A stretch of DNA of 64,000 bases from Desulfuromonadales bacterium (GTDB lineage: Bacteria > Desulfobacterota > Desulfuromonadia > Desulfuromonadales > Geopsychrobacteraceae). This document shows, piece after piece, positions 1 to 64,000 of the stretch; the stretch's first letter is position 1; each line of letters starts with the position of its first letter. The notes under the pieces were generated by a model. The model searched no databases and had not been told where the DNA came from. It saw nothing but the letters and a program-made list of their open reading frames with translations. The position numbers and the translations under genes are program-made. Location: positions 1-64,000 of the forward strand of contig JAHYIY010000007.1 in the NCBI GenBank assembly GCA_019429255.1, read 5' to 3'.

Positions 1-1228
1 CACTTGTTTCGCCGGCGGCGACATCGGTGAGGTCTTTGTGGGTAACGCGGGGCACCTCGACATGGAGGTCAATGCGATCGAGCAGGGGACCGGAGAGTTT
101 GCTGCGGTAGCGCTGCAGGAGCGGCGGGGTGCAGGTGCAGTCATGCACCGTGTCTCCCAAAAAGCCGCAGGGGCAGGGATTCATGGCGGCGACCAGCATA
201 AAGTCCGCCGGATAGGTCAGGCTCAAGGCGGCGCGGCTGATGCTGACCTGCCCATCTTCCAACGGTTGGCGCAACATCTCCAGCACGTTTTTTTTGAACT
301 CCGGGAATTCATCGAGGAACAAAATCCCCCGATGAGCCAGGGAAACCTCGCCGGGGCGCGGGTAAGCGCCACCGCCGATCAGTCCGGCATCGGAAATGGT
401 ATGATGAGGGGAACGGAACGGCCGTTGGCGCACCAGGGCATTGTTACGCGACAGTAGACCAGCAACGGAATGAATCTTGGTGGTTTCCAGGGCCTCCTCG
501 AAAGAGAAATCGGGGAGGATGGTCGGCAAGCGCCGTGCCAGCATGGTCTTGCCGGATCCCGGTGGCCCACTCATCAGGATGTTGTGGGAGCCGGCCGCAG
601 CAACTTCGAGGGCGCGTTTGACGTGCTCCTGGCCACGCACTTCGGCAAAATCTTCACAGTCGGTAGTCTGGGGAACGGTATCGGTGGCCGGGGACATGGC
701 AAAGGGGGCGAACTCTTTTTCACCGTTGATCAGGCCGACAGCCTCGGCCAGATCGCGCACCGGATAGATAGCAGGCCCAGCGACGATGGCTCCTTCTTCG
801 GCATTCTCCAGTGCCAGGATCAGCGCCTGATCGCCCCAGTCGCGGGCGACGACGGCAATCGGCAGAACGCCGCGCACCGGCTTGACCTGACCATCGAGGG
901 ACAGTTCGCCCAGAAGGATGAATTTTTTCAGACGTTCGGCATCGACAATGCCGGTGGCGGCCAGCAGACCGATGGCAATGGGGAGATCAAAAGCAGCACC
1001 GTCCTTGCGGATATCGGCGGGAGCAAGATTGATGGTGATGCGCCGCGCGGGAAACTCGTAACCGGAATTCTTGATGGCTGACTTAACCCGGTCCTTGCTC
1101 TCTTTGACGGCACCCTCAGGCAGGCCGACCGTGGCAAATTGCGGCAACCCCTGGGCAATATCGACTTCCACGGTAACCGGATAGGCATTAATGCCGATCA
1201 GGGCACCGGATGTGACTTTAGCGAGCAT
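1..1228 (-). CDS. comM: YifB/ComM-family Mg-chelatase-like AAA+ ATPase (3' end outside window)
   Basis: The frame is open from an ATG at 1228 to the left edge, about 409 codons, so the C-terminus is missing. The start follows a strong AGGAGGGG Shine-Dalgarno. The N-terminal domain begins [18 protein letters not shown] and contains the family motif [11 protein letters not shown], followed by a Walker A ([15 protein letters not shown]), the [15 protein letters not shown] segment and the Walker B-like [10 protein letters not shown]. This order is diagnostic of ComM/YifB, a hexameric branch-migration helicase in transformation and recombination in species where it has been studied. In this lineage the role is inferred. 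It is transcribed in the same direction as no close neighbour, with trxB lying 57 bp upstream on the same strand. Confidence 0.95.
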
Positions 1229-1284
1229 GTTCCCCCTCCTGCTCTTATGTCAGATTGCAAAAAAAACGCTCAGCGTATTGATAA

Positions 1285-2223
1285 TCAGGACGCGTGATTG
1301 AGTTCGTAGATCAGTTTTTCCGCCATGATAGCAGCGACAGCACCATCGCCGACGGCAGTGGAAACCTGCTTGAGGACCGAGGTGCGGCAATCGCCGGCGG
1401 CATAGATTCCCGGAACATTGGTGATGGTATCTTCGCCGCAGCGGATGTAGCCATCTTCATCCAGGTGAAGCAGCCCTTTGACAAAATGGGTTGTAGGGGT
1501 AATCCCGATGGCAACGAACATGCCGTTTAACTCAACCTGACGGCAGGAACCGGTTTTCATATCGCACAAAACGGCTCCGGTAAGACCGCTGTTGTCGGAT
1601 GTAAATTTTTCGACTACGGAGTTCCAGACCATTTCGATTTTGTCGTTGGCAAAAATGCGCTCCTGCAGAATTTTGGTGGCACGCAACTGGTCGCGGCGAT
1701 GTACCATGTAGACCTTGCTGGCAAAACGGGTCAGGAATAAAGCTTCTTCTGCGGCGGTGTCGCCACCGCCGATCACGGCGATGGGTTGATTGCGGAAAAA
1801 AGCGCCGTCGCAGGTGGCACAATAGGAGACCCCTTTGCCGACCAGGGCTGCTTCGCCGTCGATTCCGAGTTTGCGCGGAATCACCCCGGTGGCGACGATC
1901 ACTGCTTTGCAGGTTATTTCCTTGCCGTCAACCAGCAGGGTTTTGCTGGCGCCATTGTCAATGATCTTTTCGACGGTGCCATAAGCGGTTTCCAGGCCGA
2001 ATTCAACGCAGTGCTCCTGAAAGCGCATCATCAGTTCCGGTCCTTCGATGCCGCCTGGGTAGCCGGGCCAGTTTTCCACCAGAGTGGTGGTCATCATCTG
2101 GCCACCAAGGATCATTTTTTCGATCATCAGGGATTTTAAACAAGCGCGCGATGCGTAGAGTCCGGCGGTCATTCCCGCCGGCCCGCCGCCGATAATAATG
2201 ACATCGTAATCGGTGGTACTCAT
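1285..2223 (-). CDS. trxB: Thioredoxin reductase (NADPH)
   Basis: This 312-residue protein is a low-molecular-weight thioredoxin reductase that passes electrons from NADPH through FAD to thioredoxin in the cytoplasm. The FAD-binding GGGPAG motif is near residue 13, the redox pair CATC at residues 135-138 and the NADPH-binding GGGDTA motif near residue 152. The C-terminal FAD contact reads GIYAAGDCR. A longer frame reaches 2367, but the conserved N-terminus (MSTTDYDVIIIGGG) begins at the ATG at 2223, which is preceded by AAGGAG about 12 nt upstream. I therefore use 2223. Length is typical of the family. Confidence 0.96.
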   Translation of the reverse strand: MSTTDYDVIIIGGGPAGMTAGLYASRACLKSLMIEKMILGGQMMTTTLVENWPGYPGGIEGPELMMRFQEHCVEFGLETAYGTVEKIIDNGASKTLLVDGKEITCKAVIVATGVIPRKLGIDGEAALVGKGVSYCATCDGAFFRNQPIAVIGGGDTAAEEALFLTRFASKVYMVHRRDQLRATKILQERIFANDKIEMVWNSVVEKFTSDNSGLTGAVLCDMKTGSCRQVELNGMFVAIGITPTTHFVKGLLHLDEDGYIRCGEDTITNVPGIYAAGDCRTSVLKQVSTAVGDGAVAAIMAEKLIYELNHAS

Positions 2224-2384
2224 AATAATCTTTGACTCCTTGTCGGCGATTCCTTCATGCGCTACAGATTCGAATACTTGCATATCTGTGGTGAAAATGG
2301 AATACCTTGCAGCCGGACAAATCAGTTGAGTATGATGGGTTCTGCTCTTTAGTCGTTGAGATGACAAACGGTGGGAGGCAACAA

Positions 2385-2714
2385 TTGAAGTTTATCCGGT
2401 TTATCCTGTGGGTGGTTGTGACCCTGATGCTGATTGTTGTTACCGATCAGTTGATGATAAGGCGCCAATTCTCCACCCCCGTGCTGACTGAAACCCAGGT
2501 GTTTTACTGTGATTTTCGTGCACGGTTACTGACCCTGGGACGCACTGATGGCCTTGATGACCGCATCGGCCGGACCATTGAAGCTGAAATGAAAACTTCC
2601 GCTGATGCATCGCGCTATCTTTACGTTGACGCTGCCGGTGTGCTGCATTTTGCCGATAGTTTCGATGAGATACCCCCAGCCTATCGCCAGGGTGCTCAGC
2701 GACTGGCTCAGTAG
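2385..2714 (+). CDS. Small membrane-anchored protein of unknown function
   Basis: I do not recognise this family. The 109-residue product starts with a short basic stretch and one hydrophobic helix (about residues 5-22), then a hydrophilic domain that would lie outside the membrane. The proposed TTG start at 2385 has a good GGGAGG ribosome site 6 nt upstream. ATG codons at 2307 and 2361 in the same frame lack comparable sites, and the first lies inside the divergent trxB leader. It reads toward the amidase gene on the opposite strand, ending 20 bp from it. Confidence 0.6.
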   Translation: MKFIRFILWVVVTLMLIVVTDQLMIRRQFSTPVLTETQVFYCDFRARLLTLGRTDGLDDRIGRTIEAEMKTSADASRYLYVDAAGVLHFADSFDEIPPAYRQGAQRLAQ

Positions 2715-2734
2715 CCAGTGTTCATACCTGCTCT

Positions 2735-3520
2735 TCAGGGTGTGCCGTAAATATCGGCGCGTCGGTCATGCAAAATTTTGATTTGTTCACGGTAGGTGAC
2801 CATCTCGTTGAAATCGCAATCGGCGATCAGTTCGGTATCCTCTTCTGCGGCTTCCGCGAGGATCGTTCCCAGTGGCGAGATGATGCGACTGAGGCCACAG
2901 AAATCCAGTTTCCCCTGGATCCGACAGCAGTTGGCTGCCGCCACAAAAAGTTGGTTTTCAATTGCCCTGGCACGTAACAGGATCTGCCAGTGTTCCCCCC
3001 GTGGTTTTGGCCATTCCGCCGGGACACAGATGATTTCGGCCCCTGTCAGGGCAAGCTTGCGGAAGAGCTCGGGAAAACGCAGATCGTAGCAGATGGCGAC
3101 GCCGATTCTGCCCACAGAGGTGTCGACTGCCAGACTCTGGTTGCCGGCGCTTAAGTGTCTGTCCTCACCCATGGCGGAAAAAAGATGGAGCTTGCGATAG
3201 CTACCGACGACTTTTCCCTGATCAATGACATAGGCGGTATTATAGATTTTGCCGGCGCTCAATTCCGGCAGGCTGCCGACGCTGACCAGGCCCAATTCCG
3301 CGCACAGTTGTTGCATTTCCTTGACAATCTCGGGGGTGCGTTGGGCCAGGGTGGGAAGGTGGCGATAATCATAACCGGTGCTCCACATCTCAGGCAGCAC
3401 GGCTAGTTGAACGCCGGCGGCAGCGACCCGACGCAGGGCGGAAGCGGCCTGTTTGCGGTTGCTGTCGATATCTCCCAAATCGATGTTGAACTGAATAGCG
3501 GCGCAGCGCAGCTGTGTCAT
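2735..3520 (-). CDS. Carbon-nitrogen hydrolase (nitrilase superfamily, omega-amidase-like)
   Basis: A 261-residue single-domain member of the nitrilase superfamily. The catalytic triad is visible: Glu44 in LPEMWSTGY, Lys110 in YRKLHLF and Cys144 in CYDLRFPE. The size and the YRKLHLF/CYDLRFPE pattern fit the omega-amidase/NIT2-like branch, which hydrolyses alpha-ketoglutaramate-type amides, but the substrate cannot be read from sequence. The start at 3520 (MTQLRCAAIQ) is preceded by CAGGGAGA. An in-frame extension to 3541 is less likely. No operon partner is apparent. Confidence 0.9.
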   Translation of the reverse strand: MTQLRCAAIQFNIDLGDIDSNRKQAASALRRVAAAGVQLAVLPEMWSTGYDYRHLPTLAQRTPEIVKEMQQLCAELGLVSVGSLPELSAGKIYNTAYVIDQGKVVGSYRKLHLFSAMGEDRHLSAGNQSLAVDTSVGRIGVAICYDLRFPELFRKLALTGAEIICVPAEWPKPRGEHWQILLRARAIENQLFVAAANCCRIQGKLDFCGLSRIISPLGTILAEAAEEDTELIADCDFNEMVTYREQIKILHDRRADIYGTP

Positions 3521-3794
3521 GAAGCGGTCTCCCTGGTTCAAGTAAAAAAGCGTTCTATTGTTTGCATTTAAATTGAAAAGAAGTAACGCCCCAATTCCCT
3601 GCCACTATTTACTGGAAACAGCTGTTGTAGGCTATTTTTCGCCATATTGGCATCACGATATAGTAGCGTTTTACAAACAGTGGTTTCGATAATTCTTGCT
3701 TTTGCGGGCCGAATTGAATACCTTTTTGGACGGTATTTTTTTATACCATTGAATTGCCCTTGGTAACAAATGCAAAACCCGACAGGAAGAACTA

Positions 3795-6623
3795 ATGAAT
3801 CTTGCATTGATCCCTTTGCTCCCCTTGTTGGGAGCCGTCATTCCCTCCCTGTTTCGCAGCCGCAACCTCAATGCCCTCACTGCTGGAGCGATAGCCGGTG
3901 TCTCGATGCTGTTGCTGTTGCTCCAGGCTCCGGCAGTGTTTAACGGCGCGATGCCGCTGGCGAGTTGGAGCTGGATCTCCGCGATCGGCCTGAATTTCGC
4001 GTTTCGCGTCAGCGGTTTCGGTTTCATGTTTGCTTTTTTGATTCTCGGCATCGGCTTGCTGATTGTCATCTACGCGCGCTTTTATCTTTCAGCCGCCGAC
4101 CCGATGGGGCGTTTTTATACCTATCTGTTGTTGTTCATGGGGTCGATGCTGGGGATCGTCTTGTCGGAAAACATCATCCTGCTGATGATGTTCTGGGAAT
4201 TGACCAGTATCAGCTCGTTTCTGCTGATCGGCTTCTGGAGCTACCGTACCGATGCCCGTGAAGGGGCACGTCAGGCTCTGGTGATTACCGGCGGCGGCGG
4301 TTTGGCAATGATCGCCGGGTTTCTTCTGCTCGGTCATATCGTCGGTAGTTTTGAGCTGACAACCATTCTGGCTTCGAAAGAGATTATTCATGCCCATCAC
4401 CTTTATCCAATCACCCTTATTCTGATCCTGCTCGGCGCCTTTACCAAGTCGGCACAGTTTCCCTTCCAGTTCTGGCTGCCTCACGCCATGGCGGCACCGA
4501 CGCCGGTGAGTGCTTATCTTCATTCAGCAACCATGGTCAAGGCCGGAGTGTTTCTGCTGGCACTACTGTTTCCGGTACTATCAGGCAGTTCCCTGTGGTT
4601 TTATATTGTGACGCCCGTTGGTCTGATCACATTTATGTTTGCCGCTTACATGGCCATGTTCAAAGATGATCTTAAGGGACTGCTGGCCTATTCCACCGTC
4701 AGTCATCTTGGCCTGATCACCCTGCTGCTCGGACTTGGCAGTCCGCTGGCGGCCTTTACTGCGGTGTTTCATATCCTCAACCACGCCGCCTTTAAGGCTG
4801 GCCTGTTCATGCTCGCCGGGATTATTGATCACGAAACCGGCACCCGCGACATGAAGCGCCTGTCGGGACTGTGGAAATACATGCCGATTACCGGCACCCT
4901 GACCATGATCGGCAGTGCATCCATGGCTGGAGTTCCTCTGTTTAACGGCTTTTTGAGCAAGGAAATGTTCCTTGCCGAAACCCTGGAGCCCAACCTGTTC
5001 GGTGCCTTCAGTTGGATCGTACCGTTGGGTGCTACCCTGGCGGCAATTTTTGCCGTGGCTTACTCGATCCGCATGGTGCATGACGTTTTTTTCAAGGAGC
5101 CCTTCACCAATCTGCCGAAAAAGCCCCATGAGCCACCCCACGGCATGCGTCTGCCGGCTGAAATTCTGATGACCATCTGTGTTCTGGTCGGCCTGTTCCC
5201 CATGACCCTGGCGGCGCCCATGGTCAATGTGGCCGCCGGCAGCATCCTCGGCGCAGCGACCCCCGACTACCACATTGCCATCTGGCATGGTCTCAACATG
5301 GCGCTGGCCTTGAGTGTCATCGCCCTGGTTGGTGGGTCGATCTTCTACCTGCAGCGTTTGCGTCTGTTTGATTCCCATCGCTGGTGCATGCGCTATTGTG
5401 ACGGCAAGGCTAATTTCGAAGCTTTTATCAGTGGCGTGGTGCAGGGCGGCAGACAGATCACCGCTTATATGGAAAACGGTTCGCTGCAGCGTTACATTGC
5501 TTTGCTGGTAGGGGCTGTGATCGTGCTGGGAGCAAGTCCGTTTTTTGGCTCGAGTGCGCCTTTTATTGGCCCCCTGGCCATGGCTTCCGTAGATCCGGTG
5601 ACTTTGATCATGGGGTTGGCACTGATCTTTTGTAGCGTGGCAACGGTAGTGAATCACCGCAATCGAATCCTGTCGATCATCATGCTTGGTACGGTGGGGC
5701 TGATCGTTTCCCTGTCCTTTATCCGCTTTTCAGCGCCGGATCTGGCCCTGACCCAGATTTCCGTCGAGGTGGTCACCATTATTCTGCTGATGATGGCGTT
5801 GCATCTGCTGCCACGCACCACCCCGGTAGAATCGACCAGCACCCGGCGCGGCCGCGATATCGTTCTGTCAGTGGCAGCGGGTGGTGGTTGTACCGCACTG
5901 ATGATGGCCGTGCTGACCCGCCCCTATGATACGATTGCCGGATATTTTCTCGAAAACAGCAAGCCCGGTGGCGGTGGCACCAATGTGGTCAACGTTATTC
6001 TCGTTGACTTCCGCGGTTTTGATACCTTGGGTGAGATTACCGTGCTGGTGATTGCCGGACTTGTTATCTACGCCCTGCTGCATGATTTTGATTTGACCGC
6101 GCCTAAGACGGACGCGTTGGGACGCCCCTGGGTACAGGATCGTTTCCCGATGATTCTGACGCAGATCACGCGGCCGTTGATGCCGTTGTCGTTGCTGTTT
6201 GCCGTCTATATTTTTCTGCGCGGGCACAATGAGCCGGGCGGCGGTTTTATTGCCGGACTGATCGTCGCTTCGGTGTTGATCCTCCAGTACATTTCCAGCG
6301 GGATTGTCTGGACGCGCCCGCGCCTGACCGTCGATAACCACATCATCATGGCTTGGGGATTGGTTATTGCCGTCTTGACCGGGGTCGGCAGCTGGGTGGT
6401 CGGTTACCCGTTTTTGACCAGCAGCTTCACTTACCTGACCTGGCCACTGGTCGGCAAGTTTGAGATCGCCAGTGCCATCGCCTTTGACCTCGGTGTGTTC
6501 CTGGCGGTGGTCGGTTCGGTCATGCTGGTGCTGGTGAAGTTGGGATCGATGAATTCGACCGATGCTGAAATTGTGTCCACCAGCGCGCAAAAAGACCAAG
6601 AAGAACAAAAAGGAGCACACTAA
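3795..6623 (+). CDS. mrpA: Mrp cation/H+ antiporter subunit A fused to MrpB
   Basis: A 942-residue polytopic membrane protein and first gene of a complete mrp operon. Residues 1 to about 520 are NuoL/MrpA-like, with the proton-antiporter core (MFWELTSISSFLLIGFW, FPFQFWLPHAMAAPTPVSAYLHSA motifs in parts). A DUF4040/MBH-like region follows at about 590-670. The last roughly 170 residues are a MnhB/MrpB domain (FLRGHNEPGGGFIAGL). MrpA alone is about 800 residues with MrpB separate in Bacillus; the fusion is the Gram-negative PhaA/MrpAB arrangement. The complex exports Na+ (or K+) in exchange for H+ and supports alkali or salt tolerance. AGGAAG precedes the ATG by 6 nt. mrpC starts immediately after the stop codon. 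Confidence 0.95.
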   Translation: MNLALIPLLPLLGAVIPSLFRSRNLNALTAGAIAGVSMLLLLLQAPAVFNGAMPLASWSWISAIGLNFAFRVSGFGFMFAFLILGIGLLIVIYARFYLSAADPMGRFYTYLLLFMGSMLGIVLSENIILLMMFWELTSISSFLLIGFWSYRTDAREGARQALVITGGGGLAMIAGFLLLGHIVGSFELTTILASKEIIHAHHLYPITLILILLGAFTKSAQFPFQFWLPHAMAAPTPVSAYLHSATMVKAGVFLLALLFPVLSGSSLWFYIVTPVGLITFMFAAYMAMFKDDLKGLLAYSTVSHLGLITLLLGLGSPLAAFTAVFHILNHAAFKAGLFMLAGIIDHETGTRDMKRLSGLWKYMPITGTLTMIGSASMAGVPLFNGFLSKEMFLAETLEPNLFGAFSWIVPLGATLAAIFAVAYSIRMVHDVFFKEPFTNLPKKPHEPPHGMRLPAEILMTICVLVGLFPMTLAAPMVNVAAGSILGAATPDYHIAIWHGLNMALALSVIALVGGSIFYLQRLRLFDSHRWCMRYCDGKANFEAFISGVVQGGRQITAYMENGSLQRYIALLVGAVIVLGASPFFGSSAPFIGPLAMASVDPVTLIMGLALIFCSVATVVNHRNRILSIIMLGTVGLIVSLSFIRFSAPDLALTQISVEVVTIILLMMALHLLPRTTPVESTSTRRGRDIVLSVAAGGGCTALMMAVLTRPYDTIAGYFLENSKPGGGGTNVVNVILVDFRGFDTLGEITVLVIAGLVIYALLHDFDLTAPKTDALGRPWVQDRFPMILTQITRPLMPLSLLFAVYIFLRGHNEPGGGFIAGLIVASVLILQYISSGIVWTRPRLTVDNHIIMAWGLVIAVLTGVGSWVVGYPFLTSSFTYLTWPLVGKFEIASAIAFDLGVFLAVVGSVMLVLVKLGSMNSTDAEIVSTSAQKDQEEQKGAH

Positions 6624-6959
6624 ATGGAACTGCTGTTTACATCCTGTATGGGCGTGATGATTGCCTGTGGTGTTTATCTGATGCTTCGCGCACGAACCTT
6701 TCCCTTTGTGCTCGGACTGACATTGCTCGGCTATGCCGTTAACATGTTTCTGTTTGTCAGCGGCCGACTCAAAACCAACCTGCCGGCGGTGATTTCCCCT
6801 GCGCAGTTGCAATATACCGACCCTTTGCCTCAGGCCCTGGTTCTGACCGCCATAGTTATCGGTTTTGCGATGGTTGCTTTTGTCGTGGTACTGGCACTAA
6901 AAGCCAGCGGCGAATTAGGCACCGATCACGTTGACGGCCATAAGGAGAACAACTCATGA
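6624..6959 (+). CDS. mrpC: Mrp cation/H+ antiporter subunit C
   Basis: A 111-residue, three-helix NuoK-like subunit. The motif GLTLLGYAVNMFLF and the TDPLPQALVLTAIVIGFAM segment are characteristic of MrpC/MnhC. The ATG directly abuts the mrpA stop codon, with AAAAGGAG inside the end of mrpA serving as the ribosome site. The gene overlaps mrpD by four bases (ATGA), indicating translational coupling. It belongs to the proton-translocating membrane arm together with MrpA and MrpD. Confidence 0.95.
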   Translation: MELLFTSCMGVMIACGVYLMLRARTFPFVLGLTLLGYAVNMFLFVSGRLKTNLPAVISPAQLQYTDPLPQALVLTAIVIGFAMVAFVVVLALKASGELGTDHVDGHKENNS

Positions 6960-8524
6960 ATCATCTGATCGTTGCTCCCCTGGTGCTGCCGTTGTTGATG
7001 GGAGCAATCATTGTCCTGGCAGTTAACCGCAGTATTTCCTTGCACCGCACCCTGGGGCTGATCAGTTCTGCGCTAGTCACCCTGATTACCGGACTGCTCC
7101 TGTATCAGGCCATAAACGGGCCGATCCAGATGTATGTTCTGGGTAACTGGAGTCCACCTTTTGGAATCATCATGGTGCTGGATCGCTTGAGTGCGATGAT
7201 GATTTTTATTACCTCATTGCTGGCGTTTCTTTGTCTGCTGTATGCGGTGAAAGGCACCGATGAGCAGGGGAAAAACTTTCACGCCCTGTTCCAGTTTCAG
7301 CTGCTTGGCATCAACGGTGCCTTTCTGACCGGCGACATCTTCAACCTGTTCGTCTTTTTTGAGGTCATGCTGCTTTCGTCTTATGGTCTGGTGTTGCATG
7401 GCGGCGGAGCCCGCCGTACCAAGGCCGGTATGCATTACGTCATGCTCAATCTGGTTGGTTCCAGCGTTTTTCTGATTGGAGTCGGTATTCTTTACGGCTT
7501 GATTGGTTCTTTGAATATGGCGGACATGGCGGTGCGACTTGCTCATGCGCCGGCTGACAATGCGGCCTTGCTGCAGGCCGGAGGCTTGATTTTGTTCGGC
7601 GTTTTTGCCCTCAAAGCGGCGCTGCTCCCTCTCTATTTCTGGTTGCCCAACGCCTATGGCTTTACCAGCGCGCCGGTTGCCGCCTTGTTTGCGGTGATGA
7701 CCAAGGTTGGGGTTTACGTTATCCTGCGTGTCTATACGTTGATTTTTGGCGAGCATGGCGGCGTCGCGGCCAATGTTCTTGAACCGTGGCTGATACCTGT
7801 CGCGCTGTTGACCCTGATCGCCGGATCCATCGGTGTTGTCGCCAGTCGAGATCTGCGTCAGACAATCGCCTACATGGTCGTGGCTTCGGTCGGCACCCTG
7901 CTGGCGGTGATCGGCACCTTCAGTGTCGATGCCGTTGCTGCGGCTATTGTCTATCTGCCACATACCACTTTTATGACCGCCGCCATGTTTCTTGTTGCTG
8001 ATATGATCCGCCAGCAACGCCTTGGTGTCGGTGCGGCCTTGATCCCGGATCGACCGGTTGGCCAGGAGCGGTTACTGGGGCTGTTGTTTCTCGGTGCCGC
8101 AGTGGCTATCGGGGGCTTGCCGCCATTAAGCGGCTTTACCGCCAAGGTGATGATGTTGATGGGGGTACAGTCCCATGCGGCAGCGCCCTGGATCTGGTCA
8201 CTGGTGCTGATTAGTGGGCTGATGGGCTTGATCGCTCTCGGGCGGGCTGGTAGCCTGATCTTCTGGAAGACGATCCCGCTTGACGATACGGGTGTCGGCG
8301 CCTACACCAAGGCACCCCATGCTGATATTCCCCGTTTTGATGCCGGTTATGTGTTCCCGGCCCTGGCGCTACTCGCCATCAGTCCGGTGCTGGTGCTCTT
8401 TGGCGGTCCCTTAAGTGATTTCGGTTACGCGGTCGCGGCGCAGATCAGTCAGCCAATACATTATATTGAAGCAGTACTTGGCAGTGATGCCGTTGCTGCA
8501 CTGCTGTCAGCAGGAGGTCACTAA
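6956..8524 (+). CDS. mrpD: Mrp cation/H+ antiporter subunit D
   Basis: A 522-residue NuoN/NuoM-like antiporter subunit with about 14 hydrophobic segments. The conserved FFEVMLLSSYGLVLHG segment carries the key glutamate. KAALLPLYFWLPNAYGFTSAPVAALF is recognisable in parts as the broken-helix region. Length matches MrpD. It overlaps mrpC by ATGA at its start and mrpE by one base at its end (TAATG). The GGAGG just before its stop probably serves mrpE. Confidence 0.95.
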   Translation: MNHLIVAPLVLPLLMGAIIVLAVNRSISLHRTLGLISSALVTLITGLLLYQAINGPIQMYVLGNWSPPFGIIMVLDRLSAMMIFITSLLAFLCLLYAVKGTDEQGKNFHALFQFQLLGINGAFLTGDIFNLFVFFEVMLLSSYGLVLHGGGARRTKAGMHYVMLNLVGSSVFLIGVGILYGLIGSLNMADMAVRLAHAPADNAALLQAGGLILFGVFALKAALLPLYFWLPNAYGFTSAPVAALFAVMTKVGVYVILRVYTLIFGEHGGVAANVLEPWLIPVALLTLIAGSIGVVASRDLRQTIAYMVVASVGTLLAVIGTFSVDAVAAAIVYLPHTTFMTAAMFLVADMIRQQRLGVGAALIPDRPVGQERLLGLLFLGAAVAIGGLPPLSGFTAKVMMLMGVQSHAAAPWIWSLVLISGLMGLIALGRAGSLIFWKTIPLDDTGVGAYTKAPHADIPRFDAGYVFPALALLAISPVLVLFGGPLSDFGYAVAAQISQPIHYIEAVLGSDAVAALLSAGGH

Positions 8525-9024
8525 TGCAAGGCAATCGCTGGATTCCCCATCCGTTAATGACCATTGCACTGATTGTTCTGTGGCTGCTGCTCAATAATAC
8601 TTTCTCCTTTGGTCACATTCTTCTTGGCACCCTGCTCGGGATCATGATCCCCTGGTTTACCAATCGCTTCTGGCCGGAGCGGCCACGGATTTGTAAACGG
8701 CGACTGTTTCTGAAGTTTTTCTTCGTCACCTTTCTGTACGATGTGGTTGTCGCCAACCTTAACGTGGTGCGCCTGATTCTGCAGCCCGATATTTCCAAAC
8801 TGCAGCCAAAATTTATTGAGGTGCCCCTTGATACCGATGATCCGATGGTCATTTCCCTTCTCGCCAACGTTATTTCCATGACCCCGGGAACCGTATCGAC
8901 GGAGATCAGCGCCGATAAAAAGACCCTGATTGTTCACGGTCTCGATGTGCCTGATGAACAGGCCGCTGTTGCCGAGATCAAGTCGCGTTATGAAGCCACC
9001 CTCAAGGAGATCTTCACATGCTGA
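8524..9024 (+). CDS. mrpE: Mrp cation/H+ antiporter subunit E
   Basis: A 166-residue subunit with two N-terminal hydrophobic segments and a cytoplasmic C-terminal part. The segment NVISMTPGTVSTEI followed by LIVHGLDV is typical of MrpE/MnhE. The start codon overlaps the mrpD stop (TAATG) behind a GGAGG site. The end overlaps mrpF by seven bases. The gene is needed for stability of the Mrp complex in species where it was tested. Confidence 0.94.
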   Translation: MQGNRWIPHPLMTIALIVLWLLLNNTFSFGHILLGTLLGIMIPWFTNRFWPERPRICKRRLFLKFFFVTFLYDVVVANLNVVRLILQPDISKLQPKFIEVPLDTDDPMVISLLANVISMTPGTVSTEISADKKTLIVHGLDVPDEQAAVAEIKSRYEATLKEIFTC

Positions 9025-9287
9025 ATATCGCCCTGATTATTGCATTTGTTTTTATAACCCTGGCCCAGTTGCTGAACCTCTATCGGCTGTTCAAGGGGCC
9101 GAGCTTGCCGGATCGGATTCTGGCACTGGACACCATGTATATCAACGCGCTGGCGCTGTTTGTGCTGCTGGGGATCTTTTTTGATACCACTACCTATTTT
9201 GAGGCAGCGCTGATTATTGCCGTCATGGGCTTTATCAGTACCGTAGCGACCAGCAAGTACCTGATGCGCGGCGATATCGTTGAATAA
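9018..9287 (+). CDS. mrpF: Mrp cation/H+ antiporter subunit F
   Basis: An 89-residue, three-helix subunit. The motif RLFKGPSLPDRILALDT is the MrpF/PhaF signature, and the protein ends shortly after a GFISTVATSKYL-type helix. It starts inside the last codons of mrpE, where AAGGAG precedes the ATG, consistent with coupled translation. Fifteen bases separate it from mrpG. Confidence 0.94.
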   Translation: MLNIALIIAFVFITLAQLLNLYRLFKGPSLPDRILALDTMYINALALFVLLGIFFDTTTYFEAALIIAVMGFISTVATSKYLMRGDIVE

Positions 9288-9302
9288 ATCAAGGAGTATG
9301 AC

Positions 9303-9620
9303 ATGATTGTTGTCGAGATTCTCGTCTCTTTCTTTTTGATTCTCGGAGCCTTTTTCGCCCTTGCCGGCTCCATCGGCCTGTTTCGCCTGCGGGATTTTTT
9401 CACCCGTCTGCATGGACCCACCAAGGCAACCACCCTGGGGGTTGGCAGTATCGTCATTGCCTCGGCCATCTACTTCAGCTTCCTAAAAGAGGGTTTAAGT
9501 CTGCATGAAGTATTGATCACCCTGTTTCTGTTTATCACTGCGCCGGTCAGTGCGCATTTTCTCGCCAAGGCAGCGCGTCATCAACGCCTGCATCAAGATA
9601 AGGATCATGCTGACGGTTGA
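9303..9620 (+). CDS. mrpG: Mrp cation/H+ antiporter subunit G
   Basis: A 105-residue final subunit with three hydrophobic helices. The DFFTRLHGPTKATTLG motif identifies MrpG/MnhG. An AAGGAG site lies 7 nt before the ATG. The operon ends here and a strong hairpin follows 20 bp later. All seven Mrp functions are therefore encoded in six genes. Confidence 0.94.
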   Translation: MIVVEILVSFFLILGAFFALAGSIGLFRLRDFFTRLHGPTKATTLGVGSIVIASAIYFSFLKEGLSLHEVLITLFLFITAPVSAHFLAKAARHQRLHQDKDHADG

Positions 9621-9639
9621 TGATGAAAATTGGCATAAA

Positions 9640-9681
9640 CGTAAAAAGGCTGCATACAGTGATGTGTACAGCCTTTTTACG
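9640..9681. terminator. Bidirectional intrinsic terminator between mrpG and the convergent gene
   Basis: The arms CGTAAAAAGGCTG (9640-9652) and CAGCCTTTTTACG (9669-9681) are a perfect 13-bp inverted repeat. A further five pairs, one of them G-U, extend toward the loop. The A-rich and T-rich ends of the stem allow termination from both sides. The hairpin sits between convergent mrpG and the minus-strand gene ending at 9701. Confidence 0.92.
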
Positions 9682-9700
9682 TTATCGCAGGGCAGGATGA

Positions 9701-10507
9701 TTATTGTTTCGGGCGAGCTGAGTTCTGTTGCCATTGGGCTTTCATTTTGCGGTAGCGTTGATTGAGCCAGAGAATCATCAGAACAATAAAGACGATACCG
9801 CCGATGGTCAGCCAGGGGTTGTCGCGATCAAGATAGCGGTTGATCAGGGTGGCTCCGAAATACATCAGGGAGCAGCCGACCGCACTTCCGGTAACGACAC
9901 CCATTAAGGTGCCGATGCGGGACATTCCCAGCAGCCGGCCAAAAATAGAGCCACCGACACTGCCGGTAGCCGCCAGTGGAAAGACGCAGAAGGCAACAAT
10001 GCCGGCAAAAGTTGCGCTTTTCATCCACGGATTGCTGGCGAGAATAAATTTGCCGTCTTCCTGCAATTCTTTGAGTTTTTCACCGAGCAGGGGCAAGCGG
10101 TACAAGAAGCCGATGTGGAAAGCGAGCAGGCAGGCCACCATCACATCCATATAGAACACCAGAAAGGCGAGTTCTCCGGAAGAGAAAAAGCGTGCAGCTT
10201 GTTGTACTGCTTCCTGCATCGCTTCGTCGACAGCGCCGCTAGCCTCGGTACTTGAGCCGGAACTGCCACCTAAGATAACAAAGCGACCAAAAAAGAAAAA
10301 AACAGCTGTCGCTGTTAGCAGCAGGGCTTTTACAAAGCTCCAACCGTGTTGTAAATAAAACAGGACCAACAGCGTTAAGGACAGGGCAAAAGGGCCGATC
10401 AGGGTAAAAAACCAGACAAAACCCAGTTGGCTGTGGCCCTCAACAAGGTAGTCTGGATTGCCTCCTGGTGCTGACGATTGGTCGTGTTGTTCAGGTTTTT
10501 CGTTCAA
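9701..10507 (-). CDS. Small multidrug export protein family (PF06695-like) membrane protein
   Basis: A 268-residue protein with about six hydrophobic segments and a hydrophilic linker (about residues 80-105). The second half contains the FPLAATGSVGGSIFGRLLGMS and GVVTGSAVGCSLMYFG regions of the 'small multidrug export' Pfam family. The family name is historical and no drug-export function can be inferred here. The start is a TTG at 10507 with a modest AGGAC site upstream. A charged tail (KMKAQWQQNSARPKQ) ends the protein. It is monocistronic as far as can be seen. Confidence 0.75.
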   Translation of the reverse strand: MNEKPEQHDQSSAPGGNPDYLVEGHSQLGFVWFFTLIGPFALSLTLLVLFYLQHGWSFVKALLLTATAVFFFFGRFVILGGSSGSSTEASGAVDEAMQEAVQQAARFFSSGELAFLVFYMDVMVACLLAFHIGFLYRLPLLGEKLKELQEDGKFILASNPWMKSATFAGIVAFCVFPLAATGSVGGSIFGRLLGMSRIGTLMGVVTGSAVGCSLMYFGATLINRYLDRDNPWLTIGGIVFIVLMILWLNQRYRKMKAQWQQNSARPKQ

Positions 10508-10912
10508 AACTCTTTTGTCCTGAGTAAAATGGGCGCGGAGCCGATCCCTTTGTGCTATGGATAATATGGAATTTGGTTATTCACTTTGCTCCATTCATAA
10601 CGGTTCAACAACCGGGACCAATGCGACTCGCTGACAGCCCGGATCCTGCAGCTTCGCACTGGATGACAGAGACATAAGTCTGGCAGAAAAAATAACCTGC
10701 CGTCATTCTGTGTGCAGCGAAGGGATGTCGCAGAATCCATATCCTGTTTTCTGCTTTACTGGAGTCAAATAGATAGCCAGACGATGAAATCTAACTTATC
10801 CGTGCAGGGCTGTTCAAGTATGATCGGTAGTAGGGATGACGATTTTTTATGGCGTGGTTTGATATAACATATCTGGTGCATTTTTAATCTGTCAGCGAGG
10901 TGCTAGTGAGCC
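10508..10912. other. 405-bp gene-free stretch with a dispersed-type palindrome
   Basis: No convincing gene is present between the divergent membrane-protein gene and hemW. The central part is the imperfect palindrome annotated at 10641-10738. The stretch just before hemW is AT-rich and probably contains its promoter, but I could not identify a clear -35/-10 pair. Confidence 0.6.
10641..10738. repeat. Imperfect palindromic repeat (TCATTCTG...CAGAATCC type)
   Basis: The left arm at 10641-10669 (GGATCCTGCAG...GGATGACAG) is matched by the reverse complement of 10700-10738 (GGATTCTGCGA...AGAATGACGG), with a few mismatches and an indel. Short repeats with the core TCATTCTG-GCGAAG-GAATCC occur in many unrelated bacterial genomes as dispersed intergenic palindromes. 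I infer that this is one of them. No flanking direct repeat was seen. Confidence 0.6.
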
Positions 10913-12046
10913 GTGAGTTCTCTCTATTTCCACATTCCTTTCTGCCGCCGGCGCTGTCGCTATTGCGATTTTTTTTCGACAACGACCAGTGATGTGGAGC
11001 GTGACAACTATGTCGACCTGCTGTGTCGACATCTTGAACTGATCCATTGTGACGAGTTGGCCGATAGTGAATTGCAGACCATCTACTTTGGCGGTGGCAC
11101 GCCGTCGTTATTGACAGCGGAGCAGTTGCATCTGCTGCTGACAGCCAGTCGCGCCCGCTTTGGTTTGAGCGCCGAAGCGGAAATCACCCTCGAGGTTAAT
11201 CCCGGAACCTTTGGCGGGAAGTACCTTCAGCAGGTCCGTCAAACCGGGATAAATCGTTTATCTATCGGTATTCAATCTTTTAACGACCAGCAACTACGGC
11301 AGCTGGGGCGCTGTCATAATGCTGATCAGGCCCGCGCTGCCGTAACTGGCGCCCGCGCTGCCGGGTTTGACAACATCAGCCTCGATCTGATGTTCGCCCT
11401 GCCGGGGCAGGATACTGACGATCTGGATCGGGAAATAGACCAGTTGTTGCAGCAGGAACCTGAACATATATCGGTTTATGGGTTGACCGTTGAAGCGGGA
11501 ACCGAGTTTGAACGTTGGCAGCAGCAGGGCCTGATCACTGCGGTTGACGAGGATGAATATGCCAGACAGTACGAATTGCTGCGCGCACGCTTTAGCGCAG
11601 CAGGATACGAACACTACGAGGTGTCCAACTTTGCTCGTCCCGGTTGGCATTGCCAGCATAATCAGCGCTATTGGCAGCGCCGCAGCTGTCTGGCCATTGG
11701 TGCCGGGGCTCACAGCTTTGTCGAGTCCGGTTACGGTGAGCGCCGGCATGTTCCAGCCGATCTGGCGCGCTATCGTCAGTTGCTGACAGCAGGGGTCGAC
11801 CCGGCTGAACGGCTTGAGAGTTTCAACCGCCGGGGAGCAATGATCGAGACGCTTTATCTCGCCCTGCGCACCAGCGCCGGTGTTGATCCGGTTGCCTTTG
11901 AGGAGCGTTTTGGTGAATCCTTGCAGCGTGCTTTTCCCACCGCCATGGCCCGGTTGCAGGCGTCATTGGTGTGCTCTGGTGAGCGGATTATGCTGCCACC
12001 ACAGCACTGGCTGATTTATGATCATCTGATCAAGGCCTTTTTTTAA
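10913..12046 (+). CDS. hemW: Radical SAM protein HemW (heme chaperone)
   Basis: A 377-residue radical SAM protein. The 4Fe-4S motif is CRRRCRYCDF (Cys-x3-Cys-x2-Cys) near residue 10, with TIYFGGGTPS and SIGIQSFND motifs after it, as in HemW. The length and the early cluster motif, without the N-terminal extension of HemN, point to HemW, which inserts heme into proteins, rather than the coproporphyrinogen dehydrogenase HemN. The start is a GTG with a GAGG site about 12 nt upstream. It lies directly upstream of the hrcA promoter, a common arrangement in proteobacteria and firmicutes. Confidence 0.92.
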   Translation: MSSLYFHIPFCRRRCRYCDFFSTTTSDVERDNYVDLLCRHLELIHCDELADSELQTIYFGGGTPSLLTAEQLHLLLTASRARFGLSAEAEITLEVNPGTFGGKYLQQVRQTGINRLSIGIQSFNDQQLRQLGRCHNADQARAAVTGARAAGFDNISLDLMFALPGQDTDDLDREIDQLLQQEPEHISVYGLTVEAGTEFERWQQQGLITAVDEDEYARQYELLRARFSAAGYEHYEVSNFARPGWHCQHNQRYWQRRSCLAIGAGAHSFVESGYGERRHVPADLARYRQLLTAGVDPAERLESFNRRGAMIETLYLALRTSAGVDPVAFEERFGESLQRAFPTAMARLQASLVCSGERIMLPPQHWLIYDHLIKAFF

Positions 12047-12098
12047 AGAACGCCCTGGCTGCTACTGAATGGTCGTCACCCCGTTGCCCGGTTAGATC

Positions 12099-12127
12099 TT
12101 GACAAAGGGTATAAGCGTTGCTAGTCT
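12099..12127 (+). promoter_or_regulatory. Sigma-70-type promoter of the hrcA-grpE-dnaK operon
   Basis: A perfect -35 TTGACA (12099-12104) is separated by 17 bp from TAGTCT (12122-12127). Transcription would begin within the adjacent CIRCE element, which would let HrcA block it directly. Confidence 0.85.
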
Positions 12128-12133
12128 GCGTTA

Positions 12134-12160
12134 TTAGCACTCGAGCTGGTTGAGTGCTAA
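12134..12160 (+). promoter_or_regulatory. CIRCE operator (HrcA binding site)
   Basis: TTAGCACTC, nine bases, then GAGTGCTAA is an exact match to the CIRCE consensus. It overlaps the expected transcription start of hrcA and will be in the 5' leader. HrcA represses its own operon here, with GroEL as the usual activity sensor. Confidence 0.97.
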
Positions 12161-12195
12161 CGTGATTGAGTCAGCAGGATCATGGAGTCGTGTCG

Positions 12196-13224
12196 ATGGC
12201 TGAATTGAATGAGCGCAGCCAGAATATCCTGGAAGCGATCGTCAAGGATTATATTGCTTCAGCGGAACCGGTAGGCAGTCGTGCCATTACCCGCAGGCAT
12301 GATTTTAATCTGTCGCCGGCATCGGTGCGCAATGTCATGGCCGATCTCGAAGAGATGGGTCTGCTCTGTTCACCCCACACTTCGGCCGGACGGATTCCGA
12401 CGGAAAAGGGATTTCAGTACTACATTGATACCCTGTTACAGGTACGTGACTTAAGCGATAAGGAAAAGAAGCAGCTGCGCAACAGCTATCGTTTTTCCGG
12501 CATGAAAATGGAAGACATCATGCAGGAGGTCGGGCGGATTCTGTCCGGCCTGTCCAAATATGCGGGGCTGGTGATGGTGCCGAAATTTGCCTCGACGGTC
12601 TTTCGCCAGATTGAATTTGTGCGTCTGTCCCACGGACGCCTGCTGGTAATCTATGTCTCTGAAACCGGATTGGTGCAGAACAAGGTGATTTCCGCTGATG
12701 TGGACATCGATCAGCGTCAGCTGGAAAAGATCAGTAACTATCTCAATCGCGAGCTGGGCGGTCTGACCATTCATCAGGTGCGCGAAAAGCTGAAAAAAGA
12801 GATGCAGGAAGAAATGAGTCTCTACGATCAGCTGCGCAAAAAAGCCTTGAGTTTGTCTTTTGCTGCGCTGCAGGACGAGGTTGAGGATCAGCTTTTTGTT
12901 GCCGGCACATCACTGATGCTTGAGCAACCGGAGTTTTCATCGCCGGAACAGATGCGCCGCCTGATTCAGACCTTTGAAAGTAAAAAAATTCTGATAGACT
13001 TGCTCGATCGTAGTCAGTCGGCCCAGGGGGTGCAGATCTTTATCGGCAGTGACGTCGATTTGAAGGGCTGCAGTCTGATTTCTGCGAACTTTTCCAATCG
13101 TAAGGGGGCGATAGGAGCCTTGGGAGTTGTCGGACCGATGCGTATGGACTATTCCCAGGTTGTGCCGATCGTTGATTTTACCGCCCAGCTGGTCAGTCGC
13201 GTACTTGATCGGGAAGCTGAGTAA
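12196..13224 (+). CDS. hrcA: Heat-inducible transcription repressor HrcA
   Basis: A 342-residue protein with an N-terminal winged helix (ELNERSQNILEAIVKDYIASAEPVGSR, in part) and the GAF-like C-terminal region ending VPIVDFTAQLVSRVL. I choose ATG 12196, which has ATGGAG 8 nt upstream. The same frame opens at a TTG at 12166 without a better ribosome site and would add ten unconserved residues. It is the first gene of hrcA-grpE-dnaK and represses the operon through the CIRCE site upstream. A mobile element is inserted 11 bp after its stop codon. Confidence 0.96.
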   Translation: MAELNERSQNILEAIVKDYIASAEPVGSRAITRRHDFNLSPASVRNVMADLEEMGLLCSPHTSAGRIPTEKGFQYYIDTLLQVRDLSDKEKKQLRNSYRFSGMKMEDIMQEVGRILSGLSKYAGLVMVPKFASTVFRQIEFVRLSHGRLLVIYVSETGLVQNKVISADVDIDQRQLEKISNYLNRELGGLTIHQVREKLKKEMQEEMSLYDQLRKKALSLSFAALQDEVEDQLFVAGTSLMLEQPEFSSPEQMRRLIQTFESKKILIDLLDRSQSAQGVQIFIGSDVDLKGCSLISANFSNRKGAIGALGVVGPMRMDYSQVVPIVDFTAQLVSRVLDREAE

Positions 13225-13235
13225 GAAGAATATAT

Positions 13236-13391
13236 GCAACTATTCAGTTGCTATCCTTCGCGCAGGGCCGGGGATCCTATGGCAAGGGTGTTTGTCGCCA
13301 TGGACGGCGACAACAAGCGGTCATGGATGACCCAACGGGAAACAATCGCGTCCCTTGACATAGGATTCCCGACCCGGTGCTGAATAGATAC
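13236..13391 (+). mobile_element. MITE copy A, between hrcA and grpE
   Basis: This 156-bp non-coding element has terminal inverted repeats (GCAACTATTCAG at the left; the right end reads GTATCTATTCAGCACC on the other strand). It is flanked by an exact 8-bp direct repeat, GAATATAT (13228-13235 and 13392-13399). Internal arms GGGGATCCTATGGCAAGGG and CCCTTGACATAGGATTCCC pair with two mismatches, and the centre has hairpins TTGTCGCC/GGCGACAA and GGTCAT/ATGACC. It matches copies B, C and D over nearly its whole length. The left duplication begins three bases after the hrcA stop, and the right one lies just upstream of the grpE ribosome site. Confidence 0.92.
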
Positions 13392-13420
13392 GAATATATA
13401 TCAAAAGGAGATGAGGTACT

Positions 13421-14020
13421 GTGGGCAAGAAGACCGACCAAAGTGCAACAGATCAGGTTGCAGACAATCCTGTCGAGGTTGTTCATCCGGATGCTGAACC
13501 CCTCGCGGAAAATGCGGATTTAGAGCAGCAGTTGGCGCAAGCTCTCGAAGAGAAACAGCGGCTGCATGAACAGTATGTAAGAACCCTGGCCGACATGGAC
13601 AATCTTCGTAAAAGAACAACCCGCGAAAAAGAAGAGATCGCCAAGTTTGCTAACGAGGGGCTTCTGCGCGATATTCTGCCGGTTATCGATAACCTCGAAC
13701 GGGCCTTGGAACATTCCGACAAGGCGGCTGAAAGCGGCGGATTGCTTGAAGGAGTGCGCATGACCCTGACCCAGTTCACTCAGGTGCTCAGTCGTTTCGG
13801 CGTGGCACCGATTGATGCGGCCGGCAAGCCTTTTGATCCCGCTTTTCATCAGGCCATGGGGCAGCTCGAATCTGCTGACCATCCGGTTAACACGGTCATG
13901 GTTGAAATGCAGAAGGGTTATCAACTTAATGAACGTTTGCTGCGGCCAGCTTTTGTGCTGGTGGCCAAGTCGCTGACAGAAAAGCCTTCAGCAGCCGACG
14001 ATGACAACAAAACTACCTGA
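13421..14020 (+). CDS. grpE: Nucleotide exchange factor GrpE
   Basis: A 199-residue co-chaperone that releases ADP from DnaK. It has an acidic N-terminal tail and a long coiled coil (about residues 25-75) with the conserved ADMDNLRKRTTREKEEI segment in part. The C-terminal beta domain contains NTVMVEMQKGYQLNERLLRPAFV in part. The start is GTG, with AAGGAG 10 nt and GAGG 4 nt upstream. The MITE ends 29 bp before the start, so grpE must be reached by read-through of that element or from an unseen promoter. Confidence 0.96.
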   Translation: MGKKTDQSATDQVADNPVEVVHPDAEPLAENADLEQQLAQALEEKQRLHEQYVRTLADMDNLRKRTTREKEEIAKFANEGLLRDILPVIDNLERALEHSDKAAESGGLLEGVRMTLTQFTQVLSRFGVAPIDAAGKPFDPAFHQAMGQLESADHPVNTVMVEMQKGYQLNERLLRPAFVLVAKSLTEKPSAADDDNKTT

Positions 14021-14056
14021 TATCAGGACAAAAAGCTCTAGGGAGGAAACAACATC

Positions 14057-15964
14057 ATGGGTAAAGTTATTGGTATTGATTTAGGAACCACCAACTCCTG
14101 CGTTGCCATTATGGAAGGTGGCGAGCCGGTTGTTATTGCCAACTCGGAAGGATCACGCACCACTCCGTCCATGGTCGCATTCACCGAGTCGGGTGAGCGT
14201 CTGGTCGGCCAACAGGCCAAGCGTCAGGCGGTCACCAATCCGGAGAATACGCTGTTTGCCATCAAGCGTCTGATCGGCCGCAAGTTCAGTTCAGAGGCCG
14301 TGCAAAAAGACATGAAAATCAGCCCCTTCGAAATTATTGAGGCGGACAATGGTGATGCCTGGGTGCAGGTGCGCGACAAAAAATACAGTGCCCAGGAAGT
14401 TTCTGCCATGGTGCTGCAGAAAATGAAGCAGACCGCTGAGGACTACCTCGGGGAAAAGGTCACCGATGCGGTCATTACCGTGCCGGCGTACTTTAACGAT
14501 TCCCAGCGTCAGGCTACCAAGGATGCCGGTAAGATTGCCGGACTCAATGTGTTGCGCATCATCAACGAGCCAACCGCGGCGTCCCTGGCCTATGGCCTCG
14601 ACAAAAAGCAAGAAATGACCATCGCCGTCTTTGACCTCGGCGGTGGTACCTTTGATGTGTCAATTCTCGATCTGGGCGATGGGGTCTTCGAGGTCAAGTC
14701 GACCAACGGCGATACCTTCCTGGGTGGTGAGGATTTTGACCAGTTGATCATCGACTATGTCGCCAATGAGTTCAAGAAAGATCAGGGCATCGATCTACGG
14801 AACGACAAGATGGCCCTGCAGCGCTTGAAGGAAGGCGCTGAAAAGGCCAAAATCGAGTTGTCTTCATCGATGGAGACCGACATTAACCTCCCCTTTATTA
14901 CTGCCGATCAGTCGGGACCCAAACATCTGAACATTAAACTGTCGCGCTCCAAGCTCGAAAGTATCTGCAGCGGGCTGCTCGACAAGCTGGTTGGCCCCTG
15001 TAAAACGGCTCTGAAGGATGCCGGTCTGTCGGCCAGCGATATTCAGGAAGTTGTCCTGGTCGGTGGCATGACGCGCATGCCTGCGGTTCAGGAACGGGTC
15101 AAGGAAATATTTGGCAGAACGCCGAGCAAAGGGGTCAACCCGGATGAAGTGGTCGCCATTGGCGCGGCCATTCAGGGTGGGGTTCTGACCGGCGATGTCA
15201 AAGACGTCCTGCTTCTTGACGTGACTCCTTTGTCGCTGGGAATCGAGACCCTGGGTGGCGTTATGACCAAGCTGATCGAGAAAAATACGACGGTTCCATG
15301 CAAGAAGAGCCAGGTGTTTTCCACCGCTGCCGACAACCAGCCGGCGGTTTCGGTTCATGTCCTCCAGGGCGAACGAGAGATGGCCAATGACAACAAGACC
15401 ATCGGTAACTTTGAACTGGTTGGTCTGCCGCCGGCACCGCGCGGTGTACCGCAGATTGAAGTAACCTTCGATATCGACGCCAACGGCATTCTCCACGTAT
15501 CGGCCAAGGATCTGGGCACCGGCAAAGAACAGTCGATCCAGATCACCGCATCCAGTGGTTTGTCTGATGATGAAATTCAGCAGATGGTTAAGGATGCCGA
15601 GCTCCATGCCGGCGAAGACAAAAAGAAGCGTGAATTGATCGAAGCTCGTAACCAGGCGGATGGTCTTGCTTACACGACGGAAAAATCCCTGGCTGAGCAT
15701 GGCGAAAAAGTTGACAGTGCCACCAAGGCAAAAATCCAGGAAGCCCTGGACGACCTGAAAAAGGCGATTGAAGGGGACGATGCTGAGCTTATCAAGAGCA
15801 AGAGCGAGACCCTCGCCCAGGCTTCTCACAAGCTTGCTGAAGTGATGTATTCCCAAGGTAAGGAAGATGCGGGCGCCGCCGGCAATGAAGGGGCGGCAGC
15901 TGAAAGCCCAGTCAAGGATGATGTGGTTGAAGCCGAATTCGAGGACCTTGACGAGAAGAAATAA
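14057..15964 (+). CDS. dnaK: Molecular chaperone DnaK (Hsp70)
   Basis: A 635-residue Hsp70. The ATPase domain begins [17 protein letters not shown] and includes the second phosphate loop [11 protein letters not shown]. The interdomain linker [12 protein letters not shown] leads into the substrate-binding domain. The acidic C-terminus ends with the [11 protein letters not shown] tail typical of proteobacterial DnaK. A strong AGGGAGG site precedes the ATG. It follows grpE by 36 bp and is separated from dnaJ by a terminator-like hairpin. Confidence 0.98.
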
Positions 15965-15979
15965 ACTGCTAACCGGGAT

Positions 15980-16023
15980 CGGACGCCGACGTTGAAAACA
16001 ACCATTCGGCGTCCGCCTTTTTT
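15980..16023 (+). terminator. Intrinsic terminator (or attenuator) between dnaK and dnaJ
   Basis: The arms CGGACGCCGA (15980-15989) and TCGGCGTCCG (16006-16015) form a perfect 10-bp GC-rich stem followed by CC and six T residues. It lies 16 bp after the dnaK stop and 18 bp before dnaJ. It probably terminates most transcripts and sets DnaJ below DnaK. Confidence 0.9.
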
Positions 16024-16040
16024 ATGTCTGGATAATTATT

Positions 16041-17153
16041 TTGGCAAAACGTGATTATTACGAGATCCTTGAAGTCAACCGTAACGCCAGCGAAACGGAA
16101 ATAAAAAAAGCCTACCGGCGGCTGGCGGTACAATACCACCCGGACAAAAACCCCGGCAATAAGGAAGCGGAAAACAAATTCAAGGAGCTTTCCGAAGCCT
16201 ACGCGGTTCTGTCTGACCCTCAGAAACGGGCAACCTATGACCAGTTCGGTCACGCCGGCGTCAACGGCGCCGGAGGCTTCTCCGGGGGGGGGTTCGATTT
16301 TGGCGGCGCGCCTTTTGAGGACATCTTCGGCGACATTTTCGGCGATATTTTCGGCGGCTCGCGCCGCGGGGGACGGGGGCGGCGCGGCGACGACCTGCGC
16401 TACAACCTGACCATCAGCTTCGAAGAAGCGGCATTTGGTGCCGAGAAGAAACTGCAGTTGCCACGCAGTCAGCCATGTGACAGTTGTCAGGGCAGCGGTG
16501 CCCGTGCGGGTACCTCACCGCAGACCTGCTCGACCTGTCGCGGTGCCGGTCAGGTGCGCTATCAGCAGGGGTTCTTTACCATGACCCGCCCTTGCCCGGA
16601 TTGTCATGGTGAGGGCAAAACCATTAAAGATCCGTGCCCCGATTGTAAAGGCAGTGGCCGGGTCAAGCAAAAACGCACCCTGCCCCTCAATGTCCCGGCC
16701 GGCGTGGAAAATGGCACCCGCCTCAAGCTTAGCGGTGAAGGAGAAATGGGTAGTCAGGGTGGTTCGCCCGGTGATCTGTACGTAGTGATCAGCGTCAAAA
16801 AACATCCGATCTTCGAACGCGATGGCCAGAATGTGATCTGTGAGGTGCCGATTTCTTTTGCCCAGGCCGCCCTTGGTTGCGACCTCGAGGTTCCCACCCT
16901 TGAAGGTCGTGTCAATCTCAAGGTTCCGACGGGCACCCAGAGCGGCAAGATTTTCAAGCTGTCGGGCAAAGGGATTGTCGCCCTGCAGGGCTATGGACGT
17001 GGCGATCAGCTGGTGGTGCTGCGGGTCGAGGTTCCCACCAGGCTCAACGCCCGCCAGAAGGAATTACTGGAAGAGTTTGCCAAGGCCGGCGGCGAAGAGA
17101 TCCACCCCCAGGGGAAGGGTTTTTTTGATAAGGTGAAGGAGCTGTTCGACTGA
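16041..17153 (+). CDS. dnaJ: Co-chaperone DnaJ (Hsp40)
   Basis: A 370-residue type I J-protein. The J domain at residues 1-70 contains the HPD tripeptide (YHPDKN). A Gly/Phe-rich region follows, then four zinc-binding repeats [24 protein letters not shown] and CPDCKGSG, and the C-terminal substrate domain. The start appears to be TTG ([12 protein letters not shown]). There is no strong Shine-Dalgarno upstream, and a terminator precedes it, so expression may be weak. It stimulates DnaK ATPase. Confidence 0.96.
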
Positions 17154-17192
17154 CATTTTCTGTTGGCGTGGTGTGATGATCAGGGAGTACCG

Positions 17193-19031
17193 ATGAAGCG
17201 CATAGCTTTTGTGATTCTCTTGCTGTTTGGCCTGTGTTTGTCAGGGCTGTCACCGGTGGTCGCCGCTGCCGGTTTTGAGCGCGGGCAGGAGCTCTATCAG
17301 TTGGGGCGGCACGATCAGGCCCTGGCGGTACTGCGTGATCACATCCGCAATGCTCCTGAAAACCTTCAGACTGCCCGCGCCTATGCCCTGATCGGCAGAA
17401 TTCTGACCGAACGGCAACAGTATCCCGATGTCATTCTCTACCTGCAGCGTACCCCTGCCGTATTGCGCAGCCCAGATATCGAGTTGCTCCATGGCAATGC
17501 CCTGGTTGCCACAGGCAACGTTGCCGAAGGGCTGCGTATGTTGCAACCCTTGATCGGCGAGACCCTGGCCGCGACTGATCAACAGCGTTTATTCCAGGCC
17601 CTCGTCACCGCTGCCCTGGCGCAAAACCAGTCATTGTTTGCCCTGTATTATCTGCAACAGGAGTTGGCTATCGGCGTTGACTCGCAGATGGTTTTTGCGC
17701 GCGCGCGGCAGCTGCTGCAGAATCATCTGTCTGATACCGAGTTGAACGAAGCGGTCTTCATGTGGCAGGGCACTGAAATCGGTCAGGATGCGCTGCTGCA
17801 ACTCGCCCGACGTGCGCTGGCGCGGCAGAATCCGCAAGGGGCCAGAGGGCAGCTGGAAAAGCTGTTTGCGATTGGTGTTCCTTTCCCCTTCTGGCAGGAA
17901 GCAGAAGATCTGCTGCAACGCACACGGGAGGATGGTTGGCTCAACCGCAACACTGTTGGCGTGCTGCTCCCCCTGTCCGGGCCCTATGCCTCCTATGGCG
18001 AGTTGGTAAAAAATGGCCTTGAGCTGGCGCTTAAAGAACACAACAAGGCGCGTTTCCCCGTGCGTTTTGTCTATCGTGATAGCGCTGGTAATGTGCCGGT
18101 TAAGCGCTTGGTCAGTGGACTGGCCAACGAAGACCGGGTGATCGGCATCATTGGTCCATTGCTCAGTGCCGATGCTCTGGAAGCGGCGCGCGAAGCACAA
18201 CGTCAGATGGTGCCACTGCTGGCGCTGGCGCAGACCGAAGGGTTACCCCAGGTTGGCAACTTTATTTTTCGCGATACGGTCACCGCCGAGCAGCAGGTCA
18301 AGGCGCTGGTGAGTTATGCCATGGCTGATCAGCGGATCAGTTTTTCGGTATTGCGCCCGCAAAATCGTATCGGTCAACAGATGACGCAACTGTTCGAAAC
18401 GCTGGTGCGCCGCAGCGGCGGCGAACTGGTTGATGTTGTCAGTTACCCGGAGGGAACCACCGATTTTCGTGACCAGATTGAGAACTTGCTCTGGTCGAAT
18501 CGCAGTCGTCCTATTGCCGAAGAAAAAAGTGGCGGGATGCAACCTCCCGAATACCCCTTGCCCCCCTTCCATGCCCTGTTTATCCCCGATTTTGCTGAGA
18601 ATGTCAGCCTGATTGCACCGCAGTTGATGTTTTATGGAATCAAGGATGTGCTGCTGCTCGGTATCAACGGCTGGTATTCACCGGAGTTGATTAACCGTGC
18701 CGGGCGTTTTCTCGATAACGCGGTCTTTGTCGAAGCCTTTTATGCCGATAGCCGCAACCCCGAGGTACGGAGTTTTGTCGAGCTGTTTCGCAGCGCCTAT
18801 CGAGAGGAACCAAGTATTCTCGAGGCTCAGGCCTTTGATGCAGCCAGCCTGCTGCTGGCAACGATTGATCGCCCCGAAGTGGGTAATCGTGACGATCTGC
18901 GGATCGCGCTGCTGCATCTGGATAACATCCGTGGGGTGACCGGTACCAGAGGCTTTGATCTGGAAGGGGAGGCGATTAAAGAGCTGAATCTGCTTGGGGT
19001 GCAGCGCGGTCGTTTGGTGCAAAGGCTGTAG
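17193..19031 (+). CDS. LppC/LpoA-like protein with TPR and periplasmic-binding-type domain
   Basis: A 612-residue exported protein with an N-terminal signal peptide (basic MKR, hydrophobic core to about residue 25, VAAAG cleavage region). The next 230 residues are helical and TPR-like. From about 255 onward it has a type I periplasmic binding fold (VGVLLPLSGPYASYGELVKNG in part). This domain order is that of penicillin-binding-protein activators (LpoA/LppC), although the cysteine of a lipobox is not evident. ATG 17193 follows GGGAG by 5 nt. It lies 39 bp after dnaJ in the same direction. The link to cell-wall synthesis is inferred from the family. Confidence 0.8.
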   Translation: MKRIAFVILLLFGLCLSGLSPVVAAAGFERGQELYQLGRHDQALAVLRDHIRNAPENLQTARAYALIGRILTERQQYPDVILYLQRTPAVLRSPDIELLHGNALVATGNVAEGLRMLQPLIGETLAATDQQRLFQALVTAALAQNQSLFALYYLQQELAIGVDSQMVFARARQLLQNHLSDTELNEAVFMWQGTEIGQDALLQLARRALARQNPQGARGQLEKLFAIGVPFPFWQEAEDLLQRTREDGWLNRNTVGVLLPLSGPYASYGELVKNGLELALKEHNKARFPVRFVYRDSAGNVPVKRLVSGLANEDRVIGIIGPLLSADALEAAREAQRQMVPLLALAQTEGLPQVGNFIFRDTVTAEQQVKALVSYAMADQRISFSVLRPQNRIGQQMTQLFETLVRRSGGELVDVVSYPEGTTDFRDQIENLLWSNRSRPIAEEKSGGMQPPEYPLPPFHALFIPDFAENVSLIAPQLMFYGIKDVLLLGINGWYSPELINRAGRFLDNAVFVEAFYADSRNPEVRSFVELFRSAYREEPSILEAQAFDAASLLLATIDRPEVGNRDDLRIALLHLDNIRGVTGTRGFDLEGEAIKELNLLGVQRGRLVQRL

Positions 19032-19051
19032 GGCTTGGCGGTTTATGGGGT

Positions 19052-20116
19052 TCAGGGTGAATGTTGTAACAATTCAAGGGCGCGTGAGCGCCAGGACAAT
19101 ACGCCGATCTGGGTGTGCATCCTCTTGGCGAGCGGCGGAAAGTCGCTACGGATGACATGTGCAGCAAAATCAGCAAGAAAACGCGATTTCAGTTCAGCGC
19201 GGGCGCGATCCATGCCGATTCCCTCGTAAGGAACCGAAGTAAACAGCAAAAAGCCATCGTCGGGTATCCGGCCGGCGCGCATATTTCCCTCGATAATCCC
19301 TGCTGCCTTGCGGATCGGGTCGGCCAGATCCGGGCTGTAAGGACCGATAATCAATGCCAGATTCGGCGTATGCAGAAAATCGAAACCGCGCCCCAGACAG
19401 ATCATCCACTCCCGATGTTCAATATCCAGCAGTCGACAGGTGGTGCGTACCTGGGCAATACGTTTGATGTTCCCCTGCAACAGGGGCAACAGGTCGTGCT
19501 GCATCTGTTCTGACATGTCCGGGAACATGGAGCTTAATTTGTGTTCAAGTGATGGGATATCGGCAATCGACAGGGTCGACAGGTCAAGGAGTTCGTCATC
19601 CGCGCCGTGCAGGATCAGGGCATCTTCATCCGTCTCATAGCCACACAGCAGCGGGTAGATGGTGCCGTGGCGGGCACCAAAAATATATTCTGTCTGCTGT
19701 TTGATCTGCCGGCAATGGGCGAGGGCAGCGGCGGTGTTGCAGTCGAAACCGCCACAGCCACGACTATCATCGCCACGGGAAAAGTGATAGGTGATAAAAA
19801 TCAGGATCTGACGACCGGCACCCAGCATGCGGTGGACGTCTGCCGCCAGAACTTCCCCCAGGTGCGGCCAGCCGAGGTCAAACATGCCGCCAAGGTTACG
19901 AAAGGGCTGGATGATGCCGGGAGGAGTGCCGGTAGCGAATGGTATGTTGATGCGCCCATCCATGCATTTCAGCACCATGATGGCCGTGGGATACTTGGCC
20001 ACATAGAATTCCCGCGCCAGGCTGGCATCCGGGCTGCGAAACTCAGTGGTATGACGCCGGGCGAGCTCGTCTAACCAGGCGATGCGCTCGACGATCGGTT
20101 GTTGATGGATAGACAT
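19052..20116 (-). CDS. CsoSCA-like beta-class carbonic anhydrase homologue
   Basis: A 354-residue protein whose probable zinc site can be read as Cys51-x-Asp53-x-Arg55 (KCMDGRIN), His111 and Cys121 (YHFSRGDDSRGCGG). Beta-carbonic anhydrases use Cys-x-Asp-x-Arg and His-x2-Cys. The wide His-Cys spacing of ten residues here instead resembles carboxysomal CsoSCA, in which His and Cys are eleven apart. No carboxysome or RuBisCO genes are in the window. The gene follows a canonical beta-carbonic anhydrase by 27 bp on the same strand, probably as one operon. CO2 hydration is inferred; a distinct role of this zinc enzyme is possible. Confidence 0.7.
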   Translation of the reverse strand: MSIHQQPIVERIAWLDELARRHTTEFRSPDASLAREFYVAKYPTAIMVLKCMDGRINIPFATGTPPGIIQPFRNLGGMFDLGWPHLGEVLAADVHRMLGAGRQILIFITYHFSRGDDSRGCGGFDCNTAAALAHCRQIKQQTEYIFGARHGTIYPLLCGYETDEDALILHGADDELLDLSTLSIADIPSLEHKLSSMFPDMSEQMQHDLLPLLQGNIKRIAQVRTTCRLLDIEHREWMICLGRGFDFLHTPNLALIIGPYSPDLADPIRKAAGIIEGNMRAGRIPDDGFLLFTSVPYEGIGMDRARAELKSRFLADFAAHVIRSDFPPLAKRMHTQIGVLSWRSRALELLQHSP

Positions 20117-20143
20117 GTTTATCTCGCATCCGGGGAAACCGGG

Positions 20144-20827
20144 CTAGCTGGATTTTTTCGTTTCTGCCGGTGGACTGTAGCGTTCAACAAGGATCTCGAA
20201 TTCGCCCGTCAGTTGATTGTAACAGCGCAACTGGCCGGTGCCGATATTGTAGTACCAGCCGTGCAGGCTCAGTTGGCCACGGTTGACCCGTTCACGGACC
20301 CAGGGGAAACTCATCAGGTTTTTCAACGAAACGAGGATCGCTTCCTTTTCGCAGGCCCGCAGTTGCTTTTCTTCCGGGGCATCGGCCAGGTCCTGTAGCA
20401 CCTTGTCACGGGCAGAGACAGCGATGCTGACCCATTTGCCGATGAATTCGCCGGCGATCTCCCCCCTGGCGCTGCTCATCAAGGCGTTGATGCCGCCGCA
20501 TTGGGAATGCCCGAGAACGATAATGTCAGAAACATTGAGGTAACAGACAGCATATTCAATGGTTGAACTGACACCGTGGTAGTCATCGCCTTTCCCCTCG
20601 CTTTTAATGTAAGGGGGAACCAAGTTGGCGATATTGCGTAGAATAAACAGATCGCCGGGGGCACAGGCGGTCAACAGTGCCGGGTCGACCCGGGAATCGC
20701 AGCAGCCAATGAGCAGAGCTTGCGGCCTTTGGCCTGAGGCCAGGGAGGTTGCCAGTTCAGCATTTTCTCCAAAATGTTGCTTCTGAAAAACGCCAATACC
20801 ATCGAGGAATTTAGTCACATCTGCCAT
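20144..20827 (-). CDS. can: Beta-carbonic anhydrase
   Basis: A 227-residue canonical beta-class enzyme that interconverts CO2 and bicarbonate. The zinc ligands are Cys42 in CCDSRVDP, His107 and Cys110 in GHSQCGG, with the Asp44-Arg46 dyad. The substrate-side RNIANLVPP motif is also present. It is likely cotranscribed with the CsoSCA-like gene downstream. The start ATG at 20827 is preceded by GGAG in its leader. Confidence 0.94.
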   Translation of the reverse strand: MADVTKFLDGIGVFQKQHFGENAELATSLASGQRPQALLIGCCDSRVDPALLTACAPGDLFILRNIANLVPPYIKSEGKGDDYHGVSSTIEYAVCYLNVSDIIVLGHSQCGGINALMSSARGEIAGEFIGKWVSIAVSARDKVLQDLADAPEEKQLRACEKEAILVSLKNLMSFPWVRERVNRGQLSLHGWYYNIGTGQLRCYNQLTGEFEILVERYSPPAETKKSS

Positions 20828-21072
20828 TAATTGCTCTCCATTTTACTCATACAGGGCGCAATACTAACATAAAAAAACAGCTGGAACACCGTTTTTGCAA
20901 AGCCTCGATCAGGAAAAAACGGTCGAGGAACAATACCGGGGATAGTCGCCGGCAATGCAAATGGTTTCCTGTAAAGAAATTGTGCTATGATCCGTCGACT
21001 GCAGACAGATGACCAGTGCAGTTTGATCAGAAGCTTTAGGCCATTGCGCACACTAAAAATCAGGGGAGCAAG

Positions 21073-22152
21073 ATGTCAAGTCGATTCGGACGATTATTCA
21101 ATATCAGTACCTTTGGTGAGTCCCACTGTTACGGGGTCGGGGTCAGTGTCGATGGCGTGCCGCCGCGGATGCCATTGCGTGCGGCCGATATTCAGCGGCA
21201 GCTCGACCGCCGACGGCCTGGTGGCAACGTTCTGGGTACGGAGCGCAACGAAGCTGATCAGGTAATGATCCTCTCCGGGGTAGAAAACGGCCTGACCCTG
21301 GGTACCCCCATCGGTCTGCTGGTGAAGAACAAGGATCAACGTCCCGGGGATTATGGTTCCATGAGTGAAATTCCGCGGCCATCACACGCTGACTACACCT
21401 ATCGGATGAAATACGGCATTCACGCCTCCAGTGGCGGTGGCCGCTCCAGTGCGCGAGAAACCATCGGCCGGGTTGCCGCTGGAGCTATTGCCGACAAGTT
21501 TCTGCGTGAGCAGTACGGTATCGAGATTGTTGCCTGGGTCAGCCGTGTCGGCCGGCACGTTGCCGAAGCCATCAACATGGAGACGATCGAGCGTGATCAG
21601 GTTGATCTGAACGCCATCCGTTGCCCTGATCCGTTAGCGGCCGAGCAGATGACCAGTGAGATTGTCGCCGCCCGCGAGAGTAAGGATTCCGTCGGCGGGG
21701 TGATCACCTGTGTCTGTCGTAACTTGCCGGCCGGCCTTGGCGAGCCGGCTTTTGATCGCCTTGAAGCAGTGCTTGCCCATGCCATGCTATCGATTCCGGC
21801 GACCAAAGGTTTTGAAGTCGGTTCCGGTTTTGCCGGCGCCCAGCGGCGCGGCTCGGAGCATAATGATCCATTTGTTCGCAAAGGTGAACATCTTGGTACC
21901 CTGACCAACAACAGTGGCGGCGTGCAGGGGGGGATTTCCAATGGTGAACCGGTCTGGTTCCGGGTCGCCTTCAAGCCGCCGGCGACCATCGGCTTGTCTC
22001 AGCAGACCGTCGACTATGCCGGCAACCCGGTGATCCTCGAAGCCAAGGGGCGTCACGACCCTTGCGTCGTCCCCCGCGCAGTGCCGATTGTCGAAAGCAT
22101 GGCGGCCCTGGTTCTGGCTGATCTGGCCCTGATCCAAAGAATGAGAAATTGA
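21073..22152 (+). CDS. aroC: Chorismate synthase
   Basis: A 359-residue enzyme that converts EPSP to chorismate with reduced FMN, the last shared step of aromatic amino-acid synthesis. Signatures include [11 protein letters not shown] near the N-terminus, [14 protein letters not shown] in two parts, [10 protein letters not shown] and the C-terminal [15 protein letters not shown] region. The ATG is preceded by AGGGGAGCAAG. Length is normal. It stands at the head of a plus-strand run leading to the rbgA-like gene. Confidence 0.97.
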
Positions 22153-22206
22153 TGGTTGACCCATGCATGACGTTTGCCGTTTTGTGTCCTTCCGGCGGGA
22201 GTTTTG

Positions 22207-23073
22207 ATGATTATTGATTGGTACCCCGGTCATATGAAAAAGGCGCGGGCGCAGATTATCGACATTCTGCCGAAAGTTGATCTGGTCCTCGAGGTTCTTG
22301 ATGCGCGCCTGCCGCTAAGCAGTTCCAACCCCCTTTTGGAACGTCTGCGCGGCACTAAACCCTGCATCAAGATTCTCAACAAGAAAGATCTGGCTGACCC
22401 GAATATTACCCGCTCCTGGCTGCGGCTACTGGAGAAACAGCAGCAGGTCAAGGCGCTGGCCCTGGAGGCTAAGGACCGACGTGACGTCGGCTTGATTCCC
22501 AACCTCTGCCGCAAGATTCTGGCAGGACGGGTCAGCGCCGGCAAACCGCTGCGAGTCATGGTCGTGGGAATCCCCAATGTCGGCAAGTCGACCCTGATCA
22601 ATACCCTGGCCGGCAAAAAAATGGCGCGCGTCGGCGACAAACCGGCCATCACCACGACAACACAGCAGATTGATCTGCGCAACGGAATTCTGCTTCTCGA
22701 TACCCCCGGCATCTTGTGGCCGGTGCTCGACAATCTGGGTGGAGCTTGCCGTCTGGCTGCCAGTGGTGCCCTCGGTGAAGCCGCCTTTGCGACCCTTGAG
22801 GTGGCCATTGCCACCTTGGCTTACTTGCGGGAACACTACCCGCAGCAATTAAAGAATCGCTATCAGCTAGATGACTTATCGGCAGCAGAGCTGACCATAC
22901 TGGAGCAGATCGGCCGTGGTCGTGGCTGTCTGGTCAGCGGTGGCGATGTCGATCTGCACCGTGCAGCAGAACTGCTGCTGCGCGATCTGCGCGCAAATAA
23001 AATTGGCCGTATCAGCCTGGAGCGTCCTGCTGAAGAAGCAAGCGCTTTTGACCAACATCAGGAGTCCGAATGA
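22207..23073 (+). CDS. rbgA: YlqF/RbgA-family ribosome biogenesis GTPase
   Basis: A 288-residue circularly permuted GTPase. The NKKD (G4) motif comes first at residues 58-61, the P-loop GIPNVGKST follows at 131-139 and DTPG at 175-178. The N-terminal WYPGHM motif is the RbgA/YlqF hallmark. These proteins act in late 50S subunit assembly. ATG 22207 (MIIDWYPGHM) has CGGGAG 5 nt upstream. The stop overlaps the next start (ATGA), coupling it to the RRM gene. Confidence 0.92.
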   Translation: MIIDWYPGHMKKARAQIIDILPKVDLVLEVLDARLPLSSSNPLLERLRGTKPCIKILNKKDLADPNITRSWLRLLEKQQQVKALALEAKDRRDVGLIPNLCRKILAGRVSAGKPLRVMVVGIPNVGKSTLINTLAGKKMARVGDKPAITTTTQQIDLRNGILLLDTPGILWPVLDNLGGACRLAASGALGEAAFATLEVAIATLAYLREHYPQQLKNRYQLDDLSAAELTILEQIGRGRGCLVSGGDVDLHRAAELLLRDLRANKIGRISLERPAEEASAFDQHQESE

Positions 23074-23411
23074 AGCGCAACACTGCCTATCGCGATATTT
23101 TCGTCAGTGACCTGCCCTACGAAATTGGCATGGAAGAAATTAAACAGCTGTTTGCCCTGTGTGGTAGCGTGCAGTCAGTGCAGCTGGTGACCGATTCCAA
23201 CGGCGAATTTAAGGGGCTTGCCTTTGTGCGCATGGCCAATGCCAAAGAAACCCAGGAAGCCATCAATACCCTCGATGGCACCTATCTGTCTGGCCGTTAT
23301 ATCAAGGTCAGCGAAGCACGTTCGAAAGAAGAGCGTAGTGGGGAGATTGCTGTGCAGCCGTTAAAAACCCGGCGCCGACGTTCTGTGCCGGGGCGTAAAA
23401 AGGTGCGTTAA
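23070..23411 (+). CDS. RRM-type RNA-binding protein
   Basis: A 113-residue protein with a single RNA recognition motif at about residues 8-85. RNP2 reads IFVSDL (residues 10-15) and RNP1 reads KGLAFVRM (48-55). A basic tail (TRRRRSVPGRKKVR) follows. Such small RRM proteins in bacteria are often cold-responsive, but the RNA targets are unknown. Translation overlaps the GTPase gene by four bases, which suggests that both act on RNA or ribosomes. Confidence 0.9.
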   Translation: MKRNTAYRDIFVSDLPYEIGMEEIKQLFALCGSVQSVQLVTDSNGEFKGLAFVRMANAKETQEAINTLDGTYLSGRYIKVSEARSKEERSGEIAVQPLKTRRRRSVPGRKKVR

Positions 23412-23451
23412 GCAGCCTCAGCAGTTACTGTATATGTCTGCAAGGTGACCA

Positions 23452-24039
23452 ATGAAAAACAGCAGGTACAGCCGGGAAAAATGGGATCAGCGCTGGCAGG
23501 AAAAATCAGCCTCAGCCATAGGTCAGCCGGATGACTGGCTGCTGCGGGTTCTTCCTTATCTTCCTGAAACGGGAGTTGCTCTTGATCTTGCTTGTGGCAT
23601 GGGGCGCAACGCTCTGGGCCTGGCACAGGCCGGCTACCAGGTCACCGCTGTCGATTTTTCCCGGGTCGCCATTGGTGTGCTACGCAGAGCTGCGGCACGG
23701 GAAAATCTCCCGGTTGACGCTATTTGTGCCGATATTGAAGCAGCCGACTGGCGATTTCCACCACGACCTTACGATCTGGCGCTGCAGTTTTATTATCTCC
23801 ATCGCCCGTTATTACCGCTATTGCAGAATACCGTGGGCCCAGGGGGTTATGTTGTTATTCGGACTTTCAGCCAGGCTGGTGAGGAGCGCTTCGGATCAGT
23901 CAACAGAGAGATTTCCCTGATGCCCGGAGAGCTGCTCAAATGGTTTTCCAGCTGGGAGGTGCTGCTCTATGAGGAAGGTCTCGAGCCGTCACGCAAGGGG
24001 GGATCGTTGGTGGGTCTGTTGGCGCGCAAGCAACTCTGA
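23452..24039 (+). CDS. Class I SAM-dependent methyltransferase (TehB-like)
   Basis: A 195-residue protein with the SAM-binding motif I LDLACGMGRNALGLA in part (near residue 42) and an acidic residue (VTAVDFS) at motif II. The layout resembles the TehB/tellurite-resistance and small-molecule methyltransferase group. The substrate is not identifiable. A leading WDQRWQEK segment is common in this group. The gene begins 40 bp after the RRM gene, and the CBS/DUF294 gene follows at 32 bp. Confidence 0.85.
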   Translation: MKNSRYSREKWDQRWQEKSASAIGQPDDWLLRVLPYLPETGVALDLACGMGRNALGLAQAGYQVTAVDFSRVAIGVLRRAAARENLPVDAICADIEAADWRFPPRPYDLALQFYYLHRPLLPLLQNTVGPGGYVVIRTFSQAGEERFGSVNREISLMPGELLKWFSSWEVLLYEEGLEPSRKGGSLVGLLARKQL

Positions 24040-24071
24040 GGTGTTGATACCTGAACCTGGAGGCGACATAG

Positions 24072-25517
24072 ATGCCTGAAGAAGCAACCTTCTTTTTGCC
24101 GGTGCGGGATTACTGTCATCGACACCTGATTACCTGCAGTGTCCATGATTCGGTGATGACGGCCGCGCAGGTGATGCGCGAACGCAAGATCTCCAGTTTG
24201 ATTGCCTGCGACGAAAACGGCCAGCCGGTCGGCATCATGACCGATCGTGATCTGCGCAGCAAGGTGGTCGCGGATGGCCTTGAGCCACGCAGCCTCAAGG
24301 TCAGTGCCATTATGACCTCACCGGTGATCTCGGTCAGGGAAGATGACACTCTGTTCGAAGTGCTCTACCGTATGTCCCGCCATCGTATCCATCGTATCGG
24401 TGTTGTTGATGAGAATAACGCTTTGGTCGGATTCATCAATGAGTCTGACATTATCCGCCTGCAGAACCGCTCCCCGCAACATTTGTTAAAATCCATCGAC
24501 GAAGCCGGCGGTACGGAAGATTTGCGCAAAATTAACGCCGAAAGTGAGCAGTTGATTGTTTTTCTCAGTCGCAACGGCGTCGGCACCACCAATCTGGTGC
24601 AGCTGATTGCCCTGATTAACGATCAGTTGACCGATCGTTTGATCCAGCTACTTAAACACAAGCGATTTTACGAAATAGAAAAAAACAGCACCTTCATGGT
24701 GCTTGGCAGTGAGGGGCGCCGCGAACAGACCCTTAAAACCGACCAGGATAATGCCATCATCTATGCAGATGACGTGACAGATCAGCAATTAGCCGAGATC
24801 AAGGCTTTTTCCGAGGCCCTGATTGAGTCATTAATTGATATCGGCGTGCCGGAATGTCCTGGTGGTATCATGGCGCGTAACGATTTCTGGCGCCGCAGCT
24901 TGAATGACTGGAAACGGGTTGTAAATGACTGGATCGACCGCCCGAAGAGTGAAAATATCCTTAATTTCGGGATGCTTTCTGATATGCGCGGTCTTTGCGG
25001 AGATCGTCGTCTGGAGCGGGAACTGCGCCACTTTATTTTGGAAAAGGCTCAGAACAACAGCATTTTTATGGCGCGCATGGCGCAGAATGTGGTCAATTTT
25101 TCTCAACCCCTGGGCTGGTTCGGGCGGGTCAAGGTTGAACGCAAAGGGGAACATGCCGGCGAGATTGACCTCAAAAAAGCGGGTATTTTTACTATTACCG
25201 AAGGGGTGAAAACCCTGGCGTTGAGTGTTGGAATTTTTGGTGGCAGTACTCTGGAAAAACTGACTCAGCTAAAGATCCGAGGGGTTCTCGACAAGGGGCA
25301 GGCTGCTGATGTTGAAGCCGCCTTTTCCCTGCTGACGGGGATGCGCCTGCGCATTCAGATCGAGGCCGCGGCGGCCGGTAAGGACATCACCAACTTTGTC
25401 GCACCTGCAACCCTGGACAGGGTGGAAATGGGGCGCCTTAAACAGGCTCTTGAGGTGGTGATGGTTTTTATCGCAACCCTTAAGCAGCACTTTCGGCTGG
25501 ATATGATGCGAAACTAA
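24072..25517 (+). CDS. CBS-pair and DUF294 nucleotidyltransferase-like signalling protein
   Basis: A 481-residue cytoplasmic protein. Two CBS motifs occupy about residues 15-130 (GIMTDRDLRSKVV, VGFINESDII). A GlnD-like nucleotidyltransferase domain (DUF294) follows with GSEGRREQ at 212-219 and TDQDN at about 223-227, then a DUF294 C-terminal helical domain. CBS pairs bind adenylates, so an energy- or nucleotide-sensing role is plausible. No cyclic-nucleotide-binding domain is present, although it is often found in relatives. The ATG follows GGAGG. Confidence 0.88.
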   Translation: MPEEATFFLPVRDYCHRHLITCSVHDSVMTAAQVMRERKISSLIACDENGQPVGIMTDRDLRSKVVADGLEPRSLKVSAIMTSPVISVREDDTLFEVLYRMSRHRIHRIGVVDENNALVGFINESDIIRLQNRSPQHLLKSIDEAGGTEDLRKINAESEQLIVFLSRNGVGTTNLVQLIALINDQLTDRLIQLLKHKRFYEIEKNSTFMVLGSEGRREQTLKTDQDNAIIYADDVTDQQLAEIKAFSEALIESLIDIGVPECPGGIMARNDFWRRSLNDWKRVVNDWIDRPKSENILNFGMLSDMRGLCGDRRLERELRHFILEKAQNNSIFMARMAQNVVNFSQPLGWFGRVKVERKGEHAGEIDLKKAGIFTITEGVKTLALSVGIFGGSTLEKLTQLKIRGVLDKGQAADVEAAFSLLTGMRLRIQIEAAAAGKDITNFVAPATLDRVEMGRLKQALEVVMVFIATLKQHFRLDMMRN

Positions 25518-25652
25518 AAAAGCTCAGAACCATCCGTTGATAGTGATCAGTGGGCGAAATGAACTGACGTATCTGTCGCCTGAGACAGAAATCCCGCGGT
25601 GAGTTAATGGTGTGCTGCCTATCTATTGGTCATGGTGAGCCAGGATTTCCTG

Positions 25653-26501
25653 ATGAGTAGAATTCAGTCTGTCAGACGCTGCACGATTCATTCAGTAGCG
25701 CTGTCGGCAGCGTTATTTTTGATCTTGTTGGTCTTGCTGGCTGGTTGCACCACGTCGCCGCAGCGGGATAAATCTGCAGTTGATGAGTTTGACCTTATTG
25801 CGGATCTGTTGGTCAGATCGACCAGCGTAGAGCCGGCAACGATGGGCGCAGAAGAATTGCGACGCATGGGCTACGCGGTACAGGTTGGGGCATTTTCCGT
25901 TCTTGAGAATGCTGTAGGGCTGGAAGCGTCACTGGCTCGCCGGGGCATTGATGCCTATTACTTCCGCGACGAATCGGGACTCTACAAGGTGCAGTTCGGT
26001 AATCACGCGACCTATGAGGCAGCGCGCGCCGAGGCGCAGCGATTTCAGCAACAGAGTCTGATCGACAGTTTTTTTATCGTTGTGCCGGATCAATACAGCA
26101 TCGCCAGAATTCAGCGCAGTGGGCGTGGAGATGTGCGCGCGGAACTGGTCAGAACAGCACGGCGCTTTCTCGGGGTCCCTTATCGTTGGGGCGGAGAGGA
26201 CAAGGGTGGGTTCGACTGCAGCGGCCTGACCATGGTCAGCTATCGCCTCAACGGGCTCGATCTGCCGCGCAATTCACGTGCCCAGTTTGATGCCGGCCGG
26301 GCGGTGACGCGGCAGTCGCTGCAACCGGGGGATCTGGTTTTTTTTGCTACCCAGGGCGGTCGGCGGGTAACCCATGTGGGGTTATATGTCGGCAACGGTG
26401 ATTTTATTCACGCTCCTCGAGCCGGTCAGACGGTACGGATTGCCAGCCTTGCCAACAGTTATTTCAATAATGCCTATGTCGGAGCGCGAACTTATTTATA
26501 G
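25653..26501 (+). CDS. Lipoprotein with SPOR-like and NlpC/P60 domains
   Basis: A 282-residue predicted lipoprotein. The signal peptide ends in a LLAGC lipobox. A SPOR-like segment (GYAVQVGAFSVLENA, about residues 75-140) should bind denuded peptidoglycan. The NlpC/P60 peptidase domain carries the nucleophile in FDCSGLT and the catalytic His in VTHVGLY. It probably cleaves peptide stems at the outer membrane side of the wall. ATG 25653 has CAGGA 7 nt upstream. The upstream 135 bp contains no gene. Confidence 0.9.
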   Translation: MSRIQSVRRCTIHSVALSAALFLILLVLLAGCTTSPQRDKSAVDEFDLIADLLVRSTSVEPATMGAEELRRMGYAVQVGAFSVLENAVGLEASLARRGIDAYYFRDESGLYKVQFGNHATYEAARAEAQRFQQQSLIDSFFIVVPDQYSIARIQRSGRGDVRAELVRTARRFLGVPYRWGGEDKGGFDCSGLTMVSYRLNGLDLPRNSRAQFDAGRAVTRQSLQPGDLVFFATQGGRRVTHVGLYVGNGDFIHAPRAGQTVRIASLANSYFNNAYVGARTYL

Positions 26502-26543
26502 GTCGTGTTCGTCCGCAAGCCATCAGGGTTCAGAGGGTCTCGA

Positions 26544-27794
26544 GTGAAAAGAAAAGCAGGGCCACTTTCACCGGTAAAGGTCGTGCTGCTTTTGTGTGGA
26601 GCCGAAGTCCTCAGTATGACCGGATTTGCCACTTATCCGGCGCTGCTGCCGTTGTTTCGCCATGAATGGGGGCTAAGTGCGTCCGAAGCCGGACTGATCA
26701 GCGGTGTTTTTTTTGCCGGTTATATGGTGGCAACACCCATATTGGTGGGTCTGACCGATCGCCTCGATACCCGGCGCATCTATCTGGTGGCGACCCTGCT
26801 TGCTGCGCTTGGCAGTGTTGGGTTTGCTTTTTTTGCCACCGGGCTTTATTCTGCAATGCTGTTTCAGGCGCTGGTGGGTGCCGGGCTGGCGGGAACCTAT
26901 ATGCCGGGACTGCGCTTGTTGACCGATCATTTTCACGGCACCGTACCCAGTCGCGGGGTGGCTTTTTATACGGCCACCTTCGGTATCGGCACCACCGTTT
27001 CCCTGCTGCTGGCCGGCGTGCTCGAGCAGCCGGGGTGGTTCTGGGCCTTTTTTGCCGCCGGTATTGGGCCGATTGCTGCCGGCGTTCTGGTGTTTGTCAG
27101 CTTTCCAGCAAAAACTCCCGTCGCTGTCGATGCCCCACGCGGGCTGTTATTCGATTTTCGACCCATTCTGAACAACCGTGAAGCGATGGGTTATATCCTT
27201 GGCTATGCTGCCCATTGTTGGGAGCTGTTCGGGTTGCGCTCCTGGTTGCCGGCTTTTTTTGCCTTCAGTATTGGACTCAGTGGCAGTAGTGGTGGGGTAT
27301 TGCTGGGCGCTGCAGCGTTGGCGGCGTGGATCAATCTGCTCGGCCCGGCCGCCAGTATTTTAGGTAACGAGGCCGCTATTCACAGAGGACGCAGAAGGAT
27401 CATTGCTCTGACCATGGCTGGATCAGGGCTTCTTGCCTGTCTGGTTGGTTTCAGCGCGCCACTGCCGCTGATGATGGTTTTTATCATCACCGCGATCTAC
27501 TTCCTGCTGATCATGGGGGATTCTGCCGCTTTAACCGCCGGGCTTGTCGCTTCGGTGCCGGCGGAACGCAGGGGGGCGGCCATGGCCCTGCATTCCCTGC
27601 TCGGCTTCGGTGCCGGATTTCTCGCTCCCTTAACCTTTGGGCTGGTGCTTGACCTGGCCGGTGGCAGTGATCGCGTCATGTCCTGGGGGCTGGCTTTTGC
27701 TGCCCTGGGTTTCTGGTCACTGGTGACAGTGATCGTTCATCTGATGCGTAACGAAAAAGTGCAATCTGTGCCGGACCAATCAATCTCAGGGTAA
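26544..27794 (+). CDS. MFS transporter
   Basis: A 416-residue, 12-helix major facilitator. The loop 2-3 signature appears as GLTDRLDTRRIY, with symmetric repeats in the second half. The chosen GTG at 26544 has GAGGG 6 nt upstream. An earlier in-frame GTG at 26505 would add 13 residues without a ribosome site. It starts shortly after the NlpC/P60 gene and precedes a UMF1-type transporter. The substrate is unknown. Confidence 0.85.
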   Translation: MKRKAGPLSPVKVVLLLCGAEVLSMTGFATYPALLPLFRHEWGLSASEAGLISGVFFAGYMVATPILVGLTDRLDTRRIYLVATLLAALGSVGFAFFATGLYSAMLFQALVGAGLAGTYMPGLRLLTDHFHGTVPSRGVAFYTATFGIGTTVSLLLAGVLEQPGWFWAFFAAGIGPIAAGVLVFVSFPAKTPVAVDAPRGLLFDFRPILNNREAMGYILGYAAHCWELFGLRSWLPAFFAFSIGLSGSSGGVLLGAAALAAWINLLGPAASILGNEAAIHRGRRRIIALTMAGSGLLACLVGFSAPLPLMMVFIITAIYFLLIMGDSAALTAGLVASVPAERRGAAMALHSLLGFGAGFLAPLTFGLVLDLAGGSDRVMSWGLAFAALGFWSLVTVIVHLMRNEKVQSVPDQSISG

Positions 27795-27805
27795 TGGAGT
27801 CATCA

Positions 27806-29131
27806 ATGAACAATGTGCCGGCAACCAAAAAAGAGATTGTTGGCTGGGCCATGTTCGATTTTGCCAACCAGGGCTACACCCTGCTGATTATTACTGTTAT
27901 CTACGGCGATCTCTTTACCCGCATCATTGTTGGCGATGCTGCCGGTGATTATCGACTGGGCAATCTGCTCTGGAGTTTAGCCCTGGCTGCCAGCTATGCT
28001 CTGGTCGTCCTGACAGCTCCGGTGTTTGGTGCGATTATGGATTTTTCCGCCACTCGCAAAAAGTTTCTATTCGCCAGCTACCTGCTGACGGTGATCACGA
28101 CCTCCCTGCTGTATTTTGTCGCTCCCGGCTATATCCTGCCGGCCATGGTGTTACTGATCATTTCAAATTACGCCTATTCCATCGGCGAATCTTTTATCGC
28201 CAGCTTTCTGACCGATCTGGGCAAGCCGGAAGACCTCGGCAAAATATCAGGTTTCGGCTGGGCCCTTGGTTATGTCGGTGGCCTGCTGGCGACGGCGGTC
28301 GCCCTGCTGTTTCTCGGCGAAGTCAGTATAGAGAATTTTGCGCGGATCCGCTGGGTTGGCCCTTTCGCTGGTGTTTTTTTTCTGCTGGCGGCGATCCCCA
28401 CCTTCATCTGGCTTAAAGAGCGCGGACGTGGACGCCGGCTTGCCAATCTGCGTCAATATCTGTTCCTGGGATTTCGCCGGGTAGGACGAACCTGTGTGCA
28501 GTTAAAACAGTTGCGCGACCTGGCGGTGTTGTTTATGTCGATCTTTTTCGCCATGTGCGGCATCTACATTATTATCGCGTTTACCTTTATTTATGGCGCA
28601 CAGGTCATTGGTTGGGATGAGACGGTACGAGTACTGATGTTTGTTATCGTGCAGATTACCGCCACCCTGGGTGCCCTTGGTTTCGGGTTGATGCAGGATC
28701 GCATCGGGGCCAAGATTACCTATGCCATGACACTATTGTTATGGGTTCTTGCCATTATCCTGATCTACCTGACCCCGAATCTGGCAGACTGGGCTGTTAT
28801 ACAGTTCGGCTGGAACTGGCAGGCGCAGTATGTTTTTCTCGCTGTTGGCTGTATAGCCGGCACCTGCCTGGGTTCAACCCAGTCTGCCGGTCGTGCTCTG
28901 GTGGGGCTTTTGTCTCCGCGCGACCAGGCGGCTGAGCTGTTTGGCTTCTGGGGGGTATTCAGCAAGGCGGCGGCGATCGTCGGGCTGGTCGGTATAGGCC
29001 TGCTGCAGGTGGCCTTTGGCCTGCAAGCCGCTATCCTTTTTTGCGGATTGTTGTTTGCGGCGGCTTTTATCGTTGTCCTGGCATTGAACGAGGAGCGGGG
29101 CAGGGCACAAGCTGTTCGATCAGCGAAATGA
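27806..29131 (+). CDS. UMF1-type (Atg22-like) MFS transporter
   Basis: A 441-residue, 12-helix transporter. The N-terminus (EIVGWAMFDFANQGYTLLI in part) and the PVFGAIMDFSATRKKFL region are characteristic of the UMF1/Atg22-like branch. The ATG at 27806 has GGAG 6 nt upstream. The in-frame GTG-type extension to 27794 lacks one. Two transporters in tandem with different subfamilies suggest one transcript. Substrate is unknown. Confidence 0.85.
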   Translation: MNNVPATKKEIVGWAMFDFANQGYTLLIITVIYGDLFTRIIVGDAAGDYRLGNLLWSLALAASYALVVLTAPVFGAIMDFSATRKKFLFASYLLTVITTSLLYFVAPGYILPAMVLLIISNYAYSIGESFIASFLTDLGKPEDLGKISGFGWALGYVGGLLATAVALLFLGEVSIENFARIRWVGPFAGVFFLLAAIPTFIWLKERGRGRRLANLRQYLFLGFRRVGRTCVQLKQLRDLAVLFMSIFFAMCGIYIIIAFTFIYGAQVIGWDETVRVLMFVIVQITATLGALGFGLMQDRIGAKITYAMTLLLWVLAIILIYLTPNLADWAVIQFGWNWQAQYVFLAVGCIAGTCLGSTQSAGRALVGLLSPRDQAAELFGFWGVFSKAAAIVGLVGIGLLQVAFGLQAAILFCGLLFAAAFIVVLALNEERGRAQAVRSAK

Positions 29132-29172
29132 TTTGCCCCCCCCTTGTGTGATTGCGCCAGTAAAGGGATTGA

Positions 29173-29346
29173 AACAGTCAGAGCGAATTTGTTAATCGCC
29201 TTGCCGATTGTGACACGGCCTATGAATCTTACACCGGCGCGATTCTGCGTCCCGCGCAGCTCAAACTGGAATGCGTTGTGGACGGTCCCCTTTGCGACAT
29301 GGCCGAAGAGTTTATTGCTAACGCCTGGGCTGCCATTAAGGCCTGA
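29173..29346 (+). pseudogene. Orphan C-terminal coding fragment
   Basis: A 57-codon frame, closed upstream by stop codons and without a start, ends at the TGA at 29344. Its residues include RPAQLKLECVVDGPLCDMAEEF in part and AWAAIKA at the end. The composition looks like genuine protein, not noise, but I do not recognise the family. It is best read as the remnant of a gene whose 5' part was lost. MITE B sits exactly at its stop codon. Confidence 0.45.
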
Positions 29347-29347
29347 T

Positions 29348-29502
29348 GTAACTATTCACTGCTGTCCTTGCGCAGGGTCGGGGTTCCTGTGGCAAGGGTG
29401 TTTGTCGCCATGGATGGCGACCACAAGCGGTCATGGCTGACCCAACGGGAAACAATCGCGTCCCTTGACATAGGATCCGAGGAGCCGGTGCTGAACAGAT
29501 AC
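29348..29502 (+). mobile_element. MITE copy B
   Basis: A 155-bp element with GTAACTATTCACTGC at the left and a right end reading GTATCTGTTCAGCACCGG on the other strand. Flanking 8-mers GGCCTGAT (29340-29347) and CGCCTGAT (29503-29510) agree at seven positions, as a target duplication with one later change. It is nearly identical to copy C (in inverted orientation) and shares the central block with A. Its 3' module (GGATCCGAGGAGCCGG) differs from that of A and D. The left duplication spans the stop codon of the preceding fragment. Confidence 0.9.
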
Positions 29503-29654
29503 CGCCTGATTTTTTTTCTTTTCCCTTTAGCAGCACCGATGCCTATCTGCTAGACTTCCCAACAGAACACATCTGTTTTTTTTGTTTCCACCTGAGCAAT
29601 GATCCTATTCGCCTTGGTAGGCGTGGGTGTCGTTGACAGCGCGGAGTTTCTCAT

Positions 29655-31508
29655 ATGACCTATGATCAGGGTCTGTTGTTTGCTATCGCCATCACCACCG
29701 TTGTGTTCTTTCTGTGGGGGCGCTGGCGTCATGATGTGGTCGCTCTCGGCGCCCTGCTGGCGTGTGTCTTTGCTGGCCTGGTTCCGTCAGGAGACGCCTT
29801 TGCCGGTGTCGGCCATCCGGCGGTCATCACCGTCGCCTGCGTGTTGATCCTAAGCTCCGGATTGCAAAGCACCGGCGCGGTAGATGCCCTGGTGCAGCGG
29901 GTCATGCCCAAAACCGGTGGAATATTGTTGAGTCTTATCGCACTGGTCGGTCTGGGTGCCCTGTTGTCGGCGTTTATGAACAATGTCGGTGCCATGGCGC
30001 TGCTCATGCCGATTGCTGTGCAGGTCGCCAAAAAACATGGGTTGCCGGCAGGCAAGGTGCTGATGCCCCTCGCTTTTGGCACCATTCTCGGTGGCATGAT
30101 GACCCTGATCGGTACTCCCCCGAACATGATCGTTTCCGGTTTCCGTGCGGATATCGGCAGCGGCCACTTTGGCATGTTCTCCTTTTTGCCGGTGGGTGGG
30201 GTTGTCGCCGCTGCCGGTGTGCTGTTCCTCCTGCTTGTCGGCTGGCGTCTGGTGCCGGGACGCGAAGCAGCGGGAGCCGCCGGCTTTGAAACCGGGAACT
30301 ACCTGACTGAAGCGCGGGTTTTAGACAAAGGAAAAGCGGTTGGTAAAAACCTGCGCGAAATTGAAGAAGCTCTTGGGGACGTTGATGCCCAGGTGGTTGG
30401 TCTGGTCCGCAATGAACTGCGTATTACTGCTCCCAATCCCACGCGCGCTGTTAAAGCTGACGATATATTGATTATTGAGGCGGATCCGGATGCCTTATCG
30501 GCCGCTTTGACCGCTCTGGATTTGACCCTTGAAGAACAAGTCCCGCTGACAGTTGCTGAGGATAATCAGGAAGAAAGCCCTGCTGACACAACAGCAACAG
30601 TTTATGACAGCAAGGAGTCCGATCATGAGGGCTCAAAGGATACCACGGATAAGCAGGTTGATATTCAGGAGCTTGTTGTCATGCCGGGTACTTCTCTGAT
30701 TGGCCGGACCGCCAGTAATATCCGTCTGCGTAGCCAATATGGCATCAACTTGCTGGCTATTTCCAGACAGGGCAAACGCTCGATCAAGAGACTGCGCATC
30801 ACACCGATTCACGCCGGAGATGTGCTGCTGATGCAGGGGAACCCAAGTTCCCTTGCCGGCTTTGCCTCGACCTTTGGCTGTGTTCCCCTAGCGCAGCGGT
30901 CCATCAGCCTTCCCGATAAACGCCACGCGCTGCTGGCATCGGTGATTATGGCGTTGGCGATTGGTGCCGCAGCATTGGGCCTGGCTCCTGCTGCCATCAG
31001 TTTTGCGACCGGAGTTCTGGTTTTTACGCTGCTGCGCATTGTACCGGCTAGAAAGGTCTATGAAAGTGTTGACTGGTCGATCATCGTGCTGCTTGGTGCC
31101 CTTATCCCTGTCGCCGGCGCCATGGCAACCACCGGCGCGGCAGACATGCTGGCCCGAACCCTTCTGGAAAACGTCGCTCAAGGACAGCCGATCCTGGCGC
31201 TGGCAATGATTCTGGTATTGACTATGACCCTGTCGGATTTTATGAATAATGCTGCTACCGCTGCTGTCATGTGTCCACTGGCCATCAGTCTGGCGATGGA
31301 GTTGCAGGTCAATCCGGACAGTTTTTTGATGGCGGTTGCGATTGGCGCCTCCTGCGCCTTTCTGACACCCATCGGTCATCAGAACAATACCTTGATTCTC
31401 GGCCCTGGAGGGTTTCGCTTTGGGGATTACTGGCGACTGGGATTGCCAATGGAAATACTGGTTGTTGGCGTCAGTCTGCCTGGCCTGCTCTGGGTATGGC
31501 CCCTCTAG
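29655..31508 (+). CDS. SLC13-family permease with two RCK_C domains
   Basis: A 617-residue membrane protein. The N-terminal half holds helices with the motif FMNNVGAMALLMPIA and the C-terminal half has DFMNNAATAAVMCPLA, the repeated Asn-containing hairpins of SLC13/ArsB-type carriers. Between them (about 215-410) are two TrkA-C/RCK_C domains separated by an acidic, poorly conserved linker. This domain order is common in bacterial anion or dicarboxylate permeases such as sulfate transporters. The cysK gene downstream is compatible with sulfate uptake, but that is inference. The ATG has GGAG about 10 nt upstream. Confidence 0.88.
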   Translation: MTYDQGLLFAIAITTVVFFLWGRWRHDVVALGALLACVFAGLVPSGDAFAGVGHPAVITVACVLILSSGLQSTGAVDALVQRVMPKTGGILLSLIALVGLGALLSAFMNNVGAMALLMPIAVQVAKKHGLPAGKVLMPLAFGTILGGMMTLIGTPPNMIVSGFRADIGSGHFGMFSFLPVGGVVAAAGVLFLLLVGWRLVPGREAAGAAGFETGNYLTEARVLDKGKAVGKNLREIEEALGDVDAQVVGLVRNELRITAPNPTRAVKADDILIIEADPDALSAALTALDLTLEEQVPLTVAEDNQEESPADTTATVYDSKESDHEGSKDTTDKQVDIQELVVMPGTSLIGRTASNIRLRSQYGINLLAISRQGKRSIKRLRITPIHAGDVLLMQGNPSSLAGFASTFGCVPLAQRSISLPDKRHALLASVIMALAIGAAALGLAPAAISFATGVLVFTLLRIVPARKVYESVDWSIIVLLGALIPVAGAMATTGAADMLARTLLENVAQGQPILALAMILVLTMTLSDFMNNAATAAVMCPLAISLAMELQVNPDSFLMAVAIGASCAFLTPIGHQNNTLILGPGGFRFGDYWRLGLPMEILVVGVSLPGLLWVWPL

Positions 31509-31552
31509 CAAGCGTAACCACAGCAATGCAATGTAGAATAAATAATTTTTTC

Positions 31553-31581
31553 TTGACACAAAGGATAGTGTTTACTATTGT
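31553..31581 (+). promoter_or_regulatory. Promoter of cysK with an overlapping palindrome
   Basis: TTGACA (31553-31558), a 17-bp spacer and TATTGT (31576-31581) form a good sigma-70 promoter. The inverted repeat ATAGT-N4-ACTAT (31565-31578) covers the spacer and -10 region. It could be an operator for a sulfur or cysteine regulator, which is an inference. Confidence 0.75.
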
Positions 31582-31677
31582 GTTTGTCATAGGTGATGTT
31601 TATTTCTTTTGTCGCTATTCGGTCTCGAAGTAGAAATCGTATCGACATAAAACCCTGTAAAACCCTGGGAGAACAAG

Positions 31678-32631
31678 ATGAGCCAAATCTACACAGACAA
31701 TTCCCTGAGTATTGGTGGCACCCCGCTTGTACGCCTTAACCGTATTGTCCCCGGCAAAGCCACCGTCTATGCCAAGATCGAGGGGCGCAATCCGGCCTAT
31801 AGCGTCAAATGCCGAATCGGCGCCTCAATGATCTGGGATGCCGAAAAGAGTGGAAAGTTGCGACCGGGTTGTGAAATTGTTGAGCCGACCAGTGGCAATA
31901 CCGGTATTGCCCTGGCCTTTGTCGCTGCTGCGCGGGGAATTCCTGTTACCCTGACCATGCCGGAAACCATGAGTCTCGAACGCCGCAAGGTGCTCAGGGC
32001 TTTTGGTGCCAATCTGGTGTTGACTCCCGGCAATAAGGGGATGGGGGGAGCAATTGCTGCGGCGGAAGAAATGGCGGCAAGTGATCCCGACAAATATGTT
32101 TTACTGCACCAGTTCAAAAATCCAGCCAATCCGGCGATTCACGAACAGACTACCGGACCGGAGATCTGGGAAGCGACCGGTGGTAAGGTTGATATCTTTG
32201 TTGCCGGGGTGGGAACCGGTGGTACTATTACTGGTGTCTCGCGCTATTTCAAAAAAACCCGTGGCCAGATGTTGCACTCGGTTGCGGTCGAGCCGACCGA
32301 TAGTCCGGTTATTACGCAACAACTGGCCGGCCAAAGCCTGCAGCCGGGACCCCACAAGATCCAGGGAATCGGTGCCGGTTTTATTCCCGATACCCTAGAT
32401 CTGGATATGGTTGACCAGGTTGAGCAGGTCAGCAATGAAGAGGCCATTGACTACGCCCAGCGCCTGGCCCGGGAAGAAGGAATTCTCGCCGGAATTTCCT
32501 GCGGGGCGGCGGTTGCTGCTGCGGCCAGGTTAGCCGCTCTGCCGGAATCGGAGGGTAAAACCATCGTGGTGATTCTGCCCGATTCGGGTGAGCGCTATCT
32601 GTCGAGTGTTCTATTTGAAGGCATTGTATAA
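31678..32631 (+). CDS. cysK: Cysteine synthase (O-acetylserine sulfhydrylase)
   Basis: A 317-residue PLP enzyme that makes cysteine from O-acetylserine and sulfide. The PLP lysine lies in [14 protein letters not shown], the phosphate and substrate loop is PTSGNTG and the glycine-rich PLP-phosphate site is GTGGTITG. Length and the [11 protein letters not shown] pattern favour CysK over CysM. A promoter lies 100 bp upstream and the leader carries GGGAG before the ATG. MITE copy C begins 7 bp after the stop codon. Confidence 0.95.
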
Positions 32632-32638
32632 ATTGCTG

Positions 32639-32793
32639 GTATTTGTTCAGCACCGGCTCTTCGGATCTTATGTCAAGGGACGCGATTGTTTCCCGTTGGG
32701 TCATCCCTGACCGCTTGTTGTCGCCGTCCATGGCGACAAACACCCTTGCCACAGGAACCCCGGCCCTGCGCAAGGACAGCAGTGAATAGTTAC
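32639..32793 (-). mobile_element. MITE copy C, upstream of the SAM riboswitch
   Basis: A 155-bp copy in inverted orientation. On the minus strand it begins GTAACTATTCACTGC. The flanking 8-mers AATTGCTG (32631-32638) and AATTGTTG (32794-32801) match at seven of eight positions. It is the closest relative of copy B, sharing the GGATCCGA-type 3' module. The left duplication starts at the last base of the cysK stop codon. Confidence 0.9.
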
Positions 32794-32833
32794 AATTGTT
32801 GTAACGCCTGTCGGTGGTTTGACCCCGGCAACA

Positions 32834-32945
32834 TCTCATCAAGAGTGGTGGAGGGACAGGCCCTGAGAAACCACAGCAACCGGTTTGTTACCAGCGAACG
32901 GTGGGTGCTAAATCCTGCCCTGACGCCTGTCAGGGGAAGATGAGA
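32834..32945 (+). promoter_or_regulatory. SAM-I (S-box) riboswitch
   Basis: The conserved core is present in order: P1 arm TCTCATC, AAGAG, GGTGGAGGGAC, GGCCCTGAGAAACC, GCAACC, GGTGCTAAATCC and the closing P1 arm GATGAGA. P1 pairs exactly (32834-32840 with 32939-32945). The aptamer binds S-adenosylmethionine and should turn off the downstream operon by termination. Confidence 0.97.
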
Positions 32946-32976
32946 AAGTGACCCGGTTTCGCGCTTTGATAGAAGG

Positions 32977-33010
32977 GACCCTTTCTCAAGATTAGAGAAG
33001 GGGTCTTTTT
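32977..33010 (+). terminator. Expression-platform terminator of the SAM riboswitch
   Basis: GACCCTTTCTC (32977-32987) pairs with GAGAAGGGGTC (32995-33005), one pair being G-U, and is followed by five T residues. It lies between the aptamer and the first gene. This is the OFF-state hairpin expected when SAM is bound. Confidence 0.92.
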
Positions 33011-33028
33011 GCGCAAAGGAGTGTAAGC

Positions 33029-34183
33029 ATGAGTAGTCAGCTTAATTTTTCGGCGCTCAGCCGTACCGTTCAGATCGGAACCGGTGTCGATGAGGGAACC
33101 GGAGCCGTGAGCTTTCCGATTTACCCTAGTGCCACCTATCGCCACCCGGGGGTCGGCCAAAGTACCGGCTATGATTATACCCGTTCAGGCAATCCAACAC
33201 GTGCGGTGCTGGAAGAAGCGCTGGCAGACCTTGAGGGCGGGGCACGTGGGTTGGCCTTTTCGTCGGGAATGGCGTCCCTGACGACCCTGTTTTTGCATTT
33301 TTCCGCAGGTGATCATCTGATCGTTTCTGAGGATCTTTACGGCGGTACCTACCGGGTGCTGGATCAGGTGTTTGGCAAATTTGGCCTGCAGGTCAGCTAT
33401 GTCGATACCACGGTGGTGGCGGCAGTGGCAGCAGCACTACGGCCGGAGACCAAGGCGCTGCTGGTAGAGAGCCCGGGTAATCCGCTGCTGGGCATCGCCG
33501 ATCTGGCAGCGCTGGGAACCCTGTGTCGTGAGCGCAAACTGTTATTTGTCGTCGACAACACCTTTCTGACCCCGGTGTTGCAACGCCCTTTTGACTATGG
33601 TGCCGATATAGTCGTCCATTCGGCGACCAAGTATCTGGGTGGCCACAGCGACCTCTGTGCCGGGGTGCTGGTTGCCCGTACCCCGGAGCTGGGCGAACGC
33701 CTTTATTTTCTTCAAAATTCTACCGGGGCGGTGTTGCCTCCCCAGGATTGCTGGTTGTTGATGCGCTCTCTCAAAACCCTGCATCTGCGGCTGGAGCGCC
33801 ATTGTCGCAGCGCCGCTGTCGTTGCCGAATGGCTTGCCCGTCATCCCCGCGTGGCCAAGGTGTTTTATCCGGGGTTGCCTGACCATCCGGGCCATGCCCT
33901 GGCGGCTACACAAATGCACGGCTATGGCGGGATGCTGTCCTTCAGGGTCGACGATGCAGCGCTTGCTCGTCAGGTGTTGGAGCGGCTGCAATTGATTTCC
34001 TTTGCCGAAAGCCTTGGTGGGGTGGAAACCCTGATGACCCTGCCGGCGGTTCAGACTCACGCCGATATTCCCGCCGCGGATCGACAGCGACTGGGGATCG
34101 ATGAGGCACTGCTGCGCCTGTCGGTAGGATTGGAAGACCCGCAGGATATTATTGCCGATCTGGAGCAGGCGTTGGCTAGCTGA
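33029..34183 (+). CDS. Cys/Met-metabolism PLP enzyme, MetI-like cystathionine gamma-synthase
   Basis: A 384-residue enzyme of the transsulfuration fold. The PLP lysine is in VHSATKYLGGHSD, and the phosphate site SSGMAS and YDYTRSGNPTR motif are present. Its position directly behind a SAM-I riboswitch and in front of a second family member recalls the Bacillus metI-metC pair, so I propose cystathionine gamma-synthase or acylhomoserine thiolyase activity. Sequence alone does not separate gamma-synthase from gamma- or beta-lyase. The ATG follows AAAGGAG. Confidence 0.85.
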   Translation: MSSQLNFSALSRTVQIGTGVDEGTGAVSFPIYPSATYRHPGVGQSTGYDYTRSGNPTRAVLEEALADLEGGARGLAFSSGMASLTTLFLHFSAGDHLIVSEDLYGGTYRVLDQVFGKFGLQVSYVDTTVVAAVAAALRPETKALLVESPGNPLLGIADLAALGTLCRERKLLFVVDNTFLTPVLQRPFDYGADIVVHSATKYLGGHSDLCAGVLVARTPELGERLYFLQNSTGAVLPPQDCWLLMRSLKTLHLRLERHCRSAAVVAEWLARHPRVAKVFYPGLPDHPGHALAATQMHGYGGMLSFRVDDAALARQVLERLQLISFAESLGGVETLMTLPAVQTHADIPAADRQRLGIDEALLRLSVGLEDPQDIIADLEQALAS

Positions 34184-34242
34184 TGGGTTGTTAATGTGAT
34201 ATCAACCTATTTGTTTGATTGTTCACCTTGTGGGAGTATTAG

Positions 34243-35394
34243 ATGACCCTATCTGACAAGCGCATTGCTACCTTACTGGTTCATCAGGGGCAGGATCGCG
34301 ATCCGGCCACCGGTGCCTCAACCGTCCCCATCTATCAGGCTTCAACCTATCATCACCCCGGTGGTGTCGGGCAGGAATTTGATTACGCCCGCAGTGGCAA
34401 CCCCAGTCGCCAACAGGTTGAAGAGGCGATTTCCCTGCTCGAGGGCGGGGTACGGGGTTTTGCCTTTGCCTCGGGAATGGCAGCCATCGGCAGCGCTCTG
34501 TCCCTGCTCGAAGTCGGCGATCACCTGATTGCACCGGACGATCTCTACGGCGGCAGCTATCGCTACCTGACGACGCAACTGCCGCGCCAGGGGATTGAGG
34601 TTAGCCTGGTCGATCAGTCAGATCGCGCCCAAGTGGCCGCAGCTATCCGTCCCACCACCCGGGCGCTGTTTCTGGAAACCCCCTCAAATCCCCTGTTCAA
34701 GATCACCGATCTGCGCGCCATGGTTGACCTGGCGCGTGAGCATCGCTTGCTGACTCTGCTCGACAATACCTTCATGACCCCACTGTTGCAGCGCCCCCTT
34801 GATCTGGGTATCGATGTGACGATCCATAGTGCCACCAAGTTTCTCGGCGGTCACAGCGATATCCTCGCTGGATTGGTCGCGGTTGGTGACAAGGAGATTG
34901 CCGGTCGGATCAAGCGTTTTCAAAATTCATTTGGTGCGGTACTCGGGCCGTTCGACAGTTTTCTGCTGTCACGCGGGATCAAGACCCTCAAGCTGCGCCT
35001 TGAAGCCTCTCAGGCCAATGCCCTGGAATTAGCGACGCGGCTGGTCCGGCATCCCTCGGTAGCGCGGGTCATCTATCCCGGTCTGGTCGATTTTGCCGGG
35101 CGTGAGCGCCATTTTTCCCAGGCCAGCGGTGCCGGTGCGGTGCTCTCCTTTGAATTGAAGAATGCCGCTGCAGTAACGCCCCTGCTCGAACGCGTGCGTC
35201 TGCCGATTGTTGCGCCCAGTTTGGGTGGGGTCGAAACGATTCTAACTCACTGCTGGAGCATGTCTCATGCAGCGATTCCGGCAGCGATTAAAGAACAGAT
35301 GGGGATCAATCAAGGACTGCTACGCATTTCTGCCGGTATTGAAGATGTGGAGGATCTGTGGGAAGACCTGGAACAGGGTTTGCGCGGCTGCTGA
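34243..35394 (+). CDS. Cys/Met-metabolism PLP enzyme, MetC-like cystathionine beta-lyase
   Basis: A 383-residue paralogue of the preceding enzyme. The PLP lysine is in IHSATKFLGGHSD, and FDYARSGNPSR and ASGMAAIGS correspond to substrate and phosphate sites. It follows the first enzyme by 59 bp with GGGAG before the ATG, so it is under the same riboswitch. In the Bacillus pair the second gene is cystathionine beta-lyase, yielding homocysteine. That role is inferred from order. A GC-rich hairpin after the gene has no close T tract, so its end is uncertain. Confidence 0.83.
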   Translation: MTLSDKRIATLLVHQGQDRDPATGASTVPIYQASTYHHPGGVGQEFDYARSGNPSRQQVEEAISLLEGGVRGFAFASGMAAIGSALSLLEVGDHLIAPDDLYGGSYRYLTTQLPRQGIEVSLVDQSDRAQVAAAIRPTTRALFLETPSNPLFKITDLRAMVDLAREHRLLTLLDNTFMTPLLQRPLDLGIDVTIHSATKFLGGHSDILAGLVAVGDKEIAGRIKRFQNSFGAVLGPFDSFLLSRGIKTLKLRLEASQANALELATRLVRHPSVARVIYPGLVDFAGRERHFSQASGAGAVLSFELKNAAAVTPLLERVRLPIVAPSLGGVETILTHCWSMSHAAIPAAIKEQMGINQGLLRISAGIEDVEDLWEDLEQGLRGC

Positions 35395-35501
35395 AGCGAC
35401 TGGGTGCCGGCGCCGGACTGCCGGCGCTAGAGATTGACTTTTTAAAGGAATATTAATAGCCTGGCCCCGATAGCTGGGTGTAGAATTACTCCGGTACCGG
35501 G

Positions 35502-36737
35502 ATGGCGTTCATGCGAAAACTGGCAAACCTGTTTCTGATCCTCTTTGTCGCCTCAGCGGTTTCCGGTATTTTTTATGTGTTGGCGCAGCACTACGGGCTG
35601 CTTCCCTTTACCGCCCAGTTTCACCGCATTCTCTGGGGTGCCTGCCTGATCAGTGGTTTTCTTGTTTACATCGGTTTTGGTTTCAACCGTCATTTGCCCA
35701 AGCGGGTGCTGATTCCTCTGTTGCTGTGGTTATTCTGGAGCCTGGTGTCCTACTGGCCGCTGGACTATTTTTCCCTGGGCTGGGGGCAACTGGCGGCCTA
35801 CGTTGCGCAACTGGTTTTTGGCGTCATGGTCCTTAAAGTCAATTCTCTGTTAAACAACAAGAGTCTGCTGCTGGTTCCTGCGCAGTTTTCAGGCCCGTCC
35901 TTCAGCGTTGCGACGCTGGTCAAATTTTCACTGATCAGCCTGATTGTCCTGCCGATTACCCTGTTGTTGGTAGTTTTTTCACTTCTCAGTGGTGTGCTTG
36001 ATCGCAGTACCGGTGGCTTTGTCCAGTTGCGTCCCGATGGCATCTACATGCAGGAGAAGGTTTATCATCTTGATGGCAAGGATATTCGCTTGGCAGGAAT
36101 GATTCATCTCGGGCACGGGAGTTACTACAGCGATCTGATTGCCTCAATCCCCACCGAGCGCACCCTGATTCTGGCTGAAGGGGTCAGTGACGATACCGGC
36201 TTGATGCGCGAACGGTTCAGTTACGGCAATATTGCCGGCAACCTTGGCCTGTCGAGTCAGGAGCAGTTTCATTTCGCCGGCCGCCGCATCGGTCTGGCTG
36301 AGCTGAGCCAGCCTTACCGTGAACGCCATGATGGCCCGCATATCCTCGACGCCGACATTGATCTGCAGCAGTTTGATCCCCGCAGCGTCGAAGTGCTAAA
36401 TGCCCTGGCCCGATATTTTTTGAATGCCGAGTCCCTGTGGCAGGGATATCTGCAGTTTAATCGCTGGGCCGAGGAAAACATCACCGTTGATACTAATCGC
36501 GTGTTGATGAACGATCTGATCGACAAACGCAACCAGGCAGTGGTCGATCTGCTTCCCCAGGCGTTAGAACGCTACGATGTGGTGGTCATTCCCTGGGGTG
36601 CGTTGCATATGAAAGGGATTGAGGTGGCGGTGCGTGCGGCTGACTTTTATCTTCACGATACCTATCTGCGCCGCAGCATCAGTTTTTTTGATCTGCCTTA
36701 CAATCGTATTATCAGCCACTTTCGCAGCAATGAGTGA
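35502..36737 (+). CDS. Membrane protein with TraB/TIKI-like C-terminal domain
   Basis: A 411-residue protein. The first half has four to five hydrophobic helices. From about residue 195 a soluble domain begins with LAGMIHLGHGSYYSDL, then LAEGVSDD, and ends with VVIPWGALHMKGIEVAV. The histidine/glutamate pattern and the WGALHMKGI segment resemble the TraB/PrgY/TIKI superfamily of membrane-tethered putative metalloproteases, in which GxxHxxGI is conserved. I infer that fold. A nearby in-frame ATG at 35511 (MRKLANLF) is an equally good start. It is preceded by no clear promoter. Confidence 0.6.
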   Translation: MAFMRKLANLFLILFVASAVSGIFYVLAQHYGLLPFTAQFHRILWGACLISGFLVYIGFGFNRHLPKRVLIPLLLWLFWSLVSYWPLDYFSLGWGQLAAYVAQLVFGVMVLKVNSLLNNKSLLLVPAQFSGPSFSVATLVKFSLISLIVLPITLLLVVFSLLSGVLDRSTGGFVQLRPDGIYMQEKVYHLDGKDIRLAGMIHLGHGSYYSDLIASIPTERTLILAEGVSDDTGLMRERFSYGNIAGNLGLSSQEQFHFAGRRIGLAELSQPYRERHDGPHILDADIDLQQFDPRSVEVLNALARYFLNAESLWQGYLQFNRWAEENITVDTNRVLMNDLIDKRNQAVVDLLPQALERYDVVVIPWGALHMKGIEVAVRAADFYLHDTYLRRSISFFDLPYNRIISHFRSNE

Positions 36738-36758
36738 AAATAGTAAGGATATCGATAT

Positions 36759-38000
36759 TCACCCGGTGGCGGCGTTGATGCCCGCCAGATAACCGGTTGA
36801 CCAGCAGAGCTGGAGATTGAACCCTCCGGTCGGACCATCAAGGTCGATCATCTCCCCGGCAAAATACAGATTGTTGATGATTTTTGAGCGCATCGTGCGC
36901 ATGTCGATATCAGCAAGACTGACCCCCCCTGATGTAATGATCGCACGCTCCGGCGTATCGAGACCCGTGACCTTGAGGCGCCAGTTTTTAAACAGGCTGC
37001 CCAGGCGTTGCCGCTCTTGTTTGGTGATGGAATGGCATTTTTTATCCACTGGAATTTCACTTAACAGTACAAATAGTGGAATAAGGAGTTGGGGTAACAG
37101 GCCGGACAAGGCGTTACCAAAATTTTTGTTGCTGTGGGCAGCAAGTTCCCGTTGCAGCCGCTGATCAAAAATTTCTGCACTGACTGCCGGTTTCAGATCG
37201 AGCTGAAGCTCGACCGGACCCTGCTGCAGGGCATCGCGGATCTGGGCGCTCATATCGAGAACAATCGGGCCACCGATGCCGTGACGGGTAAAAAAGGCTT
37301 CGCCAAAGCGTTCGGCAACCGGTTTGTTATTGTGCCAGGCAGTGATGCCAACATTTTTCAAATTCAGGTTGAGTAGCTCCCCGGTCCAGTCGGCATCAAG
37401 CTGTAATGGTACCAGTGCCGGTTGGGGGGGAGTCAGTCGATGGCCGCTGGCTGTTGCCCAGCGATAACCGTCGCCGCTGCAGCCGGTCTGTGGGTAGGAT
37501 AAACCCCCGGTGGCAACAATAATATTGTCGGCGCGAAGGGTGCCTGAGGGTGTTTCGATTGCCCGAATGCGATCCGCTTCGCACCTCAGCCCCGCCACCG
37601 GACAGCTGGTCTTGATCTCCACCCCCGCCTGCCGGGCATAATCGAGCAGCAGTTTGAGAACCTCAGCGGCACCGCCGCGGGTCGGGAAGATCCGTCCCCC
37701 CCGTTCACGCTGTAATGGCAAGCCTCGCTGCTCAAAAAAATCGACGGTGGCGGCAACCCCGAAGCTGTAGAGTGCCGTCAGCAGGGTTTTGCCCTGCCGA
37801 CCGAAATATTCGCAAAAACGCCGCGGATCCTCTTCGTCATGGGTGATGTTGCAACGCCCCTTGCCGGTGATCAGCAGCTTGGCGCCGCAGCGGTGTTTCT
37901 TCTCCAGGAGCAACACCCTGGCTCCCTGCTCAGCGGCAACACCGGCGGCAAAAAGCCCGGCCGGCCCACCACCAATGACAATTACATCATACTCAGACAC
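36759..38000 (-). CDS. BaiN/HI0933-family FAD-dependent oxidoreductase
   Basis: A 413-residue flavoprotein. The dinucleotide motif IGGGPAGLFAAG is at residues 9-20 and GKGRCNIT, a family signature, near residue 47. The C-terminal FAD contact reads LYFAGEMIDLDGPTGGFN in part, also a family hallmark (GGF/YN). Members include BaiN and YhiN. Physiological substrates are generally unknown. The gene is convergent with the TraB-like gene at 22 bp. Confidence 0.9.
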   Translation of the reverse strand: MSEYDVIVIGGGPAGLFAAGVAAEQGARVLLLEKKHRCGAKLLITGKGRCNITHDEEDPRRFCEYFGRQGKTLLTALYSFGVAATVDFFEQRGLPLQRERGGRIFPTRGGAAEVLKLLLDYARQAGVEIKTSCPVAGLRCEADRIRAIETPSGTLRADNIIVATGGLSYPQTGCSGDGYRWATASGHRLTPPQPALVPLQLDADWTGELLNLNLKNVGITAWHNNKPVAERFGEAFFTRHGIGGPIVLDMSAQIRDALQQGPVELQLDLKPAVSAEIFDQRLQRELAAHSNKNFGNALSGLLPQLLIPLFVLLSEIPVDKKCHSITKQERQRLGSLFKNWRLKVTGLDTPERAIITSGGVSLADIDMRTMRSKIINNLYFAGEMIDLDGPTGGFNLQLCWSTGYLAGINAATG

Positions 38001-38065
38001 TCATGCTCCCATTTTCCTTCGCCGAATGAATTATTGCTTCAGTGCTGAGACACAAAAACTTTTAG

Positions 38066-38167
38066 GCCACCAAGCCACCAAGAACTCCAAGAAAAACAGG
38101 GCAAGGCCTTTGTTGTTTTACCTAATTCTGGTTTTTTCTCTCTTGGTGCCCTTGGAGCCTTGGTGGC
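38066..38167. repeat. Imperfect inverted repeat between two minus-strand genes
   Basis: GCCACCAAG followed by two variants of CCAAG (38066 to about 38097) is matched in reverse complement by 38135-38167. The arms are about 32 bp with several mismatches. GCCACCAAG/CACCAAGA repeats of this type recur in many bacterial genomes as dispersed palindromes. It might act as a transcript-end structure for pncB, which reads toward it. Confidence 0.6.
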
Positions 38168-38188
38168 TGAATGATGTTGACCTGACAA

Positions 38189-39385
38189 TTACAATTCGAT
38201 GTTATACACCGATGCCAGATAGCGAAGATAATCCTTGTCTTCGCAGATGCTTTTTCCCGGTTCGTCGGAAATCTTGGCGACCGGACGACCGTTGGCCGCC
38301 ACCATCTTGATGACCATGTCGAGAGCAGGGATTCCCGTATCATTGGTCAGATTGGTACCGATGCCGAAGGCCACCTTTGCCCGTCCTTGAAAATAACGGT
38401 AGATCTCGATCATTTTCGGAAAGGTGAGCCCATCGCTGAAAACCAGGGTCTTGGTTACGGGGTCAATCCCCATCTGTCGGTACATGCTGATGGCCTTTTC
38501 GCCCCAGTCAAAGGGTGAGCCGCTGTCGTGGCGAAGACCATCATAAAGCTTGCCGAAGTAGGGGTCAGTGAAGTCCCGCATGAACGAATCCATCGAATAG
38601 CAATCGGTCAGAGCAATGCCGAGCCTGCCGCGAAATTCTCGCACCCAGCCTTCAAGGGCCGCTTTCTGGGCATCTGCAAGACGGGTGATCGCCTGCCAGG
38701 CCTGGAACCATTCATGGGCCATGGTGCCGATAGGGGTTGTTCCCAGACGCCTGGCCAGATCAAGATTGCTGGTACCGATAAAATAGCAGGGGATTTTATC
38801 GAGCAGCAGGGACAGCGTTTTCCCCTGCCATTGTTTTGAAGCACGCCGGCGGGTACCGAAATCGGCAAAACCAAAACCCGCCAAGGGCCCCTGCCCCTGC
38901 AGATAGGCGATTTTTTCGTTGAGTCTGGCGGTGGCAATCGTCTCATCAACGTCACCACAAACTACTCTGGTATGTATTTCACTGATAATCGCCAGGGCGT
39001 AGATTTCAAAAAGAGCAACATGAATCAAGGGTCCGCGAATACGCAGATCAATGTCTTCACCCATAGGTCGAATCGAAACAAACCGCATATCTAGCTGATA
39101 AATTCTCAGAAACTCGATAAAGTCAGGGGTGAAAAAGGGGAAGGTGGCGAGATAATCAAGCTCTTCATCAGCGAAACGCAAGCGACAGACCTCTTCGAGT
39201 TGCTGCTTGATTTCAGGAATCTGGGCGGCCAGATCAAAGCCGTGGCGATTGCGGCAGTGAAATTTCCACTCAGCTTCAACGGTACGAAACTCAGGCGCGT
39301 GATAAAAAGCCTGAAGCATGGTGAGCTTGTAGAGATCCGTATCCATCAAACTGGTGATCAGCGGTGGATGGTCCATCAGCGTCAT
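38189..39385 (-). CDS. pncB: Nicotinate phosphoribosyltransferase
   Basis: A 398-residue enzyme of NAD salvage that joins nicotinate to PRPP. Recognisable regions are LMDTDLYKLTMLQAF near the N-terminus, GFADFGTRRRASKQ and the late FSDGLTFPKM segment. Its ATG overlaps the pncA stop codon as ATGA, implying coupled translation. An alternative ATG three codons later has AGGA upstream. The N-terminus differs only slightly. Confidence 0.95.
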   Translation of the reverse strand: MTLMDHPPLITSLMDTDLYKLTMLQAFYHAPEFRTVEAEWKFHCRNRHGFDLAAQIPEIKQQLEEVCRLRFADEELDYLATFPFFTPDFIEFLRIYQLDMRFVSIRPMGEDIDLRIRGPLIHVALFEIYALAIISEIHTRVVCGDVDETIATARLNEKIAYLQGQGPLAGFGFADFGTRRRASKQWQGKTLSLLLDKIPCYFIGTSNLDLARRLGTTPIGTMAHEWFQAWQAITRLADAQKAALEGWVREFRGRLGIALTDCYSMDSFMRDFTDPYFGKLYDGLRHDSGSPFDWGEKAISMYRQMGIDPVTKTLVFSDGLTFPKMIEIYRYFQGRAKVAFGIGTNLTNDTGIPALDMVIKMVAANGRPVAKISDEPGKSICEDKDYLRYLASVYNIEL

Positions 39386-40029
39386 CCTGCCCTGCTCAGT
39401 TCGCGGCTGCTGTCAATCAGCACGGCACCCTGCTGGTGCATGGCCGTTATAGCTTCCCTGGTGGTATCAGGGGCGATACCACGGCAGGCAGCGAGATTAA
39501 CGATAACCTTGAATCCGGCGCGCAGCAACTGGAGAACCGTGGTTTTGACACAATAGTCAGTGGCCAGACCACCAACGATCAGGGTCGTGATTCCGTGCTC
39601 TTGCAACCACTCGATGGCCCCGGTGCTCTCGCTTTCCTGCAGGTCATGATAGCAGGCGCCGTAAGGATGCTTGAGGGGATCGACCCCCTTTTCAATCACC
39701 AGGTCGTAGTCCGCTTCAGCGGGCAGCCCCGGCAATAATCGGTTCCCTTCGGTTCCAACCACGCAGTGGGGTGGCCACTTGACATCAAGATCGGGAAAAT
39801 TTCCGCTGACCGGCTGCAGGGTCTCTTCCGCGGTAGCGGCAATCCAGGGTGCTTGTGGCGGATGGCAGTCCTTGCTGACCAGGCGGAGGTCACCGAAGGT
39901 TGCCTGCGCATTCAGCTCGCTAACGATCTGATCCCCTTCGGCAACCGGAAGCTCCTGCGGACACAAGGGGGAAAATCCACGTTGTGGATCGACGTCAAAA
40001 CAGGCAGTCACTGACGGATCGATGATCAT
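39382..40029 (-). CDS. pncA: Nicotinamidase (isochorismatase family)
   Basis: A 215-residue cysteine hydrolase converting nicotinamide to nicotinate. The catalytic triad is visible as Asp in FDVDPQRGF, Lys in IEKGVDP and Cys in ATDYCVKTT. Metal-binding residues (SKDCHPP with an Asp and His) also fit. It directly precedes pncB, so the two genes give consecutive steps of NAD salvage. The ATG at 40029 lies 9 bp after the SIMPL gene ends. Confidence 0.93.
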   Translation of the reverse strand: MIIDPSVTACFDVDPQRGFSPLCPQELPVAEGDQIVSELNAQATFGDLRLVSKDCHPPQAPWIAATAEETLQPVSGNFPDLDVKWPPHCVVGTEGNRLLPGLPAEADYDLVIEKGVDPLKHPYGACYHDLQESESTGAIEWLQEHGITTLIVGGLATDYCVKTTVLQLLRAGFKVIVNLAACRGIAPDTTREAITAMHQQGAVLIDSSRELSRAG

Positions 40030-40038
40030 CGCTACACC

Positions 40039-40809
40039 TCACTGGTTGCGGGCGGGGGAGATTAACTCAAAAACAATGGTGACCGTGGCCTGAATATCGA
40101 CATTGCCGGGAGTGACAGGCACGGCATCGGTGGCGGTCATCAGCCGTGCCTCGGCCATCAGTGGCGCGCCACCACCGAAACCGCCGGGGGTATCAAGGGT
40201 TAAAGAAAGAATGTTACCCAGTTCGGCACCGGCTGCGGTGGCGAGCACCTGCGCTTGTCTCAGCGCTTTTTCGGTCGCCAGGGTCATCGCCTGCTGTTGA
40301 TAGTTGTCCTGATCAGCGATGGTAAACTGCAGGTTACCAACCTGATTCACGCCCGTCTGGTGAGCTAGTCCAAGGAGTTGGCCGGCCAGATCAATTCTGC
40401 TGGTGCGGATCCACAGATCATTGCTGACCCGGTAGCCGATAATTTCCCGCTGCCAGCTAGCCGGGGTCGGCCTGGGCGGTTGGCTCCATTGCGGCTGGAT
40501 CTGAAACTGCCCGGTGGCCAGATCTTTGCGCTCAAGGCCGAGATCATCCAGCAGCGCCATCACCCTGGTCATGCGCTGGTTGTTTTCGGTCACCGCCTCG
40601 CCGGCATCGGCCGCTTCAGTGATAACGCCAAGGCGTAAACGCAGTTGGTTGGGGGTAGCTTCGACCCGTCCTTCCGCCTGGACCCGCAATTGTTGTAGCG
40701 CCTGGCCGGGGGCAGCGGCAACAAGGCTGCGTTCGGGATGGAATGGGTGCGGCATGCAGGCGGAAAGAATGAAGAGCAACAACAGGCCGGGCACGAATCG
40801 ATAGCTCAT
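40039..40809 (-). CDS. SIMPL-domain lipoprotein (DUF541)
   Basis: A 256-residue predicted lipoprotein: the signal peptide ends with LSAC, giving Cys18 as the lipid-modified residue. The rest is a SIMPL (DUF541) domain, recognised from AEGRVEATPNQLRLRLGV near residue 52, the VTENNQRM segment and the C-terminal VDIQATVTIVFEL strand. Family members are periplasmic or outer-membrane proteins of unclear function, some linked to oxidative stress. It lies between folA and pncA on the same strand. Confidence 0.85.
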   Translation of the reverse strand: MSYRFVPGLLLLFILSACMPHPFHPERSLVAAAPGQALQQLRVQAEGRVEATPNQLRLRLGVITEAADAGEAVTENNQRMTRVMALLDDLGLERKDLATGQFQIQPQWSQPPRPTPASWQREIIGYRVSNDLWIRTSRIDLAGQLLGLAHQTGVNQVGNLQFTIADQDNYQQQAMTLATEKALRQAQVLATAAGAELGNILSLTLDTPGGFGGGAPLMAEARLMTATDAVPVTPGNVDIQATVTIVFELISPARNQ

Positions 40810-40827
40810 GGTGATATTTCCTTTAAT

Positions 40828-41325
40828 TTAAATGAGAAAAGGTTGTGGTTGCTGTTTGCGCTGAAAAATCGAAAAACTGTAATGAAAAGGTTCAACATGG
40901 TGTTCCTGCGAGACGATTTCAAACTCATCGTTAGCGAACTCAGGAAAAAATGTATCACCTGTGACTTCAATATCAAGCTCCGTCAGGTAAAGACGTTCGG
41001 CCAGGTCAAGGGTTTGCCGATAAATCTCGCCACCACCACAGATAAACAGCTGTTCAGCGGGTTTGGCCGCGGCAATGGCGGCCGCAATATCGGTTGCCAC
41101 AATACAGCCGGGAGCCTGATAGTCCGGGCAACGGCTGACGACAATGGTGCGGCGTCCGCGTAACGGCTGATCAATGGCTTCAAAGGTCCGCCGCCCCATG
41201 AGCAGACTGTGCCCCATGGTATGACGCTTGAACCATTGCAGATCGGCGGGCAGATGCCAGGGCAGCGTCCCGGCATGGCCGATGATGCGGTTGCGATCCA
41301 TGGCGGCGATCAGGGAAATGATCAT
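40828..41325 (-). CDS. folA: Dihydrofolate reductase
   Basis: A 165-residue enzyme reducing dihydrofolate with NADPH. Typical motifs are ISLIAAMDRNRIIG, LPWHLPADLQWFK with the catalytic Asp28, MGRRTFEAI and CGGGEIYRQTL. Its ATG overlaps the stop of the Gate protein gene upstream (ATGA). Thymidylate synthase is not nearby. Confidence 0.96.
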   Translation of the reverse strand: MIISLIAAMDRNRIIGHAGTLPWHLPADLQWFKRHTMGHSLLMGRRTFEAIDQPLRGRRTIVVSRCPDYQAPGCIVATDIAAAIAAAKPAEQLFICGGGEIYRQTLDLAERLYLTELDIEVTGDTFFPEFANDEFEIVSQEHHVEPFHYSFSIFQRKQQPQPFLI

Positions 41326-42323
41326 CCAGTTACCCTGTCAGCTGTGTTGGCACCGATGACCGGGACCCGGCGCACCAGATAGCGCTCAAACAGGTGCTCC
41401 GGCAGTTTGTTGATCAATCGTACCAGCAAAAAAATTGCCAGCAGGGAAAAAATCAGCCGGCCCCAGAAAATACCGGACAGATGGGCGCCGAGAACCATCA
41501 TCAACAGGGTATCTTCAAAAATACTGTGGCACAGTCCCATCAGAGTGACCGAGGCAAACAGATCGCGTTTGCTTAAGCGCCCTGATTGTGCTTCCTGGAT
41601 GATCAGACCACCGCCGTAGCTCAGGCCCAGGGTCATGCCGATAATGGTGACCGGGGCGGCGTCGCGACTCATGCCGAGGAGTTTGAGCAGCGGCTCCAGC
41701 AGCCTGGTCATCAGGGTGGTGATGCCGAGTTTTTTCATGATCTGCAGCACCGCCATCAAAGTCAGGATAATCAGGAAAATAATCAGCATGTTGCGCAGTT
41801 CTGCCAGCAGCCAGGCACTCCAGGTCGGATCAACCACAGGCGGATTCCACAGGGCCTGATTGGCGTGCTGAAGGGTGCCGCTCAGCTGGTAGGATAGATG
41901 CAGCAGCCAGCCCAGAAGCAGGGCGCCGAACACGCGGATCATCACGCTGGCGCGAAAACGGGTGCCGGCTTTCTGGGCGATGCGCAATTCTACCGGCAGG
42001 GCGTGAGCTACCAGAATCATGGTGCATAAGACCGTCACCTGGGCAACGGTCAGGTCAAGGCCCGGGGCAACGGTGGCAAAAACCACCATTCCGCCGTAAA
42101 TGTTGGTGACCATGGCGGTGGCCCACACCAGCCCCATTTGACCCGGCAAGCCGACCAGCTCCATAACCGGTCCAAGCAGTATTCCGAATTGATCAACGAC
42201 CCCCCATTGCTGGAGCAAGCGGGTGGCGATGCTGATGGGAATAATAATCTTGAACAGCATCAGACTGGTACGTAGCGCGTTGCGAAACAGGTCGTTTATT
42301 GCCTGGAAAAAACGTTTCAGCAT
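41322..42323 (-). CDS. Nucleoside-recognition (Gate) domain membrane protein
   Basis: A 333-residue polytopic protein with two Gate-type repeats (about residues 15-125 and 175-290). Conserved helices include LGLSYGGGLIIQEA and the segment GLCHSIFEDTLLM. Gate proteins are related to nucleoside carriers and spore maturation proteins, but their substrates in non-spore-formers are unknown. It is translationally coupled to folA. No signal peptide is evident. Confidence 0.82.
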   Translation of the reverse strand: MLKRFFQAINDLFRNALRTSLMLFKIIIPISIATRLLQQWGVVDQFGILLGPVMELVGLPGQMGLVWATAMVTNIYGGMVVFATVAPGLDLTVAQVTVLCTMILVAHALPVELRIAQKAGTRFRASVMIRVFGALLLGWLLHLSYQLSGTLQHANQALWNPPVVDPTWSAWLLAELRNMLIIFLIILTLMAVLQIMKKLGITTLMTRLLEPLLKLLGMSRDAAPVTIIGMTLGLSYGGGLIIQEAQSGRLSKRDLFASVTLMGLCHSIFEDTLLMMVLGAHLSGIFWGRLIFSLLAIFLLVRLINKLPEHLFERYLVRRVPVIGANTADRVTG

Positions 42324-42331
42324 CTGTTTAT

Positions 42332-42790
42332 TTAACCACGGGACTGTTTACCGCTCATAGATTCAATGGTCAGCTTGAAAACCCGGGTCGCTGCTACTTG
42401 GTCCTCCTCAAAACTGAAGGTTTGATCTGAGTATTGTGCCATCAGGACGTGCAGAGCGGCCTGTTTTGCTTGTGGATCCTCGATAAATTCAATCCGTCCG
42501 GAGCCTATAACACTGGTGAAACGGGCACCCCAGCTACAGGCACGTTCGGCTTCGATGATGCCGTGATCAATGGTGATACTAAAGCTGGCTCGTTGCTGTT
42601 TTTTCAGCAGATCGATTTTGCGTCCATGGGGGGCGGAGTGGAAATACAGGGCACCCTCCTGATAGCCATAATTGAGCGGCACCAGGTAGGGCAGGGGGTC
42701 ATCCGGGATGGCCAGGTGGCAGACGCGGCCCTGCCACAACACCTGCTCCAGCTCGCCCGTTGCTGCGATTTCTTTTTCATGTCTTCTCAT
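42332..42790 (-). CDS. Pyridoxamine 5'-phosphate oxidase-family FMN-binding protein
   Basis: A 152-residue split-barrel flavoprotein. The LVPLNYGYQEGALYFHSAPHGRKIDLLKK region (in parts) and SVIGSGRIEFIED are typical of the NimA/HugZ-like branch. The start at 42790 (MRRHEKE) has AAGGGG 5 nt before it. A GTG two codons earlier is less likely. Substrate is unknown; nitroimidazole or haem-related activities occur in relatives. Confidence 0.85.
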   Translation of the reverse strand: MRRHEKEIAATGELEQVLWQGRVCHLAIPDDPLPYLVPLNYGYQEGALYFHSAPHGRKIDLLKKQQRASFSITIDHGIIEAERACSWGARFTSVIGSGRIEFIEDPQAKQAALHVLMAQYSDQTFSFEEDQVAATRVFKLTIESMSGKQSRG

Positions 42791-42799
42791 AGCCACCCC

Positions 42800-43000
42800 T
42801 TATTTTCGCAACAGCCACATGACCAGTGATACCAGCCCGCTGACCAGCAGCATACTGGTGAACGGAAAAAACATCTTGAAGCCCGGCTTGTCAATGACGA
42901 TATCTCCCGGCAAGCGTCCCAGAGGGAGTTTGCCGAGCCAGGGCCAGAGAAGGCCGATCATAAGTATGGCGAGGCCTGCAAGAATCAGGGTTTTCTGCAT
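42800..43000 (-). CDS. DUF2905 small membrane protein
   Basis: A 66-residue protein with two hydrophobic helices joined by the loop KLPLGRLPGDIVIDKPGFKMFFPFTSML in parts, which matches the DUF2905 family. Its function is unknown. I use the ATG at 43000 with a weak AAGGTG site. A GTG at 43012 in the same frame is possible. The next gene on the strand begins 9 bp after it ends. Confidence 0.82.
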   Translation of the reverse strand: MQKTLILAGLAILMIGLLWPWLGKLPLGRLPGDIVIDKPGFKMFFPFTSMLLVSGLVSLVMWLLRK

Positions 43001-43318
43001 GTCACCGGGCACCTTTTGGGCATAGCTTTACCATATCCAGTCGTAATTATTCAGCTGCAGTCCTTCGCCCAGGGCCTTTGGATCCTGTGGAAAGGGTTTT
43101 TGTCGCCATGGACGGCGACAAAAAGCGGTCATGGAAAACGAAAAGCGTCCCTTGATATAGGATTCCCGACCCGGTGCTGAACAGCTACACTCAGTCTAGC
43201 ATAAGATGACTGAGGAGTGACCAGAGGAAGAAGGATAGAGCGACAGGAAATTTTTTTGCTGGTCTGCTATTCTTGTGAGTGTCACAGGATTTTTTCACTA
43301 TCTCCTGAAGAGGATACG
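43001..43318. other. 318-bp divergent intergenic region
   Basis: The stretch lies between DUF2905 (minus) and DUF748 (plus). It contains MITE copy D (43043-43188) and about 130 bp of leader for the plus-strand gene. I see no clear promoter pair. The frame continuing upstream of 43319 is open by chance and lacks a start with a ribosome site. Confidence 0.6.
43043..43188 (+). mobile_element. MITE copy D
   Basis: A 146-bp, more diverged copy beginning GTAATTATTCAGCTGC, with a right end reading GTAGCTGTTCAGCACCGG on the other strand. The segment that holds TGACCCAACGGG in the other copies is replaced by a shorter A-rich stretch. Flanks ATCCAGTC (43035-43042) and ACTCAGTC (43189-43196) agree at six of eight positions, consistent with an old duplication. 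The 3' module GGATTCCCGACCCGG is shared with copy A. Confidence 0.85.
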
Positions 43319-46300
43319 ATGCCCCACTGGTTAAAAATAACATGGATCACTGTTGCTGTTGTTATCGGTTTACTGCTGCTGTCGATGCTGATTGTCCCCT
43401 GGCAGCTGCAAAAACAGTCGCAGCAGTGGATTGCTACCCACACCGAGCGAACCTTAAGTTATGAACGGGTCTATTTCAACCCTTTCACCCTCAAGCTTGA
43501 GTTGGGTGGAGTTGTCCTGAACGAACCCGACGGGGACGATCCCTTTGTCTCATTTGAGCGGGTTATGGTTTCGGTCAGTCCTTCTTCCCTCTGGCGACGG
43601 GCGCTGATTCTTGGGCGCGTGGAGATCGACAGCCCCTACCTGAATATCGCATTACTGGGCGAACAGCACTATAATTTCTCAGACTTGGTTACCCTGTTTG
43701 CGGCGGATGAGGCGGCGCAACAGGAACCGCTGGCGCAGAAACGTCCTTTTCATTTTTCGTTGAACAATATTGTGGTGACCGGGGGTGCCCTCGATTTTGT
43801 TGATTTCACCTCCGCGACACGTGCCCATCACCGGATCCGCCAGCTGGAGTTGAGAGTTCCTTTTGTCGGCAATATTCCTTTTCTGCTCGACCAATATGTT
43901 CAGCCGAGCTTAAGCCTGCAGCTCAATGATGCGGTCATCTCTGCCCGTGGCCGACTCAAACCCTTCCATGATTCCGTTGAAACCCAGTTGTTTATCAATT
44001 TGCGTGATGTCGATCTGCCCTTTTATGCCTACCACTCCCCCGTGCCTCTGCCGGTTGTGGTCGCAAGTGGCGTCCTTGATGTCGATCTGGACCTGTCTTA
44101 CCGGATTTCCCGCAGCGCAGAGCCGCAGTTGCTGATAGGAGGAATGCTGCTGCTTGATGATCTGCGGGTGCAGGATCGGAACCAGCAGCCGCTATTCGAT
44201 CTGCCGCTGCTGGCGATCGATCTCGATTGGGCCGATCTGTTGCGTCGGGATGTGAACCTGGCCATGGTGGAACTCCATGATCCGCAGTTGTGGATCAGTC
44301 GTAACGCCGCCGGCCACTGGAATTTTGAAGCCCTGATGAGTTCAGCCCCGGCAGCGTCCGATCCGGAAGAAGACCACAATCAGAATGAGGAAGAAACTAC
44401 AGCCTTGTTGTTCAATGTCGAGCGGATAACGATTTTTGACGGAGCGGTTCATTTTTACGACGCTTTTGTTCAGGGACCGGTTGATGAAAGCTTACAGGCG
44501 ATCAATCTCGATATTTGGCAGCTGAGCAATCATCCGCAGCAGCGTACCGCTATCGATCTGACCCTGCAGAGTGCCCGCCAGGTCAACCTTGATGTCAGTG
44601 GGGAAGTGACGCTCCAGCCGTTGTCTGCCGCCTTTACTGTCGGGGTTGACAGCATTCCCTTGCAACCCTACTACCCCTATCTGGAGTCCTGGTTGACCGA
44701 ACCAGTGCTGGGGGTTGTCGACCTTGCTGCACAGATCGATTACAGCCCGCAGACCGATGTGCAGCTGTCCCAGGCCAGTGTGCAGCTGCGGGATCTGTTC
44801 ATTCCTTTCACTGCCGAGGATCATTTCAAGCTGGATGAATTGAATCTGATCGGTGGCGCGGCGGATCTGCGTGAGCAGCGCATTAGTGTTGCCGAAATTC
44901 AGTTAAGCGGTGGCGAGGTTGTTCTCACCCGCCTCGCTGATGGGCGTTTTTCACCGCAATTGCTGCTGCGTGAACAGCAACTGGTCGATGAGGTGGAAGA
45001 GGTTGCTGAAGAGATTGTCGAAACGGTAGCTAAGCAACAGTGGGCACTGAGGCTGGGACGTTTTGCCATTGATAACACCCAGGTCAGCTTTACTGATGCA
45101 ACGATGGCGGCAAAGCCGCGCGTTGAACTGAAAAATATCAATCTGGAGTTGCAGGAGCTGCATTATCCTGTCGCGCAAACCAGTCCCTATCGCTTTGCCG
45201 CCCAGATCGGCGAGCAGGGGCGGATCCAAGCCGCGGGGCAACTGGTCTATGCCCCCTTCGAAGTGGCGGCGCAGGTCAATGTCGGTGCTTTCCCCCTGGC
45301 CGATTTCAACGATTTTCTTCCGCCGGAGTACAATCTTGCACTTAATGACGGCTATCTGCACACGGATATCAAGATAGCCGTCAAACAGCATGGCGAGGGC
45401 GTCAGTGGCAGTTTTGCCGGCGATCTTGACCTCACCCACTTTGCCTTGCGTGATCCTGTCGGCAGCGGCAATATGATCGCCTGGGAAGGCTTTGCCATCA
45501 CAGGAATAGACGGGGATATCGAGCCGTTGCGCCTGCATATCCGTGAGCTGGTACTGAATAATTATCTGGCCGCTATTCAGATCACTGCGGATGGACAGAT
45601 GAATCTCACCGGTTTCGGCCCGCCGGCAGCCGATGAAGCGTCAATGGTTACCGTCGCACCCCTGGAGGTCGAAACCGCTTCCGCCAGCGCCCCGGCGGAT
45701 ATCCGCATCGATACGGTGACCCTGCAAGGGGGGACGGTTTCCTTTGTCGACCGTCACCTGCCGGGGGTGTTTTCCACCACCATGTATGACCTGGGTGGAC
45801 GTATCAGCGGTATGCGCTCAAGCGCCGATATGCTCGCCGATGTCGATCTGCGCGGTCGTTTGGAAAATCATTCCCCCTTGACCATCAGCGGCAAAATCAA
45901 CCCCTTGAGTGAGGATTTGTATCTTGACCTGACCATGAGTTTCAAGGATATCGACCTGACCCCCATGACTCCCTATTCGGGAACCTACCTGGGGTATACG
46001 ATCGATCGTGGCAAGCTCAATCTTGACCTGAATTATCACATAGAGCACCAGCAAATCCGCGCCGCTAACCGGGTGATGTTCGATCAGTTTAATCTCGGGG
46101 AAACGGTACAGAGTGACAAGGCGGTCAACCTGCCGATCCGGCTGGCCATCGCCCTGTTGAAAGACCGTAACGAAGAGATTCATCTCAATATTCCGGTTTC
46201 CGGCGACCTGAACGACCCGAACTTCAGCCTGGCCGGCACCATTTTTACTGTATTGCGAAATTTGCTGGTGCGCGCGGCAACGGCGCCTTTTTCGTTGCTG

Positions 46301-46888
46301 ACCGCCATGCTCGGCAGCGACAAAGACTACAGTGGCATCGAATTTGCCCATGGTATTGCCCGTCTGGATGAAGTGCAACAGCAGAAGCTGACGGAGCTGG
46401 CCGGCGTACTCCAGTCGCGACCGGCATTTAATATAGAAATCAGCGGTTTTGCCGATCGCGACAATGACCCGGAAGCCTATCGTCAGGATCGCCTCGAACA
46501 GATGCTCAAAGAAGCACTGCTGCGTAAGCTGCAACGTCAGGGCCAATCGCTTGTGGCGGGAGAACAACCGATTATTAATGACGAAAATTATTCTGAACTG
46601 CTGCTGCAGGTATATGAGGAGGCGACCTTCCCGCGCCCGCGTAATCTGATCGGTATGCTTACCAAACTGCCTGATGAGGAGATGGAGAAGCTGCTGCTGG
46701 CTCATATTGTTGTTGAGCAAGAGCAATTGGCGGATCTGGCGCGCGATCGCGCGTTGGCAGTGCGCAATGCCCTCGAAGTGATTAATGACGAACTGGGGCC
46801 GCGGCTCTTCCTCAAAAAAACGGACATCTTTGCTGCCCCCAAAGAGGGCCCGGTGAGTCGGGTTGAACTGGGGATTGTCCCGAGGTAG
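43319..46888 (+). CDS. DUF748 (AsmA-like) envelope protein with OmpA-like C-terminal segment
   Basis: A 1189-residue protein anchored by one N-terminal helix (about residues 8-30), with the rest predicted periplasmic. It consists of repeated AsmA/DUF748-type beta-rich units (FNPFTLKLELGGVVL, SFKDIDLTPMTPYSG in parts), a shape linked to lipid-transport bridges such as TamB and YhdP. From about residue 1035 a segment resembles OmpA-type peptidoglycan-binding domains (LTELAGVLQSRPAFNIEISGFAD in parts). ATG 43319 has AGAGGAT 5 nt upstream. It is followed 3 bp later by an M23 peptidase gene, so both are probably one envelope operon. The role in lipid movement is inferred. Confidence 0.85.
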   Translation: MPHWLKITWITVAVVIGLLLLSMLIVPWQLQKQSQQWIATHTERTLSYERVYFNPFTLKLELGGVVLNEPDGDDPFVSFERVMVSVSPSSLWRRALILGRVEIDSPYLNIALLGEQHYNFSDLVTLFAADEAAQQEPLAQKRPFHFSLNNIVVTGGALDFVDFTSATRAHHRIRQLELRVPFVGNIPFLLDQYVQPSLSLQLNDAVISARGRLKPFHDSVETQLFINLRDVDLPFYAYHSPVPLPVVVASGVLDVDLDLSYRISRSAEPQLLIGGMLLLDDLRVQDRNQQPLFDLPLLAIDLDWADLLRRDVNLAMVELHDPQLWISRNAAGHWNFEALMSSAPAASDPEEDHNQNEEETTALLFNVERITIFDGAVHFYDAFVQGPVDESLQAINLDIWQLSNHPQQRTAIDLTLQSARQVNLDVSGEVTLQPLSAAFTVGVDSIPLQPYYPYLESWLTEPVLGVVDLAAQIDYSPQTDVQLSQASVQLRDLFIPFTAEDHFKLDELNLIGGAADLREQRISVAEIQLSGGEVVLTRLADGRFSPQLLLREQQLVDEVEEVAEEIVETVAKQQWALRLGRFAIDNTQVSFTDATMAAKPRVELKNINLELQELHYPVAQTSPYRFAAQIGEQGRIQAAGQLVYAPFEVAAQVNVGAFPLADFNDFLPPEYNLALNDGYLHTDIKIAVKQHGEGVSGSFAGDLDLTHFALRDPVGSGNMIAWEGFAITGIDGDIEPLRLHIRELVLNNYLAAIQITADGQMNLTGFGPPAADEASMVTVAPLEVETASASAPADIRIDTVTLQGGTVSFVDRHLPGVFSTTMYDLGGRISGMRSSADMLADVDLRGRLENHSPLTISGKINPLSEDLYLDLTMSFKDIDLTPMTPYSGTYLGYTIDRGKLNLDLNYHIEHQQIRAANRVMFDQFNLGETVQSDKAVNLPIRLAIALLKDRNEEIHLNIPVSGDLNDPNFSLAGTIFTVLRNLLVRAATAPFSLLTAMLGSDKDYSGIEFAHGIARLDEVQQQKLTELAGVLQSRPAFNIEISGFADRDNDPEAYRQDRLEQMLKEALLRKLQRQGQSLVAGEQPIINDENYSELLLQVYEEATFPRPRNLIGMLTKLPDEEMEKLLLAHIVVEQEQLADLARDRALAVRNALEVINDELGPRLFLKKTDIFAAPKEGPVSRVELGIVPR

Positions 46889-46891
46889 ATA

Positions 46892-47701
46892 GTGAAAAGA
46901 TGGTTATTGTTGTTACTGCTGCTGGTTGCCGTGCCGGTGGGCGCGGTTGAGCTTGACCTGCGTGGCTATTTTACCCCGGGCGGGCTGGTCTATGGTCGCA
47001 CTTGTGCAGATTGTCTGGTGGTATTTCAGGAGCGCCGGGTGGCGGTGACGGCTGAGGGCGACTTCATTATCGGTTTCGGCCGTGATGCTGCCCTCGCAAA
47101 GGAGTTGCTGGTGCAATCTGCGGATGGTCAAGTGCATCACCAGCAGATTCAACTTGAACCGCGGGACTATCGGATCCAGCGGATTGACGGCATCAGTCAG
47201 CGGCTCATGGAACCGTCGCAGGAAGATCTTGAGCGGATTCGCCGTGAGGCCGAGGAGATTGCTGCTGTCCGTCAACAGTTCAACGTAAACCGCAATTTCC
47301 TGGAGTCGTTCATCTGGCCACTGACCGGTCGCATCACCGGAGTCTATGGCAGTCAGCGGATTTTCAACGGCGAGCCCCGGCAACCTCATTTCGGCATCGA
47401 TATCGCCGCATCAACGGGGACCCCGGTCAAGGCGCCGGCCGGTGGAGTCGTGACCTATCTCCATGCGGGGATGTTTTTTGCCGGCACCACCCTGGTGGTT
47501 GATCACGGCCATGGCCTCGCCTCAACCTTTCTGCACCTGCATGAGGTTCTGGTCGAGGTCGGTCAAGAGGTGACACAGGGGCAGATCATTGCTACCGCCG
47601 GCGCTACCGGTCGGGTGACCGGCCCCCATCTCGATTGGCGTCTTAACTGGTTCGATGTGCGCCTTGACCCGGCGCTGGTGGCTGGTGAGATGCCAAACTG
47701 A
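46892..47701 (+). CDS. M23-family peptidase (LytM domain)
   Basis: A 269-residue exported protein. The signal peptide runs to about VPVGA (residue 18). The M23 domain near the C-terminus holds HFGID (zinc His and Asp), VDHGHG and the FLHLHE HxH motif, so the zinc site appears complete. It should cleave peptidoglycan cross-links or act as an amidase activator. The GTG start has GAGG 6 nt upstream. It starts 3 bp after the DUF748 gene and is convergent with yitT at 6 bp. Confidence 0.9.
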   Translation: MKRWLLLLLLLVAVPVGAVELDLRGYFTPGGLVYGRTCADCLVVFQERRVAVTAEGDFIIGFGRDAALAKELLVQSADGQVHHQQIQLEPRDYRIQRIDGISQRLMEPSQEDLERIRREAEEIAAVRQQFNVNRNFLESFIWPLTGRITGVYGSQRIFNGEPRQPHFGIDIAASTGTPVKAPAGGVVTYLHAGMFFAGTTLVVDHGHGLASTFLHLHEVLVEVGQEVTQGQIIATAGATGRVTGPHLDWRLNWFDVRLDPALVAGEMPN

Positions 47702-47707
47702 GCTGTC

Positions 47708-48571
47708 CTAGTAAATCTTCCTTTTTGAAAAGGTCGAACCCAATACACTGAAGGTGTTTTCGACAATAAACAGGGCGTGCTCATCGGCGGTAAAAACAAT
47801 CTCTTCGAGGCGCTTCAGCTGGATATTGTTGATCACCACCATCATCACCGTGCGGCTCTCCTTGCGGTAGGCCCCCATTGCCGGCAGCAGGGTGGTGCCG
47901 ATTTTCAGTGTCGTCATGACCCGGTCGGCAATCGCCTCCGACTTTTCTGAAATAATAAAAGCCAGTTTGCGCTGGTTGAACAGAGCGAGGGTATAGTCAA
48001 GGGTCTGAGAGGTTACAAAGACCGCAATTATCGAGGCAATGACCAGATCATTGTCGAGGCCGGCGAAACTCAGACTGAATAAAAGCAAATTAAAACCGAA
48101 GTAAGTTTTGCCGATGCCGATATTGAATTTCTGGTAAAGGATAATGGCGATCACATCAAGGCCGCCGTTGGAACCCAGAGAGCGCAACACCATGCCGGCG
48201 CCAAAGCCGAGCATGACCCCGAGGGTCAAGGCAGCGTAAAGTTGACTGTCAATGTTTATCTCAAAGGAGATTAGCTGATAAAACAGGGTAATCAGTCCCA
48301 TGGCCAGCGCGCTGTACCAAAGGAAGCGCCGGGAGATAAAAATATAACCGAGAATGAACAGGGGAATGTTGAACAGCAGATACAACAACCCCGGATTGAG
48401 AAAATCGGTTATATAGTAAAATAGTGAGCTGACGCCGAAGATTCCTCCCGGCACAAACTGGTGGGGTGTTGCGATGCTTTTTAGAGCAATCGCCTGAATC
48501 AGGGAGCCGACGGTAATCAGAGCGCAGTTCCAGAATACCGAGTAGACGAATTTGCTTTTTTGCGGGCTCAT
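47708..48571 (-). CDS. YitT-family membrane protein (DUF2179 C-terminus)
   Basis: A 287-residue protein with five to six N-terminal helices (about residues 10-195). A cytoplasmic DUF2179 domain follows (AFIISEKSEAIADRVM and VMMVVINNIQLKRLEE in parts). The ATPHQFVPGGIFGVS and GSNGGLDVIA motifs are typical of YitT. Function is unknown. The gene is convergent with the M23 gene and divergent from uvrB. Confidence 0.88.
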   Translation of the reverse strand: MSPQKSKFVYSVFWNCALITVGSLIQAIALKSIATPHQFVPGGIFGVSSLFYYITDFLNPGLLYLLFNIPLFILGYIFISRRFLWYSALAMGLITLFYQLISFEINIDSQLYAALTLGVMLGFGAGMVLRSLGSNGGLDVIAIILYQKFNIGIGKTYFGFNLLLFSLSFAGLDNDLVIASIIAVFVTSQTLDYTLALFNQRKLAFIISEKSEAIADRVMTTLKIGTTLLPAMGAYRKESRTVMMVVINNIQLKRLEEIVFTADEHALFIVENTFSVLGSTFSKRKIY

Positions 48572-48730
48572 CTCTTATCCTCCAATCCTGTGACCGGTCT
48601 GTAAGCCGACTTGGATTGCAACAAAAAAACCGACACAATACTACGCAAAAATTTAAAAACAATCTTTTTCGACCAACCTGTTCGCGCTGTCGTTGTCGAC
48701 GACGCTTCAGCTATTTAGAAATGATCTTAC

Positions 48731-50725
48731 ATGGCGCAATTTGAACTGATATCCCCCTTCTCCCCCTGTGGTGACCAGCCCCAGGCCATCGAGGAACTGG
48801 TGGCCGGTATTGAACGTGGCGACCGCCATCAGGTGCTGCTTGGCGTTACCGGTTCAGGTAAAACCTTCACTATGGCCAATGTTGTGGCACGTCTCCAACG
48901 ACCGACCCTGGTGCTGGCCCACAATAAAACCCTGGCGGCACAGCTTTACGGTGAGTTCAAGGAACTGTTCCCTCATAACGCGATAGAGTATTTCGTCAGT
49001 TATTACGATTACTACCAGCCGGAAGCCTATGTCCCCTCGACCGATACCTTCATCGAAAAAGACAGTTCCATTAATGAAGAGATCGATAAGTTGCGCCACA
49101 GTGCTACGCGCTCCCTGCTCTCACGCCGCGATGTGCTGATCGTCGCTTCAGTCAGCTGTATCTATGGTCTTGGTTCACCGGAGGCCTATTACGGGATGCT
49201 GGTTGACTTGCGTACCGGGATGGAATTGAAGCGCAATGACTTTCTCCATCGACTGGTGGAGATCCAGTATGAACGCAACGATATCGATTTTCACCGTGGC
49301 ACCTTCCGGGTGCGCGGTGACAGTGTTGAGGTGTTTCCCGCCTACGAGGAAAAACGCGCCCTGCGTATTGAGTTTTTCGGGGACGAAATCGATGCCATCA
49401 GCGAGATCGATCCCTTGCGCGGTCAGGTGATTGATCGCCTTGAGCGCACCGCGATTTTCCCCGCCAGCCACTATGTCGCCACCAAGCCGACCCTTAAACG
49501 TGCCATCGGTGAAATCCAGGATGAATTGCAGCGCCGGATTCAGCATTTTCGTGAGCAGAATATGCTGCTCGAAGCGCAGCGGATTGAACAGCGCACCCTC
49601 TTTGATATCGAACTGATTGAAGAGATGGGATACTGCCAGGGGATCGAGAACTATTCGCGCTTTCTCGATGGTCGTCATCCCGGCGAGCCGCCGGCTACGC
49701 TGTTATCCTACCTGCCCGATGATGCCTTGATGTTCATTGATGAGAGCCATGTCAGTGTCAGCCAGGTCGGGGCCATGTATCGCGGTGATCGCTCACGCAA
49801 GGAAACCCTGGTCAACTACGGTTTTCGCTTGCCGTCGGCGCTGGATAACCGGCCGCTGATGTTCGAGGAATTTCAGCAGTGCCAGCCGCAGACGGTGTAC
49901 GTGTCAGCAACCCCAGCCGATTACGAGCTGGCACAAGCTGAAGGGGTCTTTGTCGAACAGGTCATCCGTCCGACCGGTCTGGTTGATCCTCCCATCGAAG
50001 TGCGCCCGGCCCTCAGCCAGGTCGATGATTTGATCGAGGAAATCAGGGTTACGGTGGAAAAGGGTGCGCGGGTGCTGGTCACCACCCTGACCAAACGCAT
50101 GGCCGAGGATCTTACCGGGTATCTCAAAGAAGCGGGGATCAGGGTGAACTACCTGCATTCCGATATTGACACGGTCGAGCGGGTGCAGATTATCCGCGCT
50201 TTACGAGAGGGAGAGTTTGATGTGCTGGTCGGCATCAACCTGCTGCGCGAAGGGCTCGATATCCCTGAAGTCGCCCTGGTCACAATCCTTGATGCCGACA
50301 AGGAAGGCTTCCTGCGCAGCGAACGTTCCCTGATCCAGACCTGCGGCCGTGCCGCCCGACATCTCGACGGCCGGGTGATTATGTACGCAGATCGCGTGAC
50401 CCGCTCGATGCAGTCCTGTATCGACGAAACCGAGCGGCGGCGGGTCAAGCAGTTGGCTTATAACCAGGAGCACGGCATCACTCCGACCTCGGTGAAGAAA
50501 TCCCTGTTCTCGATAGTCGAAAACTTCATTGGCAGAAAAGAGAAAGATCAGCTTCCTCTGTGTGCTGAAGAAGAAGCTCTCTATGCCAACCCCCAGGCGC
50601 TGAAAGTGAAAATGACCGAAATGAAAGCGCGGATGCTCGAAGCCGCCGCCGGATTGGAATTTGAAAAGGCGGCTGAATTGCGCGATCAGTTGCTGGCGCT
50701 GGAAAAACGCGCGCTATTGCTGTAG
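48731..50725 (+). CDS. uvrB: Excinuclease ABC subunit B
   Basis: A 664-residue helicase-like damage-verification subunit of nucleotide excision repair. The Walker A motif GVTGSGKT is at residues 38-45 and the beta-hairpin region [10 protein letters not shown] follows. Helicase motif II reads FIDESHV and motif [15 protein letters not shown] domain closes the C-terminus ([26 protein letters not shown] in parts). Length is normal. Confidence 0.98.
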
Positions 50726-50794
50726 CAGGATGTTGCAGGATTGTTATTATGGCGGGCACAATAAGTTGTGCCCCTATCGGTGACTGGCGTATTT

Positions 50795-51421
50795 ATGCTC
50801 TCATTAGAAGTCAGCATCACGTTTTTCTCGGCCGCAGTTCTTTTGGGCCTGGCACCGGGGCCGGATAATATCTTTGTCCTGACCCAGTCCGCCTTGCGTG
50901 GCCGTGGGCCGGGGCTTGTCATAACGCTCGGTTTATGTAGCGGTTTGCTGGTGCATACGGCGGCGGTTGCCTTTGGCGTCGCCATCATTTTCCAGACCTC
51001 CGTTGTTGCTTTCACGGTGCTGAAAGTGATTGGTGCCGGTTATCTGGTTTATCTCGCCTGGCAGGCTTTTCGTGCGGCGCCGGAGACTATCCGGGGTGAA
51101 ACTAACGGGGCCGGCAGCTATTGGAGTGATTATCGCCGCGGCGTTATCATGAATATCACCAACCCCAAGGTGTCGATTTTCTTTCTCGCCTTTCTGCCCC
51201 AGTTTGCCGATCCGGGTCGGGGTGCGGTGGTCTATCAGTTACTACTGCTGGGCGGTCTGTTTATTGTCGCGACCATTCTGGTGTTCGGCAGCATTGCCCT
51301 GCTCGCCGGTACCCTCGGGCAATGGTTGAACCGCTCGCAACGAGTACAGTTGATGCTGAACCGCCTGGCGGGTACAGTGTTCGTTATGCTGGCGATCAAG
51401 CTGGCGACTTCCCAGCGCTGA
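50795..51421 (+). CDS. LysE/RhtB-family amino-acid exporter
   Basis: A 208-residue, six-helix exporter with the family signature LGLAPGPDNIFVL near residue 16 and a GVIMNITNPKVSIFFLAFLPQF segment in parts. The ATG at 50795 gives the standard N-terminus. A GTG at 50768 in the same frame would add nine residues. Neither has a strong ribosome site. Substrate is unknown; relatives export lysine, threonine or homoserine lactone. Confidence 0.85.
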   Translation: MLSLEVSITFFSAAVLLGLAPGPDNIFVLTQSALRGRGPGLVITLGLCSGLLVHTAAVAFGVAIIFQTSVVAFTVLKVIGAGYLVYLAWQAFRAAPETIRGETNGAGSYWSDYRRGVIMNITNPKVSIFFLAFLPQFADPGRGAVVYQLLLLGGLFIVATILVFGSIALLAGTLGQWLNRSQRVQLMLNRLAGTVFVMLAIKLATSQR

Positions 51422-51434
51422 GGGGAAAAGGACG

Positions 51435-52076
51435 TTGATACAGGACATTCTTGCTGAATATCGCCAGTTGTTGGGTGGTATTGACCGCTGGTTCGCCGCT
51501 TGTATTGAACAGTCAGCTGACCAGATTGCCTGCCGTCCAGGATGCTCTGCCTGCTGTCGTGGCCTGTTTGAGATCAGTCTGCTCGATGCGGCTCTGTTGC
51601 AGTCGGATTTTTCTGAGCTGGCCGAACCGGTCAAAAAACAGGTGCTGGTCAAAGCCCGCTTGCGGGTGAGCGCCTTGCAGCAGCGCTGGCCGGAATTTCA
51701 ACCCCCTTACATCCTCAATCGCCTGCCCGATGATGAGTGGCAACAGATGCCTGAGGAGGATCTGACTCCCTGTCCATTGCTTGGTGCGGATGGCAACTGT
51801 CTGGTTTATCAGGCGCGCCCCTTGACCTGCCGGTTGCACGGGTTGCCGAATATCGATTGCTCCGGGGAGTCTTTTTCCGATGACTGCTGTACCTTGAATT
51901 TTGTCGACAGCAATCCGCTGCACCGGACTGAATTGCGCTATCCGTTCCGCGATGCTTTTGCCCGTGAGTTCGATCTGCTCGGGTTGTTCGCCCGGCAGCT
52001 GACCGGGCAGCATCAGTTGGAGCTGGACACCTTTATCCCGAGTGGGTTATTGATCGACTTTTCCGCCGATTTCTGA
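51435..52076 (+). CDS. YkgJ-family cysteine-cluster protein
   Basis: A 213-residue protein with a cysteine cluster: CRPGCSACC near residue 33, then CPLLGADGNCLVYQARPLTCR in parts, and CCTLNF at the end. These fit the YkgJ (UPF0153) family, thought to bind a metal or iron-sulfur cluster. Function is unknown. The start is TTG at 51435 with AAGGAC upstream. It lies 13 bp after the LysE gene and is probably in an operon with it. Confidence 0.85.
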   Translation: MIQDILAEYRQLLGGIDRWFAACIEQSADQIACRPGCSACCRGLFEISLLDAALLQSDFSELAEPVKKQVLVKARLRVSALQQRWPEFQPPYILNRLPDDEWQQMPEEDLTPCPLLGADGNCLVYQARPLTCRLHGLPNIDCSGESFSDDCCTLNFVDSNPLHRTELRYPFRDAFAREFDLLGLFARQLTGQHQLELDTFIPSGLLIDFSADF

Positions 52077-52097
52077 CCCTCTAGGTCCGGCCCGACA

Positions 52098-53489
52098 GTG
52101 AGAATCCGCGTGAGCATAACAACCACAGCAGAACTCAACCCCCCCGGTGGTTTCCGCGAAATGCTCGCTATTTCCGCGCCGATGGTGGTGTCCCACGCCT
52201 GTGAAACCCTGCTGATCTTTATTGATCGGCTGTTTCTCTCGCGCATCGGCCCGGAACCGATGAATGCCGCTATGGCCGGTGGTCTTTCGAGCTTCATGCT
52301 GATGACCTTTTTTGTCGGTCTGATCGGCTACACCACCGCCCTGGTTGCCCAGTATCTGGGTGCCGGGCATAAATCTCAATGTGGCGTGGTAGTTACCCAG
52401 GCGATGTTGCTGGTGATCCCCGCCACCCTGCTGGTTTTTGCTTGTCGGCCGCTGGTTCATCTGCTGTTCGGTCTGATGGATATTCCAGCGGCACAGCGCG
52501 AACAACAGCAGCTCTACTTCAATATTCTCCTCTATGGAACACCGCTGGTGCTGCTGCGCACCAGTTTATCCGGATTTTTTTCCGGTGTTGGCCGTACTCG
52601 TATCGTTATGATTTCCGCCATGGTTGCCCTGATTGTCAATGCCGGTGCCAATTACGTGCTGATCTTCGGTCACCTTGGTTTTCCCGCCCTGGGTCTGCGG
52701 GGCGCCGCTTACGGTACGTTGTTCAGCAGTTTCTGCGCCCTGCTGGTGCTGCTGGCGGCTTATTTGCGGTGCACGAATCGAGATGAGTTTTTCATCGGTG
52801 CCGGCTGGTCATTTCACCGAACGATTATGGCCAAACTGTTGCGCTATGGTTCGCCGGCCGGAGTGGAGATGTTTTTGAATCTGCTGGCCTTTACCCTGAT
52901 TGTGCTGATTTTTCACAGTCACGGTGGGGTAACGGCGACGGCGGTGACCATTGTCTTTAACTGGGATCTGGTGTCCTTTGTGCCGCTGCTCGGCCTGCAG
53001 ATCGGGGTTGTCAGTCTGGTCGGGCGCTACATGGGCGCGGGAAGTCCGGAGGTCGCTGAGCGCGCAGCTTTTTCCGGTTTGAAGATGGGATGGATCTACT
53101 CGTCACTGATACTGCTGCTGTTTGTGACCTTTCCAGCGCAACTGGTGGCACTTTTTGCCCCCCGTGAGCACAACGAACTTTTTATCTCGGCAGCTCCTCT
53201 TGCTGTCGACATGTTGCGTCTGGCCGCTCTTTATGTACTCGCTGATGCGACCATCGTTGTCTTCAGCGGAACCTTGCGCGGCGCCGGTGATACACTGTGG
53301 GCCATGGGGCTATCGGTCGCCATGCACTGGTTGATGGTGCCGATTGTTTTTGTCTTTCTCAAGGTGTTGAATTTCGGTCCGATCACCGTCTGGCTGGCAT
53401 TTATTGCTTTTTTCCTGATCAGTAGCGGCTTGTTTTACCTGCGCTTTCGTCACGGCCACTGGAAAACCCTGGCGCTGGTCAATGATTGA
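52098..53489 (+). CDS. MATE-family multidrug efflux transporter
   Basis: A 463-residue, 12-helix protein with the duplicated MATE architecture. Recognisable regions are MLAISAPMVVSHACETLLIFIDRLFLSRIG in parts and the second repeat's MATE-like loops with GLQIGVVSLVGRYMGAG. The start is GTG at 52098 or GTG 52110; ribosome sites are poor for both. Substrate specificity cannot be told. Confidence 0.88.
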   Translation: MRIRVSITTTAELNPPGGFREMLAISAPMVVSHACETLLIFIDRLFLSRIGPEPMNAAMAGGLSSFMLMTFFVGLIGYTTALVAQYLGAGHKSQCGVVVTQAMLLVIPATLLVFACRPLVHLLFGLMDIPAAQREQQQLYFNILLYGTPLVLLRTSLSGFFSGVGRTRIVMISAMVALIVNAGANYVLIFGHLGFPALGLRGAAYGTLFSSFCALLVLLAAYLRCTNRDEFFIGAGWSFHRTIMAKLLRYGSPAGVEMFLNLLAFTLIVLIFHSHGGVTATAVTIVFNWDLVSFVPLLGLQIGVVSLVGRYMGAGSPEVAERAAFSGLKMGWIYSSLILLLFVTFPAQLVALFAPREHNELFISAAPLAVDMLRLAALYVLADATIVVFSGTLRGAGDTLWAMGLSVAMHWLMVPIVFVFLKVLNFGPITVWLAFIAFFLISSGLFYLRFRHGHWKTLALVND

Positions 53490-53564
53490 CGGGATGCCGT
53501 ACTATGTTGATAGGGTTGCCACTTGTTGATTAATGCTGAACCTTTTAACGGGAAGGAAGGAAGA

Positions 53565-54374
53565 ATGACCACCGAGCAAAAATATGAGCAGTTAAAAGCG
53601 GATATTGCGGCAATGGAATCGGTGCTGGTGGCCTTTTCCGGTGGAGTGGACTCCACCTTTTTGTTGCGCGTTGCCGTCGATGTGCTGGGCACCGACCGGG
53701 TCCTGGCCCTGACCGCAACGTCGCCGACCTATCCGAACTATGAATTTGAAGAGAGCTGCAAACTGGCGGCGACCATGGGAGTGCGCCAACTGGTTGTAGA
53801 AAGCCATGAACTGAAGGTGCCTGATTTTACCCGCAATGACCGGCGCCGCTGTTACCATTGCAAAAGTATTCTTTTCAACCTGTGTCGCGCCAAGGCAGCG
53901 GAACTCGGCTTCAGCCGGGTCCTCGACGGCTCGAACCTGGATGACCTCGATGATTTTCGCCCCGGCAGCGATGCGGTAAAAGAGCAACAGATCCGTTCAC
54001 CCTTGCAGCAGGCCGGTCTGACCAAAGAGGACATCAGAACCTTGAGCCGCCGGCTCGGGTTGCCGACGGCCGACAAGCAGGCCTTTGCCTGTCTCTCGTC
54101 CCGGTTTCCCTATGGCACCGAGCTGACACCGGAACGGCTGCTGCAGGTCGAACGCTGTGAGGCTTTTTTACGCGAGCAGGGTTTTGTTAATTACCGGGTC
54201 AGATACCATCACGAGGTCGCCAGGATAGAGGTATCTCCCAGCGAGGTGCCACGCCTGCTTGATCCAAACCTGCGTGATGCGGTGGTTGCCGCCTGCAAAG
54301 AGGCCGGCTTTTCCTATGTCGCCCTCGATCTGCAGGGATACCGCACTGGCAGCATGAACGAGGTGCCGGCCTGA
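53565..54374 (+). CDS. larE: LarE-type ATP-dependent sulfur transferase
   Basis: A 269-residue PP-loop enzyme with SGGVDS at residues 25-30. The conserved ACLSSRFPYG places Cys176 where the sacrificial cysteine of Lactobacillus plantarum LarE is. A CYHC motif at 96-99 adds two more cysteines. Three-cysteine LarE proteins, as in Thermotoga maritima, are known to use a [4Fe-4S] cluster instead of sacrificing a cysteine, and this protein may belong to them. LarE functions in nickel-pincer cofactor synthesis; larB and larC are not in the window. GGAAGGAAGG precedes the ATG. Confidence 0.88.
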   Translation: MTTEQKYEQLKADIAAMESVLVAFSGGVDSTFLLRVAVDVLGTDRVLALTATSPTYPNYEFEESCKLAATMGVRQLVVESHELKVPDFTRNDRRRCYHCKSILFNLCRAKAAELGFSRVLDGSNLDDLDDFRPGSDAVKEQQIRSPLQQAGLTKEDIRTLSRRLGLPTADKQAFACLSSRFPYGTELTPERLLQVERCEAFLREQGFVNYRVRYHHEVARIEVSPSEVPRLLDPNLRDAVVAACKEAGFSYVALDLQGYRTGSMNEVPA

Positions 54375-54414
54375 GGTTGCACCTCTTCTGCTCTGACCTT
54401 CACGTTGATTGCCC

Positions 54415-54443
54415 TTGAATAAGGTCTGAAATCAACGTAGAAT
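54415..54443 (+). promoter_or_regulatory. Probable promoter of selC
   Basis: TTGAAT (54415-54420) is separated by exactly 17 bp from TAGAAT (54438-54443), about 22 bp before the mature tRNA 5' end. An inverted repeat GTTGATT/AATCAAC (54404-54410 and 54430-54436) overlaps it. Confidence 0.75.
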
Positions 54444-54464
54444 CGGGGCTCATGAACGACTTGC

Positions 54465-54560
54465 GGAGGCAGTCAGTAGCCTGGTGGCGCTCACGGTCTT
54501 CAAAACCGCTGGGGGGCGTATCCCGTCCCTGGTGAGTTCGATTCTCATCTGCCTCCGCCA
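54465..54560 (+). tRNA. selC: Selenocysteine tRNA (anticodon UCA)
   Basis: A 96-nt tRNA with an encoded CCA. The acceptor stem has eight base pairs (GGAGGCAG with CTGCCTCC), as in bacterial tRNA-Sec. The anticodon loop is CTTCAAA with anticodon TCA. A long variable arm rich in G and C follows, and the T arm is GGTGAG-TTCGATT-CTCATC. It decodes UGA with SelB and a SECIS element. selA, selB and selD are not in the window and no selenoprotein gene was found here. Confidence 0.95.
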
Positions 54561-54572
54561 ATCAATAAAAAT

Positions 54573-54609
54573 AAGGGGTTATGGATTTTTCCATAGCCCC
54601 TTGTTTTTT
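54573..54609 (+). terminator. Intrinsic terminator after selC
   Basis: AAGGGGTTATGGA and TCCATAGCCCCTT pair over 13 bp (one G-U) with a four-base loop, followed by a T-rich tract. It is 12 bp after the tRNA 3' end. Confidence 0.92.
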
Positions 54610-54712
54610 GTGGTCTTGTCAATAAGCCAATTTTGGGACATCCATACCGATAATCGGTTTATGTCCCCCCTGTTTTTGCTGCCACCGGTTTTGTTGGCCT
54701 GAAGGTGCTTGT

Positions 54713-56203
54713 TCAGCCGATGTGGAGATATTCCTTGACCAGAATTTTGATCTGATCATTTTTGCCATAAAGCCGCTCACTTAACCCATTGTCCTTAAAC
54801 TTTTTGAGCTTTTGAATGCGGTTGTCGATCAGTCCTGACGGGAAAATACCATGGGCTTCAAAAATGGCGCGTTTTTCCTGCAGGGCATCGGCAGACTCAT
54901 CACACGAGGCGGGCAGTTGCTTGAGGCCGGCCAATTTTTCCTGATATTCCGGCTTGAAGATGTTGACATCGACATAGAGCTGCCGTGCCTTTTCCAGGGC
55001 GTCCAGCATATTGAGTCCATGCAGTGCCGCCGTTACCAGCCCCGCCAGGGTAAGATAGATATCAGCGGAGCCATCCGGAACCCGAAATTCAAAGGTCTGC
55101 TTGCTGTCACCACCGGACTCGAGGGGTGGGCACAGGGGGTTGGCATCGTTGATCATGTTGTCGGCACCCTGCCAACCGAGGGGGACGCGGACGACGACAG
55201 AACGGTTGCGATCTCCCCAGCAGATGTTGGTCGGGGCCTCCTGGTGGGGAACCAGCCTCAGGTATGACGTTGGGATGGTATTGCCGAAGGCAGTCAGGGC
55301 ATCGGCGGCTTCAAGGATGCCGGCGATCATTTTTCTGCTCATGTCGCTGAGCTTGCCGTTTTCAACGGTAATATTTTTACCTTCTTGTTCTACCAGCATA
55401 TGAAAGTGCATGCCGCTTCCCGCTCTGCCGGCAGTGATCTTGGGGGCGAAGCTGACGCCGACACCGCGCTGATTACACAGCATTCGGACAAACCATTTTG
55501 CCAGAATCATTTGCTCGGCAGCCTCTTCCAGAGAGGTAGGCAAAAACTCAATTTCATGCTGCTCATAATAGTTATCGCCATCGGAAAAGCTGCCGACTTC
55601 GGAATGCCCGTATTTGATTTTTGCTCCTGTTTTCGCGAGCAGGCGCAGGGCCTCTGTCCGAATGTCCTCAAATTTCGCGAAGGGTTCGCTGGCATGGTAG
55701 CCTTTCTGGTCGACGCTTGGAAACAGACCATCTTTATCTCCGACAATATAATATTCAAGTTCACCCAGGGCCTTGAAGGTACCTCCGGTTTGGCGGGTAA
55801 ACTCGTCACTGGCCCGGCGCAGAATATAGCCCGGATCACTGTCGAGGGGCGTTCCCATATTGTCGTAGATAGAGCAGAGAATATCGACAGTGGGTACGTC
55901 GGTGAATGGATTTAAAAAAGCGGTGCGGTAGCGGGGAACGATGTAAAGGTCGCTGCTGCCCGCTTCAATGAAAGAAAATACGTTGCTGCCATCGACTCTT
56001 TCACCATAGGACAGGATGGTATAGAGGTGTTCACGGGAAGAGATAACAAAATTCAGGGTTCGAAGTCGTCCGTCCTCGGCAACATAACGAAGATTGACCA
56101 TTTCAATGTCGCGTTCTTGGCAGAAGCGCATGATGTCGTCTTGGGTGAATTCGGCGGCGGGTTTTCTTAAGTGCTGGACCAGTTCATTCGGGCTCATTCT
56201 CAT
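54713..56203 (-). CDS. Glutamine synthetase family protein
   Basis: A 496-residue GS-fold protein. The beta-grasp N-domain includes EMVNLRYVAEDGRLRTLNF. The catalytic domain has ALGELEYYIV, GSGMHFHM (with the ammonia/metal-site His), RNRSVVVRVP and FEFRVPDGSADIYL. Relative to typical GS-I, the last motif reads GSADIYL instead of the usual S-A-N-P-Y-L, and an insertion follows HSEVG. It is therefore a divergent homologue whose substrate may not be glutamate. The ATG at 56203 has GGAAGGA 8 nt upstream, preferable to 56221. The gene is convergent with selC. Confidence 0.82.
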   Translation of the reverse strand: MRMSPNELVQHLRKPAAEFTQDDIMRFCQERDIEMVNLRYVAEDGRLRTLNFVISSREHLYTILSYGERVDGSNVFSFIEAGSSDLYIVPRYRTAFLNPFTDVPTVDILCSIYDNMGTPLDSDPGYILRRASDEFTRQTGGTFKALGELEYYIVGDKDGLFPSVDQKGYHASEPFAKFEDIRTEALRLLAKTGAKIKYGHSEVGSFSDGDNYYEQHEIEFLPTSLEEAAEQMILAKWFVRMLCNQRGVGVSFAPKITAGRAGSGMHFHMLVEQEGKNITVENGKLSDMSRKMIAGILEAADALTAFGNTIPTSYLRLVPHQEAPTNICWGDRNRSVVVRVPLGWQGADNMINDANPLCPPLESGGDSKQTFEFRVPDGSADIYLTLAGLVTAALHGLNMLDALEKARQLYVDVNIFKPEYQEKLAGLKQLPASCDESADALQEKRAIFEAHGIFPSGLIDNRIQKLKKFKDNGLSERLYGKNDQIKILVKEYLHIG

Positions 56204-56468
56204 CGTTGAGATCCTTCCCATAGGCTAAAGTTGATAACAACACCCTGCCACCGCGCTACGCCATTGAAGCACGGGGTCTGAATGTAGGCAGGGATCAGTT
56301 GAAAAGTGAGATTTTTAGGATATTTTTAGCGCGTACGATAGCCCAATGTGGTTTTGATGTTCAAGGAGTTTTCCAAGAACAGCAAGCTGTCTTGTTGCTA
56401 ACCTGGTGCCCACGTGGAAATTGCGGATGGACACCAGGAGGTTTCGGGATAAGAACTAATCTGTGGGG

Positions 56469-57293
56469 TTAGCAACCGGCGAGGGCAAGGTCTTCCGGTT
56501 TTTCTGCTTGAGTATCGTTGCGGCGCGGGGCGATGCGGCGGAAAAAACCGACCAGCTTGCGACTGAGTTCCTGTGGCAGTTCCAGTGACAGCAGGTGGCC
56601 GCCGTCCAGTTTGTCCGAGCCGAGGCAGCGTGGCAATTTGCCGGCCATAATCGCAACGTGATGGGGATGACAGATGTTATCATGTTCACCGCCGACCACC
56701 ATGGTTGGCAGTTGCAGGGTGGCGAGCAGTTGGGTGTAGTCGCGGCGATTAATCATCGCTTTAAGGCCATTAATCAGGGCATCGCGATCGTAGTTGTCAA
56801 CCATCCGCCGTACCGAGGTTAGCAGGTGTGCGGGAAGCTGCTGCTCGCGCCCGGCAAACAACATATTAATTAATTGATTGCGCGCGTCCCAGTCGCCGTT
56901 TTGCGTCAGATCATTGATCAGTTCGGCGCGGCGGGCGTGTTCCTGCACATCGTCTTGTACCGGACGGGTGGAGATGAAGCAGGCACCGGCAATGCGCTCA
57001 GGGTAGCGTTCGAGCAGATCGAAGAGGATCGCTCCGCCCATTCCCATGCCGCAGGCGGCAAAGCGGCGCAGACCGAGACGGTTGAGTAAGCGCACAATGC
57101 TGAGGCTGTAGTCGCTGATGGTATTGTGCTCGCGGCATTGTGAAAAATCGGGCAGAATGACCCGAAAACCGGCGTTTTGTAAGGGGTCGATCTGTTCATT
57201 CCAGATCTCGGCGGTTAAGGGCAGATCATGGATAAGAACAACGGCCGGCCCCTGACCAAAATCCTTAAATGGGAGGGTGGGTTCCTTGTGCAT
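56469..57293 (-). CDS. Alpha/beta-hydrolase-fold protein lacking the nucleophilic serine
   Basis: A 274-residue alpha/beta hydrolase. The oxyanion-side loop reads IHDLPLTAEIW in place of the common HGFP. The nucleophile elbow is GMGMG (residues 82-86), so Gly84 occupies the Ser position of G-x-S-x-G. The acid (GGEHDNICH) and histidine (GGHLL) of the triad remain. The nucleotide sequence gives GGC-ATG-GGA-ATG-GGC, so this is not a misread frame. The protein may be a non-catalytic binding protein. It lies 265 bp upstream of the GS-like gene on the same strand; a regulatory relation is not evident. Confidence 0.82.
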   Translation of the reverse strand: MHKEPTLPFKDFGQGPAVVLIHDLPLTAEIWNEQIDPLQNAGFRVILPDFSQCREHNTISDYSLSIVRLLNRLGLRRFAACGMGMGGAILFDLLERYPERIAGACFISTRPVQDDVQEHARRAELINDLTQNGDWDARNQLINMLFAGREQQLPAHLLTSVRRMVDNYDRDALINGLKAMINRRDYTQLLATLQLPTMVVGGEHDNICHPHHVAIMAGKLPRCLGSDKLDGGHLLSLELPQELSRKLVGFFRRIAPRRNDTQAEKPEDLALAGC

Positions 57294-57694
57294 CGGTTTT
57301 CTCCTTTGGGTAATGAATGATGAAATTGGTCGATTCTTTGCTGTATGTTGAGGCTGTAGGCGGTGGCCCCATTGCTGAGCGCTTGTTGATGTCTTAGCTG
57401 TGATAAAGGAAAAGCAATTTATATACCGATGTTTTACATTGATAAAACTCTATAAAACATAGAAAAAACAAAATGATAGGATTTTCTGGTATTATTTCAA
57501 ATATATGTAAATTTGCAAATATGCAAACGTTATTATAGTCCGGCGGGGACGCGCTGGGCTGGGTTGTTAGCGCAACACACTGAAAATTAAGAATAAATTG
57601 AGTTGTTTGCAGTATTGCGAAATGGCCTCGGTACTGTTTGGCATTTCAGCGATATGGGAAGGGCCTGTGTTGTCACTTTAAAAGGGGGCTGCTG
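57294..57694. other. 401-bp AT-rich stretch with a small palindrome
   Basis: No gene is present between the minus-strand hydrolase gene and the SDR remnant. The region 57420-57540 is unusually AT-rich for this window. It contains TTTGCA-AATA-TGCAAA (57512-57527), an exact 6-bp inverted repeat that could be an operator. TATTAT follows at 57531, without a convincing -35. Confidence 0.5.
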
Positions 57695-58035
57695 ATGGAT
57701 GATCTGCAAAAACCGGTAGTTCTGGTCACCGGTGGGGCGCAGGGGATTGGCAAGGGGGGCAATCGTCAATCTGGCCTCAACGCGGGCTTTTCAGTCTGAA
57801 GCCGACACCGAGGCTTATTCTGCCGGCAAGGGGGGAGTCGTGGCTTTAACTCACGCCATGGCCATGAGCCTCGGCCCGCAGATTCGCGTCAACAGTATCA
57901 GCCCCGGCTGGATTCATGTCACCGCCGCGCCCTTACGCCCGCAGGATCATCGCCAGCATCCAGTGGGGCGGGTTGGCACCCCGGAGGATATTGCCGGTCT
58001 TGTAGCGTATCTGCTCTCCAGCCCGCTGGTGATCT
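57695..58035 (+). pseudogene. SDR-family dehydrogenase remnant with internal deletion
   Basis: The start ([20 protein letters not shown]) with AGGGGG upstream is the NAD(P)-binding N-terminus of a short-chain dehydrogenase. After about 20 codons the frame shifts by one and resumes as [12 protein letters not shown], the beta-5 region with the catalytic Tyr/Lys (EAYSAGKGG). About 110 residues are missing between. The end breaks off after [10 protein letters not shown], short of the usual C-terminus. It cannot give a working enzyme. Confidence 0.85.
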
Positions 58036-58165
58036 CTACAATGCGGATCCGCTCGGTAGCGGTGGTGATAACCTGTGCCGCTGCGCTGCAGGGTAAAATG
58101 GCGAGGAATAATAAAATAAGAGTAAGGTGCAGGGCGCGGTAGCTGAATGTCTCGCTGTTAAACAT
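58036..58165 (-). pseudogene. Truncated 5' end of an exported-protein gene
   Basis: An ATG at 58165 with AGGGAGG upstream starts a clear signal peptide ([20 protein letters not shown] and on to CSAAAQ). About 15 further residues follow before the sequence runs into the reverse strand of the SDR remnant. The ribosome site and signal peptide are well preserved, but the body is gone. The end at 58036 is approximate. Confidence 0.65.
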
Positions 58166-58259
58166 GATAAGCCTCCCTGTCATCTTCCTTTTTCGGAAAT
58201 CGGGTGAGGGTCTCCATTATCGCACAGTTGGTCGGTGGCTATGGTCGCAGCTGTGTCAG

Positions 58260-58268
58260 TGGTATAAT
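58260..58268 (+). promoter_or_regulatory. Extended -10 promoter of the AcuI/YhdH gene
   Basis: TGGTATAAT (58260-58268) is an exact extended -10 (TG-N-TATAAT). No good -35 is present, as is common in extended -10 promoters. The leader would be about 60 nt before the AAGGAGG site. Confidence 0.7.
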
Positions 58269-58336
58269 GTGTACTGCCAACATTTTACTTCAACTTTGCA
58301 TAATTGCTTTCGATCACATCTTGTTAAGGAGGTTTT

Positions 58337-59338
58337 ATGTCGATGAAATTTAAAGCATTAGTCGTGAGTCAGCCGGAAAAAAAGGTGTTTGTCCGTTCGA
58401 TTGAAACCCGCAGCCTGGGGGAACTGCCGGTCGGCGATCTGGTGGTCAAGGTTCATTATTCGTCCCTTAACTACAAAGATGCTCTGTCGGCGACCGGTAA
58501 TCCGGGGGTGACCCGTGAGTTTCCTCATACTCCCGGGATCGATGCTGCCGGCGAGGTTATCAGTTGTGGTAACGGCAGTTTCCAGCCTGGCGATCAGGTG
58601 ATTGTTACCAGCTATGACCTGGGGATGGAAACGGATGGCGGTTTTGGTCAGTTGATTCGCGTGCCGTCGCAGTGGGCGCTAAAGTTGCCAAAGGGCCTTA
58701 CCCTTAAAGAAAGCATGATGTACGGTACCGCCGGCTTGACCGCCGGCTTGTCGGTTGAACAATTGCTCGCCAATGGTGTAACTCCGGACTCCGGGCCGAT
58801 TCTGGTGACCGGAGCGACCGGTGGCGTTGGCAGCCTGGCGCTGGCGATTTTGGCCAAACTCGGTTATCAGGTGACGGCCGTCACCGGCAAGCTCGATGAG
58901 GAGCCTTACCTCAAACGTCTCGGTGCCGTGCAGGTGCTCAGTCGCGAAACATTTATGACCGGTAGTGAGCGGCCGATGCTGAAAACTACTTGGGCCGGCG
59001 TGGTTGATTGCGTCGGTGGTGAGATGCTGGCAACGGCGATTAAATCCACCTGTTACGATGGGGTGGTGACCTGCTGTGGCCTGGTGGCGTCGCCCGATCT
59101 GCCGATCAATGTCTTCCCCTTTATTCTTCGCGGCGTGCGCCTGATCGGTATCGATTCAGCCGCAGCCCCCATGGCGCGCCGTCAGCAGGTCTGGATCAAG
59201 CTGGCAGATGAGTGGAAACTCGACGATCTAGACAAGATGGTCGAAGAGGTGGCGCTGGAGCAACTGGAAGAAAAAATCAAGCAGATGCTTGCCGGTGAGC
59301 TCAAGCGCCGGGTGTTGGTTTCTCTGATTGAGGCCTGA
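58337..59338 (+). CDS. acuI: YhdH/AcuI-family acrylyl-CoA reductase-like oxidoreductase
   Basis: A 333-residue zinc-independent MDR protein. The NADPH motif GATGGVGSLAL is near residue 158, and LNYKDALSATG and PGIDAAGEV are family signatures. AcuI reduces acrylyl-CoA to propionyl-CoA. YhdH homologues are often named quinone reductases, so the physiological substrate is uncertain. A strong AAGGAGG precedes the ATG. It is followed by an M48 lipoprotein gene 31 bp later. Confidence 0.88.
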   Translation: MSMKFKALVVSQPEKKVFVRSIETRSLGELPVGDLVVKVHYSSLNYKDALSATGNPGVTREFPHTPGIDAAGEVISCGNGSFQPGDQVIVTSYDLGMETDGGFGQLIRVPSQWALKLPKGLTLKESMMYGTAGLTAGLSVEQLLANGVTPDSGPILVTGATGGVGSLALAILAKLGYQVTAVTGKLDEEPYLKRLGAVQVLSRETFMTGSERPMLKTTWAGVVDCVGGEMLATAIKSTCYDGVVTCCGLVASPDLPINVFPFILRGVRLIGIDSAAAPMARRQQVWIKLADEWKLDDLDKMVEEVALEQLEEKIKQMLAGELKRRVLVSLIEA

Positions 59339-59369
59339 TGATAATGTGTCAGTGGAGCGGGAGGCGATG

Positions 59370-60911
59370 ATGTTTCGACATCTGGTATGGATGCTGGTGC
59401 TGGTGGTGTTGGTCGGTTGCGCCGTTAATCCGGTCACCGGGCGCAAGGAGCTGACGCTGATCGGTGAGGGGACTGAATTGCAGATTGGTGCTGAGCAGTA
59501 TGCGCCGCTGCGGCAGATGCAGGGAGGCGATTATAGCACCCAGCCGCAGATTACAGCCTACGTCAAGGAAATCGGCGGGCGTCTGGCGGCAGTCAGTGAT
59601 CGTCCTTTGCCCTATGAGTTTCAGGTGATTAACGACTCGACGCCGAATGCCTGGGCGCTGCCCGGCGGCAAGATCGCCATCAATCGCGGTCTGCTGACCG
59701 AGATGCAGAGCGAAGCAGAGCTGGCAGCGGTGCTTGGTCATGAAATTATCCACGCCGCCGCGCGTCACAGTGCCCAGAGTATGCAACGGGGGATGCTGTT
59801 ACAGGGGGCTGTGGTTGCCGCAGCGATGGCGGCAGGCAACAGTGAATATGCCGGGCTGGCGATCGGTGGAGCATCGCTCGCGGCTGGACTGGTGAGTCAG
59901 CAGTACAGCAGGGAGGCCGAACGCGAGGCTGATTATTACGGCATGCTTTACATGTCGCGTGCCGGCTATGATCCCAGCGCGGCGGTTGATCTGCAACAGA
60001 CCTTTGTGCGGTTGTCGGAAGGGCGCCAGAGCAACTGGCTTGAGGGTCTGTTTGCCAGTCATCCCCCATCCCAGGAGCGGGTTGACGCTAACCGGCGTAC
60101 CGTGAGTGAGCTCCCAGCGGGAGGTGAAATGGGGGTAGAGCGTTATCGCCGGGTGCTGGCTCCATTAATTTCTGCGCAAAAAGCCTACGATGCCCATGAC
60201 GAAGGGCGCAAGGCCCTCAATGACAACCGCGCTGATCGTGCCCTGACCCTCGCTGATCAGGCCATTGCCGGGGAGCCCAAGGAAGCCTTGTTCTACGGCC
60301 TGCGTGGGGATGCTTTACGCAAGCAAGGGCGTGAACGCGAAGCGGTAGCGGCGTTCGATCAGGCCTTGCAGCGCCAGCCCGACTATTTCCATTATTATCT
60401 GCAGCGCGGCCTGGCCTATCAGGCGCTTGGGGAGATCAGGTCAGCTAACGCTGATCTGGAGCGCAGCGTCGCCCTGTTACCGACGGCTCCGGCCATGAAC
60501 TCTCTCGGGCAATTGGCTCTTAATCAGGGTAATCGTGCCCGCGCGCTGGAATATTTTACCAGTGCAGCCAGTTCTGACTCAGCGGCGGGGCGGCAGGCCC
60601 ATGCCTCGTTGGTGCGCCTGGACCTGTCCACCAACCCGGAAAAATATCTCAAGCTCGATCTTGCTCTTGATCGTCAGGGGCAGTTGATTGCCCGTCTGGT
60701 CAATCAGACCCCGGTAGCGGTAGGTGATATCACCCTTGAGGTTGGTTACAACGATCAGGCCGGTAAGCGCCGGCAGACCCGTTTGCGCATTGCCGGGCCG
60801 GTCGCTGCCGGAACCACCTATCAGGTGGTCACCGGACTTGGCCCGATCAGCGACCCTGCCGGCATCAAGAACCTGGGCAGCCGCATCCTTGCGGCCCAGG
60901 TTGCAGAGTAA
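59370..60911 (+). CDS. M48-family metalloprotease lipoprotein with TPRs
   Basis: A 513-residue predicted lipoprotein (lipobox VLVGC). The zinc motif is HEIIH in LGHEIIHAAARHS, and the third ligand is in REAEREADYYG. TPR-like helices follow from about residue 270 to 420. This is the BepA/YfgC architecture, periplasmic proteases that maintain outer-membrane protein quality. The ATG at 59370 sits 5 nt after GGGAGG; the ATG three bases upstream is also possible. The C-terminal beta-rich segment is less conserved. Confidence 0.9.
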   Translation: MFRHLVWMLVLVVLVGCAVNPVTGRKELTLIGEGTELQIGAEQYAPLRQMQGGDYSTQPQITAYVKEIGGRLAAVSDRPLPYEFQVINDSTPNAWALPGGKIAINRGLLTEMQSEAELAAVLGHEIIHAAARHSAQSMQRGMLLQGAVVAAAMAAGNSEYAGLAIGGASLAAGLVSQQYSREAEREADYYGMLYMSRAGYDPSAAVDLQQTFVRLSEGRQSNWLEGLFASHPPSQERVDANRRTVSELPAGGEMGVERYRRVLAPLISAQKAYDAHDEGRKALNDNRADRALTLADQAIAGEPKEALFYGLRGDALRKQGREREAVAAFDQALQRQPDYFHYYLQRGLAYQALGEIRSANADLERSVALLPTAPAMNSLGQLALNQGNRARALEYFTSAASSDSAAGRQAHASLVRLDLSTNPEKYLKLDLALDRQGQLIARLVNQTPVAVGDITLEVGYNDQAGKRRQTRLRIAGPVAAGTTYQVVTGLGPISDPAGIKNLGSRILAAQVAE

Positions 60912-60927
60912 TGACTGTCGGTAACTG

Positions 60928-61689
60928 ATGTATTTTTGCGATACCCACATTCACCTGGTCGCCGCCGGTGTGGAGGGGATGGCCGACATATGGGTCGACT
61001 CCGCCGCAGCGGCGGGCATCGATCGCCTGATTCAGCCCGGCGTCAGAAGCGCTGAATGGGATGCGCTGATCTCTTTGGCAGAGCGCCATTCCAGCGTATA
61101 TGCCGCTCCGGGAATTCATCCTCTGTACGCAGATCAATGGGATGACGAGGTGGCCCTGCGGTTAGAAGAATTGACCCGCCATCCTAAGGTCGTGGCCATC
61201 GGTGAAATAGGTCTGGATGCGGTTGTCAGACCTGCGCAGGAGGTTCAGGAACAGGTCCTCCGTGCCCAGTTGCGGATGGCTCTGGATCATGGCTTGCCGG
61301 TGTTGCTTCACTGTCGTCAAAAAAAGGGTGCCCTGCTGGCAATATTGCGTGAATTGGACATCGGTCGGCAGATTGGCGGTGTCTGGCATGCTTTTTCCGG
61401 CGGTTTGCCTTTTGCCCGCGAGTTGGTCGACCTGAAATTTTCTATCGGGGTGGGGCCGATTCTGCTGCGCCGCAATGCGCGCAAGCTATTAGAGGTTGTC
61501 GCCGCCTTGCCGATATCTGCCATCCTGTTGGAAACGGATCTGCCGGATCCGGCACAGGCACCGGAGGAATTGGTTAAGGTCGCGAAAAGAATAGCAGAAA
61601 TTAAAAACCTGACCCTTGATACTGTCGCCAGGGTAACGACAGAAAATGCTCTAAGGTTGTTTGATAAAATTCAGGAAGGCAACAAATGA
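60928..61689 (+). CDS. TatD-family metal-dependent hydrolase
   Basis: A 253-residue TIM-barrel hydrolase. The metal site is complete: DTHIHL, GEIGLD, LLHCRQ, WHAFSG and ETDLPD. TatD proteins are 3'-exonucleases or D-aminoacyl hydrolases depending on the member. No strong Shine-Dalgarno precedes the ATG. The stop overlaps the tcdA start (ATGA), so the two are translationally coupled. Confidence 0.92.
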   Translation: MYFCDTHIHLVAAGVEGMADIWVDSAAAAGIDRLIQPGVRSAEWDALISLAERHSSVYAAPGIHPLYADQWDDEVALRLEELTRHPKVVAIGEIGLDAVVRPAQEVQEQVLRAQLRMALDHGLPVLLHCRQKKGALLAILRELDIGRQIGGVWHAFSGGLPFARELVDLKFSIGVGPILLRRNARKLLEVVAALPISAILLETDLPDPAQAPEELVKVAKRIAEIKNLTLDTVARVTTENALRLFDKIQEGNK

Positions 61690-62480
61690 ACGAACACCGC
61701 TTCAGCCGGATGCAGCTTCTGGTCGGCAAGAAAAGCATAGATTCACTGACAGGGTCTTCGGTGGCCGTCTTCGGTATCGGTGGAGTAGGAAGTTATGCTG
61801 TGGAGGCGTTGGCGCGCGCCGGAGTCGGAAGCCTGACCCTGATCGATTTTGATGAGATCTGCGCCACCAATATCAATCGCCAGATTCATGCCCTGGATAC
61901 GACCATCGGTCGCTCCAAGGTCGAGGTGATGGCTGAGCGCTGTCACCAGATCAACCCCGCTTGTCGGGTGATCCCCAGGCAGGCATTTTATCAGGCTGAT
62001 ACTGCGCCGGAGCTGTTGCCGGCGGGCTACGATTATGTTCTCGACTGCATCGATCATATTACCGCCAAGCTTCATCTGATCGAAAACTGTGTAAAACAGC
62101 GGATTCCGGTCATCAGCTCCATGGGTGCGGCAAACAAGCTTGATCCGACCCAAATCAAAGTTGCCGATATCAGCAGCACGGAAAAATGCCGACTGGCGCG
62201 GATTATGCGCAAAGAGTTGCGGCGACGCGGGATCCATCGGGGGGTACAGGTGGTTTACTCGACGGAAGAATTTCGCCCTTTAAGTGATGAAGCCCATGTT
62301 TGTGCCGACAACTGCATCTGCCCCAATCGTGACGAACAGCGCTGGAGTTGCAGCGACCGCCGTGCGATTCTCGGCAGTTCGTCCTACATACCACCGATCT
62401 TCGGGCTGACCATGGCAGGTGTTGTGGTGCAACAATTGATAGGCGAGACCGGATTAACAGCCGCCGGCAGATTGCAATAA
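61686..62480 (+). CDS. tcdA: tRNA threonylcarbamoyladenosine dehydratase
   Basis: A 264-residue E1/ThiF-like protein with the nucleotide motif GIGGVGSYAVEALARAG and the adenylation-site segment INRQIHALDTTIGRSK. It converts t6A to its cyclic form (ct6A) at position 37 of ANN-decoding tRNAs. The late Cys pair (CADNCICP) may bind zinc or iron-sulfur as in some members. It overlaps tatD by four bases. Confidence 0.93.
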   Translation: MNEHRFSRMQLLVGKKSIDSLTGSSVAVFGIGGVGSYAVEALARAGVGSLTLIDFDEICATNINRQIHALDTTIGRSKVEVMAERCHQINPACRVIPRQAFYQADTAPELLPAGYDYVLDCIDHITAKLHLIENCVKQRIPVISSMGAANKLDPTQIKVADISSTEKCRLARIMRKELRRRGIHRGVQVVYSTEEFRPLSDEAHVCADNCICPNRDEQRWSCSDRRAILGSSSYIPPIFGLTMAGVVVQQLIGETGLTAAGRLQ

Positions 62481-62482
62481 AA

Positions 62483-63370
62483 ATGTCCGGCACTGCGCCC
62501 TTGTGGCAAATCTACATGAAGCTGGCGCTTGCCGCTGTCTTCTGGGGTGGAACCTTTATTTCCGGAAAATTGCTGGCGGCTGAAGTTGCTCCTTTCACTG
62601 CCGCTTTTCTGCGTTTTGCCCTGGCAACGCTGCTGTTGCTGATCTTGACCAGGAGATATTTCGGTCGTTTGCCCGGGATCAATGGTGACGATCTGGTCCC
62701 CTTGCTGTTATTGGGTTTAAGTGGAGTCTTTGCCTACAATGCCCTGTTCTTTAGCGGCTTGATGTGGATTGAGGCCAGCCGTGCGGCGGTGATTATCGCC
62801 AACAACCCGGTAATGATTGCCCTGGGTGCAGCACTTTTTTATGGTGAAAGCCTGACCCTGAAAAAATTCGTTGGCATAGGACTTTCCGTCATTGGAGCGG
62901 TCACGGTTGTCGTGCGTGGTGACTTAGGTCAGATCCTTAGCGGTGGGGTCGGCTGGGGGGAATTGATGATCTTCGGCTGTGTGCTCAGCTGGACAACATA
63001 TTCTCTGGTCGGACGGCGGGTGATGCGGCACTTTTCACCATTGGTAGCGGTTACCTATTCAGCAGCGATCGGGACCTTTCTGCTCTTCCCTTTTGCCTTG
63101 CTGGAAGGAATGTCGACGCGACTGTCCGGCATCAGTGTCGTTGCCTGGGGACATATAGGTTATCTGGCACTGTTCGGAACGGTGCTTGGTTTTGTCTGGT
63201 ATTATCAGGGGATCGTCCGGATTGGCTCGACCCGCGCCGGGCAGTTTATCAATATTGTGCCGTTGACCGCTGTATGCCTGTCGATCCTGTTGCTGGGTGA
63301 GCCATTAACCTGGTCACTGCTGGTTGGTCTGATGTTCGTCAGTGGCGGTTTATATCTGACCAATAAATAA
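62483..63370 (+). CDS. EamA/DMT-superfamily transporter
   Basis: A 295-residue protein with ten predicted helices in two EamA repeats (WGGTFISGKLLAAE and the second repeat beginning near GWGELMIFGCVLSWTTYSL in parts). Substrate is unknown. The ATG at 62483 starts 2 bp after the tcdA stop. Longer frames upstream overlap tcdA and are not conserved. It is convergent with the MFS gene at the window end. Confidence 0.88.
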   Translation: MSGTAPLWQIYMKLALAAVFWGGTFISGKLLAAEVAPFTAAFLRFALATLLLLILTRRYFGRLPGINGDDLVPLLLLGLSGVFAYNALFFSGLMWIEASRAAVIIANNPVMIALGAALFYGESLTLKKFVGIGLSVIGAVTVVVRGDLGQILSGGVGWGELMIFGCVLSWTTYSLVGRRVMRHFSPLVAVTYSAAIGTFLLFPFALLEGMSTRLSGISVVAWGHIGYLALFGTVLGFVWYYQGIVRIGSTRAGQFINIVPLTAVCLSILLLGEPLTWSLLVGLMFVSGGLYLTNK

Positions 63371-63410
63371 GATGGCAGCGGCGCAAAAACTCACCAATGA
63401 CTGTTTGCGA

Positions 63411-63447
63411 GTAACTACTCAGCCCCGATCTCGTGCTGAGCAGTTAC
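63411..63447. mobile_element. MITE copy E, minimal inverted-repeat element
   Basis: A 37-bp element: GTAACTACTCAGC, an 11-bp centre, then GCTGAGCAGTTAC. The arms match at 12 of 13 positions and correspond to the ends of copies A-D. It is flanked exactly by GTTTGCGA on both sides (63403-63410 and 63448-63455). It lies between convergent genes, 40 bp after the EamA stop, and could also form a terminator-like hairpin. Confidence 0.85.
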
Positions 63448-63471
63448 GTTTGCGAAAGTATCAAACAAGAT

Positions 63472-64000
63472 TCAGCCGCGGTTTCGGCCCAGATAAAACC
63501 AGGCTACCGTGATCAGCTGGAGGATCAGCATGAAAGCAAAAGCAGACTGATAACCTGTGGTTGCATAGCCACCGCCGGCGGTTTGCGGATAGAGTCCGAT
63601 GATGATCCCGACCAGCCACTGCGAAGCAAAGGCACCGGCAAACACTAACAGATTCAGGATGGAATTACACCGCCCCACCAGCCGGCGGGGAAAATACTGA
63701 GCCAGGATGGCGTAGGGGAGGATACCGGCGGTACCGAGAAGCCCGAAGCTGATCCAGAGCAGGGTCGGAACGCCTGGAGCGAGAATCAACAGGAGTTGGC
63801 TGGCCATGAACAGCCCCATCCCTGTTGCCGCGATCTGTTCCATGCCGATTCCCCGGCGGCTCAATCTTTCTGCCAGGATGCCGCTGCTGAAATAGCCGAC
63901 GATCATGGCCAGAGCCATCCACCAGAGCACCTGAGCCGTTGCGCCGCGCTCAAGTCCTGCCACATCTCGTAACCAGGGGCCGGCCCATAGTCCCTGTAAC
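63472..64000 (-). CDS. MFS transporter, C-terminal part (start outside window)
   Basis: The frame is open from the right edge at 64000 down to a stop at 63472, about 175 codons. It includes the LWAGPWLRDVAGLERG segment at the edge and about six helices (LWWMALAMIVGYFSSGIL, LLWISFGLLGTAGILPYAI in parts). This pattern suggests an MFS carrier whose N-terminal half lies to the right. The GLWAGPWL motif is often seen in siderophore- or nitrate-like and other MFS members. Substrate is unknown. Confidence 0.82.
   Translation of the reverse strand, partial: LQGLWAGPWLRDVAGLERGATAQVLWWMALAMIVGYFSSGILAERLSRRGIGMEQIAATGMGLFMASQLLLILAPGVPTLLWISFGLLGTAGILPYAILAQYFPRRLVGRCNSILNLLVFAGAFASQWLVGIIIGLYPQTAGGGYATTGYQSAFAFMLILQLITVAWFYLGRNRG

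What the first reader, a model, noticed from the sequence alone, without database searches (positions are those of the whole stretch)
13228..63455. A five-copy MITE family with GTAA termini and 8-bp target duplications
Four elements of 146-156 bp (13236-13391, 29348-29502, 32639-32793 inverted, 43043-43188) and one of 37 bp (63411-63447) share inverted ends near GTAACTATTCAGC. Each is bounded by 8-bp direct repeats: GAATATAT exact (A), GGCCTGAT/CGCCTGAT (B), AATTGCTG/AATTGTTG (C), ATCCAGTC/ACTCAGTC (D) and GTTTGCGA exact (E). Repeats with inverted ends plus fixed-length duplications are a direct sign of transposition. From what is known of insertion sequences, 8-bp duplications and ends beginning GTAA fit IS66-family transposases. 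No transposase is in the window, so the elements are non-autonomous. I do not know of a description of this family.
Basis: partly seen in the sequence, partly recalled or inferred. Interest (0 to 1): 0.85.

Follow-up and report, generated by a model that had tools for sequence, protein, structure and literature searches.

The report
Transposon family carrying CsrA-type RNA hairpins
A small transposon family that relies on a transposase made elsewhere has spread to well over a hundred places in this bacterium, and its copies carry a shared folded RNA with two loops of the kind the global regulator CsrA grips, so it may scatter regulatory sites or decoys around the genome.

Summary
The window copies belong to a genome-wide family: 139 hairpin matches at <=3 mismatches, reversed control 0. 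In 26 of 30 loci the flanking octamers agree at >=6/8, versus 0.5% by chance. Pelovirga terrestris has exact empty sites for copy B and for C45:70602. The missing transposase was found in relatives: a single-gene IS66 element of about 1.72 kb, 6 copies in 5 of 136 genomes, each with GTAACTATTC ends.

Pairs covary (27 of 37), and GGA is kept in both loops in 35 of 35 out-of-genus rows. It resembles Rfam TwoAYGGAY (RF01731). One relative exceeds the gathering score; own-genome candidates scored stay below it. TwoAYGGAY is predicted, not shown, to bind CsrA (PMC4333381). The host has csrA.

Best reading: an IS66-mobilised MITE carrying a CsrA-type RNA. CsrA binding is untested. Individual copies appear to drift neutrally and show no orientation bias.

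The parts
13228..13235 (.). 8-bp target duplication, left of copy A (GAATATAT)
13236..13391 (+). MITE copy A, 156 bp, between hrcA (12166-13224) and grpE (13421-14020), RNA in sense; absent at this site in P. terrestris
13261..13379 (+). RNA core of copy A (model R1, 136.3 bits on + strand); hairpin 1 at 13291-13313 (loop AUGGAC), hairpin 2 at 13319-13332 (loop AUGGAU)
13392..13399 (.). 8-bp target duplication, right of copy A (GAATATAT)
29340..29347 (.). 8-bp target duplication, left of copy B (GGCCTGAT)
29348..29502 (+). MITE copy B, 155 bp; exact empty site (single GGCCTGAT) in P. terrestris
29371..29490 (+). RNA core of copy B (R1 120.7 bits); loop 2 mutated to AUGGCU (29429-29442)
29503..29510 (.). 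8-bp target duplication, right of copy B (CGCCTGAT)
32639..32793 (-). MITE copy C, 155 bp, inverted; present at the same site in P. terrestris (150 of 155 bases alike), so older than the split; flanks AATTGCTG / AATTGTTG
32651..32770 (-). RNA core of copy C (R1 119 bits); hairpin 1 at 32718-32740, hairpin 2 at 32699-32712 (loop AGGGAU)
43043..43188 (+). MITE copy D, 146 bp, 28 bp upstream of the AsmA/DUF748 ORF 43217-46888; absent at this site in P. terrestris; flanks ATCCAGTC / ACTCAGTC
43068..43176 (+). RNA core of copy D (R1 80.2 bits); hairpin 1 intact at 43099-43121, hairpin 2 stem lost
63411..63447 (.). copy E, 37-bp core-less element with both family ends, flanked by GTTTGCGA 8/8

Best explanation
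This is a high-copy MITE family of Pelovirga and related genera. It is moved by a single-gene IS66-family transposase that recognises GTAACTATTCAGC-type ends and duplicates 8 bp of target (shown by duplications, empty sites and autonomous elements with the same ends; movement in trans is inferred). Its cargo is a conserved RNA structure: a long basal stem holding two hairpins with A-N-GGA loops, related to or closely resembling the TwoAYGGAY RNA (fold shown by covariation; kinship by Rfam scores). The likely action is that, when transcribed from neighbouring genes, a copy presents a pair of GGA hairpins that one CsrA dimer can bind. Insertions would then add CsrA sites to untranslated regions and, summed over ~139 copies, titrate CsrA (all of this inferred). 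The RNA is maintained in lineages that propagate. Single copies appear to drift after insertion.
For: Mobility: octamers alike at >=6/8 in 26 of 30 loci; empty sites; 6 of 6 partner elements in 5 of 136 genomes with both ends, L096 and L098 with exact duplications; IS66 by NF033517 287.7 bits (cut-off 180) and PF03050 158.2 bits (cut-off 23.1). RNA: 27 of 37 pairs with changes on both sides, 93.0% of cells paired, 0/500 shuffles as high, slid controls 33-49%; on the 32 DNA-found sequences 21 of 37. GGA in both loops in 35 of 35 out-of-genus rows while the N position takes all four bases. G-U outnumbers A-C 41 to 10 outside the genus on the GGA strand (23 to 10 by distinct types, p=0.035), the excess being in the basal stem. 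RF01731 over the full model: 50.9 bits in L077 (gathering 43), and 39.3 bits (E 1e-4) as the best of 19 scored own-genome candidates. CsrA: one csrA next to a fliW-like gene; csrA in 22 of 29 high-quality core-positive genomes vs 27 of 55 core-negative (p=0.015; all genomes 28 of 44 vs 39 of 92, p=0.016; hand-crossed, tested, not corrected for phylogeny).
Against: CsrA binding was not measured, and the prediction for TwoAYGGAY in PMC4333381 is itself computational. No scored own-genome candidate reaches RF01731's gathering score, and 15 of 20 other loci gave no RF01731 match at E<=1. No orientation bias: the RNA is in sense with the upstream gene in 14 of 29 loci and with the downstream gene in 11 of 30. 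Private mutations hit A.GGA positions as often as the rest (1.25% vs 1.26%) and private G-U equals A-C (7 vs 7), so there is no sign of selection on individual copies. The two hairpins themselves show no G-U excess (4 vs 4 outside the genus). The complementary strand of copy B folds about as well (z -2.7 against -2.1). Seven of 29 high-quality core-positive genomes have no csrA match, two of them with 11-12 cores (G001, G091). No promoter or transcript was shown.
Confidence: 0.6

Rival explanations
1. An ordinary IS66-type MITE whose RNA fold matters only for being harmless. A stable, compact RNA keeps insertions between operon genes from disturbing transcription or translation, and the GGA loops do not bind CsrA.
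For: Copy A sits between hrcA and grpE without breaking either ORF; insertion orientation is unbiased; copies appear to drift neutrally after insertion; csrA is not found in 7 of 29 high-quality core-positive genomes.
Against: A merely stable fold does not explain why GGA in both loops stays fixed outside the genus while stems covary and the N position varies freely, nor the match to TwoAYGGAY.
Confidence: 0.2
2. The hairpins act as DNA (cruciform or single-stranded), for example to help the transposase pair the ends.
For: The core is a near-palindrome with stable predicted folds on both strands, it is carried by a DNA element, and the two hairpins show no G-U excess.
Against: Elements with the same ends and 8-bp duplications but without the core exist: E 37 bp, C45:101165 171 bp (absent at that site in P. 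terrestris), L016 414-565 152 bp, and the autonomous 1.72-kb elements. G-U exceeds A-C in the basal stem on one strand outside the genus.
Confidence: 0.1
3. The loops look conserved only because the copies expanded recently from one source; there is no function.
For: Within the genome private mutations are spread evenly over loops and the rest.
Against: Outside the genus stems have changed by compensatory substitutions while GGA is unchanged in 35 of 35 rows. Within the own genome variation at A.GGA (8 of 320) is about 4-fold lower than elsewhere (p=7e-6), although hairpin-1 stem columns are equally low (2.4%). Searching with a model favours conserved loops, a bias only partly removed by the DNA-found set.
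Confidence: 0.1

Closest known systems
TwoAYGGAY RNA (Rfam RF01731)
   Same: Two hairpins with AYGGAY-type loops in a longer basal stem; one relative's copy (L077, G095) scores 50.9 bits over the full model, above the 43-bit gathering score; proposed CsrA binder (PMC4333381, passages read)
   Different: Described from human gut, gamma-Proteobacteria and Clostridiales (PMC2864571, one table passage read); own-genome candidates scored reach at most 39.3 bits; here it lies inside a transposing element with fixed ends, which the passages read do not mention
IS66 family, single-ORF (tnpC-only) members (group label recalled)
   Same: GTAA ends, 8-bp duplications, DDE_Tnp_IS66 transposase in the autonomous partner
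   Different: Ends GTAACTATTC rather than the GTAAGCG of three other IS66 elements of relatives (L050, L051, L055); the window elements have no transposase
CsrB/CsrC/RsmX-Y-Z regulatory RNAs (recalled, and PMC4333381 and PMC4383904 passages)
   Same: Paired stem-loops with GGA in the loop
   Different: Those are sRNA genes with several hairpins; here a dispersed repeat with two hairpins per copy (six in one tandem triple at G000:C13)
Chunjie MITE of Geobacter uraniireducens (seen only through review PMC10969869, passages)
   Same: Multi-copy MITE (38 copies with ends and duplications, 57 partial) with a copy in an operon
   Different: Up to 235 bp; the original paper was not held, so its sequence was not compared

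Membership tests
MITE | short, without a transposase gene, terminal inverted repeats, target duplications, multiple copies | tested here: met
MITE | insertion polymorphism with clean empty sites | tested here: met
   of 9 elements on C45: exact empty site for B and C45:70602; element absent with diverged target at A, D and C45:101165; shared at C and C45:85494; deletion form at C45:113185; E not callable
IS66-mobilised element | same termini as an IS66-family transposase element | tested here: met
   6 of 6 copies of the partner in 5 of 136 genomes; IS66 by NF033517 and PF03050
IS66-mobilised element | 8-bp target duplication | tested here: met
   MITEs: 26 of 30 at >=6/8. Partners: L096 and L098 exact, L095 6/8, none at >=5/8 reported for L097, L099, L100
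IS66-mobilised element | transposase present in the same genome | tested here: not met
   0 PF03050 matches and 0 partner matches in G000; draft genome of 61 contigs. Not strictly required of a MITE
IS66-mobilised element | transposition in trans by that transposase | not testable with these tools
   needs an assay
TwoAYGGAY RNA (RF01731) | score at or above the Rfam gathering score | tested here: inconclusive
   Own genome: not met (best 39.3 vs 43 among 19 scored candidates). Met in 1 of 136 genomes of the order (G095, 50.9); 7 of 136 at E<=0.001
TwoAYGGAY RNA (RF01731) | two hairpins with AYGGAY-type loops in a basal stem | tested here: met
   alignment; loops (here A-N-GGA rather than strictly AYGGAY)
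CsrA-binding RNA | GGA in hairpin loops, in pairs | tested here: met
CsrA-binding RNA | binds CsrA | not testable with these tools
   host has csrA; binding not measured

The most novel reading that the evidence does not exclude
A transposon-borne CsrA system: an IS66 MITE that spreads ready-made paired CsrA-binding hairpins through genomes of this order. Each insertion would plug the neighbouring gene into the CsrA network, or the copies together would act as a distributed CsrA sponge, in bacteria for which the passages I read report only predicted CsrB-type RNAs. Tandem arrays such as the triple copy at G000:C13:2781-3248 (six GGA hairpins, 8-bp spacers) would be newborn CsrB-like RNAs.
Probability: 0.4. 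Interest if true: 0.85.

Novelty: new variant of a known kind. Interest (0 to 1): 0.66.

Why it matters
TwoAYGGAY is a listed RNA motif whose role is only predicted in the passages read (PMC4333381, PMC2864571). For CsrA in Geobacter the passages read (PMC11934962, PMC5568370) cite predicted CsrB-type RNAs only. Finding a relative of this motif as the cargo of a spreading IS66 MITE would account for its dispersal in this order. It also suggests a route by which a global RNA-binding regulator gains targets or decoys by transposition. A binding assay and an RNA-seq run on a cultured species (P. terrestris) would test it directly.

Tried and rejected
Rejected: (1) IS66 transposase in the own genome: none found. 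(2) Other IS66 elements of relatives as the mobiliser: L050, L051 and L055 have GTAAGCG ends. (3) Cis-regulation of neighbours as a general rule: no orientation bias. The gene calls there were crude longest-ORF picks, and many 'overlaps' are small ORFs. (4) Purifying selection on individual copies: not seen. (5) A fixed stand-alone RNA gene shared between species: masked flanks of 19 loci gave no cross-match by blastn; protein-level comparison was not run, and cores without recognisable ends may simply have decayed ends. (6) Rfam at gathering score on the window: only a SAM riboswitch and tRNA-Sec.

Limits: R1 copy counts per genome are capped (26 scored, 9; 19 for RF01731), so they are lower bounds. 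The R1 hits were found with a model that knows the loops and the strand, which favours conserved loops and G-U pairs; its higher score on the GGA strand (136 vs 35 bits) is by construction. One search also returned wrong-strand matches (about 30 of 127, E>=3e-7) and L119; I dropped these by repeating the search at E<=1e-8 with 80 of the 91 sources, leaving out mostly repeat loci (A4, 89 rows, 85 distinct; window rows B and C repeat L001 and L004). The orientation, duplication and private-mutation tests used 29-42 of the ~139 own-genome copies, chosen by similarity to copy B or by the model. The csrA association and the partner association (4 of 5 partner genomes are core-positive, p=0.04) ignore phylogeny. 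The regular expression misfiled six core-bearing copies with mutated hairpins as core-less; by eye only L016:414-565, E and L110:1165-1335 are core-less.

Literature for novelty: ten searches in an open-licence PMC library. No title or abstract start listed describes a MITE carrying TwoAYGGAY or CsrA sites, or this family; most hits were seen as listings only, and not all hits were listed. Passages were read in PMC4383904, PMC4333381, PMC2864571, PMC11934962, PMC10969869, PMC5568370 and PMC11701678. PMC2516098 (Chunjie) is not held.
Full report
WHAT WAS CHECKED. Repeat analysis finds the same four long copies independently. The window lies in a 2.74-Mb draft genome of 61 contigs, G000:C45. A same-genus genome, G003, has a contig (C44) of the same length, 172,680 bases, as Pelovirga terrestris M08fum record NZ_JACWUN010000006.1, which was found by protein similarity. 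I therefore treat G003 as P. terrestris (inference).

FAMILY SIZE AND TRANSPOSITION. BLAST with copy B gives 42 matches in the own genome, with 40 of 178 candidates scored. The hairpin pattern occurs 66+73 times at <=3 mismatches with zero for the reversed control, 61 of them exact. The 13-bp end occurs 167+160 times at <=2 mismatches against 24+18. Both counts point to about 140 elements, roughly one per 20 kb. In 30 loci, 26 have flanking octamers alike at >=6 of 8 (16 exact), against 0.5% for random placements. With ends located automatically, 41 of 42 own rows have both ends at >=9/13, and 36 of these have octamers at >=6/8. Of 1478 random placements, 3 had both ends and 11 had octamers at that level.

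EMPTY SITES. Nine elements on C45 (window plus the rest of the contig, in stretches) were compared with P. terrestris C44. B and C45:70602 have exact empty sites with one copy of the octamer (GGCCTGAT, AAAACAAG). A, D and C45:101165 lack the element, but the target octamer has diverged. C and C45:85494 are present in both species, differing at 5 of 155 and 1 of 143 bases; the flanks are 88% and 92% identical for C, and 94% and 90% for C45:85494. C45:113185 is a 144-bp element here and a 56-bp form there. The site of E is too diverged to call.

THE TRANSPOSASE. The own genome has no IS66 DDE match. Among 60 relatives, 12 have one. One copy, in G008 (L061), is bounded by GTAACTATTCAGT and GCTGAATAGTTAC. 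Its 472-aa protein is IS66 by NF033517 (287.7 bits, cut-off 180) and PF03050 (158.2 bits, cut-off 23.1). Searching with it at E<=1e-30 finds 6 copies in 5 of 136 genomes of the order, 71-100% identical. All 6 have ends beginning GTAACTATTC on both sides, about 1.7 kb apart. L096 and L098 have exact duplications and 13/13 matching ends; L095 has 6/8; none at >=5/8 was reported for L097, L099 and L100. The label 'tnpC-only' is recalled. Three other IS66 elements of relatives (L050, L051, L055) have GTAAGCG ends.

THE CARGO. The interior contains two hairpins, GUCGCC-AUGGAY-GGCGAC and GGUC-ANGGAU-GACC, inside a long basal stem. DNA searches found the core in other genera with different stems. On these 32 DNA-found sequences, 21 of 37 pairs show changes on both sides, with 0 of 500 shuffles as high. 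On 89 rows aligned by the covariance model R1 (85 distinct), 27 of 37 pairs do, 93.0% of cells are paired, and slid controls give 33-49%. GGA is present in both loops in 35 of 35 rows outside the genus. The A before it is present in 29 of 35 first loops (gapped in 6, which are shorter loops) and in 34 of 35 second loops, and the N position is T, G, C, A or absent. In the own genome 33 of 40 copies have both A-N-GGA loops intact and none has lost both. Outside the genus, G-U pairs outnumber A-C mismatches 41 to 10 in cells and 23 to 10 in distinct types (p=0.035). The excess lies in the basal stem (37 to 6), not in the two hairpins (4 to 4). In the genus the distinct types are 19 to 15, not significant. 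This points, modestly, to selection as RNA on the GGA strand, although the complementary strand of copy B folds about as well (z -2.7 against -2.1).

WHAT RNA IT IS. Rfam at gathering scores finds nothing on the elements in the window. At E-value threshold copy B gives TwoAYGGAY at 17.2 bits, E 6.4. Among 20 other loci, TwoAYGGAY matches over the full model in five: L077 50.9 bits (E 2e-5; gathering 43), L071 36.5 (E 0.037), L070 31.4, L040 30.8 and L074 30.8 (E 0.5-0.7); 15 give none at E<=1. Over 136 genomes of the order, 7 have RF01731 matches at E<=0.001, one above gathering. The own genome's best is 39.3 bits among 19 scored candidates, and 14 control genomes give none. So the element is near or in that family, formally below threshold in this genome. 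Gardner and Eldai (PMC4333381, passages read; authors' names recalled) proposed from motif matches that TwoAYGGAY binds CsrA. PMC2864571 (table passage) lists it as a probable RNA, probably not cis-regulatory, while Rfam types it Cis-reg.

DISTRIBUTION. R1 matches 44 of 136 genomes of the order, 16 of 53 genera, with many at the 26-copy scoring cap. In 395 genomes drawn from the phylum 6 match, 5 of them in this order and one outside it weakly (G457, 37.8 bits). Fifteen of 35 out-of-genus cores have both ends at >=9/13 and 9 of these have octamers at >=6/8, so mobility of the core is not confined to Pelovirga. Some cores have no recognisable ends (e.g. L086, L089, L093, L118).

HOW IT LIKELY WORKS. 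Shown: the ends, duplications, empty sites, IS66 partner and conserved fold. Inferred: transcription by readthrough and CsrA binding. The genome has one csrA match, between a flgL-like and a fliW-like ORF (neighbour names recalled from their sequences). This is like the arrangement reported for Geobacter (PMC11934962, passages read). Among high-quality genomes csrA is found in 22 of 29 with the core and 27 of 55 without (crossed by hand; test); 7 of 29 are exceptions, two of them with 11-12 cores. Against a fixed cis role, orientation to neighbours is unbiased. Against selection on each copy, private mutations are as frequent in A.GGA (4 of 320) as elsewhere (1.26%). All variants together are fewer there (8 of 320 against about 9%; p=7e-6), as also in the hairpin-1 stem (2.4%). 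The fold is therefore kept in the lines that spread, not visibly in each inserted copy. Core-less elements with the same ends and octamers (E, C45:101165, L016:414-565) suggest that the core is not needed for movement, although E may be a deletion after insertion.

VERDICT. The MITE interpretation is right and now tied to a specific IS66 lineage. The unexpected part is the cargo, a TwoAYGGAY-like RNA with paired CsrA-type loops. It is a new variant of known kinds (MITE, TwoAYGGAY). No title or abstract start listed in the ten searches made describes the combination, in an open-licence library only.

Noticed in passing
G000:C13:2781-3248 (L030:1501-1968): Three family copies in tandem, separated by exact 8-bp AAATAATG spacers, starting just after an ORF's stop codon in sense: six GGA hairpins in about 470 bp, like a newborn CsrB-type RNA.
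   Followed up: partly
window 13225-13420: Copy A lies between hrcA and grpE, an insertion absent at this site in P. terrestris.
   Followed up: partly
G000:C45:101165-101335 and L016:414-565: Elements of 171 and 152 bp with the family ends and flanking octamers (7/8, 8/8) but unrelated interiors: possibly other cargoes of the same transposase.
   Followed up: no
G003:C44:160212-160267 against G000:C45:113185-113328: The same insertion site holds a 144-bp element here and a 56-bp form in P. terrestris.
   Followed up: yes
own contigs C19, C35, C44, C55 (starts) and C43 (end): Family copies lie at contig ends, so the repeat probably breaks the assembly and the copy count is a lower bound.
   Followed up: no
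window 32833-32946: SAM riboswitch (RF00162) on the + strand about 40 bp from copy C.
   Followed up: no
window 54465-54556: Selenocysteine tRNA gene (RF01852); in G006 (L043) a tRNA-Sec also lies next to a family element.
   Followed up: no
G457:C2:18328-18467 (L119): Weak core-like match (37.8 bits) outside the order, the only one outside it among 395 phylum genomes.
   Followed up: no

What the first reader, a model, noticed from the sequence alone, without database searches (positions are those of the whole stretch)
63403..63455. A 37-bp element made almost only of the two inverted repeats, with perfect target duplication
GTTTGCGA - 37 bp - GTTTGCGA is exact. The arms match those of the longer MITEs, but nearly all of the internal sequence is missing. 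This implies that the transposase needs little more than about 13-16 bp at each end, or that an internal deletion occurred after insertion.
Basis: seen in the sequence. Interest (0 to 1): 0.65.

Follow-up and report, generated by a model that had tools for sequence, protein, structure and literature searches.

The report
37-bp IS66-type MITE, ends only
The 37-bp sequence is a real, extremely short "jumping" DNA element, little more than the two end signals of an IS66-family (ISBst12-group) insertion sequence; relatives of similar size are scattered through many bacteria with the same 8-bp insertion scars, which suggests that a transposase can move DNA hardly longer than its own two recognition sites.

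Summary
GTTTGCGA / 37 bp / GTTTGCGA is exact at 63403-63455, with 13-bp inverted ends matching at 12/13; no such structure arose in 40 shuffled windows at that stringency. It is a miniature inverted-repeat element of the IS66 family, ISBst12 group. The same ends with 8-bp duplications bound a complete 1.7-kb IS66 (PF03050) element elsewhere, and match published ISDge4. The 37-mer equals a resident 155-bp MITE cut at a 3-bp microhomology (2 mismatches). A second 37-mer with the same junction lies on another contig. None of five relatives keeping both flanking genes has any element at this locus. Short forms behave as mobile units elsewhere: six 42-bp copies differing by at most 1 bp at six sites with six different exact duplications in a family member; about 20 copies of 37-59 bp in a congener. 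A scan across bacteria found 31-61-bp versions, half with 8-bp duplications (about 1% expected). So little more than the ~13-bp ends seems to suffice. Whether the window copy arrived at 37 bp or shrank afterwards is unproven, though the former is likelier. Below 40 bp most palindromes lack duplications. No IS66 transposase was found in this genome. New variant of a known kind.

The parts
63403..63410 (+). left copy of the 8-bp target-site duplication GTTTGCGA
   Evidence: sequence; exact match to the right copy
63411..63423 (+). left terminal inverted repeat GTAACTACTCAGC
   Evidence: same end as autonomous IS66-family elements and ISDge4 (PMC12898284)
63424..63434 (.). 11-bp internal remnant CCCGATCTCGT; read on the minus strand it continues a 155-bp MITE end (CAGCACGAGATCGGGGCTG) up to the deletion junction
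63435..63447 (-). right terminal inverted repeat GTAACTGCTCAGC (12/13 identical to the left one)
63448..63455 (+). right copy of the 8-bp target-site duplication GTTTGCGA
   Evidence: sequence
13236..13391 (.). long (156-bp) MITE of the same end class, exact 8-bp duplication GAATATAT
29348..29502 (.). long MITE, 8-bp duplication with 1 mismatch
32639..32793 (.). long MITE, 8-bp duplication with 1 mismatch
43043..43188 (.). long MITE (146 bp), duplication decayed (2 mismatches)
62348..63370 (+). upstream flanking gene (EamA-like permease, product inferred from the translation; the listed start is the longest possible); the element lies 40 bp after its stop
63472..63999 (-). downstream convergent gene (MFS-like transporter, product inferred, runs past the window end)

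Best explanation
A non-autonomous element of the IS66 family, ISBst12 group, reduced by internal deletion to its two ~13-bp end signals plus 11 bp. A resident ~155-bp MITE lost ~118 bp between two CTG trinucleotides (inferred from the junction). The 37-bp product kept both transposase sites and was inserted in trans by an ISBst12-type transposase between two convergent genes, giving the exact 8-bp duplication. That the insertion is transpositional is well supported. That the 37-bp form itself was the mobile unit is inferred from a second copy with the same junction and from other short forms that have clearly dispersed as units. The source of the transposase is unknown: none was found in this assembly.
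For: Exact 8-bp duplication and 12/13 ends, not reached by chance. Joining the left 25-28 nt and right 9-12 nt of the C2 MITE reproduces the window 37-mer with 2 mismatches; a second MITE (C50) carries both junction halves. A second 37-mer at G000:C30:88122-88158, 4 differences, same junction. Five relatives with both flanking genes have no element here. L175 346-2051: 1706 bp, ends GTAACTACTCAGCG, exact duplication TTGCGATA, one IS66 transposase, in a genome that also has short elements. L236 1330-3052: same ends, 472-aa IS66 transposase, in the window's own family. ISDge4 (ISBst12 group) transposes with ends GTGACTACTCAGCA/GTAACTGCTCAGCA and an 8-bp repeat (PMC12898284). Mobility of short forms: six 42-mers differing by 0-1 bp at six sites with six different exact duplications in G022; 20 copies of 37-59 bp in G002, including a 37-mer with exact duplication AATTATCC. 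Across bacteria 58 of 115 elements of 31-61 bp have duplications with <=1 mismatch, against 0.9% for shuffled flanks.
Against: No PF03050 transposase in the window's genome. The second 37-mer has no recognisable duplication and a mutated end. No base-exact empty site for the window copy. Of 20 elements <=39 bp in the cross-bacterial sample only 3 have duplications, against 55 of 95 longer ones (Fisher p=5e-4), so the shortest forms may move poorly, or many of them may be something else.
Confidence: 0.85

Rival explanations
1. A full-length (~155-bp) MITE inserted here with GTTTGCGA duplicated and later lost its interior by a microhomology-mediated deletion; the 37-bp form was never mobile.
For: The deletion junction has a 3-bp microhomology. 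A congener's 37-mer is a 20-bp deletion of a resident 57-mer at a 5-bp repeat, so such deletions happen. The second 37-mer in this genome has no duplication.
Against: Two unlinked loci share the same junction, which would need the same deletion twice. Short forms in relatives are dispersed with distinct exact duplications. No relative has a full-length copy at the locus.
Confidence: 0.3
2. A hairpin kept as a functional element, for example a bidirectional terminator between the two convergent genes; the direct repeats are incidental.
For: It lies between convergent genes and folds strongly (-20.8 kcal/mol, z -3.9).
Against: No terminator call at the element. The hairpin is not conserved at the locus in relatives. 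The ends match dispersed mobile elements and the exact 8-bp repeats are not chance. Termination as a secondary effect is not excluded.
Confidence: 0.05
3. The ends belong to another transposase family with 8-bp duplications rather than IS66.
For: No IS66 transposase is present in this genome, and several IS families make 8-bp duplications (general knowledge).
Against: Identical ends bound an IS66-transposase element with an exact 8-bp duplication (L175), near-identical ends do so in L177, and ISDge4 agrees.
Confidence: 0.05

Closest known systems
ISDge4 (IS66 family, ISBst12 group), Deinococcus geothermalis, PMC12898284
   Same: ends GTGACTACTCAGCA / GTAACTGCTCAGCA almost identical to the 37-mer's GTAACTACTCAGC / GTAACTGCTCAGC; 8-bp direct repeat on insertion
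   Different: autonomous, encodes a 449-aa transposase; the 37-mer has no coding capacity
MITEs derived from insertion sequences (e.g. MITEPsy1, 100 bp, shown to transpose, PMC3189936)
   Same: non-coding, terminal inverted repeats, target duplication, thought to be moved in trans by a parental IS
   Different: 100 bp against 37 bp; different family (MITEPsy1 is linked to ISPsy2, tentatively IS5, with 4-bp duplication)
Canonical IS66 elements (2.35 kb, ends GTAAGCG...)
   Same: GTAA ends, 8-bp duplication, PF03050 transposase (e.g. L184, L226, L230)
   Different: ends differ after GTAA and the elements are longer; the 37-mer's ends match the single-ORF ISBst12-type group
155-bp MITE at G000:C2:13981-14135 and the related copy at C50 (loci L259/L261/L267) of the same genome
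   Same: left 28 and right 12 nt of the C2 copy reproduce the 37-mer with 2 mismatches
   Different: contains ~118 bp more between the ends

Membership tests
MITE (non-autonomous IS derivative) | terminal inverted repeats | tested here: met
   12/13
MITE (non-autonomous IS derivative) | target-site duplication of the length typical for the parental IS | tested here: met
   exact 8 bp; chance excluded
MITE (non-autonomous IS derivative) | no coding capacity, small size | tested here: met
   37 bp
MITE (non-autonomous IS derivative) | several copies of the same form in the genome | tested here: inconclusive
   only two 37-mers in this genome, the second without duplication; other short forms are multi-copy in relatives
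MITE (non-autonomous IS derivative) | autonomous partner in the same genome (usual, not strictly defining) | tested here: not met
   no PF03050 match in the 61-contig assembly; partner types with the same ends occur in a family member and in other bacteria
IS66 family, ISBst12 group (ends) | ends GTAACTNNTCAGC-like and 8-bp duplication | tested here: met
   L175 and ISDge4 as yardsticks
IS66 family, ISBst12 group (ends) | the element is moved by an ISBst12-group transposase | not testable with these tools
   needs a transposition assay

The most novel reading that the evidence does not exclude
ISBst12-group IS66 transposases can recognise, synapse and insert elements as short as 31-37 bp, i.e. 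two ~13-bp ends separated by 5-11 bp. That leaves almost no DNA to loop out between the ends, so it would imply synapsis in trans, a replicated or single-stranded/hairpin intermediate, or an unusually compact end complex. Elements consisting of ends alone would then be a widespread, overlooked class of bacterial mobile DNA.
Probability: 0.5. Interest if true: 0.62.

Novelty: new variant of a known kind. Interest (0 to 1): 0.42.

Why it matters
Bacterial MITEs are generally described as elements of under 300 bp, and the first one shown to transpose is 100 bp (PMC3189936). Elements that are almost nothing but transposase sites set a lower bound on what a transposase needs, and give a ready natural series (31, 34, 36, 37, 42, 57, 155 bp, 1.7 kb) for testing how IS66-family ends are synapsed, a mechanism that PMC12898284 calls insufficiently characterised. 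They are also easily missed by annotation tools, and could be mistaken for terminators or REP-like hairpins.

Tried and rejected
A base-exact empty site for the window copy was sought in 60 relatives: the genes are conserved but the intergenic DNA does not align. Insertions inside reading frames, which would give an empty site at protein level, were sought among duplication-flanked short elements: no convincing case. IMG/VR holds one such element, without duplication. No paper in the library prints these end sequences as a short element, and text searches for IS66 MITEs gave nothing matching. The terminator reading was considered and rejected.

Full report
OBSERVATION. At 63411-63447 the window reads GTAACTACTCAGC CCCGATCTCGT GCTGAGCAGTTAC, flanked on both sides by GTTTGCGA. 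A search for any 13-bp inverted pair with at most one mismatch, loop 3-60 bp, bounded by exact 8-bp direct repeats returns this site alone in 64 kb. Forty first-order Markov shuffles return none. The element lies between two convergent genes that end at 63370 and 63472.

RELATION TO LONGER MITES. The window has four longer elements with the same type of ends: 13236-13391 (exact duplication GAATATAT), 29348-29502, 32639-32793 and 43043-43188, with 0, 1, 1 and 2 mismatches between the flanking 8-mers. Genome-wide there are about 270 end-like matches per strand at up to 2 mismatches, against about 95 for the reversed control. Many of the long MITEs have perfect 8-bp duplications. Read on the minus strand, the 37-mer is GTAACTGCTCAGCACGAGATCGGGGCTGAGTAGTTAC. 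A 155-bp MITE on contig C2 begins GGAACTGTTCAGCACGAGATCGGGGCTGCC and ends GGGTACTGAGTAGTTAC. Fusing its left 25-28 and right 9-12 bases gives the window 37-mer with 2 mismatches, so the junction sits in a shared CTG. A MITE on C50 carries both halves too.

A SECOND COPY. G000:C30:88122-88158 is also 37 bp, differs at 4 positions and has the same junction. Its flanks show no duplication and one end has decayed to GTCAC. The three congeners have no element at that position. The simplest reading is that the junction formed once and the 37-bp form then moved. A repeated identical deletion is possible but less likely (inference).

THE LOCUS IN RELATIVES. Sixty genomes (the own genome and relatives) were searched with the locus. 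G001, G002, G003 (same genus), G005 and G011 (same family) keep both flanking genes in order and have a short intergenic space with no element of any size. So the element is private to this lineage among those examined. The intergenic bases do not align well enough for a base-exact empty site.

SHORT FORMS IN RELATIVES. In G022, a family member (which carries the same elements as record JAADGW, M_MetaBat.138), six 42-bp copies differing by 0-1 base lie at six sites with six different exact 8-bp duplications; two further 42-mers of other internal sequence also have exact duplications, and one 35-mer has 1 mismatch. In G002, a congener, 20 examined copies of 37-59 bp include many with exact duplications. 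One is a 37-mer flanked by AATTATCC that equals a resident 57-mer minus 20 bp between ATCCT repeats. G003 has five 56-58-bp copies. This is the pattern expected if short forms transpose as units.

SHORT FORMS ACROSS BACTERIA. Of these, 58 have flanking 8-mers equal within one mismatch and 37 are exact; shuffled flank pairs give 0.9% and 0.4%. The shortest with exact duplications are 31 bp (L086), 34 bp (L132) and 36 bp (L145). In 395 genomes of the window's phylum 5 carry versions up to 44 bp, with no match to the reversed control pattern. A caution: at 39 bp or less only 3 of 20 have duplications, against 55 of 95 above (Fisher p = 5e-4). Many of the shortest are near-perfect palindromes without duplications. 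A few of these are sub-pairs of longer duplication-flanked elements with an extra inner end; the rest are unexplained.

WHICH TRANSPOSASE. L175 (from the genome that also holds short elements L051, L080, L082 and L143) contains a 1706-bp element with ends GTAACTACTCAGCG, exact duplication TTGCGATA and one transposase reading frame matching PF03050 (6e-42) and NF033517 (3.5e-83). L177 is similar (1554 bp, ends GTAACTGGTTAGCC, exact duplication). L236, in a genome of the window's own family, has ends GTAACTATTCAGT/C around a 472-aa IS66 transposase, with a 2-mismatch duplication. Canonical IS66 elements in the same sample are about 2.35 kb and begin GTAAGCG. The published ISDge4 of Deinococcus geothermalis, placed in the single-ORF ISBst12 group and seen to transpose, has ends GTGACTACTCAGCA and GTAACTGCTCAGCA and an 8-bp repeat (PMC12898284). 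The 37-mer's ends therefore fit the ISBst12 group. The window's assembly has no PF03050 match. The enzyme may have been lost, be missing from the assembly, or be present only in ancestors or other strains.

MECHANISM AND JUDGEMENT. Shown: a transposition-type scar, ISBst12-type ends, a sequence that equals an internal-deletion product, and multi-locus short forms with independent scars in relatives. Inferred: trans mobilisation by an ISBst12-group transposase, and that this copy was already 37 bp when it landed. Two ends 11 bp apart leave almost no DNA to loop, so synapsis in trans or a replicated or single-stranded intermediate would be plausible; nothing here tests that. As a kind it is a MITE; its near-total reduction to the ends is the new aspect.

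Noticed in passing
L066, L147, L065, L074, L328, L083, L148, L142 (32-36 bp palindromes): Near-perfect palindromes with the same 13-bp ends and inner symmetric bases recur at different loci and in different species without any 8-bp duplication; they may be a different product of these ends or a separate hairpin family.
   Followed up: partly
L083 5178-5254, L095 1672-1758, L139 2937-3063: Some duplication-less short palindromes are one end of a longer duplication-flanked element that carries an extra inner copy of the end sequence.
   Followed up: partly
G000:C30 near 88160-88360 (L151, right after the second 37-mer): A long MITE flanked by AAATTAGA on both sides sits upstream of a gene; G001 and G002 have a single GATTAGA at the same conserved GATAAATAAA-like stretch, which looks like an empty site for the long form.
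   Followed up: partly
window genome, about 270 end-like matches per strand: The genome is loaded with ~145-156-bp MITEs of this class but has no detectable IS66 transposase.
   Followed up: yes
L086 and L132: Two unrelated short elements in different gammaproteobacterial genomes have the same duplication AAAAATAT (on one strand), which may hint at an A+T-rich target preference.
   Followed up: no
window 38066-38167: 27-bp inverted repeat, 81% complementary with 48 bp between the arms, among the strongest short-range inverted repeats of the window and without the IS66-type ends.
   Followed up: no
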